From: Bacteroidota bacterium
GTDB taxonomy: Bacteria; Bacteroidota; Bacteroidia; UKL13-3
DNA: 35,008 nt
Direction of reading: 5' to 3'
NCBI GenBank assembly: GCA_947446605.1
Contig: CANFHJ010000017.1
Location: forward strand, 1 to 35,008
The notes beneath the pieces were generated by a model. It did not search any database. It was not told where the DNA came from and was given only the letters and a program-made list of their open reading frames with translations. Of the stretch, positions 1-35,008 are shown piece by piece. A program made the translations under genes and the position numbers. Position 1 is the first letter of the stretch, and the number at the start of each line of letters is the position of its first letter.

Positions 1-143
1 AATACAGATACTTTGTCTTGAAAACTGGTAGAAAATCTACGGCCAGTGCCAATGGTTTCAACAATTAAACCATTTTTACTTCTTCCTACAATCTTATGCA
101 AACCGCCTTGTCCGGCTATGGCAACTATGTCTTTTAATTCCAT
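1..143 (-). CDS. DUF5606-family protein, N-terminal part (runs off window)
   Basis: Reading the minus strand from the ATG at 143 gives MELKDIVAIAGQGGLHKIVG and then a stretch with NGLIVETIGTGRR. This matches the start of the small Bacteroidota DUF5606 proteins, which begin with a short SH3-like 'xLxxIxxIxGxxGLxxxV' segment. Only 47 codons are inside the window. An exact -7 promoter box lies about 20 bases upstream (165-172, minus strand), which supports this start. Function is unknown for the family. The gene is divergent from the outer-membrane protein gene that starts near 229. Confidence 0.8.
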   Translation of the reverse strand, partial: MELKDIVAIAGQGGLHKIVGRSKNGLIVETIGTGRRFSTSFQDKVSV

Positions 144-164
144 GATCTTTATTTATTCGGAGGG

Positions 165-172
165 CAAATGTA
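165..172 (-). promoter_or_regulatory. Promoter -7 box of the DUF5606 gene
   Basis: On the minus strand this reads TACATTTG, an exact match to the Bacteroidota TAnnTTTG box. The ATG at 143 follows after 21 bases. No convincing -33 TTTG was found at the expected distance. Confidence 0.6.
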
Positions 173-214
173 ATAAAAATTAATATTGGAGCACTTATTA
201 TTCTCTAAGGTTTT

Positions 215-222
215 TATTTTTG
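215..222 (+). promoter_or_regulatory. Promoter -7 box of the DUF481-like gene
   Basis: TATTTTTG matches TAnnTTTG exactly. It covers the first possible TTG start codon (220) of the downstream gene, so that codon cannot be used if this promoter is. The next in-frame TTG (229) falls about where transcription should begin. Confidence 0.55.
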
Positions 223-228
223 CGCAGA

Positions 229-981
229 TTGAAAGCTAAAATAATTTTATTCTGCTCCCTATTTGTTGCTCTAAAAGTTCAGGCACAACAAGTTATCAAT
301 ATTGAATCAAAACAATATGATGCTAAGGATACCAGTTGGCATGGCGATATAGATTTTGCTTTTAACCTCATTCAGAACCAAAACCAGGTAATTGCCATAG
401 GAAACAAAGTAAACTTAAGCCATTCTAAAAATATTCATACCTACCTTTTTGTAAATGAGTTTAACTTTATTAGAGCCAATACCCAAAACTTAGACTACAA
501 TACCTATCAGCACTTGAGATACAAGCGCAGTATTCAGCCTTGGTTGAGCGGAGAAGCTTTTGCCCAAACCCAATTTAACCAACAAATTGGCTTAAAATTT
601 AGAGGATTAATGGGTGCTGGGCCGCGCATTCGCTTGTTTTATTCAGACAGCATGAAGGTGTTTTTAGGACCCATGTGGATGTATGAATATGAACAAACCA
701 CCGATGAAAGCGCTAAAAATGTAAGGAACAGAATGAGCTTATACCTTTCCTTTCAATACTTTAGAGATAAGAATTTCAACTTTGATGTGGTGGCCTATTA
801 CCAACCCGATTTAATTGACTTCAGTGACTTTAGGCTTATGTCGGAGATAAAAGCAGAATTGGGCATTACTAAAAAATTAGGCTTTCGTTTTTCATTTACG
901 CAAAACTTCAACTCCAAGCCACCACCGGGCATTCCCAACAATTTACTGTATGTAAAAAACGGTTTTTTGTACAAATTTTAA
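229..981 (+). CDS. DUF481-like outer-membrane beta-barrel protein
   Basis: About 250 residues. The N-terminus (MKAKIILFCSLFVALKVQAQ) is a good signal peptide ending at AQA/Q. The rest alternates polar and aromatic residues in short strands and ends in Lys-Phe, as expected for an outer-membrane barrel. Strands such as YLSFQYFRD and GFRFSFTQNFNS resemble DUF481 (salt-induced outer-membrane protein) family members. No ATG is present before the signal peptide. TTG is possible at 220 or 229, and I chose 229 because 220 lies inside the -7 box. The gene has its own promoter and is divergent from the DUF5606 gene. The specific role is not known. Confidence 0.65.
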   Translation: MKAKIILFCSLFVALKVQAQQVINIESKQYDAKDTSWHGDIDFAFNLIQNQNQVIAIGNKVNLSHSKNIHTYLFVNEFNFIRANTQNLDYNTYQHLRYKRSIQPWLSGEAFAQTQFNQQIGLKFRGLMGAGPRIRLFYSDSMKVFLGPMWMYEYEQTTDESAKNVRNRMSLYLSFQYFRDKNFNFDVVAYYQPDLIDFSDFRLMSEIKAELGITKKLGFRFSFTQNFNSKPPPGIPNNLLYVKNGFLYKF

Positions 982-1007
982 GTCTAAAGCCTACTCCCCT
1001 TCTTTTT

Positions 1008-1021
1008 TCGGTTCGAACCGA
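1008..1021. repeat. Iterated palindrome GGTTCGAACC, copy 1 (14-bp form)
   Basis: TCGGTTCGAACCGA is a perfect 14-bp palindrome around the 10-bp core at 1010-1019. It lies between the DUF481-like gene and icmF. The same 14-mer recurs at 20601-20614 inside rdgB. Confidence 0.85.
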
Positions 1022-1078
1022 GCCCAAATGCCCCAATGTAAATCTTAAGAAAGCCCTTCTTTTTGTGGGCTAAAAGCC

Positions 1079-1086
1079 TATTTTTG
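1079..1086 (+). promoter_or_regulatory. Promoter -7 box of icmF
   Basis: TATTTTTG matches TAnnTTTG exactly and is followed by the icmF ATG after 24 bases. A TTTG at 1062-1065 is a possible -33 element, but the 13-base spacing is shorter than usual. Confidence 0.6.
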
Positions 1087-1110
1087 CCAATTAAATGACC
1101 GCCAATTTTT

Positions 1111-4100
1111 ATGGAAAACATTGAAAAGTATATACCTAAGAACAAAATTCGTATTGTAACTGCTGCCAGTTTATTTGATGGCCATGATGCTGCCATTAAC
1201 ATCATGCGCAGAATTATTCAAGCCAGTGGCGCGGAGGTTATACATTTAGGTCATGATAGAAGCGCAGAAGAAGTGGTAAATACCGCTATTCAGGAAGATG
1301 CCAATGCCATTGCTATGACTAGCTACCAAGGTGGACACGTTGAGTATTTTAAATACATGCGTGATTTATTGGTAGAAAAAGGTTGCGGACATATTTGCAT
1401 TTTTGGTGGTGGTGGTGGAACCATTTTACCTGAGGAAATTGCAGAATTGCAAGCTTATGGCATTACTAGGTTATACCATCCAGATGATGGTCGTTCTATG
1501 GGTTTGCAGGGAATGATCAATGATATGCTTCAAAAATGTGATTATCCAACGGGCAATCATTTAACAGACGAAGTAGCGCAATTAAAAGATAAAAATTTCA
1601 AATCAATTGCCCGCTTAATTTCTGCGGCAGAAAACTTTCCAGACGAATTTCATAGCATAGAAAAACAAATTAATTGGGAGCTTTCTCATACGCCTGTTTT
1701 AGGAATTACAGGAACTGGTGGTGCAGGAAAATCATCTCTGGTAGATGAATTGGTGCGCCGTTTTTTAATAGACTTTCCAGAAAAAACCATTGCCATAATC
1801 TCTGTTGATCCAAGTAAAAGAAAAACCGGAGGTGCACTTTTAGGCGATCGCATACGCATGAATTCTATTAGAAACCCAAGGGTTTACATGCGTTCTTTGG
1901 CAACTCGCCAAAGCAATTTGGCATTGTCTAAATATGTGAAGGAAGCTGTAGATATTATTAAAGCTGCAAATTTCGATTTAATTATTTTAGAAACTTCTGG
2001 GATCGGCCAAAGTGATACCGAAATTATAGAACACAGCAATGCATCCTTGTATGTGATGACGCCAGAATACGGCGCTGCTACCCAATTAGAGAAAATTGAT
2101 ATGTTGGATTTTGCCGACATTATTGCTATTAACAAGTTTGATAAAAAAGGTGCTTTGGATGCCTTGCGTGATGTAAAAAAACAATACCAACGCAACCACT
2201 TGTTATTTGACAAAAACCCAGAAGACATGCCAGTTTTTGGCACCATTGCTTCGCAGTTTAACGATCCAGGCATGAACCGTTTGTACAAAACGGTGATGGA
2301 CAAAATAGTTGAAAAAACAGGCACTAGCTTGGTTTCTACTTACACCATTAGTGAAGAAATGAGTGAGAAGATTTACATCATTCCACCTTCACGTACACGC
2401 TACCTTTCTGAGATTTCTGAGAACAACCGTAATTATGATAAATGGGTTGCCAAACAAGCTGCTATTGCAGATAAATTATTTGGTTTAAAGTCTTCAATTC
2501 AAACCATGCAGGAATCGGCCTACAACGACAAAGACCGCATGGTGAAAGGGCTAGAGGAAATATACGAACAAGTTGCTTTAGACCTCGACCCAAGAAATAA
2601 AATCATTTTAGACACTTGGGAAGAGAAAATAAACTTGTACAAAAACGAGTATTATATCTTCAAGGTTCGCGATAAAGAAATTAAAATTAAGACCCATTCA
2701 GAATCACTTTCGCACACACAAATTCCAAAAGTTGCTGTGCCTAAATTTAAAGCATGGGGCGATATTTTGCGTTGGGCTTTAAATGAAAATTTCCCAGGAG
2801 AATTTCCCTATACCTCGGGTATTTATCCCTTTAAAAGAGAAGGTGAAGATCCTACCAGAATGTTTGCCGGCGAGGGCGGCCCAGAAAGAACCAATAAACG
2901 TTTTCACTATGTAAGCTTGGGTATGCCAGCTGCACGCTTAAGTACAGCTTTCGACTCTGTAACTTTATATGGAAACGACCCTGATTACAGACCAGATATT
3001 TATGGAAAAATTGGTAATTCAGGCGTGAGCGTATGGAGTTTAGATGCAGCCAAAAAATTGTATTCTGGCTTCAATTTGGCCGATCCAAAAACTTCGGTTT
3101 CCATGACCATTAATGGCCCTGCGGCTATTATCTGCGCCTTTTTTATGAATGCTGCCATTGACCAACAATGTGAATTGTATATCAAGAAAAACGGTTTAGA
3201 AAAAGAGGTGGAACAAAAGATGGAAGCCATTTTTAAAGAACGCGGCATTAAGCGCCCTATTTACAATGAAACCATGCCAGAAGGCAACGATGGCCTAGGA
3301 TTAATGTTATTAGGTGTAACCGGAGATATGGTTTTAGATGCGGAGGTATATGCCAAAATAAAAGCAGATACTTTAAAGCAAGTAAGGGGAACTGTTCAGG
3401 CTGATATTTTAAAAGAAGACCAAGCGCAAAACACTTGTATTTTCTCTACAGAATTTAGCTTACGCGTAATGGGAGATGTACAACAGTATTTCATTAACGA
3501 AGGGGTAAGAAATTTCTATTCTGTTTCTATTAGCGGATACCATATTGCAGAAGCAGGTGCCAACCCAATTACCCAATTGGCATTAACATTATCTAATGGA
3601 TTTACCTTTGTAGAATATTATTTAAGCAGAGGAATGGACATCAATGATTTTGCACCAAACCTAAGCTTCTTCTTCTCTAATGGTATTGACCCAGAGTATT
3701 CGGTAATTGGTCGTGTTGCCCGCAGAATATGGGCAAAAGCCATGAAATTAAAATATGGTGGCAACGAAAGAAGCCAAATGTTGAAATACCATATTCAAAC
3801 CAGTGGCAGAAGTTTACACGCGCAGGAAATTGATTTCAATGATATTCGTACAACCTTGCAGGCGCTTTATGCTATTTACGACAATTGCAATTCATTGCAT
3901 ACAAATGCATACGATGAGGCCATTACTACCCCTACAGAAGAATCTGTAAGAAGGGCCATGGCTATTCAGTTAATTATTAATAGAGAATTGGGATTAACTA
4001 AAAACGAAAATCCACTACAAGGTTCATTTATTATTGAAGAATTAACCGACTTGGTTGAGGAAGCTGTATTAACCGAATTTGATAAAATAACAGAAAGAGG

Positions 4101-4485
4101 CGGTGTATTAGGTGCCATGGAAACCATGTACCAAAGAACCAAAATACAGGAAGAAAGCTTGTACTATGAAACATTGAAGCATACAGGTGAGTTTCCAATT
4201 ATAGGTGTGAATACTTTCTTGTCTTCTAAAGGTTCTCCAACCATGTTGCCAAAGGAAGTGATTCGTTCAACGCCAGAAGAAAAGGAATACCAAATTACCA
4301 TGTTGGAGCAACTTAAAATGGGCAACAAAGAAAAAGGAGAAGCCTCTTTAAAACGTTTACAATATTGTGCCATCCATAACCAAAACATTTTTGAGGAAAT
4401 GATGGAAACAGTTAAATATTGTTCATTGGGACAAATAACCGCCGCGCTATTTGAGGTAGGTGGGCAGTACCGAAGAAATATGTAA
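1111..4485 (+). CDS. icmF: Fused isobutyryl-CoA mutase (IcmF), B12-dependent
   Basis: A 1124-residue fusion in the order typical of IcmF. First comes a B12-binding domain with DGHDAA at residues 23-28 (His25 is the cobalt ligand) and GGGGG near 105. Next is a MeaI-type G-protein chaperone domain with P-loop [13 protein letters not shown] near 198-210, a [15 protein letters not shown] segment near 232, and NKFDKKG near 344. Last is the mutase TIM-barrel domain from about 545, with [18 protein letters not shown] and [14 protein letters not shown]. The family interconverts isobutyryl-CoA and n-butyryl-CoA by adenosylcobalamin radical chemistry, and the G domain guards cofactor loading. IcmF-like order and motifs argue against methylmalonyl-CoA mutase, whose G protein is separate. 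A related pivalyl- or isovaleryl-CoA activity cannot be excluded. The gene has its own promoter and a strong terminator. Confidence 0.93.
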
Positions 4486-4524
4486 TTAAAAAAAAGACCC
4501 TAAATTAGGGTCTTTTTTTTAATT
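4484..4524. terminator. Bidirectional terminator between icmF and the hybrid kinase
   Basis: A near-perfect inverted repeat with stem core AGACCCTA / TAGGGTCT, a run of eight A on the left and eight T on the right, extended by AATT on both sides. It serves both convergent genes and overlaps the last codons and stop of the kinase gene. Confidence 0.9.
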
Positions 4525-7032
4525 CTTTTTGGCGGCATTGTACAATGCATAGCCTAATCGTTCCTTAAAATCATCCGGATTAAATGGCTTGAAAATGTAA
4601 TCGTTCATACCCACTTCATAAACTTGCTGACGGAATTGCAATTCATTTTCAGCCGTTAGGGCAATAATTGGAATGTTCTTTTTCCGTTCATCTGGCAAGG
4701 CACGAATAATTTTAGTGGCTTCAATACCATTCATTTCTGGCATATGGATATCCATCAAAATGGCATCAAAATTTGTCTCCATTAACCTGCTAATAGCTTC
4801 ACGTCCATTGAGTGCAATTTCTGTAATAACACCCCATTTTTGAAGGAACTGACGCATTACCATAATGTTCATCATATTGTCTTCAACTACCAGCACACGC
4901 TTGCCTGAAATGGCATCCTCAAAGGAAGCGGTTCGAGCGCTTTTACCCATAGAGGCACTCCTACTCACTTCAAAATTGATGGCATAATGGAAACGAGAAC
5001 CTTTACCCACCACACTTTCCATTTGAAGTTTACTGTTGAGGTTTTCAAGAATTCTTTTACATATAGAAAGCCCCAAACCCGTACCACCATATTTTCGTGA
5101 TGAATTGGAATCGGCTTGGGTAAAACTTTGGAAAATTTGTGATTGCTTAGAAATTGGAATTCCTATACCCGTATCTGTTACAGAAAAATGAATAAGTGAA
5201 TTATTTAAAGTTGACAATTGAACGCTTATATCAATTTTAACAAAACCGGTTTCGGTATATTTAATGGCATTATTTACAAGATTAATTAGCAACTGATTTA
5301 TGCGCAAAGGATCACCTTTTAGAACTGCTGGAATATTCTCGTCATAGTTTAGCACCAATTCAATATTCTTTTCCATTGCCTTAATAGAAAATAATTCTTT
5401 TACATCCAATGCTACACTATGTAGGTTAAAATCAATGTTTTCTAATTGAAGCTTCCCAGCTTCAAGCTTATTAAAATCTAAAACATTGTTAACTAGAAGC
5501 AATAAATTTTCAATGCTGGTATGAAGGATATTTAAATTATCCAATTGACTTGGCTTTGGGTCGTTCATTTTTAGCATATTTGTAACGCCAATAATATCAT
5601 TAATGGGTGAACGAATTTCATTGCTAATAGAAGCTACAAATTGGGAATTAATATTGGCTAATTCTTCAGCGGATTCTTTAGCCTGAAGTATTTCAATATT
5701 TTTTACCTGTAGTATTTTGTTTTGAACCTCAATTTTGCGTTGTTTCCCTAAAAGCTGCTTATTCTGTTTGTGAAGCTTTATAAAATAATAAGACAAGAAA
5801 CAAATAACAATAACAGCCAAAAGTAGTGCAATTAAATAATTCATAAAAGAATACAAGTATCCAAGAAAAGAGGATTCAGCAATTGTAGAATTTTCTTTCA
5901 ATTCAAACAATTTGTTTTCTAAATTGAGTTCATTCAAGTATAACAAACTTTCAATTTTAGAGATACTATCCTGGATATTATTTTTTATCTTTTGATAAAA
6001 TAACGCTTGCGAAAAATCCTTTTTTGTTTCATAAAGATTGGCAATGGCAGCATATGATTCAAGCAAGACTTTAACATCTCCATTGTTTTTAGCAGCAATT
6101 AAGCTAAGATTCAAAAAATAAGTAGCAGAATCAAACTTATCTAAATCTTCATAAACTGTAGAAATATTATTATAAGTGGCGGCAATATTTTGGTCGGCCC
6201 CAGTTTTGATGGAAAGGAACAAATACTCCTTAGCCAAGGAATAGCTCTCCATGCTTAAATACACCAAGCCTAAATTATTATATGAAATGGCCATCCCTTC
6301 CATATTGCCTTGTGCTTTTTCAATCAACAATGCTTTTCTAAAAAAATTAATAGCCGCATTTGTATTTTTCTGTTCGTAATAACAAATGGCCAAATTATTG
6401 TATGCATTTGTTAATATGGAGGAATCATTGACGCTTAAACCAATAGTAATTGCCTGTTTAAAAAAATAATAGGCTCCTGCATAATTATTTTGCCCATGAA
6501 GCAATAAACCAATATTGTTTTTTTCGCTGGCAATCCCATTTATGTCGTTTATTTCCTGGTATAAAAACAATGCTTTGTAATAACATTTAGAAGCCAATTT
6601 AAATTTGGACTGTTTCTCAAAAAAAACTCCTAATTTATTGAGAGACTTTGCTTGCTCTCTTTTCATCCCCAAATTCTCAAACAAATTAGTTGCTTCTTTT
6701 AAAAGAAAAAACAAACTGTCGTCACAAATAATTCCAGGATTATTTTCTACAATAAACAAATCAAAATTAGCCAAGCCTTTCGCGTAATTAATTTTTCTAG
6801 CTAATTGCTGTCCTTCATAAGAATGACTAAACATTTCGGGTGATGCGGTTTGCGCATACAAAAAAGCCAATTGATAGTGAGCATCAACTTTTGTTTCACT
6901 AGAAACCTCACTGTTAAGTAAAATTTGTAAGCTATCTAATTTATTTTTTACATTAGCAAAAACATCCAATGCCATTATTTGGCAAAATAAAGCCAAAAGA
7001 AATGAACACCATATTTTACTTATCTTTGCCAT
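4519..7032 (-). CDS. TPR hybrid sensor kinase lacking the phospho-acceptor His
   Basis: About 837 residues from the ATG at 7032. A TTG at 7041 is possible but lies in the promoter box. Order of parts: signal peptide ending DVFA; tetratricopeptide repeats (repeated YNNLGLVY-type segments) to about residue 340; a membrane segment near 385-412 (YLIALLLAVIVICFLSYYF); a coiled coil; a HisKA-like helix; an HATPase_c domain with NLVNNAIKYT, DTGIGIP and GGTGLGLS; and a C-terminal receiver domain with phospho-acceptor Asp near 761 (LMDIHMP) and Lys in FKPFN. In the H-box, normally SHEIRTPLN, the sequence is SNEIRSPIN, so the His is Asn at about residue 471 (codon AAT, 5620-5622). The ATP-binding site and receiver look intact. 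No response regulator gene is adjacent. It converges on icmF and is divergent from pdxJ. Confidence 0.88.
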   Translation of the reverse strand: MAKISKIWCSFLLALFCQIMALDVFANVKNKLDSLQILLNSEVSSETKVDAHYQLAFLYAQTASPEMFSHSYEGQQLARKINYAKGLANFDLFIVENNPGIICDDSLFFLLKEATNLFENLGMKREQAKSLNKLGVFFEKQSKFKLASKCYYKALFLYQEINDINGIASEKNNIGLLLHGQNNYAGAYYFFKQAITIGLSVNDSSILTNAYNNLAICYYEQKNTNAAINFFRKALLIEKAQGNMEGMAISYNNLGLVYLSMESYSLAKEYLFLSIKTGADQNIAATYNNISTVYEDLDKFDSATYFLNLSLIAAKNNGDVKVLLESYAAIANLYETKKDFSQALFYQKIKNNIQDSISKIESLLYLNELNLENKLFELKENSTIAESSFLGYLYSFMNYLIALLLAVIVICFLSYYFIKLHKQNKQLLGKQRKIEVQNKILQVKNIEILQAKESAEELANINSQFVASISNEIRSPINDIIGVTNMLKMNDPKPSQLDNLNILHTSIENLLLLVNNVLDFNKLEAGKLQLENIDFNLHSVALDVKELFSIKAMEKNIELVLNYDENIPAVLKGDPLRINQLLINLVNNAIKYTETGFVKIDISVQLSTLNNSLIHFSVTDTGIGIPISKQSQIFQSFTQADSNSSRKYGGTGLGLSICKRILENLNSKLQMESVVGKGSRFHYAINFEVSRSASMGKSARTASFEDAISGKRVLVVEDNMMNIMVMRQFLQKWGVITEIALNGREAISRLMETNFDAILMDIHMPEMNGIEATKIIRALPDERKKNIPIIALTAENELQFRQQVYEVGMNDYIFKPFNPDDFKERLGYALYNAAKKN

Positions 7033-7038
7033 GTTCTG

Positions 7039-7045
7039 CAAAATA
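7039..7045 (-). promoter_or_regulatory. Probable -7 box of the hybrid kinase gene (short form)
   Basis: Minus strand TATTTTG, which is TAnTTTG with one spacer base instead of two. Only six bases separate it from the ATG at 7032, which suggests a leaderless or nearly leaderless transcript. It sits 12 bases from the divergent pdxJ box. Confidence 0.4.
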
Positions 7046-7056
7046 GGAAGAAATCT

Positions 7057-7064
7057 TAATTTTG
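7057..7064 (+). promoter_or_regulatory. Promoter -7 box of pdxJ
   Basis: TAATTTTG matches TAnnTTTG exactly, 31 bases before the pdxJ ATG at 7096. It is back to back with the kinase promoter, so the two polymerase sites must overlap. Confidence 0.6.
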
Positions 7065-7095
7065 TTAACTCCTATTAAATATATTATACCATATT

Positions 7096-7812
7096 ATGAC
7101 CAAGTTATCCGTTAATATTAACAAACTTGCCCTCATCAGAAATTCTAGAGGAGGAAATAACCCCAATCTCCTTCAAGCTGCATTGGATTGCGAAAAATTT
7201 GGTGCAGATGGCATAACAGTGCATCCAAGACCAGATGAACGTCATATTCGCTATGCAGATGTTTATGACTTGAAGGAAATATTACAGACAGAATTTAATA
7301 TTGAAGGCAATCCAATGGAGCAAAAATTCATTGATTTGGTATTAGCCGTAAAACCAGCACAAGTTACCTTAGTACCAGATCAGAGCGGACAATTAACCAG
7401 CGATCATGGTTGGGATACAATTACCCATGAAAACTTTCTGGCAGATTTGGTTCGAACCTTTAAAAAAGAAGGCATCCGTACTTCTATTTTTGTTGACCCA
7501 AACACACAAATGATTGAGGGTGCAAAAAAGATTGGTACAGATAGAATTGAATTGTATACAGAATCATATGCAGCAGGCTTTCACATCAACAAGGAATTGG
7601 CCATTCAGCCATTTATAAGCGCGGCCAAAGTTGCTAATGAATTAGGGTTAGGCATCAATGCTGGACATGATTTGAGCAAAGAAAATTTAAAATTCTTTGC
7701 ACAACATATCCCACAATTATTAGAGGTATCTATTGGGCATGCTTTGATTTGCGACGCCATCTATTTGGGCTTGGAAAATACCATTCAAATATACAAGCGC
7801 GCCTTAAAGTAA
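7096..7812 (+). CDS. pdxJ: Pyridoxine 5'-phosphate synthase PdxJ
   Basis: 238 residues, the normal family length. It begins with [20 protein letters not shown], and has [16 protein letters not shown] near 36-51, EGNPM, VTLVPD and a C-terminal GHDLSKENL and SIGHALI. These are standard PdxJ motifs for the phosphate site and the catalytic His and Glu. The enzyme joins 1-deoxyxylulose 5-phosphate and 3-amino-2-oxopropyl phosphate to form pyridoxine 5'-phosphate, in the cytosol. PdxH, which completes the route to PLP, is encoded at 18643. The gene has its own promoter, and only three bases separate its stop from the convergent purA stop. Confidence 0.96.
7449..7458. repeat. Iterated palindrome GGTTCGAACC, copy 2
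   Basis: Exact 10-bp copy inside pdxJ, read as Val-Arg-Thr (GTT CGA ACC) preceded by TTG. It uses the codon CGA. Confidence 0.85.
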
Positions 7813-7815
7813 TTG

Positions 7816-9081
7816 TTATTTTACAATCGTTTCTTCACGGTCTGGACCTACAGAAATAATGCTTACAGGCACTTGAATTTGTGCTTCCACATAATCCATA
7901 TAATTTTTGAAAGTTTCTGGAAGTGCATTGTATTCCTTGATGGCACTCAAATTACCTGTCCAACCTGGAAAAGATTTGTATTGCGGCAAAATATTTGCAT
8001 CCATCATATTAAATGGCAATTCATTGGTTAATGTACCATTGATATTATAAGAATCGCAAACTTGCACTTGATCAAAACCACTCAATACATCACTTTTGGT
8101 GCAGATTAAATCTGTTACACCGTTTAGCATAATGGCATATTTCAAGGTAGGTAAATCTAACCAACCGGTTCTTCTTGGACGACCAGTTGTAGCACCAAAC
8201 TCGTGACCTAATTTACGCAACAATTCACCTGTTTCGTTTTCTTGTTCTGTTGGAAATGGGCCATTACCTACACGTGTGCAATAGGCTTTAAAAATTCCAA
8301 ATACACGATCAATTTTCTGAGGAGCAATGCCTAAACCACTGCAAGCGCCGCCGGTGATGGTATTAGAAGAAGTAACAAATGGGTACGAACCAAAATCGAT
8401 ATCTAACAAAGCTCCTTGCGCGCCTTCTGCCAATACTTTTTTACCGTCTAAAATCAATTTATTAACGAAGTATTCTGTATTAATAATTTTAAATTGTTTA
8501 AGGTATTCAACCGCTTCAAAAAAGGCAGGTTCGTGATCGGCCAAATTATATTCGTAATTGAATGAATCTAACAATTTAATATGATTGCTTACAGCAGTTT
8601 CGTATTTGCTTTTAAACTCAGGACCAATTAAATCGCCAATACGCAAGCCGCTTCTGCCAATTTTATCTTGGTAGGTTGGGCTAATGCCACGTAGGGTTGA
8701 ACCAACTTTATGAACGCCTTTATACGCTTCGCTTGCGGCATCTACCAATCGATGAGTTGGAAGAATAACATGTGCTTTTTCAGAAATATATAAACTCTTA
8801 CGAATGTTTACACCAGTAGTTTCTGCTTTTTCAATTTCTTTTTTCAATTGAACTGGATCTACAACTACCCCATTGCCAATAATATTGATACAATGTTCGT
8901 GGAAAATTCCTGAAGGAATAGTATTCAACACATATTTATTGCCACCAAATTCCAGTGAATGACCAGCATTTGGACCACCTTGAAAACGCGCTACTACATC
9001 ATATTTTGGGGTAAGCACATCAACTATTTTACCTTTACCCTCATCGCCCCATTGCAAGCCTAAAACAACATCTACCTTCAT
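7816..9081 (-). CDS. purA: Adenylosuccinate synthetase
   Basis: 421 residues, full length. The N-terminus has LGLQWGDEGKGKIVD, the PurA GTP loop, followed by GGPNAGHS, TTGRPRRTGWLD and the C-terminal SVGPDREETI. It catalyses the GTP-dependent joining of IMP and aspartate, the first step from IMP to AMP. The gene lies four bases downstream of a Fur-family regulator gene on the same strand and probably shares its promoter. No terminator is visible at the three-base junction with pdxJ. Confidence 0.97.
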   Translation of the reverse strand: MKVDVVLGLQWGDEGKGKIVDVLTPKYDVVARFQGGPNAGHSLEFGGNKYVLNTIPSGIFHEHCINIIGNGVVVDPVQLKKEIEKAETTGVNIRKSLYISEKAHVILPTHRLVDAASEAYKGVHKVGSTLRGISPTYQDKIGRSGLRIGDLIGPEFKSKYETAVSNHIKLLDSFNYEYNLADHEPAFFEAVEYLKQFKIINTEYFVNKLILDGKKVLAEGAQGALLDIDFGSYPFVTSSNTITGGACSGLGIAPQKIDRVFGIFKAYCTRVGNGPFPTEQENETGELLRKLGHEFGATTGRPRRTGWLDLPTLKYAIMLNGVTDLICTKSDVLSGFDQVQVCDSYNINGTLTNELPFNMMDANILPQYKSFPGWTGNLSAIKEYNALPETFKNYMDYVEAQIQVPVSIISVGPDREETIVK

Positions 9082-9085
9082 ATTT

Positions 9086-9589
9086 TTAGTGTTCCTTTTT
9101 TACAAATTTTTTGCATGATAAACAATGTTGTTCACCATCTAATTTAGGATCACCAAAAAGATACAAAGAATGATTGGTGATAGTAAATTGCATGAGTTCC
9201 CCCATTGTTGTTTTGATCTGTTGAATGCGTGGATCACAAAATTCCAATACTTCATTACAAATATTACAAATTAAGTGATCGTGTTGTCTAAAACCATAAG
9301 CACGTTCGTACCTGGAAATATTTCTGCCAAATTGATGTTTGATTACCAATCCACAATCCAATAATAAATCTAAGGTATTGTATACAGTAGCCCGACTCAC
9401 CCTGTAATTCCTATTCTTCATATGATCGAATAGGGTTTCTACATCAAAATGCTCTTTGTTGGAGTAAATTTCATCGAGTATGGCAAAGCGTTCAGGCGTT
9501 TTTCTCTGTTGGTTAAGTTCTAGGTACTCAACAAATTTATTTTTTACTTCTAGCTTTAGCTTTTCAGCATTGTGCACATCCACAGACAT
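9086..9589 (-). CDS. Fur-family metal-responsive repressor
   Basis: 167 residues. The N-terminal winged helix contains [14 protein letters not shown] and the recognition-helix region [19 protein letters not shown]. The dimerisation domain has [15 protein letters not shown] and a C-terminal CLSCKKF, giving two CxxC pairs for a structural zinc. Fur, Zur and PerR cannot be separated safely from sequence alone. The typical Fur HHDH cluster is reduced to QHDH, which is also compatible with PerR. It is the first gene of a two-gene unit with purA. An exact -7 box lies 17 bases upstream of the ATG. Confidence 0.9.
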
Positions 9590-9606
9590 TTCAAATCATT
9601 AAAGGG

Positions 9607-9614
9607 CAAAGTTA
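9607..9614 (-). promoter_or_regulatory. Promoter -7 box of the Fur-family/purA operon
   Basis: Minus strand TAACTTTG is an exact TAnnTTTG, 17 bases before the ATG at 9589. No obvious Fur-box inverted repeat was seen around it. Confidence 0.6.
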
Positions 9615-9738
9615 AGACAATCCAACGGAGTTAGCCCCATACGTTTAAACAGTGTTGAAAGAAATATGAACCCTGGCCAAATGAATAAAATAAAACACTT
9701 ATTTACAGCAATTTAAGAGATTATAAGGCCGCTCACAA

Positions 9739-11949
9739 TTAACTTAAATCGGTTCTATTTACTGTTATTAACTCACTGGCATTTTTAATTGCGCTCATGA
9801 TATTTTCCAATTGAAGTGTATCATAAACCTCCAAAACAATATTTCCTTCAAACATCCCTTCATGACTATTAATGCTAATAGAGCGCATGTTTACCTGCAA
9901 TTGTTTTGAGATAATATCGGTAATAATACTTACAATACCCACGCTATCAATACCAGAAACTTTAATAGAAGAAAGGAAGGCTTTTTGAACAGTGTTTTGG
10001 GCATTGGCCCATTTGGCTTTAATAATTCTATAGCCATAATTGCTCATTAAGGCTAGGGCATTGGTACAAGAAGTTCGGTGAATTTTAACTCCTTCTCCAA
10101 CGGTTACAAAACCAAAAATCTCGTCGCCAGGAATTGGGTTACAACATTTAGAAAATGCATATTCCATATTGGCTTCATTTTCACTCAAAACCACTGCATC
10201 ATTTGGCAGGGTGGCATTGGGTTTTAACTTTTGTGTTTGGTGTAATTCTGGTGCCTTATTTTTTTCAGAATTTAAGATTTCTTCTATATCAATCTTGGTT
10301 CGGTCTATTAATTCATTGGCAACTTGGTAATATAATTCCGCCACCGTTTTCAATTTAAAATGCTTCATCAGAATATGCAAAGCATCAGAATTGAAAGGCA
10401 CCTTGGCATTTTTAAATTTACGTTCTAAAATCTCCTTACCCATGGCAGAAGCTTTTAAACGAATATGTTTAAAATACTCCCTAATTTTAGATTTTGCTTT
10501 AGCGGTAATTACAAAATCTAGCCATTCCTCATTGGGTTTTTGCTTTCCACTTGAAATAATTTCTACCTGATCACCATTGTTTAATTGGTGATTAAGCGGA
10601 ACCAATTTATTATTGAGTTTAGCCCCAATACATTTATTCCCTAAATCGGTATGAATATCAAAAGCAAAATCCAAAACGGTGGCTCCTGCTGGTAATTTTT
10701 TGAGATCACCTTTAGGGGTAAAAACAAAAATCTCATCTGAATAAAGCGCCAACTTAAAATCGTCTAGAAAATCCATTGCATTGGCATCCGGACTTTCTAA
10801 AATCTCTCTAACCCTAGATAACCAGCCCTCCAATCCATTGTCGTCTATTTGACCATTGTCTTTGTATTTCCAATGCGCAGCAAACCCTTTTTCTGCAATT
10901 TCGTCCATACGTTTGGTTCTAATTTGCACTTCCACCCAACGACCTTTGGGCCCCATTACGGTGGTATGCAAACTTTCATAACCATTGGCCTTAGGAGTAC
11001 TCACCCAATCTCTTAACCTATCTGGATTTGGCGTATAGTGATCGGTAACAATTGAATATACTTTCCAGCAATCACTTTTCTCTCCATCTTCCGCTGCATT
11101 TACAATAATACGAATGGCAAACAAATCATAAACTTCATCAAAACTTACGTTTTGAATTTTCATTTTATTTAGAATAGAATGAATGCTTTTTGGCCTTCCT
11201 TTTATTTCAAAATCAAATCCTTCTTTTTCTAAATCCTCACTTATTGGTTCAATGAAATTCCTGATGTACTTATTCCTTTGCACCTTGGTTTCATTTAACC
11301 TTATTTTTACATATTTGTAATTTTCTGCTTGGAGGTATTTGGTACTTAAATCTTCTAATTCAGACTTGAGCGCATACAGTCCAAGACGATGTGCCAATGG
11401 AGCATATACATAAGCCGTTTCAGAAGCAATTTTCAATTGAGATTTTGGGCTCATGCTATCGAGCGTACGCATATTGTGCAAACGATCTGCAAGCTTAATT
11501 AATATAACCCGCACATCATCGCCCAAGGTAAGCAGCATTTTCTTGAAGTTCTCAGCTTGAATACTTCTATCGGGCTGATCAAAAACACCTGAAATTTTAG
11601 TTAAACCATCAATTATAACGGCTACTTTATCGCCAAATTTCAGGCGAATTAAATCCAGGGTAATATCAGTATCCTCAACGGTATCGTGCAATAATGCACA
11701 GATCACAGAGGTTACACCTAAACCTATTTCCTCTGCACAAATTTGGGCAACCGCCAATGGATGTAAAATGTAAGGTTCTCCACTTTTTCTGCGCATATTT
11801 TTATGCGCTTCCAAAGAAAGTTTAAAAGCCTGCCGAATCAAAATACGGTCGTTTTTGTCTACACTTCTTCGGATGCTTTTTAACAAACTCCTATAAGCTT
11901 TTACAATTACTTTATTTTCTTGTTCTAAATTCTGATTTATTTCAGGCAT
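9739..11949 (-). CDS. Bifunctional (p)ppGpp synthetase/hydrolase (Rel/SpoT family)
   Basis: 736 residues, standard long RSH length. Domains in order: HD hydrolase with the HD motif in CALLHDTVEDTD near residues 85-96 and IKLADRLHNMRTL near 150; synthetase with GRPKSIHSILNKM near 236, YDLFAIRI and NGYESLHTTVMGP; a TGS domain (VFTPKGDLKKLPAGATVLDFA) near 415; a Zn-finger/RIS segment with SKCCNPIPGDEI; and a C-terminal ACT domain. The intact HD motif implies hydrolase activity, and the intact synthetase motifs imply a bifunctional enzyme. It acts in the stringent response at the ribosome. A GAGGA stretch precedes the ATG. It is divergent from bglX across 270 bases. Confidence 0.95.
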   Translation of the reverse strand: MPEINQNLEQENKVIVKAYRSLLKSIRRSVDKNDRILIRQAFKLSLEAHKNMRRKSGEPYILHPLAVAQICAEEIGLGVTSVICALLHDTVEDTDITLDLIRLKFGDKVAVIIDGLTKISGVFDQPDRSIQAENFKKMLLTLGDDVRVILIKLADRLHNMRTLDSMSPKSQLKIASETAYVYAPLAHRLGLYALKSELEDLSTKYLQAENYKYVKIRLNETKVQRNKYIRNFIEPISEDLEKEGFDFEIKGRPKSIHSILNKMKIQNVSFDEVYDLFAIRIIVNAAEDGEKSDCWKVYSIVTDHYTPNPDRLRDWVSTPKANGYESLHTTVMGPKGRWVEVQIRTKRMDEIAEKGFAAHWKYKDNGQIDDNGLEGWLSRVREILESPDANAMDFLDDFKLALYSDEIFVFTPKGDLKKLPAGATVLDFAFDIHTDLGNKCIGAKLNNKLVPLNHQLNNGDQVEIISSGKQKPNEEWLDFVITAKAKSKIREYFKHIRLKASAMGKEILERKFKNAKVPFNSDALHILMKHFKLKTVAELYYQVANELIDRTKIDIEEILNSEKNKAPELHQTQKLKPNATLPNDAVVLSENEANMEYAFSKCCNPIPGDEIFGFVTVGEGVKIHRTSCTNALALMSNYGYRIIKAKWANAQNTVQKAFLSSIKVSGIDSVGIVSIITDIISKQLQVNMRSISINSHEGMFEGNIVLEVYDTLQLENIMSAIKNASELITVNRTDLS

Positions 11950-11968
11950 GGCCGCTTTTTCCTCTGCA

Positions 11969-11975
11969 CAAATTA
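11969..11975 (-). promoter_or_regulatory. Possible -7 box of the rel gene (short form)
   Basis: Minus strand TAATTTG, a TAnTTTG variant with one spacer base, 19 bases before the ATG at 11949. No -33 element is evident. Confidence 0.3.
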
Positions 11976-12132
11976 AATACTTTCTGTAGTTTTTTTTGAT
12001 TAAAAATAATTGAATACAGGTTTGGTTTGAATGGCATGCCTATTAAAATCCATTACTAGCACAATTAACTTTTATTTTTTAATAAAATTCAACATATTCG
12101 TGGATTGAGGTAAAATGGGCATTTTTATGCAA

Positions 12133-12146
12133 TCATTTATAAATGA
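12133..12146. promoter_or_regulatory. 14-bp palindrome upstream of bglX
   Basis: TCATTTATAAATGA is a perfect palindrome 74 bases before the bglX ATG. It could be an operator, but AT-rich palindromes arise easily in this background and I see no second copy. Confidence 0.25.
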
Positions 12147-12219
12147 AGTTTTCATCTAATGGATGCTTTTTATATACTGATTTCAACTATCCTCAACTAT
12201 ATAATAAATTAAAATTAGA

Positions 12220-14502
12220 ATGATAAGATTCACAACCCGTTGTGTACTTTTATTGACAGCACTTTTGATAACCCAAATTGGTTATTCTCAAAAAAAGGCG
12301 CCAATAAAACCCGAAGCAAAAGATGTTTTTATTAGAACATTAATTGGCAAAATGACCTTAGAAGAAAAGGTTGGCCAACTTACCTTATTTACCAGCGACA
12401 TGTCTATAACCGGACCGGTAATTAGAGACAGTTATAAAGCAGATTTGCAAAGCGGAAAATGCGGAAATATTTTCAATGCCTATACGCCAGAATACACCAT
12501 GAAATTGCAAAAATTAGCCATGGAATCTCGTTTGAAAATTCCATTGTTATTTGGCTATGATGTAATTCACGGACATAAAACCATTTTCCCTATCCCCTTA
12601 GGTGAATCATGCGCTTGGGACACTTTGCTTTCTGAACAAACTGCAAGAATTGCTGCGGTAGAGGCTGCTGCAGATGGCTTGCATTGGACCTATTCGCCCA
12701 TGGTAGATATTTCACGCGATCCAAGATGGGGCCGCGTGGCAGAAGGTTCTGGAGAGGACCCATATATTGGTTCACTCATTGCACGTGCAAAAGTTAAGGG
12801 ATACCAAGAAAATATTGGTTCGAACAGTAGCCTACTTGCCTGCGTAAAACATTTTGCATTGTACGGCGCACCAATTGCCGGTAGAGATTACAATACCGTT
12901 GATATGGGTTACCAATCTATGTACAATGTGTATTTCCCACCCTATAAAGCCGCTATTGAGGCCGGCGCAAGAAGCGTTATGGCTTCCTTTAACGAAATTA
13001 ATGGAATACCTTCAACCGCCAATAAATGGTTAATGAATGATGTATTACGCAACGATTGGGGCTTTAAAGGTTTTATTGTAACAGATTATACGGGCATCAA
13101 TGAAATGGTACACCATGGTAATGTTGCCGATGAATATGAAGGTGGTATTGCTGCATTAAATGCGGGAATTGACATGGATATGCAAGGAGCCGTTTATTAT
13201 ACCTATTTAAAGAAGGCATTAGATGAAAAGAAGGTAAACATAGAACAAATTGATATGGCCGTTTACAGAATTTTAGAAGCCAAATATGACTTAGGTTTAT
13301 TTAACGATCCTTATAAATTTTGTTCGAAAGAAAGAGCTAAAACACAAATTATGAACCCTAGCCAGCTGGCTAAAGCTATGGAGGCTGGACAAAAATCGAT
13401 TGTGCTTTTAAAGAACCAAAACGATATTTTACCTTTAAAAAAGACTGGAAAATACGCATTAATTGGACCATACATTAAAGATAAAAGAGATTTAATTGGC
13501 AACTGGAGTGGCGCTGGAGATTGGACCAAAGCAGTATCTTTATATGATGCATTAAACGCTAAAATTGGAAGCGCTGCACAATTATTTTATGCCCAAGGAG
13601 CCAATACCGTTTCCGACACCACGCTTATTAAGAAAATGCATATTCAAGAGTTTATTAGCCCTCGCAGCGATGGTGATTTATTGCAAGAAGCATTAATAGC
13701 AGCCTCGCAAGCAGAGGTAATTATTTTGGCTTTGGGAGAAACCGAAGGCATGACCGGCGAAGCCGCTAGCAGATCGAACCTAAGAATTCCTGCCAACCAA
13801 ATAAAATTAATGGAAGCATTAAAGGCCCTAAGCAAACCTATTGTTTTGGTTTTAAGTAATGGTCGTCCGCTAGATTTATCTTGGGAAAATGAAAACATGA
13901 ATGCCATTTTAGAAACTTGGTTTTTAGGAACCCAATCTGGCAATTCAATATGCAGTGTTTTATTAGGTGATTATAATCCCCAAGGACGCTTAACCATGAG
14001 TTTTCCAAGATCTGTAGGACAAGTACCAATTTTCTACAGCGCCAAAAATACAGGAAGGCCTTATGAAGAGAACCAAAAATACACTTCTAAATATTTAGAC
14101 ATCCCTAACACCCCTTTGTATCCTTTTGGATATGGCTTAAGCTATACCCAGTTTACTTATTCGGACAAAAGCATCAATAAATCGAAATTCAAAATTGGCG
14201 AAAATATTGAAGTGAGCGTTTTAGTTAGCAATACGGGGAAAACAAAAGGAATTGAAACCGTGCAATTTTATGTGAGAGACAATGTTGGTTCTTCTACCCG
14301 ACCTGTGAAAGAACTGAAACGTTTTGCCAAAGTAGAACTCAATCCTGGGGAGAGCAAAAAAGTAGTATTTACAATTAACAGTGACGACTTAAAGTTCTAC
14401 AATTACGAGTTGCAACAGGTATTTGAACCAGGTGAATTCACCTTGTTTATTGGCAAAAACTCTTCTGAAAACGAGTCGATTAGCATTCGCATTGGGGAAT
14501 AA
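12220..14502 (+). CDS. bglX: GH3 beta-glucosidase, exported (BglX-type)
   Basis: 760 residues. The signal peptide runs MIRFTTRCVLLLTALLITQIGYSQ. The N-terminal GH3 TIM barrel has MTLEEKVGQL near 44, DISRDPRWGRVAEGSGEDP near 163, KHFALYG at 210-216 and the nucleophile segment VTDYTG, with Asp289 as the predicted nucleophile. The alpha/beta C-terminal domain has GETEGMTGEAASR and FGYGLSYTQF, and a fibronectin-III-like domain closes the protein. It should remove terminal glucose (or xylose) from oligosaccharides in the periplasm. No TonB-dependent receptor or SusD pair is adjacent, so this is not a typical polysaccharide utilisation locus. A long hairpin follows the stop. Confidence 0.93.
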   Translation: MIRFTTRCVLLLTALLITQIGYSQKKAPIKPEAKDVFIRTLIGKMTLEEKVGQLTLFTSDMSITGPVIRDSYKADLQSGKCGNIFNAYTPEYTMKLQKLAMESRLKIPLLFGYDVIHGHKTIFPIPLGESCAWDTLLSEQTARIAAVEAAADGLHWTYSPMVDISRDPRWGRVAEGSGEDPYIGSLIARAKVKGYQENIGSNSSLLACVKHFALYGAPIAGRDYNTVDMGYQSMYNVYFPPYKAAIEAGARSVMASFNEINGIPSTANKWLMNDVLRNDWGFKGFIVTDYTGINEMVHHGNVADEYEGGIAALNAGIDMDMQGAVYYTYLKKALDEKKVNIEQIDMAVYRILEAKYDLGLFNDPYKFCSKERAKTQIMNPSQLAKAMEAGQKSIVLLKNQNDILPLKKTGKYALIGPYIKDKRDLIGNWSGAGDWTKAVSLYDALNAKIGSAAQLFYAQGANTVSDTTLIKKMHIQEFISPRSDGDLLQEALIAASQAEVIILALGETEGMTGEAASRSNLRIPANQIKLMEALKALSKPIVLVLSNGRPLDLSWENENMNAILETWFLGTQSGNSICSVLLGDYNPQGRLTMSFPRSVGQVPIFYSAKNTGRPYEENQKYTSKYLDIPNTPLYPFGYGLSYTQFTYSDKSINKSKFKIGENIEVSVLVSNTGKTKGIETVQFYVRDNVGSSTRPVKELKRFAKVELNPGESKKVVFTINSDDLKFYNYELQQVFEPGEFTLFIGKNSSENESISIRIGE

Positions 14503-14510
14503 ATTGGGTA

Positions 14511-14554
14511 ATATACTTGATATGGCAAGCAAAGATTTGCTTTATCAAGTATAT
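14511..14554 (+). terminator. Long hairpin downstream of bglX that also holds the tRNA -33 element
   Basis: Outer stem of 12 bp (ATATACTTGATA / TATCAAGTATAT, 14511-14522 with 14543-14554) and an inner perfect stem AAGCAAA / TTTGCTT. No T-run follows, so termination would have to be without a U-tract. The right side of the inner stem supplies the TTTG (14536-14539) that fits as the -33 element of the tRNA-Leu promoter. Confidence 0.55.
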
Positions 14555-14566
14555 CACTTATATTTG
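14536..14566 (+). promoter_or_regulatory. tRNA-Leu promoter (TTTG-N19-TATATTTG)
   Basis: The -33 TTTG is at 14536-14539, then a 19-base spacer, then the -7 box TATATTTG at 14559-14566. This is the best full consensus Bacteroidota promoter in the window. The tRNA starts 22 bases downstream. Confidence 0.75.
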
Positions 14567-14587
14567 CATCCCTTTTTGTAGGAAAAG

Positions 14588-14669
14588 GCGCATGTGGCGT
14601 AATTGGTAGCCGTGCCAGACTTAGGATCTGGTGCCGAGAGGCGTGGGGGTTCGAGTCCCTCCATGCGCA
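14588..14669 (+). tRNA. tRNA-Leu (anticodon UAG)
   Basis: Seven-base-pair acceptor stem GCGCATG / CATGCGC. The anticodon stem CCAGA / TCTGG encloses loop CTTAGGA, giving anticodon TAG, which reads CUA and other CUN leucine codons. A class-II variable arm (TGCC GAGA GGCG) is present, as expected for Leu. The T-arm is GGGGG TTCGAGT CCCTC. Discriminator A is at 14669 and the CCA end is not encoded. It has its own promoter and a downstream terminator hairpin. Confidence 0.96.
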
Positions 14670-14699
14670 CAAAAATCCGAATCGTGAAAACGGTTCACA

Positions 14700-14730
14700 A
14701 ATAAGACTGACATTGTCAGTCTTATTTATT
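14700..14730 (+). terminator. Terminator after tRNA-Leu
   Basis: Inverted repeat AATAAGACTGACA / TGTCAGTCTTATT (14700-14712 with 14714-14726) with almost no loop, followed by a short AT stretch. It separates the tRNA from the trigger factor gene. Confidence 0.75.
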
Positions 14731-14757
14731 ATTGGCAAGTTTGAAAAATAAAGAGCG

Positions 14758-16146
14758 ATGAACGTTACATTCGAAAAAAAAGATGCATTGAACGGAACAA
14801 TTTCTGTTAGCATTACCAAGGAAGATTACCTTTCTTCTTATGAGAAAAAATTAAAGGATTACGGTAAAAAAGCAAATATCCCTGGCTTTAGAGCTGGTCA
14901 TGCGCCAAAAGGTATGATTGAAAAAATGGTAGGTAACAGCCTACTATTAGAAGAAATCAATGGTTTAGCGAGCAAAGGTCTTTTCGATTATATAGATGCC
15001 AATAAATTAAATATTTTGGGTCAGCCTATTTTAACCGAAGACACCAAAATAGACGAGTTAACAAAAGAAGCCAACTACACCTTTAATTTTGATTTGGGCA
15101 TTACTCCAGAAATTGAATTAAACATTGGCAAATCTGATGTATATACTAAGTACGCTGCAACTATTACAGATGCAATGATTACAGACGAGATGGACAGAAT
15201 GAAAAAGCGTTTTGGAAATCTTACAGATGTTGATCAAATTGAAGCCAATGACATGATCTATGTTGGTTTAACAGAATTGAATGAAAATGGTGAAGTATTA
15301 GATGGCGGTGTACATGCAGATTCGGTTCCTGTTGCCATTAACACCATTAAGAACGAAGACTTAAACAAAGAATTGATTGGTAAAAATAAAGGTGCAGAAT
15401 TAACTGTAAATGTATTTGCTTTATTTAATAATGATGAAAGTGAAATGGGTCATGCTTTAGGAATCCAAAAAGAAACCGTAGCAGATTTAAATCCAAGCTT
15501 TAAATTGGTATTGAAAGAAGTAAAAAGAACTGAAACAGCTGAAATCAACCAAGACTTTTTCGATAAATTATACGGTAAAGACGTAGTTACCAGCGAAGAG
15601 CAATTGAAAGAAAAAATTAGCACTGAATTATCTGCTTATTTTGACCAACAAGCGCAGCACTTAATGGAACATGAGTTATTTGATTCATTGGTTGCAAAAC
15701 ACAATATTGAATTGCCAGATGCATTTTTGAAACGTTGGTTAATGGATCGTTATGCAGATAAATTTAACGCAGACAATTTAGAGGAAGCTTATATTCCTGA
15801 AGCCAATTATTTAAAAAACCACATCTTGGAAGAAAAAATAATGCTGACCAATAATATCAAAATTGAAGAAGCAGAAATTAGAGATGCGGCAGTTGCTTAT
15901 ACCCAACAAATGTTTGGCGCTTATGGCAACCAAGGTTTGAGCGAAGAATTAATTATGAGTATTGTAGAGCCTCAATTGAAGAAAGACGATTTCAGAAGCA
16001 GAATGATTAACATGGCTGTGAGAGAAAAAGTAAATGCTTTCTTATTAGATTCAATTACAATTGAAACAAAAGAGGTTAGTTCTGAGGAGTTTTACAAAAT
16101 CATGGAAGCGCACAATAGCAAGCACCATGCCCACAATCATGAATAA
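14758..16146 (+). CDS. tig: Trigger factor (ribosome-associated chaperone)
   Basis: 462 residues. The N-terminal ribosome-binding domain has MNVTFEKKDALNGTISVSI and the signature region IPGFRAGHAPKGMIEKMVG near 42-60. The middle part (about 150-240) replaces the FKBP-like domain with a diverged segment (DMIYVGLTELNENGEVLDGG) lacking clear FKBP catalytic motifs, which is usual in Bacteroidota. The C-terminal helical arms follow, ending in a His-rich tail (NSKHHAHNHE). It binds nascent chains at the ribosome exit. It ends at a strong bidirectional terminator shared with the desaturase gene. Confidence 0.92.
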   Translation: MNVTFEKKDALNGTISVSITKEDYLSSYEKKLKDYGKKANIPGFRAGHAPKGMIEKMVGNSLLLEEINGLASKGLFDYIDANKLNILGQPILTEDTKIDELTKEANYTFNFDLGITPEIELNIGKSDVYTKYAATITDAMITDEMDRMKKRFGNLTDVDQIEANDMIYVGLTELNENGEVLDGGVHADSVPVAINTIKNEDLNKELIGKNKGAELTVNVFALFNNDESEMGHALGIQKETVADLNPSFKLVLKEVKRTETAEINQDFFDKLYGKDVVTSEEQLKEKISTELSAYFDQQAQHLMEHELFDSLVAKHNIELPDAFLKRWLMDRYADKFNADNLEEAYIPEANYLKNHILEEKIMLTNNIKIEEAEIRDAAVAYTQQMFGAYGNQGLSEELIMSIVEPQLKKDDFRSRMINMAVREKVNAFLLDSITIETKEVSSEEFYKIMEAHNSKHHAHNHE

Positions 16147-16169
16147 GATTGATTGATAAAATTTAGATC

Positions 16170-16206
16170 AAAAAAAATCCCCTGCCAATTGGTAGGGGAT
16201 TTTTTT
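16170..16206. terminator. Bidirectional terminator between tig and the desaturase gene
   Basis: Stem ATCCCCT / AGGGGAT, extended through a G-T wobble to CC / GG around an AATT loop. It is flanked by eight A on the left and seven T on the right. It overlaps the stop codon of the desaturase gene. Confidence 0.92.
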
Positions 16207-17188
16207 AGGCCAATATCCAGCCAAATTTGTGTTCTACTTTTGGAACCGGCGTTCTATCTGCAATTCTTGAAAGTCTATCAGGTAAGGCCATGAGATAGTC
16301 CCTGGCTTTTTCGCCATTTTCTTGCAGGCCCCTAATATTTTCAATTTGCCAATTGGCCATTACTTCACGTAAAATATCAATATAATCAAATGCCGTATAA
16401 ACGCCTAAGCGCGTTGCGGCATCACTAAAATTAGAGAAAGTATTGAGTTTACCTCCCAATTCACGCATACATTGTGCTGGCATTAATATCTTTTTGCGCA
16501 TCATATCTTCAAATGCCAACATCATTTCGTTGGGATCCATTTCAAATATTCTGGTCACAAAATTTTGGTAAGCTCTGGCATGGCGCGCTTCGTCGGCAGC
16601 CACCATACCACAAATTTTCGAAAGCAAATTATTGCCATCCTTTTTGGCCAATGTTGCTACACGTCGGTGACTTACATTGGTGGCTAATTCTTGAAAGCTG
16701 GTATAAACAAAGTTTTTGTAGGGGTCGTTTCCAGCTTGGTTGTTAAAACCATCTGCAATTAAGAATTGCGTACTTGCTTCAAATTCACGCATGTTTACCC
16801 TACCGCTTAAATAAAGGTATCGGTTCAAAACATCCCCATGCCTATTTTCTTCTGCGGCCCAGCTCCTTAGCCATTTCATCCAACCATTATTTTCAACTTG
16901 ATCTACACCTGTAAGGCCAGACAACCATGTTTCATAAGTAGGTAAAGCTTCCTCGGTAATAGTATCTGCCACAAGTACCACCATTAAATCATAAGAGTGA
17001 TTTGAAGCATCTTCTTGAATAGTTTTTAAATCTGCAATAAAGGTAGCATCTGAAGTAAGCGGCAATAATTCTGATGCTTGCCAATTGGTTTCTACAGGCT
17101 TTAAGTACTCTGCAGCAATGGCTTCCACATCTTTACCAATGAAGTTCATTACCTCAATTCTTTCTGGTCCAAGTGTTTGATTCGTCAT
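16205..17188 (-). CDS. Acyl-[acyl-carrier-protein] desaturase (di-iron)
   Basis: 327 residues, the usual family length. The di-iron ligand motifs are EENRHGD at 113-119 and DEARH at 199-203, with further candidate ligands Glu86 (TYETW) and Glu167 (QELATNVSH). This is the ferritin-like acyl-ACP desaturase family, which inserts a cis double bond in a saturated acyl-ACP using O2 and ferredoxin. It gives the cell an aerobic route to unsaturated membrane lipids. The position of the double bond cannot be read from sequence. The gene is monocistronic between a terminator and a divergent TatD-type gene. Confidence 0.92.
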   Translation of the reverse strand: MTNQTLGPERIEVMNFIGKDVEAIAAEYLKPVETNWQASELLPLTSDATFIADLKTIQEDASNHSYDLMVVLVADTITEEALPTYETWLSGLTGVDQVENNGWMKWLRSWAAEENRHGDVLNRYLYLSGRVNMREFEASTQFLIADGFNNQAGNDPYKNFVYTSFQELATNVSHRRVATLAKKDGNNLLSKICGMVAADEARHARAYQNFVTRIFEMDPNEMMLAFEDMMRKKILMPAQCMRELGGKLNTFSNFSDAATRLGVYTAFDYIDILREVMANWQIENIRGLQENGEKARDYLMALPDRLSRIADRTPVPKVEHKFGWILA

Positions 17189-17214
17189 AGATTTCGAAGA
17201 TAAATAATATATCT

Positions 17215-17221
17215 CAAAATA
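17215..17221 (-). promoter_or_regulatory. Possible -7 box of the desaturase gene (short form)
   Basis: Minus strand TATTTTG, one base shorter than TAnnTTTG, 26 bases before the ATG at 17188. Confidence 0.3.
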
Positions 17222-17250
17222 TCTTTCTACATTTACATTTTTATAGAAAT

Positions 17251-17922
17251 TTGAAGGATAAAATTACATACTACAATTGTCATACACATAGAAAACCACA
17301 AAGTGAAAATGAATTTTGTATTAGAAATGCATTTCTATGTGATTTCCCTGAAAATGGCAGCAACTATTGCTTTAGCAGTGGTTTACATCCTTGGTTCGTA
17401 AATAATTATTCGGAGAGCAGGCTTGAAAATTTGCTTTTAAAAATTGCACAGCACCCCAAAAATTTAGCAATTGGTGAAATAGGCTTAGATAAAACAAAGC
17501 CTCATTTTGAAAAACAAATGACGGTCTTTTTACAACAGCTTGCCATTGCGCAAAAATTAGAAAAACCACTCCTCATTCATGCTGTAAAATCAATGGATGA
17601 AATCATTTCACCACTTCGTTCTTTCAAAGGAATGATAGTTTTACATGGCTATCAAGGAAATTTGCAACAATGGGAACAGCTCAATCAAAACCAAAATGTA
17701 TATGTGAGTTTTGGTTCGAAAAGTTTGCAAGAGAATGAAAAATTGCACAAAACCATTCAAGAAATACCTCTACCTTTTATACTTGCAGAAACAGACAACA
17801 AGCCACTAAGGATTCAAGAAGTTTACAAGGCTATTGCTAACATAAAAAATATTTCATTGGAAGTTTTGGCGGTTCAAATAGAAGAAAACTTTTGCAATGT
17901 ATTCGGTTCGAACCAAAACTAA
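17251..17922 (+). CDS. TatD-family metal-dependent hydrolase
   Basis: 223 residues, on the short side for TatD (usually about 255-265). Motifs: HTH at residues 11-13 (metal-binding HxH), SSGLHPW near 53, GEIGLDK near 76 (metal Glu), LLIHAVKS near 110, HGYQGN near 131, and LAETDNKPL near 182 (metal Asp). The family includes DNases and 3'-5' exonucleases; the true substrate is unknown here. There is no ATG upstream of the HxH motif, so the start is TTG at 17251. Its TAA is directly followed by the stop of convergent yqgE, with no base between them. Confidence 0.88.
   Translation: MKDKITYYNCHTHRKPQSENEFCIRNAFLCDFPENGSNYCFSSGLHPWFVNNYSESRLENLLLKIAQHPKNLAIGEIGLDKTKPHFEKQMTVFLQQLAIAQKLEKPLLIHAVKSMDEIISPLRSFKGMIVLHGYQGNLQQWEQLNQNQNVYVSFGSKSLQENEKLHKTIQEIPLPFILAETDNKPLRIQEVYKAIANIKNISLEVLAVQIEENFCNVFGSNQN
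17905..17914. repeat. Iterated palindrome GGTTCGAACC, copy 3
   Basis: Exact copy in the last codons of the TatD-type gene (Gly-Ser-Asn), eight bases from the zero-gap convergent junction with yqgE. Confidence 0.85.
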
Positions 17923-18498
17923 TTAATTCCAATGGTAATCCTCTGGCGAGTTCGCCAAATAGGCAAAATCAGCACCTAGAGAGCGCACACAAGCGGGCCA
18001 AATTTCCTCTACATTCTCATTAAAAACCAAATCTTCATTTATGGCTGTTAACCACCAGGCCTTTTGTTCAACTTCAATGGCAAGTTGCTCTTCACCCCAG
18101 CCACTGTATCCCATAAAAAATCTAAAATCACTAGGTTTAGCAGCGCCTTTGGCAATTAAATCGTTGATCAGTTCTATATTTCCTCCCCAAAAAACTGTTT
18201 CAGAAACAGGTAATGAATCAGGAATAAGAGCCCCAAGTTTATGAATAAAATGTAATGTATTTTGTTCTACTGGTCCGCCATCATAAACTTTGAAATTATA
18301 ATTCAATAAACCTGGTATTATTTCATCCGTAAATATATTTAGGAAACGATTTAACACAAATCCTACACTGCCTTGTTCTTCGTGTTCGCATAAAAGGATA
18401 ACCGCTTTTCTGAAATTTTCATCCAGTAAAAAAGGTTCACTAATGAGCAATTGGCCGCTATGTGGGCTAAAATGAAATTGTTTCTTTTGTATCTCCAT
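17923..18498 (-). CDS. yqgE: YqgE/AlgH family protein (UPF0301)
   Basis: 191 residues from the ATG at 18498, the normal size. Signature segments are GQLLISEPFLLDENFRKAVI, CEHEEQGSVGFVLNR, VYDGGPVEQNTLHFIH and FFMGYSGWGEEQLAIEVEQKAW. The biochemical role is not established, and AlgH has been linked to regulation in pseudomonads. A longer TTG-initiated reading frame (18540) exists, but a short-form -7 box lies between the two starts, which favours the ATG. Confidence 0.92.
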   Translation of the reverse strand: MEIQKKQFHFSPHSGQLLISEPFLLDENFRKAVILLCEHEEQGSVGFVLNRFLNIFTDEIIPGLLNYNFKVYDGGPVEQNTLHFIHKLGALIPDSLPVSETVFWGGNIELINDLIAKGAAKPSDFRFFMGYSGWGEEQLAIEVEQKAWWLTAINEDLVFNENVEEIWPACVRSLGADFAYLANSPEDYHWN

Positions 18499-18505
18499 GC
18501 AGCAG

Positions 18506-18512
18506 CAAAATA
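18506..18512 (-). promoter_or_regulatory. Possible -7 box of yqgE (short form)
   Basis: Minus strand TATTTTG, seven bases before the ATG at 18498. This spacing would place the transcription start at or within a few bases of the start codon. Confidence 0.35.
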
Positions 18513-18618
18513 CCCAAATTGTGTTTTGGTTTTTATACAATTTATTAACGAATGAAGTTTTTCGAGAAAATATTAAAAATCAGACCCTAAAAAGCTACCA
18601 CCAATAAAACATTATGCG

Positions 18619-18626
18619 TAGCTTTG
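18619..18626 (+). promoter_or_regulatory. Promoter -7 box of pdxH
   Basis: TAGCTTTG matches TAnnTTTG exactly, 16 bases before the pdxH ATG at 18643. Confidence 0.6.
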
Positions 18627-18642
18627 AAAGAAATTTAGTTCC

Positions 18643-19293
18643 ATGATTAGTAATGAAACCATTGCTGCAATTAGGAAAGATTATACCCTAAAGCAATTCG
18701 ACGAAAGCCATTTAATTAAGAACCCATTTGACCAATTTAGGGCTTGGTTTAAGGAGGCAATTGACGCAGAGGTAAACGAGCCAAACGCCATGACATTGGC
18801 CACCTGCAAAGAAAACGGAAGACCAACTGCAAGAGTTGTTTTATTGAAAGGAATTGAAGAACACGGCTTTGTTTTTTTTACCAATTATGAAAGTCATAAA
18901 GGCACAGAAATAGCAAAAAATCCTTATGCCGCTTTGGTGTTTTTTTGGCCAGAATTACAAAGACAAATTAGAATTGAGGGTGAAATAAAAAAATTGGACG
19001 AAGCTGCTTCCGATGCGTATTTCTTTTCTCGTCCTATAGAAAGCCAAATTGGCGCACATGCCTCCCCGCAAAGTTGCACCATAGAAAGCCGACAAGTAAT
19101 TGAAGACAATTACAAGCGCCTTTTAAAAAGGTTTGAAACGGATCCAATTAGTAGGCCAGCACATTGGGGCGGATATTCACTTGACCCCCAAAGCATTGAA
19201 TTTTGGCAAGGAAGGGCTAGCCGCCTGCACGACAGGTTTTTGTTTACAAAGGCAAAAATAAAGGATTGGAACGTTTCAAGACTTGCTCCATAA
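18643..19293 (+). CDS. pdxH: Pyridoxamine 5'-phosphate oxidase
   Basis: 216 residues, full length. Motifs: NAMTLATCKENGRPTARVVLLKG, GFVFFTNYESHKG, AALVFFWPELQRQIRIEG, FFSRPIESQIGAHAS and the C-terminal EFWQGRASRLHDRF. It oxidises PNP or PMP to PLP using FMN and O2. Together with PdxJ (7096) it completes de novo PLP synthesis, used for example by IlvE (21575). It appears monocistronic, with its own promoter. Confidence 0.97.
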   Translation: MISNETIAAIRKDYTLKQFDESHLIKNPFDQFRAWFKEAIDAEVNEPNAMTLATCKENGRPTARVVLLKGIEEHGFVFFTNYESHKGTEIAKNPYAALVFFWPELQRQIRIEGEIKKLDEAASDAYFFSRPIESQIGAHASPQSCTIESRQVIEDNYKRLLKRFETDPISRPAHWGGYSLDPQSIEFWQGRASRLHDRFLFTKAKIKDWNVSRLAP

Positions 19294-19382
19294 GCTACTC
19301 ACAAACAAGCACTCACAGCAGACTTTCTTATTTTTATTGGCAATTTCCTTTTTTTAAATAAATTGCAGTATAACCCTTGGAA

Positions 19383-20495
19383 ATGATAAGTACCATTTTA
19401 GCTATTGTATGTTCTTTTTTAATTGTTGTATTTGGTATTCCTTCCATTATTACGGTTGCCAAATTAAAGAACCTCTATGATAAGCCAGAGGAAAGGAAAA
19501 TTCATACCCAAAAAATTCCTCGCTTAGGCGGATTGGCTATTTTTGCAGCCTTTGTTATGGCCGTCTTATTATTTGGAGATTTCAATGCCATAGAAGGTAC
19601 ACAATACATAGCGGCTGGTTTATTTGTGTTGTTTGTAGGCGGGCTAAAAGATGATATTATTATTTTATCACCAATAAAGAAACTCTATACACAATTATTG
19701 GCAGCTGGTTTAGTTACAGCCTTTGCAAACATTCGTATCAATGATTTACATGGTGTATTTGGCGTAAATGAAATTCCTTTAATTGCGAGCATTGCATTAA
19801 GCATGTTTATGATTATTGTAATTACCAATTCAATTAATTTAATTGATGGCGTAGATGGATTGGCAGGAAGTTTAGCGCTCATAATGAGCATTACTTTTGG
19901 CTATTTATTTTCATTGGACAATGACCCTGCATGGACATTACTTGCATTAAGTTTAGCTGGTGCTATTCTTGGGTTTTTGTTTTTTAATTTTAGTCCTGCT
20001 AAAATATTTATGGGCGATGCAGGCTCTCTAACCATTGGGTTTTTGCTTTCTATATTCACCATTCATTTTATAGAATCACATTCGCCATTGGTTAATTTAA
20101 GCACAAACTTTAAATCTGCACCAGGCATTGCATTGGCTATATTAATTGTGCCTTTGTATGATACCTTAAGGGTATTTATTTTAAGAGTTATTAAAAAGAC
20201 ATCTCCCTTCAAAGCAGATAAAAACCACTTACATCATTGGTTAATTAAAAACGGCCAAACGCACTTACAGGTTACCTTGGTTTTGTCGTTTGTGAATTTG
20301 CTTTTTATCCTAATTGCCTTTGGCATTAAAGACAATCCTGCCTATATGGTTATGCTTATAATTGGCGGTATAGCGTTAATTGTAGGTCAATTACCCATAT
20401 ACTTTTACCGTCATAAAATTTCAGACATTGAAGCAGATGATGATGTGAGAGAAGAAATAGAACAAAGCCTCTATTCAGAAACATACAAAAAATAG
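19383..20495 (+). CDS. Polyprenyl-phosphate N-acetylhexosamine-1-phosphate transferase (WecA/TagO/WbpL-like)
   Basis: About 370 residues from the ATG at 19383; a TTG two codons earlier is less likely. The integral membrane protein has about ten hydrophobic helices. Motifs of the family: HTQKIPRLGGLAIF near 35, GGLKDD near 87, NSINLIDGVDGLAGS near 149, FMGDAGS near 210, and the cytosolic KADKNHLHHW near 277. It moves a sugar-1-phosphate from a UDP-sugar to undecaprenyl phosphate to start glycan assembly. The Wzx/Wzy-type operon at 22.6-32.9 kb lacks a priming enzyme, so this one may serve it (inference). MraY is unlikely because of the HLHH signature. Its stop is nine bases from the convergent rdgB stop. 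Confidence 0.9.
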   Translation: MISTILAIVCSFLIVVFGIPSIITVAKLKNLYDKPEERKIHTQKIPRLGGLAIFAAFVMAVLLFGDFNAIEGTQYIAAGLFVLFVGGLKDDIIILSPIKKLYTQLLAAGLVTAFANIRINDLHGVFGVNEIPLIASIALSMFMIIVITNSINLIDGVDGLAGSLALIMSITFGYLFSLDNDPAWTLLALSLAGAILGFLFFNFSPAKIFMGDAGSLTIGFLLSIFTIHFIESHSPLVNLSTNFKSAPGIALAILIVPLYDTLRVFILRVIKKTSPFKADKNHLHHWLIKNGQTHLQVTLVLSFVNLLFILIAFGIKDNPAYMVMLIIGGIALIVGQLPIYFYRHKISDIEADDDVREEIEQSLYSETYKK

Positions 20496-20504
20496 GCGCT
20501 CGGC

Positions 20505-21092
20505 TTATTTTAAATCCTCCAAAAACAATTTCATTTTTTCAAATGCTTTTGCCCTATGGCTAATGGTGTTTTTTTCTTCCATGCTCATTTCGGCAAGGGT
20601 TCGGTTCGAACCGACAGGCATAAAAATTGGATCGTACCCAAAACCATTGTTTCCTGAAGCACTTTGGGTAATATGTCCATCCATGCGTCCTTCAAAATAA
20701 TGTATTTGGCCATGAAGAATTAAGCAGATAAAAGTGGAAAAATGAGCGGCTCTATTTTCCAAGCCCTTCAAATCTCCTAAAAGTTTGGCATTGTTTTTTT
20801 TACTGTCTTTTTCCGGACCAGCAAATCGGGCGCTGTACACACCTGGATTGCCGTTGAGGGCATCTACCATTAAACCAGTATCATCGGCAAAACAATTGAA
20901 TTGAGTAGACTTGAAAATCGTTTGCGCCTTAATAAGTGCATTTGCTTGTAGGCTTAATCCGTCTTCAATAATTTCCGAATGGTAGCCAATATCATTTAAT
21001 GAATTTACTATCCAATTGCTAGGCAAAAGCTTGGCAATTTCTGCCGTTTTATTTACATTATGGGAAGCAAAAACAAGTTTTGTTTGCATCAT
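20505..21092 (-). CDS. rdgB: XTP/dITP pyrophosphatase (RdgB/HAM1)
   Basis: 195 residues, the standard size. Motifs: KLVFASHNVNKTAEI at the N-terminus, FADDTGLMVDALNGNPGVYSARF near 65, GYDPIFMPVGSNRTLAEM near 150, and SHRAKAFEKM at the end. It hydrolyses non-canonical purine NTPs (dITP, XTP) to monophosphates to keep them out of DNA. The start is in a TAATG overlap with the stop of the upstream small gene, so the two are probably translationally coupled. Two consecutive ATGs are possible starts (21092 and 21089). Confidence 0.95.
   Translation of the reverse strand: MMQTKLVFASHNVNKTAEIAKLLPSNWIVNSLNDIGYHSEIIEDGLSLQANALIKAQTIFKSTQFNCFADDTGLMVDALNGNPGVYSARFAGPEKDSKKNNAKLLGDLKGLENRAAHFSTFICLILHGQIHYFEGRMDGHITQSASGNNGFGYDPIFMPVGSNRTLAEMSMEEKNTISHRAKAFEKMKLFLEDLK
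20601..20614. repeat. Iterated palindrome GGTTCGAACC, copy 4 (14-bp form)
   Basis: TCGGTTCGAACCGA, identical over 14 bp to the copy at 1008-1021, here inside rdgB where it encodes Val-Gly-Ser-Asn-Arg of the conserved PVGSNRT region. Confidence 0.85.
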
Positions 21093-21571
21093 TAGTTAAA
21101 GAACATTCTTTGCATGCCCGTCCATAATTTAGCCTTAGCAGCATTGTCGCTTAAATAAGTTGACAAGCTTGCTGCAGTTAATAGTTCAGCGCCATTCACA
21201 TAGGCTTGTTTATGAACTTCCATGGAAACATCTTGAGATTTAAGCCAATCTGCGCATCCCCAAACCATCACTTGCAAAGGTTCAAAATGGGCCCAAATAT
21301 TTTCTATACTTGCATTTGGAAAACGTTGAATGTTCACCACCCAAACATCATTTAATTCTTTTTTCAATCCCTTTTCTATGATGGTATTGAGCAATTGCAA
21401 CTCTGTATTTTCCAAGAATTCTTCGGAAGCGCTGGAAACCAGCATCAAAAGTTTTTGTTTACCCGCACCAAGAGGATTGTATTCTATTGAAAAATCTCTT
21501 TCTTTGACCACGTAAATTTCCTCAAAAAGAGGCAAAATAAAATCATCGGATATTTGATCGTCAGTACTCAT
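21092..21571 (-). CDS. Conserved-looking hypothetical protein, coupled to rdgB
   Basis: 159 residues that I do not recognise with confidence. No signal peptide or membrane segment is present. It appears alpha/beta: hydrophobic strands KLLMLVSS, VWVVNI and VMVWGCA alternate with helices, and it ends with the helix DNAAKAKLWTGMQRMF. The strand-helix pattern and the tail recall small DNA polymerase III psi-like or uracil-DNA-glycosylase-like proteins, but this is only a resemblance. It overlaps rdgB by one base (TAATG), which suggests a shared role in nucleotide or DNA quality. Its ATG lies only three bases from the divergent ilvE ATG. Confidence 0.75.
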   Translation of the reverse strand: MSTDDQISDDFILPLFEEIYVVKERDFSIEYNPLGAGKQKLLMLVSSASEEFLENTELQLLNTIIEKGLKKELNDVWVVNIQRFPNASIENIWAHFEPLQVMVWGCADWLKSQDVSMEVHKQAYVNGAELLTAASLSTYLSDNAAKAKLWTGMQRMFFN

Positions 21572-21574
21572 ACC

Positions 21575-22639
21575 ATGGCAATTTCAATAAAAATTAGCAA
21601 AACATCACAATCTAGAATTCATTTATGTGATTTTGAAAACATTGAGTTTGGAAAAATCTTTTCAGACCACATGTTTAGAGTAGATTATGAAGATGGAAAA
21701 TGGCAAAACCCACAAATTTTGCCTTATGGTCCAATAGAAATTTCACCCGCACTTTCGGCCATACATTATGGTCAATCAATTTTTGAAGGCATGAAAGCTT
21801 TTAAAAACCCAGCGGGCGAAGCACAATTATTTAGACCAACAGACAATATTAAGCGCCTCAATATTTCTGCCTTGCGCATGGGAATGCCCGAAATACCTGA
21901 GGAGCTATTTTTAGGCGGTTTAAAGCAACTAATTGCCATAGACAAAGATTGGATTCCTACCAAAGAAGGTAGCGCTTTGTATGTGCGTCCATTTATGTTT
22001 GCCACCGATGATTTTGTTGGCGTGCGTTCGAGCATCAACTATACCTTTATGATTTTCTGTTGCCCAGTAAACAGTTATTACCCAAAACCAATTAAGGTGA
22101 AGGTAGAGAAGAACTATGTAAGAGCAAGTTCTGGCATGGCTGGCTATGCCAAGGCTGCAGGTAATTACGGCATAAGCATGTTACCAACAGCAGCGGCAAA
22201 AAAAGAAGGCTACGACCAAATTATTTGGACAGATGGCAAAACGCATGAAAATGTTGAAGAATCTGGCACTACCAATTTATTTTTTGTATTGGAGGATAAA
22301 TTAATTTTAACACCACGCATAGACGGCAATATTTTAGAAGGTATAACAAGAGCTAGTTGCATTCATTTATTAAAAGAGGCTGGCTACGAAGTGCAAGAAA
22401 GAAACATTAGTGTGGTAGAAATAATTGAAGCAGCAAAAGCCAATAAACTTACAGATGCATTTGGAACCGGAACCGCAGCCATTATTGCTAAAATTGCAGC
22501 CATTGGTTATGAAGGTACAGATTATGTGCTTCCAGAAGCCGAAAGCAGAAAAGTTTCAAATTGGTTGTACAATACCATTTACCAAATTCAAACAGGAAAA
22601 ATTGCCGATAAAAACAATTGGATTATTCCCATTGAATAG
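21575..22639 (+). CDS. ilvE: Branched-chain amino acid aminotransferase
   Basis: 354 residues from the ATG at 21575. A TTG at 21554 is in frame but lies inside the divergent gene. Fold-type IV PLP enzyme motifs: IHYGQSIFEGMKAF near 68, ALYVRPFMFATDDFVGV, KAAGNYGISMLPTA with the PLP Lys near 197, WTDGKTHENVEESGTTNLFFV near 222, and FGTGTAAII near 300. It transfers the amino group between glutamate and the keto acids of Val, Leu and Ile. No exact -7 box lies upstream. Its promoter must be within the coding region of the divergent gene. The stop is three bases from the stop of the convergent glycosyltransferase gene. Confidence 0.95.
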   Translation: MAISIKISKTSQSRIHLCDFENIEFGKIFSDHMFRVDYEDGKWQNPQILPYGPIEISPALSAIHYGQSIFEGMKAFKNPAGEAQLFRPTDNIKRLNISALRMGMPEIPEELFLGGLKQLIAIDKDWIPTKEGSALYVRPFMFATDDFVGVRSSINYTFMIFCCPVNSYYPKPIKVKVEKNYVRASSGMAGYAKAAGNYGISMLPTAAAKKEGYDQIIWTDGKTHENVEESGTTNLFFVLEDKLILTPRIDGNILEGITRASCIHLLKEAGYEVQERNISVVEIIEAAKANKLTDAFGTGTAAIIAKIAAIGYEGTDYVLPEAESRKVSNWLYNTIYQIQTGKIADKNNWIIPIE

Positions 22640-22642
22640 GCT

Positions 22643-23812
22643 TTAAGCTCTTTTTGCTCTTTCCCAATTTGCACTTTGTTTTCCGCGTATATACCTAAAA
22701 AAACCAAGGTACATGCAAAGGTTCATTATAAAAAAGTAATAGGGTACAAACAATATTTTCACTTTCACCTGTTTATTGGCCAGGTACCAACCCAATAAGG
22801 CCATAGCATAAAATACAATTTGGGCAAGCATTAAACAGGAGTAAATAGATCCTATTTTTTGATGTAAATATATATTCATCAAAAACAAAAACAGAAGAGA
22901 GAGCGGCGCAATTGTCCACCTTAAAACACGGTGCGAAATAAACAAAAAGCTCACTTTGAAATTGCTAAATAAATTAAAGGCAGGCAACAAACGTCCCATA
23001 CTTTGAAAAGCTCCTGCTGCTATGCGCACCTTGCGTTTTAGCTCTTCTTTTACATCTGCGCTAGCGGTTTCTGAGGCCACAGCATTTTTCTCGTAAATAA
23101 CCCTGTAACCAGCAATAGCAATTTGCATGCTTTGCATTAAATCATCCAATAAACTATCTGAAGGCAAAGGTAAATAGAGCGCTGTTCTATAACTCATTAA
23201 TTCACCTGCTGCCCCAACGATGGTGTGAAAATCAGAATCCAATTGTTTGAGAAAACTTTCATATTTCCAATAAATCCCTTCACCTGCCCCACTTGCATTT
23301 TCTTTATCCTTGCTTAAAATCCTTTTTTCTCCTGTAACAGCGCCAACTCTTGGATCAACATAATGCTTTACCATTTCTCTAATTGCAGCGCTGCTTAAAA
23401 TTGTATTGGCATCACAAAAAACCACAATTTCAGAATTAATAAAGGTCATAGCCCTATTCATTGCCGCTGCTTTCCCATTGCGAGTAGCCTCATGTAGGGA
23501 CAAAACTGAAGGATATTTTTTTATGATGGCTTCCGTTTCATCAGTAGAACCATCGCTAACAAAAATGAATTGTAGTTTTTCCTTCGGATATTCAAGCGCT
23601 AAACAATTTTTAATTTTCTCCTCAATATAATCTGCTTCATTAAAACAAGGTATAACCAGCGAAACACTTGGCTCAAAGTTTGGGTCGAACCGAAATGAAG
23701 TTTGAAATGCCTTTTTAATTTTCACTAAAAGCCACATAAATATACCATAGCCAATATAGCTGTAAAACACTATAAACAATGCACACCAGAAGTAAATTTC
23801 GGCAAGGGTCAT
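22643..23812 (-). CDS. Membrane glycosyltransferase, GT2 family (last gene of EPS operon)
   Basis: 389 residues. An N-terminal membrane helix (IYFWCALFIVFYSYIGYGIFMWLLV) is followed by the GT-A domain with VSLVIPCFNEADYIEEKI, FVSDGSTDET, ATRNGKAAAMNRAM, VVFCDANT and LDDLMQS. Three or four C-terminal helices follow from about residue 285. It resembles inverting processive-type GT2 enzymes that use a nucleotide sugar on the cytosolic face. Donor and acceptor are unknown. It is nine bases downstream of the GT4 gene. Confidence 0.88.
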   Translation of the reverse strand: MTLAEIYFWCALFIVFYSYIGYGIFMWLLVKIKKAFQTSFRFDPNFEPSVSLVIPCFNEADYIEEKIKNCLALEYPKEKLQFIFVSDGSTDETEAIIKKYPSVLSLHEATRNGKAAAMNRAMTFINSEIVVFCDANTILSSAAIREMVKHYVDPRVGAVTGEKRILSKDKENASGAGEGIYWKYESFLKQLDSDFHTIVGAAGELMSYRTALYLPLPSDSLLDDLMQSMQIAIAGYRVIYEKNAVASETASADVKEELKRKVRIAAGAFQSMGRLLPAFNLFSNFKVSFLFISHRVLRWTIAPLSLLFLFLMNIYLHQKIGSIYSCLMLAQIVFYAMALLGWYLANKQVKVKILFVPYYFFIMNLCMYLGFFRYIRGKQSANWERAKRA

Positions 23813-23821
23813 ATTTATTTT

Positions 23822-24964
23822 TTAGGCTTTGTTCAAAGAAAATACTTCTTCATATACTTTCAAAGTTTGTTGCGCATTATGCAAGCAAGAAAATTGCTGC
23901 ACGCGTTCCTTTCCCTTCAAGCGCAAATCATCTTGAAGTGAAGGATTTGCAATTACTTTTTCAATAGCTTCAGCTATACTATTTGCATTATATGGGTCAC
24001 AAAAAACCGCGGCATCTTTAACAATTTCGGGCATCGACGAAGTATTGGATGTTACAATTGGCACGCCACAAGCCATTGCTTCCAATAGAGGAATCCCAAA
24101 ACTTTCACGCAATGAAGGGTATAGAAAAAGGGTGGCCTGACTATAAATTGCAGGTAAATCTGTATTGGGCACATAAGCTGCAAAACAAATGTGGTCAAGT
24201 AAATGCGGATCTCCCAATTCAGAAATTAGTTTGTATAAATAATCTTTATTTATATCTAACATGAGCAATTTACATGGCAATTTCCCTGCCTTTATTAATA
24301 CTATCATTGCTTGTAAAACACCAATAACATTTTTCTTTGGATCTGTATTTCCTAAATAAAAAATATACTTGTCGGGTAAATTGTATTTTACTTTGGCCAC
24401 TGCTAAAACCTTGGCATCGCTTATTTGGGTAAAATGTGAAGCAAGGCCATTATAGACGGTTCGAACCAATTGTGCAGACATTTTAAAATAAGAGAGAATG
24501 GCATTGCGCTCAAAATTGGAAACAGTAAGAATAACTTTTGCTTTTTTTACAAGCTCAGGTACAATGAAGCGCCTATAAATATTTCCAAGTTTTTGGTAGT
24601 TTGTACCTTGATACAAATTTAAAACTTCTAAATAAATGATATCGTGCAAGGTTAATACCAAAGGCATGTTTAAAAACAAAGGCGCCGTATTGCTGGTACA
24701 ATGTAAAACATCTATTTTGAGTTTTTTTGCAGCCCGAGGCAAATGCCATTGCTCCCATATTGGGTAGGGCGAAGAAGGTAAAACTACTAAGGTAAAATTG
24801 GGTGCTATAGGCAAACAATTTCTAGCTGGGCCATCCTGCACAAAAACAAAAAACTCATGAGGTACTTGGAGGTTTTGAAGAGCTTTAATAAGCTCCAAAG
24901 CCACCATGTCCATGCCATGTTTGTTATCTCTAAAAATACGCTGTGCTTCAATTCCTATTTTCAT
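23822..24964 (-). CDS. Glycosyltransferase, GT4 family
   Basis: 380 residues, GT-B fold. The N-terminal half has KIGIEAQRIFRDNKHGMDMVALELIKAL and LHCTSNTAPLF. The C-terminal donor domain has YIFYLGNTDPKKNV near 195 and the retaining E-x7-E motif in RESFGIPLLEAMACGVPIVTSN near 286-307. This is the mannosyl/glucosyl-type GT1/GT4 superfamily. It is soluble or peripheral, with no membrane helix, and is presumably one of the repeat-unit assembly enzymes. It lies three bases after the preceding GT2 gene. Confidence 0.9.
   Translation of the reverse strand: MKIGIEAQRIFRDNKHGMDMVALELIKALQNLQVPHEFFVFVQDGPARNCLPIAPNFTLVVLPSSPYPIWEQWHLPRAAKKLKIDVLHCTSNTAPLFLNMPLVLTLHDIIYLEVLNLYQGTNYQKLGNIYRRFIVPELVKKAKVILTVSNFERNAILSYFKMSAQLVRTVYNGLASHFTQISDAKVLAVAKVKYNLPDKYIFYLGNTDPKKNVIGVLQAMIVLIKAGKLPCKLLMLDINKDYLYKLISELGDPHLLDHICFAAYVPNTDLPAIYSQATLFLYPSLRESFGIPLLEAMACGVPIVTSNTSSMPEIVKDAAVFCDPYNANSIAEAIEKVIANPSLQDDLRLKGKERVQQFSCLHNAQQTLKVYEEVFSLNKA
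24458..24467. repeat. Iterated palindrome GGTTCGAACC, copy 5
   Basis: Exact copy inside the GT4 gene; on the coding strand it spells Val-Arg-Thr, as in pdxJ. Confidence 0.85.
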
Positions 24965-24967
24965 AAC

Positions 24968-26176
24968 TTAATCATTCTTATAAGTTAACTCATCCAACTT
25001 ATTTTTTTCTGAATCATGTAAATGAACAGTTGGAATAAATGTTTGAGCCCCCCCTTTACTTTTAAAGGTAGCAAGAAGCATTAACAAAAAAGCCTGAGGT
25101 AAACGAAGCACGGCGTAAAGCGTTGTTATTTTATAAAATGAAACAGGAATTGACAACAGAAACCCAATACAGCAAAACCAAAACAGGTATAAAAAACTAT
25201 TACCTATATTTAAAAGACAAGCCAAAATTGCAAATAAGAATGAAAAACCTAATAACAATATACGTGGTAATAAAATTCTTTGAATGGCTTTATCAATAAA
25301 ATTAAAATGTATTTTATTAAAAACACCCACTAATCCTGAAGCAAAAACGGCCTTAAAATTAAAAAATTGAGAAGCCAGCCAACGCTTTCTTTGGGCAGTG
25401 AAAACCTTGGCGCTTTGTACTTTTTCATCGTATACCAAAGCATTGTTTTCATATAAAATAAGAATGCCTGCCTTTGCCAAAGCAAACTCCAATTCTTTAT
25501 CCTCTACGGCAGAAGAAATAGTTAACATCATTTGCTTATAGGTATTAAATGCCATTACCTGCCCCGAACCAATGAGCGCAGCACTAATACCAGAAACTAC
25601 ATGACCTTTCCTAAAAATATGGTTGTTTATCTCCTCGCTTATAGCATCTAAAATTGCAAAAGGTGTATTTAAGTTTTTAGCTGTTCTATGCCCTTGAATT
25701 ATTATTTCGTGATTTTGCAAACGCGCATTCATTTTTGAAATAAATGCAGGCTCCATTAAATTGTCAATATCAAGTAAAAGGCAGTAATCATAATCCTTTT
25801 CAGACAAAAGGTTCAATGCAAAATTGATAGATTTAGCTTTGTTACTTTCCTCAAATTGAACTTCAATTACCCTACTGCATTTACGTTTCAACTGTTCAAC
25901 AGTTGCTGGCAACAATGAATCTGCAATTACTATGATATCAAATTTATCCTTAGGATAATCTTGATTTAAATTTTGTTCAATTGACTGTAAAATAACAGCA
26001 TCATGCTTATAAGCAGGCACCAAAACAACAAACCTGTTTTTTATTTTTATCTCAATAGCAGGAAAATCAGTGTTCTTGTAAAAGCAAGCCATTAGGGCAA
26101 AAAAGAGCACATAAGCAATATTAAATGCAAGGTAAAAGAAGCATATTACTTCTACTATGTATATCAATTGCTCCAA
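24968..26176 (-). CDS. Membrane glycosyltransferase, processive-type GT2
   Basis: 402 residues. An N-terminal helix is followed by a GT-A domain with VVLVPAYKHDAVI, IVIADS, LLLDIDN (DxD type), a catalytic Glu-Asp region (SSAVEDKELEFAL) and QRKRWLASQ, which is the QxxRW acceptor-binding motif of cellulose/hyaluronan/chitin synthase-like enzymes. C-terminal membrane helices lie from about 290 to 375. QxxRW suggests a beta-linked sugar transfer, but a single-sugar transferase of similar architecture is equally possible. It lies within the operon with three-base gaps on both sides. Confidence 0.88.
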   Translation of the reverse strand: MEQLIYIVEVICFFYLAFNIAYVLFFALMACFYKNTDFPAIEIKIKNRFVVLVPAYKHDAVILQSIEQNLNQDYPKDKFDIIVIADSLLPATVEQLKRKCSRVIEVQFEESNKAKSINFALNLLSEKDYDYCLLLDIDNLMEPAFISKMNARLQNHEIIIQGHRTAKNLNTPFAILDAISEEINNHIFRKGHVVSGISAALIGSGQVMAFNTYKQMMLTISSAVEDKELEFALAKAGILILYENNALVYDEKVQSAKVFTAQRKRWLASQFFNFKAVFASGLVGVFNKIHFNFIDKAIQRILLPRILLLGFSFLFAILACLLNIGNSFLYLFWFCCIGFLLSIPVSFYKITTLYAVLRLPQAFLLMLLATFKSKGGAQTFIPTVHLHDSEKNKLDELTYKND

Positions 26177-26179
26177 GTA

Positions 26180-27094
26180 TTACAACTTATTTAATACTTT
26201 ATTCTCAAAAATTCCATGATGAAATAAATTCCAAAAAAGACCTTTATTAAAAGCCCAAAGTAAGGATAATTCCCCTTTTAAAAGTAAACGTAAAAAGCCA
26301 ATTGGATAAGAAATAAAAACAAAAAACAAAAGTGCGCTTAATAGCTCCAAACCCTTACTATTTCTACGCATAAAAATCAACCTATTTCGTGTAAGGTAAT
26401 ACATTTGAAGCGGACTCTCTTTTCCAACACTCATAGATTCTTTATGAAAAACCTTTGAAGCACCACAATACCATATTTCAAAACCAGCACGTTTTACGCG
26501 TTCACAGAAATCAACTTCTTCATAATATAAGAAAAACAATTCGGCCATTAATCCAATGCTCTCAATTGTTTTTTTGCGTATCATCATAGCAGCGCCATGT
26601 GCCAATTGTGTTTGATAAGATTTAGTATATTTATCTGCATCAAGCTCATTAAATCCAATTGCAAAACCCCTACCAGTATATTTATTAATACCCGTACTTC
26701 CGGCGTATTGTAAGGTATTTGAATTATTAAAATACAGCAATTTAGATGAAACAACACCTATCTTTTCATTCGCCTCCATCAATAAAACCATAGGTTCCAG
26801 GAAAGTGGCGTCTACTTCCGTATCATTATTAAGCAATAATAAATATTTCCCTTTTGCTTGTTCAATTGCTAAATTATTACCACCAGCAAAACCTAAATTC
26901 TCTTTACTAAAAATAAAAACAACCTCAGGAAATTTAGCTTGCAGTGTTGTAAGGGATTCGGAAGATCCATTATCAACCACAAATGTTTCTATTGGTGCAT
27001 AGCTAATTTTTTGAAGCGAATTTAATAAAGCCTCTGTTTGAAGAAGCCCATTAAAATTTACAGTAACAATGCTAATGAGGGGTAGATTAGCCAT
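26180..27094 (-). CDS. Glycosyltransferase, GT2 family (rhamnosyltransferase-like)
   Basis: 304 residues. The GT-A start is ISIVTVNFNGLLQTEALLNSL, followed by FVVDNGSSE, NLGFAGGNNLAI, LLLLNNDTEV (DxD-type), AAMMIRKKTIESIG, and FFLYYEEVDFCERVKRAG with the probable catalytic Glu-Asp. A hydrophobic patch near 240-265 and an amphipathic C-terminus suggest membrane association. This architecture is common in O-antigen and exopolysaccharide rhamnosyltransferases; the sugar is not determined. Its ATG overlaps the stop of the upstream polymerase gene (TAATG), which predicts coupling. Confidence 0.9.
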   Translation of the reverse strand: MANLPLISIVTVNFNGLLQTEALLNSLQKISYAPIETFVVDNGSSESLTTLQAKFPEVVFIFSKENLGFAGGNNLAIEQAKGKYLLLLNNDTEVDATFLEPMVLLMEANEKIGVVSSKLLYFNNSNTLQYAGSTGINKYTGRGFAIGFNELDADKYTKSYQTQLAHGAAMMIRKKTIESIGLMAELFFLYYEEVDFCERVKRAGFEIWYCGASKVFHKESMSVGKESPLQMYYLTRNRLIFMRRNSKGLELLSALLFFVFISYPIGFLRLLLKGELSLLWAFNKGLFWNLFHHGIFENKVLNKL

Positions 27095-28545
27095 TACTTA
27101 ATGGGAATGGGTTTAGGGGTTTTCTCATCATATGAATCTGCTGTAGTAATCATGGTCATGGAGATATACATAATTGCTCCCAATGGTGCTTGACCAAAAA
27201 CAGGATTCCCAAAACTTGCCACCACAATACCCATAAAACCTCCAAACAAAGCCAACATCTTTTGTTTGGTATCTGCATTTTCAATCAATCTAATTTTAAC
27301 TACACCCATTACCAATACAAAGGCCAAACCCAAAGCATATAAAGTTAAACCAATTACACCATTTTCTACCCAAATTTTAACAAACCAACTGTCTGTAGGT
27401 AAATCAATCAAATAACTTTCTGGGTAAAACCTTTGCGCCCAAGAGTCTGTGGTTCCAATGCCCGAACCAAAAGGTCTATCCTGTAGGTATTCTTTTATTT
27501 TTTCTTGGTTATTTAAACGCACCAATAAGGAGGCTTCCTTAGGATCAAGGGCAGTTCTTATTCTATAAACTTGATAATTGGTATTGCCAATAAAAGTGAA
27601 TTTTAAAAAGGCAAAAGTAAGTAACATAAAAAGCAATCCAGGGATAAGTATCCTAAATTTCCTATTCATTAAGAGATAGGTAATTAATCCAAAGAAAATA
27701 ACAAAAATAGGACCTCTACTTCCAGAGGTACTCATGCCAATTAAACACACAAAAAAGGCAATGAAATAAGCAATTTTACTTTTTCTTCCATAGGGGCCAA
27801 ATGACATAATAAGGGCAATAAAGGCAATATAGGCCATGGTTACACCAAATTGACCCGCATCCGAGAAGAATGAAAATGCGCGCAGCTGTCCATCCAAAAC
27901 ATGCGTTACTTTTCCACCAGCTTCTAACCAAGCATTTTCAAATGGATCTAAGCCAATATTTATTTGCTTCCAACCCCAAATTGCAGCAATTATACCCCAA
28001 GCAATTAGTATTTTAATAAATTGATTTAAATGCTCTTTCTTATTAAACAAAAGCAATGTTAATGGAACAGTTTGTATCGCATAAAAAGAAACCGCACGCA
28101 CGGCATATATCCATGCTTTGATGTTTTCCGCCTCAGGGTTAAATGCCTCGCCAAATGTATATATAAGCCAAAGTAAGGTAATTAAGAAAAACCCGTTTTT
28201 TAAACGACCAATATTTTCTTTGTTTAGCCTAAAGAACATGGAAAGCGTAGTTAATAATAATACGGCGTCAATTGATAATCCAAGAGGTATACCAATAATA
28301 TACCTATTTAATCCAATGAAGAAAAAGGAATAATGCAAATAAAACAACAAACCAAATTGTGGATTGGAAATTATAAGCGCAATTAAGCCAACCAAAACAG
28401 GTAAAAAGGCCACTAAACTTCCTATACCAATATTACCAGCAGCCAATACACCAGCCATGGTAACACCTGTCATAATTAATAAGCCCGCTACCAAAAGCGA
28501 TGTTGACTGATTTTTATAAGAATTTGCTGTAGGCCTTAAACTCAT
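27094..28545 (-). CDS. O-antigen ligase/polymerase-like membrane protein (Wzy candidate)
   Basis: 483 residues with about eleven hydrophobic helices. The Wzy_C/O-antigen-ligase region contains LRAFSFFSDAGQFGVTMA near 216 and GMSTSGSRGPIFVIFFG near 270, followed by a large periplasmic loop with RPFGSGIGTTDSWAQRF near 355. Position after the flippase and before the glycosyltransferases fits a Wzy polymerase that joins repeat units in the periplasm. A WaaL-type ligase cannot be excluded from sequence. It overlaps the flippase gene by an ATGA. Confidence 0.85.
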   Translation of the reverse strand: MSLRPTANSYKNQSTSLLVAGLLIMTGVTMAGVLAAGNIGIGSLVAFLPVLVGLIALIISNPQFGLLFYLHYSFFFIGLNRYIIGIPLGLSIDAVLLLTTLSMFFRLNKENIGRLKNGFFLITLLWLIYTFGEAFNPEAENIKAWIYAVRAVSFYAIQTVPLTLLLFNKKEHLNQFIKILIAWGIIAAIWGWKQINIGLDPFENAWLEAGGKVTHVLDGQLRAFSFFSDAGQFGVTMAYIAFIALIMSFGPYGRKSKIAYFIAFFVCLIGMSTSGSRGPIFVIFFGLITYLLMNRKFRILIPGLLFMLLTFAFLKFTFIGNTNYQVYRIRTALDPKEASLLVRLNNQEKIKEYLQDRPFGSGIGTTDSWAQRFYPESYLIDLPTDSWFVKIWVENGVIGLTLYALGLAFVLVMGVVKIRLIENADTKQKMLALFGGFMGIVVASFGNPVFGQAPLGAIMYISMTMITTADSYDEKTPKPIPIK

Positions 28546-29870
28546 TTTATATTTATTACACTTAAACTTTTTGTTTTAAACTCGAACCAACCTAGGCGCA
28601 TCACATTTGAAAATTTGACACCTAAATATTTATTTAACTGCATGTAGCCAAATAGAACCCCAACAACAAATGTGGCGGTGCTTACAATGGCAACAGATTG
28701 AAGATTCCCGAAAAAATATAAACCAATAATATCTCCAATAACATTAACAGCCAATTGAATTAATACTTTATAGAAATTGATATTGGGCTTGTTAATTGTA
28801 TCTAACAATACACCAGAGAATTTATCTAATGGCAAAATGGCCATATAAGTGGCAAACAATCTCAGAAGTATAGCAGATTCTTCATAGCCCTTTCCACCAA
28901 TTAAAAAAACAAGCCAATCTGCAAACACAAAACATAGAATTGAAATTGGCAATAAAAGAAAAAAAACTAAGCCAGATTTTTTCTCGAATTCAAATCGCAA
29001 TTCTTCATGCGACTTAGCTACAAATAATTTTGAAAACTGAGGCAAGGCCGTTACGGCAAAACTTCTTAAAGGAACTTCTATAACTTCTATTAAGCGAGCA
29101 GGCACATTAAATAAGGCAACGCCAGCCCCACCCAGAAAACTACTTCCAATTATAAATGAATCTGAACTTCTCAATAAATTTGCACCAATAAGCGTTCCCA
29201 TGCTAAATTTACCAAAATGAAAAACCTCTAACATCTTCTCTTTGGAATAAGAAAACAAATATTTAATGCCGCTCCAACCCATTATCACAGCCAACAAACT
29301 TGCAAGTAAATGAGATACCGCCAAACATAAAATAACTGCTGGAACACTTTCTGTTTGTTGCAAATAAAACCATGTGATAAACAGAAAAACCAGTTGTGTA
29401 ATGATACGAATAGCGCTCATCTCCACAATTTTCAATTTGGCATTAAGATACCAAGTAGCAAAATTATTAGGGGCCGAAATAAGTGCAATTAACATCAACC
29501 ATTTAAAGAAATATAAATAAGGAATAAGTATCCCCAAATATGAAAAGAAAAAATAGAGTACAGTTGTTAAAGCAAGGAAAATAAACGTAAGAAAAAAGGT
29601 GATAAATAGAGTCGAACCAATTACAATATTTTCTTCCTCTACTGAATTACATTGTGCTAAGTTTCTAACCAAGGCATTCATAACCATTCCAATGCGTAGT
29701 GTTTCAAAAACACCATAAATAGCCAAAAAAATAAGATAGGAACCAAAAACATCCTTTGGCAATACCCGTGCTAATATAGCAAAAGTAATTACGCCCAAAA
29801 TTGCGCCAAGGCCATTACCTATTAAGGACGAAAAACTTTTGCTTTTGATAATTTGGCTGAGTGCTTGCAT
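28542..29870 (-). CDS. Polysaccharide flippase (Wzx-like, MOP superfamily)
   Basis: 442 residues with about 12 predicted membrane helices. The N-terminus (FSSLIGNGLGAILGVITFAILARVLPKDVFGSYLIFLAIYGVFETLRIG) is typical of Wzx/RfbX-like proteins. It would move undecaprenyl-linked repeat units across the inner membrane. It sits between the Wzc-like and Wzy-like genes. The stop TGA overlaps the start of the next gene (ATGA). Confidence 0.9.
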   Translation of the reverse strand: MQALSQIIKSKSFSSLIGNGLGAILGVITFAILARVLPKDVFGSYLIFLAIYGVFETLRIGMVMNALVRNLAQCNSVEEENIVIGSTLFITFFLTFIFLALTTVLYFFFSYLGILIPYLYFFKWLMLIALISAPNNFATWYLNAKLKIVEMSAIRIITQLVFLFITWFYLQQTESVPAVILCLAVSHLLASLLAVIMGWSGIKYLFSYSKEKMLEVFHFGKFSMGTLIGANLLRSSDSFIIGSSFLGGAGVALFNVPARLIEVIEVPLRSFAVTALPQFSKLFVAKSHEELRFEFEKKSGLVFFLLLPISILCFVFADWLVFLIGGKGYEESAILLRLFATYMAILPLDKFSGVLLDTINKPNINFYKVLIQLAVNVIGDIIGLYFFGNLQSVAIVSTATFVVGVLFGYMQLNKYLGVKFSNVMRLGWFEFKTKSLSVINIK

Positions 29871-29886
29871 GCATTTTTAAAACCTA

Positions 29887-32109
29887 TTATGCGGTTTCCT
29901 CATCCAATTCAATTAGTTCTTGTTCTTGTTCTTTTAAGGCAGGACGAGCAGCTGATCTTTTCATTTTAGGCATAGCTCCAACCATGTTTTCTAAATCTTC
30001 TGGCGCAACTTGGTTCAACCAAACCATAATCTTATTTTCTTCACCAGCGGCTTTTCTAAACAATTTCATAATACTATCATCGGCTGAAGTCCAGCTTCTT
30101 CTGGCATCAAGCACTAATAACGATAAACGAGAATTTTTTATCAATTGGTTAGGCAAGGCATTTACGCTAATTGCAGGAATTTCAACAATAATAAAATTGA
30201 AAGCACTTCTATTTACACGTGAAAATTCGGGTAATAAATTTTCTTCAGTTTTAGCAGAAAACAACCGTGAAGTAATATCGTAACGAAGGGTGCGGAAACG
30301 CCTATCATCTGTTTCGGCATCTTCCATATTTTCATCATTTGAAATATAAAGTACTGAATAATCAAGGTTATATAGCTTCTCTGCCAATTTTTGAGCGGCA
30401 TAAGACTTCCCTTCCATTTCCCTCGAGCTGATTACAGTAATCAAATAATTATTAGATCCCAACTGCGGATTTTGCTCCAATTCAATTTTTAAATTAGAAA
30501 CGGCATAATCTAAAAGCGTATTCTCAACCTTTGCCATTTGCAAATAACCAGCATCAATAGAACGATTTGGCAATGCGCTAAATGCTTTTAAGCCTGTTAG
30601 CTCTTCTGCTCTTTGCGTGTTTCTAATAGAACTATCTAATAATTCTTTTGCAACAAAGTAAACTAGCAATAAGAAAAATGAGGCTATGAAAGATAAAATA
30701 ACCAATAACATTTGCTTTGAGGCCAAAGCTTTTGTAGGAAATACTGGACTGTCCATAATCTGAAGATTATTAGACATCTCAATATTTTGCTGTCTCAATT
30801 TAGCTAAATGGTAGCCGTGTAAAATTTCCAAATATTGGCGTTCTGCAACACTAATTTCTCTTTCCAACCTACTCACCTGCATATTTAGTGGAGAGAACTC
30901 ATTGTACTTTCTATCAAATTCTTTTCTACGATCGATATAAACCTGCAAACGAGCTTCAGATCCATCCATAATTAGAACTTCCTTCAACCAGTTTTCTAAT
31001 ACAGTAGCTTTAGGAACAGATTCCATAGAATTGTTCAAGCTATAATATTGTAAAACCCAAACACGAATTTCTTGTTTTAAACCATCAACCTTAGTAGCTA
31101 GTTTTGCTATTTTTTCTGGTGTATTGCTGTATATTTTTGCACGCTCATACTCTTCATGTGCAATACCCAATTCCTTACGCAAACGGTTTAATTCAGAATT
31201 ATTACGCAGTAAAATTTCGCGTGATTCCAATTGATCTTCCAAGCGAGCTACAGCTCTTTTAGAAGCTTCATAAGTCATTAACTCTTTGTAATAATCAGTC
31301 TCATTGGTTTCATTTTCGATGGCTACCGCTTTAGCTTGTTCGTAGTAATTGATAATTTTATTACGTATGCCAAAATCTTTAAGTTTGTTTTCAGAATTAT
31401 TTAATTCGCCGGCAGCATCTTTTAAACGTGATTCAAACCATTTTAAAACATTAACCGTTTCAGATCCCTTTAGTGATTTGTATTTGTCTATAAAAACTTC
31501 GGTAATAAATTTTAAGGTATTTAAACATACACCTGGATCATCCGATTTGTAGGTTAAATCAAGAAAATCTGAATTAAGTTTACGAGAAGCACTTAAGTTT
31601 TTAGCAATAAGAGAAGTACTGTAATGACTTTTTTGATCAGTCATTAACTTAACAACAATATTATCTGTAGAAGAATTTTTATACTTTTTTATTCTATCAA
31701 CGGTAGCAGTAAAATTACCCGGAACCACCATTAAATTGCGTTCTTCTGTAATGGTAGTTTTTAATTCATTGAAACTTTTTTCGCTCAAAATGAGCGGATC
31801 AGACATTTCTAATAATAAATGTTGGGCAAGTAACTTAATTGCCACGTCTTCCATGGTTTGACGAGCCGTAACTGTAGCTAATAAATTATCAAAAGCATTG
31901 CTAATTGAAAAATAATCTGCTCTAGGCGCATCTTCATTAGAGGTTATACCATAACCTGAAGCTATACCCGTATAAACTGTGGTGGCAGATTGGTACTCCT
32001 TTGGAAGTTTCCCTGTAAGAAAATACACCAAAATGGCTATTAATACTGGAAATAGTATTAGCCACTTTAGGTTCTTACTTAATACACGTAAAAATTGAAC
32101 AAAACTCAT
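29887..32109 (-). CDS. Wzc-like polysaccharide co-polymerase with a degenerate BY-kinase domain
   Basis: 740 residues. Membrane helix 1 lies near 15-33 (WLILFPVLIAILVYFLTG), then a long periplasmic coiled-coil region. A Pro-containing motif (DSPVFPTKALASK) precedes helix 2 near 466-490, followed by a cytosolic P-loop domain. The Walker A region reads SSREMEGKSYA: Gly567-Lys568-Ser569 are kept but the first Gly is missing. The Walker A' region is VLYISND instead of hhhhDxD. The Walker B region is FIIVEIP, with Glu643 where Asp is expected. The acidic C-tail (ELIELDEETA) has no tyrosines, so there is no autophosphorylation cluster. It probably sets chain length structurally without kinase activity. 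It lies in the operon 10 bases after the TolC-like gene. Confidence 0.87.
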   Translation of the reverse strand: MSFVQFLRVLSKNLKWLILFPVLIAILVYFLTGKLPKEYQSATTVYTGIASGYGITSNEDAPRADYFSISNAFDNLLATVTARQTMEDVAIKLLAQHLLLEMSDPLILSEKSFNELKTTITEERNLMVVPGNFTATVDRIKKYKNSSTDNIVVKLMTDQKSHYSTSLIAKNLSASRKLNSDFLDLTYKSDDPGVCLNTLKFITEVFIDKYKSLKGSETVNVLKWFESRLKDAAGELNNSENKLKDFGIRNKIINYYEQAKAVAIENETNETDYYKELMTYEASKRAVARLEDQLESREILLRNNSELNRLRKELGIAHEEYERAKIYSNTPEKIAKLATKVDGLKQEIRVWVLQYYSLNNSMESVPKATVLENWLKEVLIMDGSEARLQVYIDRRKEFDRKYNEFSPLNMQVSRLEREISVAERQYLEILHGYHLAKLRQQNIEMSNNLQIMDSPVFPTKALASKQMLLVILSFIASFFLLLVYFVAKELLDSSIRNTQRAEELTGLKAFSALPNRSIDAGYLQMAKVENTLLDYAVSNLKIELEQNPQLGSNNYLITVISSREMEGKSYAAQKLAEKLYNLDYSVLYISNDENMEDAETDDRRFRTLRYDITSRLFSAKTEENLLPEFSRVNRSAFNFIIVEIPAISVNALPNQLIKNSRLSLLVLDARRSWTSADDSIMKLFRKAAGEENKIMVWLNQVAPEDLENMVGAMPKMKRSAARPALKEQEQELIELDEETA

Positions 32110-32119
32110 TATAATTCGT

Positions 32120-32878
32120 TTAGTTTTTCTTCTGTTTAATCATTATGGTATGCAATGGCACACCTAATATTGCCTCAAACTGTTTTAATGCGCCAAAATA
32201 AAATCTAAATGATTCATGGTAGGCAGCTTCCGCATCCGACAAAACATTTTTTTGACGTGCGTATTCCGACATATGAATCACTCCCTCGCGGTATTCTTTT
32301 TCTGCAACCTGACAAGCTACCAATTGCGTTAAATAATCCTCGTTTCTTCCTTGATACAGCCTATCATAACCTACCATATCTGCATAGAATTGTGCTAACT
32401 TTCTTTTTAATTCCATTGCCTCAGCATCGCGTTTATATTTTTGCAGAATCACCTTTTCTTTGGCTTCATTTACTCTACCCTGTTGGCCCATGATATCAAA
32501 AACAGAAAGAGAAACATTAATGCCCATTCGGAAACCTTCTTTTATCTGAACCAATCCAGTACTTATTGGTTTAGTAGGATCTGTATAAGCAAAAAATGGT
32601 AAGCTTCCCAAAGAATAATTATAAAACATGCTAATATTCTGCGACCAAATCCAACGGGTATAAGCAACATTCCATTGGTTGGCGCGCTGTGCTGCAAGTT
32701 CTTGTTTCATGGAAGGATTAACCGTTTTAGCAATCTCAAACATTGAATCAAGCGTTGGCAGCAACATCACGATATCAACTTTAGGGTCGAGCAAAAGAGA
32801 ATCTGCCTGCGCTTTTGCAGAGGGTGATAATGTTAAAATCCCCATCAAAAAAACGAGCAATTGCTTCATGTGTTTCAT
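32120..32878 (-). CDS. Half-length TolC-like outer-membrane efflux protein
   Basis: 252 residues with a signal peptide (KQLLVFLMGILTLSPSAKAQA). The helical and strand pattern matches one repeat of the TolC/OEP family: a long helix NPSMKQELAAQRANQWNVAY, a hairpin strand NISMFYNYSLGSLPFF, a second strand FRMGINVSLSVFDIMGQQ, and helices to the end. Full TolC proteins have two such repeats (about 420-480 residues); here only one is present, with a natural end and no frameshift remnants downstream. A trimer of this length could not form the usual 12-strand barrel with four strands per chain, so a higher-order oligomer or a partner is implied. It is the first gene of the EPS operon, where Wza would be expected. 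Confidence 0.75.
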   Translation of the reverse strand: MKHMKQLLVFLMGILTLSPSAKAQADSLLLDPKVDIVMLLPTLDSMFEIAKTVNPSMKQELAAQRANQWNVAYTRWIWSQNISMFYNYSLGSLPFFAYTDPTKPISTGLVQIKEGFRMGINVSLSVFDIMGQQGRVNEAKEKVILQKYKRDAEAMELKRKLAQFYADMVGYDRLYQGRNEDYLTQLVACQVAEKEYREGVIHMSEYARQKNVLSDAEAAYHESFRFYFGALKQFEAILGVPLHTIMIKQKKN

Positions 32879-32918
32879 ATCAAAATTGAATGGTGCTTGA
32901 GTTAATTTTTCTTACCAA

Positions 32919-32925
32919 CAAAGTA
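32919..32925 (-). promoter_or_regulatory. Possible -7 box of the EPS operon (short form)
   Basis: Minus strand TACTTTG, the one-base-spacer variant, 40 bases before the first ATG at 32878. No clear -33 TTTG was found. Confidence 0.35.
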
Positions 32926-33238
32926 AAGCCACATTTATATGTATATGGGATTCACTTATTAACCCTAGCGCTAATGGTGTCCAATTTTCTGACAGCAGAC
33001 TTTGTGTAAAATTTTTAACTATTTTTTATTTGCGAGAGGCCGTGTGCAAACAAGAACAACTTAGTTGTGGTTCCTATTATGCAATACAAAATGGCATAAA
33101 AACTTTTTCTTAATTAGTTCTAAATTATCTATTATTTTCATGTTATCAACAAGCAAAAAAAGGCAATTGCTAAGTAAAAATGGTCGTGAAAGCCTCCATA
33201 TAAAACCACTTCATACGGCATTATGATTTTAAAAAAAT

Positions 33239-33248
33239 GGTTCGAACC
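33239..33248. repeat. Iterated palindrome GGTTCGAACC, copy 6
   Basis: Exact intergenic copy, about 145 bases upstream of the acetyltransferase ATG. Confidence 0.85.
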
Positions 33249-33392
33249 AATACTCCTAAAAAAAATTGAGGGGCCTAGATAAAATAAAAATAAATAGGAA
33301 ATGTATCTTGCATGAGAATGCAAAAAAATGTAGTTTTCCAATTGCAAAAAAAATACATAATAAAACAGCTGTAAGAAAATTATATCCTAAAA

Positions 33393-34001
33393 ATGTCAAT
33401 TGCTACAACCATTAAAACCCATCCAAAATTAAAGAAATGGATTCATTGGATGCTTATTCCAAAAGGACAAGCAAGGCCAAGAACTTGGGTAAAATGGCTA
33501 CTCAACCCTTTTTACCACAAGGTAAATGGCAAAATAAATTGGCAAACCCGAATGGATGTATTGCCCTTTAACAGGTTTGAATTAGGCAGGGGAAGTTCCA
33601 TTGAAGATTATTCATGCATTAACAATGGCGTTGGTAATGTACTAATTGGTTCCAACACCCTTATTGGCATTTCTAATGTAATTATTGGCCCAGTAACAAT
33701 TGGCAACAACATTATTCTCGCACAAAATATTGTGATAAGCGGGCTCAACCATAATTACCAAAACATTGCTTTGCCTATTAAAGACCAAGCAGTAAGTACC
33801 GCCCTAATTTGTATTGAAGATGATTGCTGGATTGGTGCAAATGCTGTAATAACAGCAGGAATTACAATTGGCAAACACGCAGTGGTAGCAGCGGGATCAG
33901 TTGTAACCAAAGACGTTCCACCCTATTCTGTTGTTGCGGGAAACCCAGCAAAAATTATTAAACAATACAATTCTGAAGAAAAAATTTGGTTAAAATTTTA
34001 A
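33393..34001 (+). CDS. Hexapeptide-repeat acetyltransferase (LbH family)
   Basis: 202 residues. Left-handed beta-helix hexapeptide repeats run from about residue 85 to 190 ([23 protein letters not shown], then [31 protein letters not shown]), ending in [15 protein letters not shown], the typical end of the WcaF/WbbJ/NodL group. A His in ISGLNHNYQ near 129 is the likely catalytic base. It would O-acetylate a sugar, with acetyl-CoA as donor. It is divergent from the EPS operon, so it may decorate that polymer (inference). Confidence 0.9.
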
Positions 34002-34026
34002 CCAATAACAGGCTTATTTCAGTAAA

Positions 34027-34058
34027 TTTGCCACCGCCAATTGGCTTTCTTATCTTTG
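34027..34058 (+). promoter_or_regulatory. Promoter of the MORN-vWA gene (TTTG-N20-TATCTTTG)
   Basis: The -33 TTTG is at 34027-34030 and the -7 box TATCTTTG (exact) at 34051-34058, with a 20-base spacer. Only five bases separate the box from the ATG at 34064, so the transcript should begin at or very near the A of the ATG. Confidence 0.7.
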
Positions 34059-34063
34059 ACCCA

Positions 34064-35008
34064 ATGAATTATTTGCGTTGCATTTTCTGGATTCCACTTT
34101 TGTTCTGTTTAAATGCCTCGGCGCAAACATTTACTATTGACAATGGAGATACCATTAATGTAAGTTTGGCAAATGGAACAAAACAAGGATTTTGGCGCTA
34201 TTTCTGGCCTAATGGCGATTTAAAATACGAAGTATATTATGAAAATGGCGAAAAAGAAGGTTTAGAAATTGCCTACTTTGATAACCAAGATTGCTTAGAA
34301 TATAGCAATACCTACCACAAGGGAATTTTAGAAGGACCCCGCGTAATGTTTTATGCAAATTGTAGCACTAGAGTTGAAGAAGTATACAAGGCAGGATTAA
34401 AAACAGGCTACGAACGCGAGTACGATCAAAATGGATTTGTAACCACGGAAGCTGTTTTTGAAAAAGGCGAACTAGCTGGCTCCTATGCACATTTCGACAA
34501 AAAAGGAAGCGTTACTTTTGAAAGTCCTACCAAAGAAACAACCCTTAAATTCGACAAGTTCCTAAGCGGTGAATACAAAATTAAAGACTCCACCCTCTTC
34601 AATGTTTTTAAAAGAAACAAAGACTGGAGAAAAGTGATGATGGTGGTTGACATGACTGGTAGTATGTTTCCATATATTGGTCAAATGTTGGTTTGGTACA
34701 AACAAACCTATGAAGATGGTAAGGTGAAATATTATGTATTATTCAATGATGGCGATAACCTAAACGACGATAAAAAAGTAGTTGGTCGCACCGGCGGCAT
34801 CCATCCTTTTGAAGCCAAAGACTACCGCAAAATGAAAAAGGATGTGGAAGATGTTCGTAAAATGGGCGAAGGCGGCGACGAACCTGAAAATGATTTAGAA
34901 GCTGTAGTTTTCTCTATTATCAATTACAGAGATTTTTCAGATATTGTTTTAGTTGCAGATGATAGTCCGGTAAGAGACATGAATTTATTAAGGCGCATCA
35001 AAAAACCA
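34064..35008 (+). CDS. Secreted MORN-like repeat / von Willebrand A fusion protein, N-terminal part (runs off window)
   Basis: 315 codons are inside the window and the frame is open to the end. The signal peptide is MNYLRCIFWIPLLFCLNASAQ. Residues about 35-150 carry YwqK/MORN-like repeats: GTKQGFWRYFWPNGDLKYEV, GEKEGLEIAYFDN, GILEGPRVMFYAN, GLKTGYEREYDQNGFV, GELAGSYAHFDKKGSV. From about 190 a von Willebrand A domain begins with VMMVVDMTGSM (MIDAS-type DxTxS, Asp196), followed by YYVLFNDGD, GEGGDEPENDLEAV and DIVLVADDSP. MIDAS residues suggest metal-dependent ligand binding outside the cytoplasm. The full length and any further domains are not visible. Confidence 0.85.
   Translation, partial: MNYLRCIFWIPLLFCLNASAQTFTIDNGDTINVSLANGTKQGFWRYFWPNGDLKYEVYYENGEKEGLEIAYFDNQDCLEYSNTYHKGILEGPRVMFYANCSTRVEEVYKAGLKTGYEREYDQNGFVTTEAVFEKGELAGSYAHFDKKGSVTFESPTKETTLKFDKFLSGEYKIKDSTLFNVFKRNKDWRKVMMVVDMTGSMFPYIGQMLVWYKQTYEDGKVKYYVLFNDGDNLNDDKKVVGRTGGIHPFEAKDYRKMKKDVEDVRKMGEGGDEPENDLEAVVFSIINYRDFSDIVLVADDSPVRDMNLLRRIKKP

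Follow-up and report, generated by a model that had tools for sequence, protein, structure and literature searches.

A palindromic to near-palindromic element iterated through the chromosomes of one Bacteroidota genus

Described iterated elements and the copies in the window

Three described kinds of iterated chromosomal sequence come closest to the element analyzed here. The DNA uptake sequences of Neisseriaceae (DUS) and Pasteurellaceae (USS) occur in at least hundreds of copies per genome with many near-matches, each within one lineage. Their dialects differ by one or two bases, a stop codon arises in one frame, and the sites lie in genes as well as in permissive intergenic places, some of them as inverted pairs that are also found between convergent genes (excerpt of PMC3630211). 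The cyanobacterial HIP1 palindrome, GCGATCGC, is spread over genes and intergenic DNA; PMC4390886 gives a density of 500–2500 per Mb for such highly iterated palindromes (HIPs) and reports alternative palindromes replacing HIP1 in some cyanobacteria. The binding sites of Noc and SlmA are palindromic and scattered along the chromosome, and an excerpt of PMC4726725 describes them as unevenly spread, with a Noc site of 14 bp and about 24–70 sites. Parts of PMC1939737, PMC5217627 and PMC2346458 served as further background. Among the open-access literature matches listed, in the portions of text that these offer, neither an uptake sequence outside Neisseriaceae and Pasteurellaceae nor a description of the present motif was found; strings including GGTTCGAACC do occur in papers.

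The window, a stretch of 35,008 nucleotides from a Bacteroidota bacterium (contig CANFHJ010000017.1), carries six exact copies of the palindrome GGTTCGAACC, at 1010, 7449, 17905, 20603, 24458 and 33239, precisely where the initial annotation had placed them. Its estimate that far less than one copy (0.01–0.05) would arise by chance agreed with Markov models of orders 1, 2 and 3, which gave 0.008, 0.016 and 0.012 copies, respectively. Nine places in the window matched GGTTCGAACC with at most one mismatch, versus a mean of 0.29 and a maximum of 3 in 100 dinucleotide-preserving shuffles. Six of the 12 TTCGAA sites were flanked by GG and CC, the proportion of about one half that had been reported.

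The exact copies, considered here as 14-bp elements with no strand assigned to any of them, lay in four unrelated genes and two intergenic regions, as described before. The intergenic ones were TCGGTTCGAACCGA at 1008..1021 (profile score 25.4), between the ORFs 220–981 and 1111–4485, and ATGGTTCGAACCAA at 33237..33250 (19.1), between the ORFs 32120–32878 and 33393–34001. Within genes, TTGGTTCGAACCTT was located at 7447..7460 (19.0) in a PdxJ-family ORF (7096–7812), an element found too at the pdxJ locus of another record (L041); TCGGTTCGAACCAA at 17903..17916 (26.9), at the 3' end of a TatD-type ORF (17251–17922); the second copy of the 14-mer TCGGTTCGAACCGA, correctly recognized as shared, at 20601..20614 (24.6) in a Ham1-family ORF (20505–21092); and ACGGTTCGAACCAA at 24456..24469 (18.8) in a glycosyltransferase ORF (23822–24964). 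Variants with one core mismatch, likewise without strand, were TGGGTACGAACCAA at 8380..8393 (16.1) in ORF 7816–9081, TTGGTTCGAACAGT at 12815..12828 (14.9) in a glycosyl hydrolase family 3 ORF (12220–14502), and TTGGGTCGAACCGA at 23680..23693 (22.8) in ORF 22643–23812. The near-matches listed initially do form part of the element set, with some corrections: GGGTCGAACC starts at 23682 and not at 23692, GGTTCGAAAA is present at 17713 but has two mismatches, and GGTACGAACC at 8382 had been overlooked.

Abundance, placement and conservation

Judged from the sequences, GGTTCGAACC is the core of a longer, putative recognition element of 14–16 bp, TYGGTTYRAACCRA, distributed chromosome-wide in one genus. 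In the host genome (2,479,440 bp, i.e., 2.48 Mb; assembly 84.5% complete), 272 copies of GGTTCGAACC were counted, or about 110 exact copies per Mb, versus 6 for the reversed pattern. A sample of 827,008 bp (33% of this genome) contained 87 copies versus 0.28 expected from an order-3 Markov model; the palindrome thus stood about 300-fold above the Markov level, with the top z-score among 10-mers of at least 10 copies. The full element, TYGGTTCGAACCRA, was a graded profile of 19 bits (the site profiles are symmetric by construction) with abundant near-matches, and 226–227 profile sites were detected in the sampled 827 kb at approximately 5% false discovery, which corresponds to about 260–273 per Mb. 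The congeners G004, G008, G010, G012 (assembly 99% complete) and G013 had 245–533 profile sites per Mb, the highest value coming from 60 kb of G010.

The element was present in 40 of the 41 host stretches, the exception being a translation operon stretch (L037). Regular spacing was not detected in the host, where the per-stretch variance was below the mean and the simulations were not significant (p 0.09 and 0.18). With ORFs of at least 80 aa called greedily and not taken from curated genes, 200 of 226 host profile sites fell within ORFs and 24 between them. Exact sites were over-represented in intergenic DNA (19/86 in 7.2% of bases, p 1e-5); the intergenic shares were likewise raised, at 16/72 in 6.5% of bases in G008 and, outside an array, 34/103 in 7.8% of bases in G013. 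Exact host sites used all three coding frames (31/8/28), and together with the higher density between ORFs, this bears out the initial view that the iteration is independent of protein coding, so that codon-pair bias fails as its explanation. Site density reached 1.25 per kb in convergent gaps versus 0.87 per kb in divergent gaps, counting only those sites that two ORFs flank (23/24 in the host, 65/73 in G013 with its array included, and 16/16 in G008). Since convergent gaps were no poorer than divergent ones, the occupied places look permissive and not regulatory, and this comparison of gap orientations gave no promoter preference.

Conservation at synonymous sites in relatives, the comparison that the initial annotation had proposed, was pronounced. 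Between close species, third-position divergence at the sites was 5.6% (8/143) versus 26.4% (752/2849; Fisher p 4e-10), and the 14-bp core accumulated 17 mismatches over 32 sites versus a null mean of 52 and a minimum of 32 in 400 draws. Between distant species (73–74% identity), the sites turned over.

Genus restriction and central spellings

The element is confined to one genus, probably a freshwater one. Among 395 genomes of the class, TYGGTTYRAACCRA was counted 20–423 times in five genus members, the host included, versus 0–6 times in the other 390, and in 18 of 18 congeners one or other spelling exceeded the reversed control. The central two bases vary by branch between identical arms, being CG in the clade of the window and CA/TG in others; CG stood at the center of 184 of 226 host sites, and in G013 148 of the 159 sites had CA/TG there. 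The single spelling given initially is therefore real as the CG form, but the element is genus-wide and has a second, CA/TG-centered spelling. In a SpoT tree covering 18 of 19 genomes, each well-supported clade had a single dialect; the deeper forks were weak, and dialect uniformity was read without a formal test.

The palindrome is perfect in the CG dialect alone; its CA counterpart is a near-palindrome. When the CA center was used to set orientation, the motif was asymmetric in G008, G010 and G013, with the core remaining palindromic in the host clade; in G008 the two left outer positions had T at 0.55 and 0.37 and their right mirror positions A at 0.80 and 0.69. In coding DNA, CA prevailed over TG by about 2:1, probably because the TG spelling gives a TGA stop in one frame. 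G015, G017 and G018 were poor in sites, and the samples of G015 and G018 revealed no clear alternative motif. No marked phage was found among 17 viral stretches, each with one exact 16-mer palindrome (G+C 0.34 to 0.63), of which one had a second TYGGTTYRAACCRA.

Orientation changed between neighboring CA/TG-centered sites in 80 of 129 cases (G013) and in 36 of 61 (G008). Orientations so mixed lend no support to Chi- or KOPS-type polar guides, nor to the suggestion of a segregation mark in the polar sense. Seven inverted site pairs, 22–27 bp apart, lay between genes in G013, two of them between convergent genes and five within one array. Close pairs were in excess in G013 alone, with 12 versus 5.3 expected; the host had 5 versus 4.6 and G012 had 1 versus 2.5.

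Possible readers of the element

Constraint this strong, at hundreds of positions along the chromosome, implies that a reader should exist. By analogy, the best-supported reading is that the element may be a self-DNA recognition mark working as DUS and USS do, which we consider plausible and still short of probable. A putative sequence-specific DNA-binding protein would read the element, element-bearing DNA would be favored, probably in uptake and recombination, and this bias would continually generate copies at permissive positions, disseminate them and maintain them; no single copy would then matter. What we infer from the pattern is that there is one reader and that marked DNA is favored at an uptake or recombination step. 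Lineage-restricted over-representation and clade-wise dialects, by which uptake sequences are recognized, were found here, as were copies in the hundreds with many near-matches, dialects one or two bases apart, a stop codon in one frame, sites in genes and permissive intergenic places and, in G013, inverted pairs. Unlike DUS and USS, the element has a perfectly palindromic dialect alongside a nearly palindromic one and resides in a Bacteroidota genus. To our knowledge, known uptake sequences are not palindromic, and the palindromic form in the host clade counts against the uptake reading, as do the restriction of excess close pairs to G013 and the three site-poor congeners. ComEC (PF03772) was detected in 25 of 25 genomes irrespective of the mark and, being universal, does not discriminate between them; no receptor candidate was found. 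The wider proposal, that of an uptake-type self-recognition system in Bacteroidota with a palindromic or near-palindromic mark and dialects switching at the central dinucleotide, forming the genus's own gene-exchange barrier or channel, is possible, if on the doubtful side.

The close rival to uptake is a dimeric DNA-binding protein that would occupy the sites throughout the chromosome in nucleoid organization, nucleoid occlusion, replication or repair, a conceivable but somewhat improbable role. The initial annotation had raised both an uptake mark and the binding site of an abundant protein, and both are still viable. A dimer bending or contacting the center would fit the palindromic element of the host clade and the YR step central in nearly all sites, and the strong synonymous-site constraint, the occurrence of sites both within and between genes and their presence in nearly every host stretch speak for it as well. 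The asymmetry of the CA dialect extends beyond the center, however, and selection would convert sites by the hundreds to a different central step less easily than drive would. Compared with Noc and SlmA sites, which are also palindromic and scattered, the present sites number in the hundreds and show no desert in the sampled parts. CG-type sites were even along the 895-kb contig C1 of G004, a part of the genome with origin and terminus unplaced, where the largest gap was 85 kb; a stretch of contig C2 of the same genome without CG-pattern sites carried 18 profile sites over 80 kb, of which 15 were CA/TG-centered. A search for ParB_N (PF02195) in 25 genomes, among them the 15 congeners other than G016–G018, gave one strong match in the host, in 13 of these 15 congeners and in nine unmarked genomes, and none in G007; in G004 a second match just above the cut-off came from a frame that also matches PF01555. 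An extra ParB_N protein was thus absent from the host and 14 of the 15 congeners searched, so that there is no Noc-type ParB paralogue and a Noc-like reader is unsupported by these counts.

Methylation is an unlikely origin. A HIP1-kind palindrome made by methyltransferase-directed repair would account for a short palindrome iterated genome-wide with abundant one-off variants, for related lineages having alternative spellings and for the shift of CG to TG/CA. Deamination of methylated C turns CG into TG/CA, and a C5 methyltransferase (PF00145) was found in the enriched congeners G002, G003, G008, G010 and G011, as well as in the site-poor G017. However, PF00145 matched nothing in 11 of the 19 genomes, including the host, G012, G016, G013 and G005, and PF01555 (N6_N4-type) none in 8 of 19, including the host, G012, G005 and G008. 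PF07669 matched HsdM-type and TrmN-like proteins in the host and nothing in G009, which has 103 exact copies. The motif [DN]PP[YFW] occurred in 3 of 708 host ORFs of the sampled third, two of them rRNA-methyltransferase-like. The methyltransferase-type matches of the host were an HsdM-type protein (above the Pfam cut-off and below that of NCBIfam hsdM) and RlmF (above cut-off), with TrmN-like and RlmL-like matches both below cut-off. No methyltransferase was common to the enriched genomes in the searches of 19 genomes with PF00145, PF01555 and PF07669 (PF02086/D12, MT-A70 and other classes lay outside the search), and the sole DNA methyltransferase of the host in these three families was of the HsdM kind. 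The initial comparison with HIP1 stands as far as a palindrome iterated genome-wide beyond coding is concerned, whereas its proposal of a methylation target is unsupported. A genome-wide over-represented short perfect palindrome was found in the CG dialect only, and at a density below the range given for HIPs; the element is also longer and graded, and its second dialect is asymmetric.

Operators of one transcription regulator are disfavored and very improbable, the profile resembling a dimeric operator and some host sites lying between ORFs, but the great majority falling within ORFs, divergent gaps not being favored and the sites turning over. Ten genes beside intergenic sites were scanned; seven had a family match, and the families were mixed (isocitrate/isopropylmalate dehydrogenase, RuvA, a fumarase-type lyase, a tail-specific protease, P450 and others). 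The Bacteroidetes LexA motifs GGA-N5-TCC and CTAA-N5-TTAG, as given in an excerpt of PMC8565304, did not match the element. The Markov expectations and the count of the reversed control refute chance, codon bias or a tRNA artefact, a reading of negligible probability, as the three frames and the intergenic enrichment oppose a codon effect and, though GGTTCGAACC is possible in a tRNA T-arm, 0 of 87 exact sites fell in the 15 tRNAs of the same stretches.

If the element is an uptake mark, gene-exchange species barriers in lake bacteria would be readable from sequence; if it is the site of a chromosomal protein, it would point to a candidate nucleoid-level factor in a group whose cell biology has been little studied. 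The switch from CG to CA/TG may serve as a natural experiment on the joint change of a reader and hundreds of sites, and the copies may be usable as a genus barcode in metagenome binning.

Abundance and placement of the element

All six exact copies of the 10-mer GGTTCGAACC and the two extended 14-mers reported in the initial annotation were present on recount of the window. The whole assembly to which the window belongs (2,479,440 bp in 203 contigs, 84.5% complete; the window corresponds to bases 1-35008 of contig C17) contained 272 copies, versus 6 of the same pattern read backwards (reversed control). In the window and 40 further stretches of this genome (827,008 bp in total), we found 87 copies versus 0.28 expected under an order-3 Markov model, so the over-representation that had been proposed was upheld, and GGTTCGAACC had the top z-score among the 10-mers with at least 10 copies. 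TTCGAA by itself was unremarkable in this sample (179 expected and 229 seen, 87 of those within the element).

Among the 87 exact copies, the constraint extended past the 10-mer, with T at 90% two bases outward, C or T adjoining GG, and a weaker T run further out. The converged 19-bit profile, symmetric by construction, read T(0.88) Y GG(0.97) T(0.75) T(0.91) C(0.90) plus its mirror and detected 227 sites in the window's genome at a threshold giving 11 for the reversed control. A rerun placed 200 of 226 sites within ORFs, 24 between them, and 2 across an edge. Exact copies were enriched between ORFs (19/86, omitting one edge case among the 87, versus 7.2% of bases; p 1e-5). For profile sites, the intergenic excess was weak in this genome (24/224, p 0.05) and clear in the congeners G008 (16/72 in 6.5% of bases) and G013 (34/103 in 7.8% of bases, outside the array L209-L213). 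The exact coding copies used all three frames (31/8/28); hence, as stated in the initial annotation, protein sequence does not explain the element. None of the 87 exact copies overlapped the 15 tRNAs of the sampled stretches.

The G013 array (contig C49, 20-120 kb) is rich in same-strand genes and has repeated intergenic segments bearing the element, several copies forming inverted pairs 26-27 bp apart. It holds 55/159 of the G013 sites and looks like a cassette-type array. The sole site-free stretch among the 41 of the window's genome (contig C29, 1-20000; Poisson chance 0.004, before correcting for 41 stretches) is a translation operon, in which EF-G, ribosomal protein L3, and RNA polymerase alpha were confirmed. 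Within the window, a single ORF at 1111-4485 combines a MeaB-type GTPase with B12-binding and methylmalonyl-CoA mutase domains, the layout of fused acyl-CoA mutases; the 740-aa ORF at 29887-32109 had no Pfam match at 1e-5.

Distribution and central dialects

When PdxJ of the window was compared with named genomes, the top matches were labelled uncultured Bacteroidetes, with the isolate Ja_bin-4299 at 95% identity. The next eight assemblies, two of which carry the label Chitinophaga pinensis, showed 71-76% identity; Sediminibacterium and further Chitinophagaceae followed at 66-69%. The pdxJ of Ja_bin-4299 (locus L041) also holds the element copy found within the window's pdxJ. Isolate names point to lakes and ponds, and the genus is probably a freshwater one.

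The exact 10-mer occurred in 30-300 copies in 15 of the 18 congeners and in 6-9 copies in G015, G017, and G018 (reversed controls across the congeners 0-14, with 9 in G017), versus 0-4 in 22 genomes from other genera or families. Some congeners seemed poor in it because of a different spelling: the top 10-mer of the sampled G010 was GGTTCAAACC, i.e., the element with a CA/TG centre. Summed over both strands, TGGTTCAAACCR was present in 26-919 copies across all 18 congeners (controls 0-12), most abundantly in G013 (919), G008 (454), G010 (440), and G005 (373), with 32 copies in the window's genome and 0-7 in the 22 other genomes (controls 0-8). In a sample of 395 genomes from this class, we counted the combined pattern TYGGTTYRAACCRA 178, 359, 423, 112, and 20 times in the five genus members that the sample contained, the window's genome included (controls 0-3), and 0-6 times in the remaining 390, 11 of them from the same family. 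Viral contigs yielded scattered matches only. In the sampled stretches of site-poor G015 (L181-L191), a GTACATCGTACA-type repeat was over-represented, and there were gapped inverted repeats rich in GC, e.g., CGCGA-N4-TCGCG.

Profiles built per species shared the same arms and differed in the centre. CG prevailed in the window's genome (184/226) and G012 (111/120), and CA/TG in G013 (148 of 159, with 11 CG and no TA), G008 (71 of 73, with 2 CG), and G010 (28 of 32, with 1 CG); G004 was mixed (34 CA/TG, 12 CG, and 3 TA among 49). By arithmetic, C at 0.53 per half in G013 predicts about 28% CG versus the observed 7%, so the halves choose C or T non-independently. At CA-oriented sites, the two sides were unequal at outer positions in G008 and G010, and at the position adjoining GG/CC in G013. 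CA outnumbered TG about two to one in coding DNA, which we ascribe to the TGA stop that the TG spelling gives in one frame.

In the SpoT tree (18 of 19 genomes, the G017 fragment being omitted; midpoint root; 5 of the 15 internal branches are drawn open), the window's genome, G016, and G012 formed a CG-rich clade (100/100), and G005, G008, and G010 a CA-rich one (100/100). CA-rich G013 joined the latter and site-poor G015 and G018 at just 82/91.

Conservation and turnover

The window's genome was aligned with G012 stretches, the G012 SpoT locus, and L041 (141,880 bp, 90.6% identity). The conservation at synonymous sites that the initial annotation had suggested comparing was evident: third codon positions differed at 8/143 in the element versus 752/2849 around it (31 coding sites). 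At 32 shared places, the 14-bp core had 17 mismatches versus a mean of 52, and never below 32, in 400 draws of windows from the same gene and codon phase. Picking the sites in the relative gave the same picture (4.3% core versus 11.1% flank divergence, 33 sites), so the choice of reference does not underlie the conservation. G008 and G010 (95.1% identity, 9 sites) differed by 0.8% in the core versus 3.3% in the surroundings. At 73-74% identity, the core was kept no better than the flanks (0.275 versus 0.281 for G013; 0.374 versus 0.287 for G004), and 4/13 aligned sites of the window's genome were still recognisable in each comparison. Sites are thus held for a while and then replaced; the persistent property is site density, not position.

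Possible roles of the element

We tentatively regard the element as a candidate uptake-type self-recognition mark. According to PMC3630211, DNA uptake sequences come in dialects that track phylogeny, lie partly within genes, form inverted pairs between genes, and contain a stop codon in one frame. The element resembles them in its dialects, intragenic copies, inverted pairs (in G013), and stop codon, and this known case is why we prefer such a reading. ComEC was present in 25/25 genomes and is uninformative for or against uptake. Close site pairs were in excess in G013 only.

In the window's clade, where the element is palindromic, its form would fit equally well the site of a putative dimeric chromosomal protein, a reading that we rate somewhat below the uptake-type mark. 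No Noc-type ParB paralogue was found in the window's genome or the 15 congeners searched, and a second ParB match in G004 sits in a frame also matching PF01555.

A HIP model driven by methylation is improbable. Although PF00145 enzymes scoring above the cut-off were present in six congeners, the search of three methyltransferase families (PF00145, PF01555, and PF07669) returned no PF00145 or PF01555 match in the window's genome or in G012 (99% complete, 300 exact copies), and no PF07669 match in G009, despite its 103 exact copies; the methylation target considered in the initial annotation was therefore not favoured. In the window's genome, PF07669 matched a TrmN-like protein as well as an HsdM-type protein that adjoins an ORF6N protein; on contig C39 (L262), the ORF6N-domain gene directly follows the HsdM-type methyltransferase gene. 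The remaining probability falls mostly to explanations outside those listed.

Promoter operators were not supported, since convergent gaps had 1.25 intergenic sites per kb (15 sites), no fewer than the 0.87 per kb of divergent gaps (23 sites) and the 1.01 per kb of co-directional gaps (66 sites), pooled over the window's genome, G013 with its array, and G008. The earlier proposal of a segregation mark, in its polar sense, was not supported: CA/TG-centred sites were of mixed orientation along contigs, which argues against replication polarity. Even spacing of sites was not significant.

An iterated genome-wide word is of a known kind; among the papers listed in searches of open-access literature, this word, its host, and the central-step dialect switch were not found. 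For the uptake-type mark, a biased reader would create and maintain the iterated word through molecular drive, and such drive would be expected to yield a mark confined to one lineage, not needed at any single place, conserved in the short term, and rewritten in dialects.
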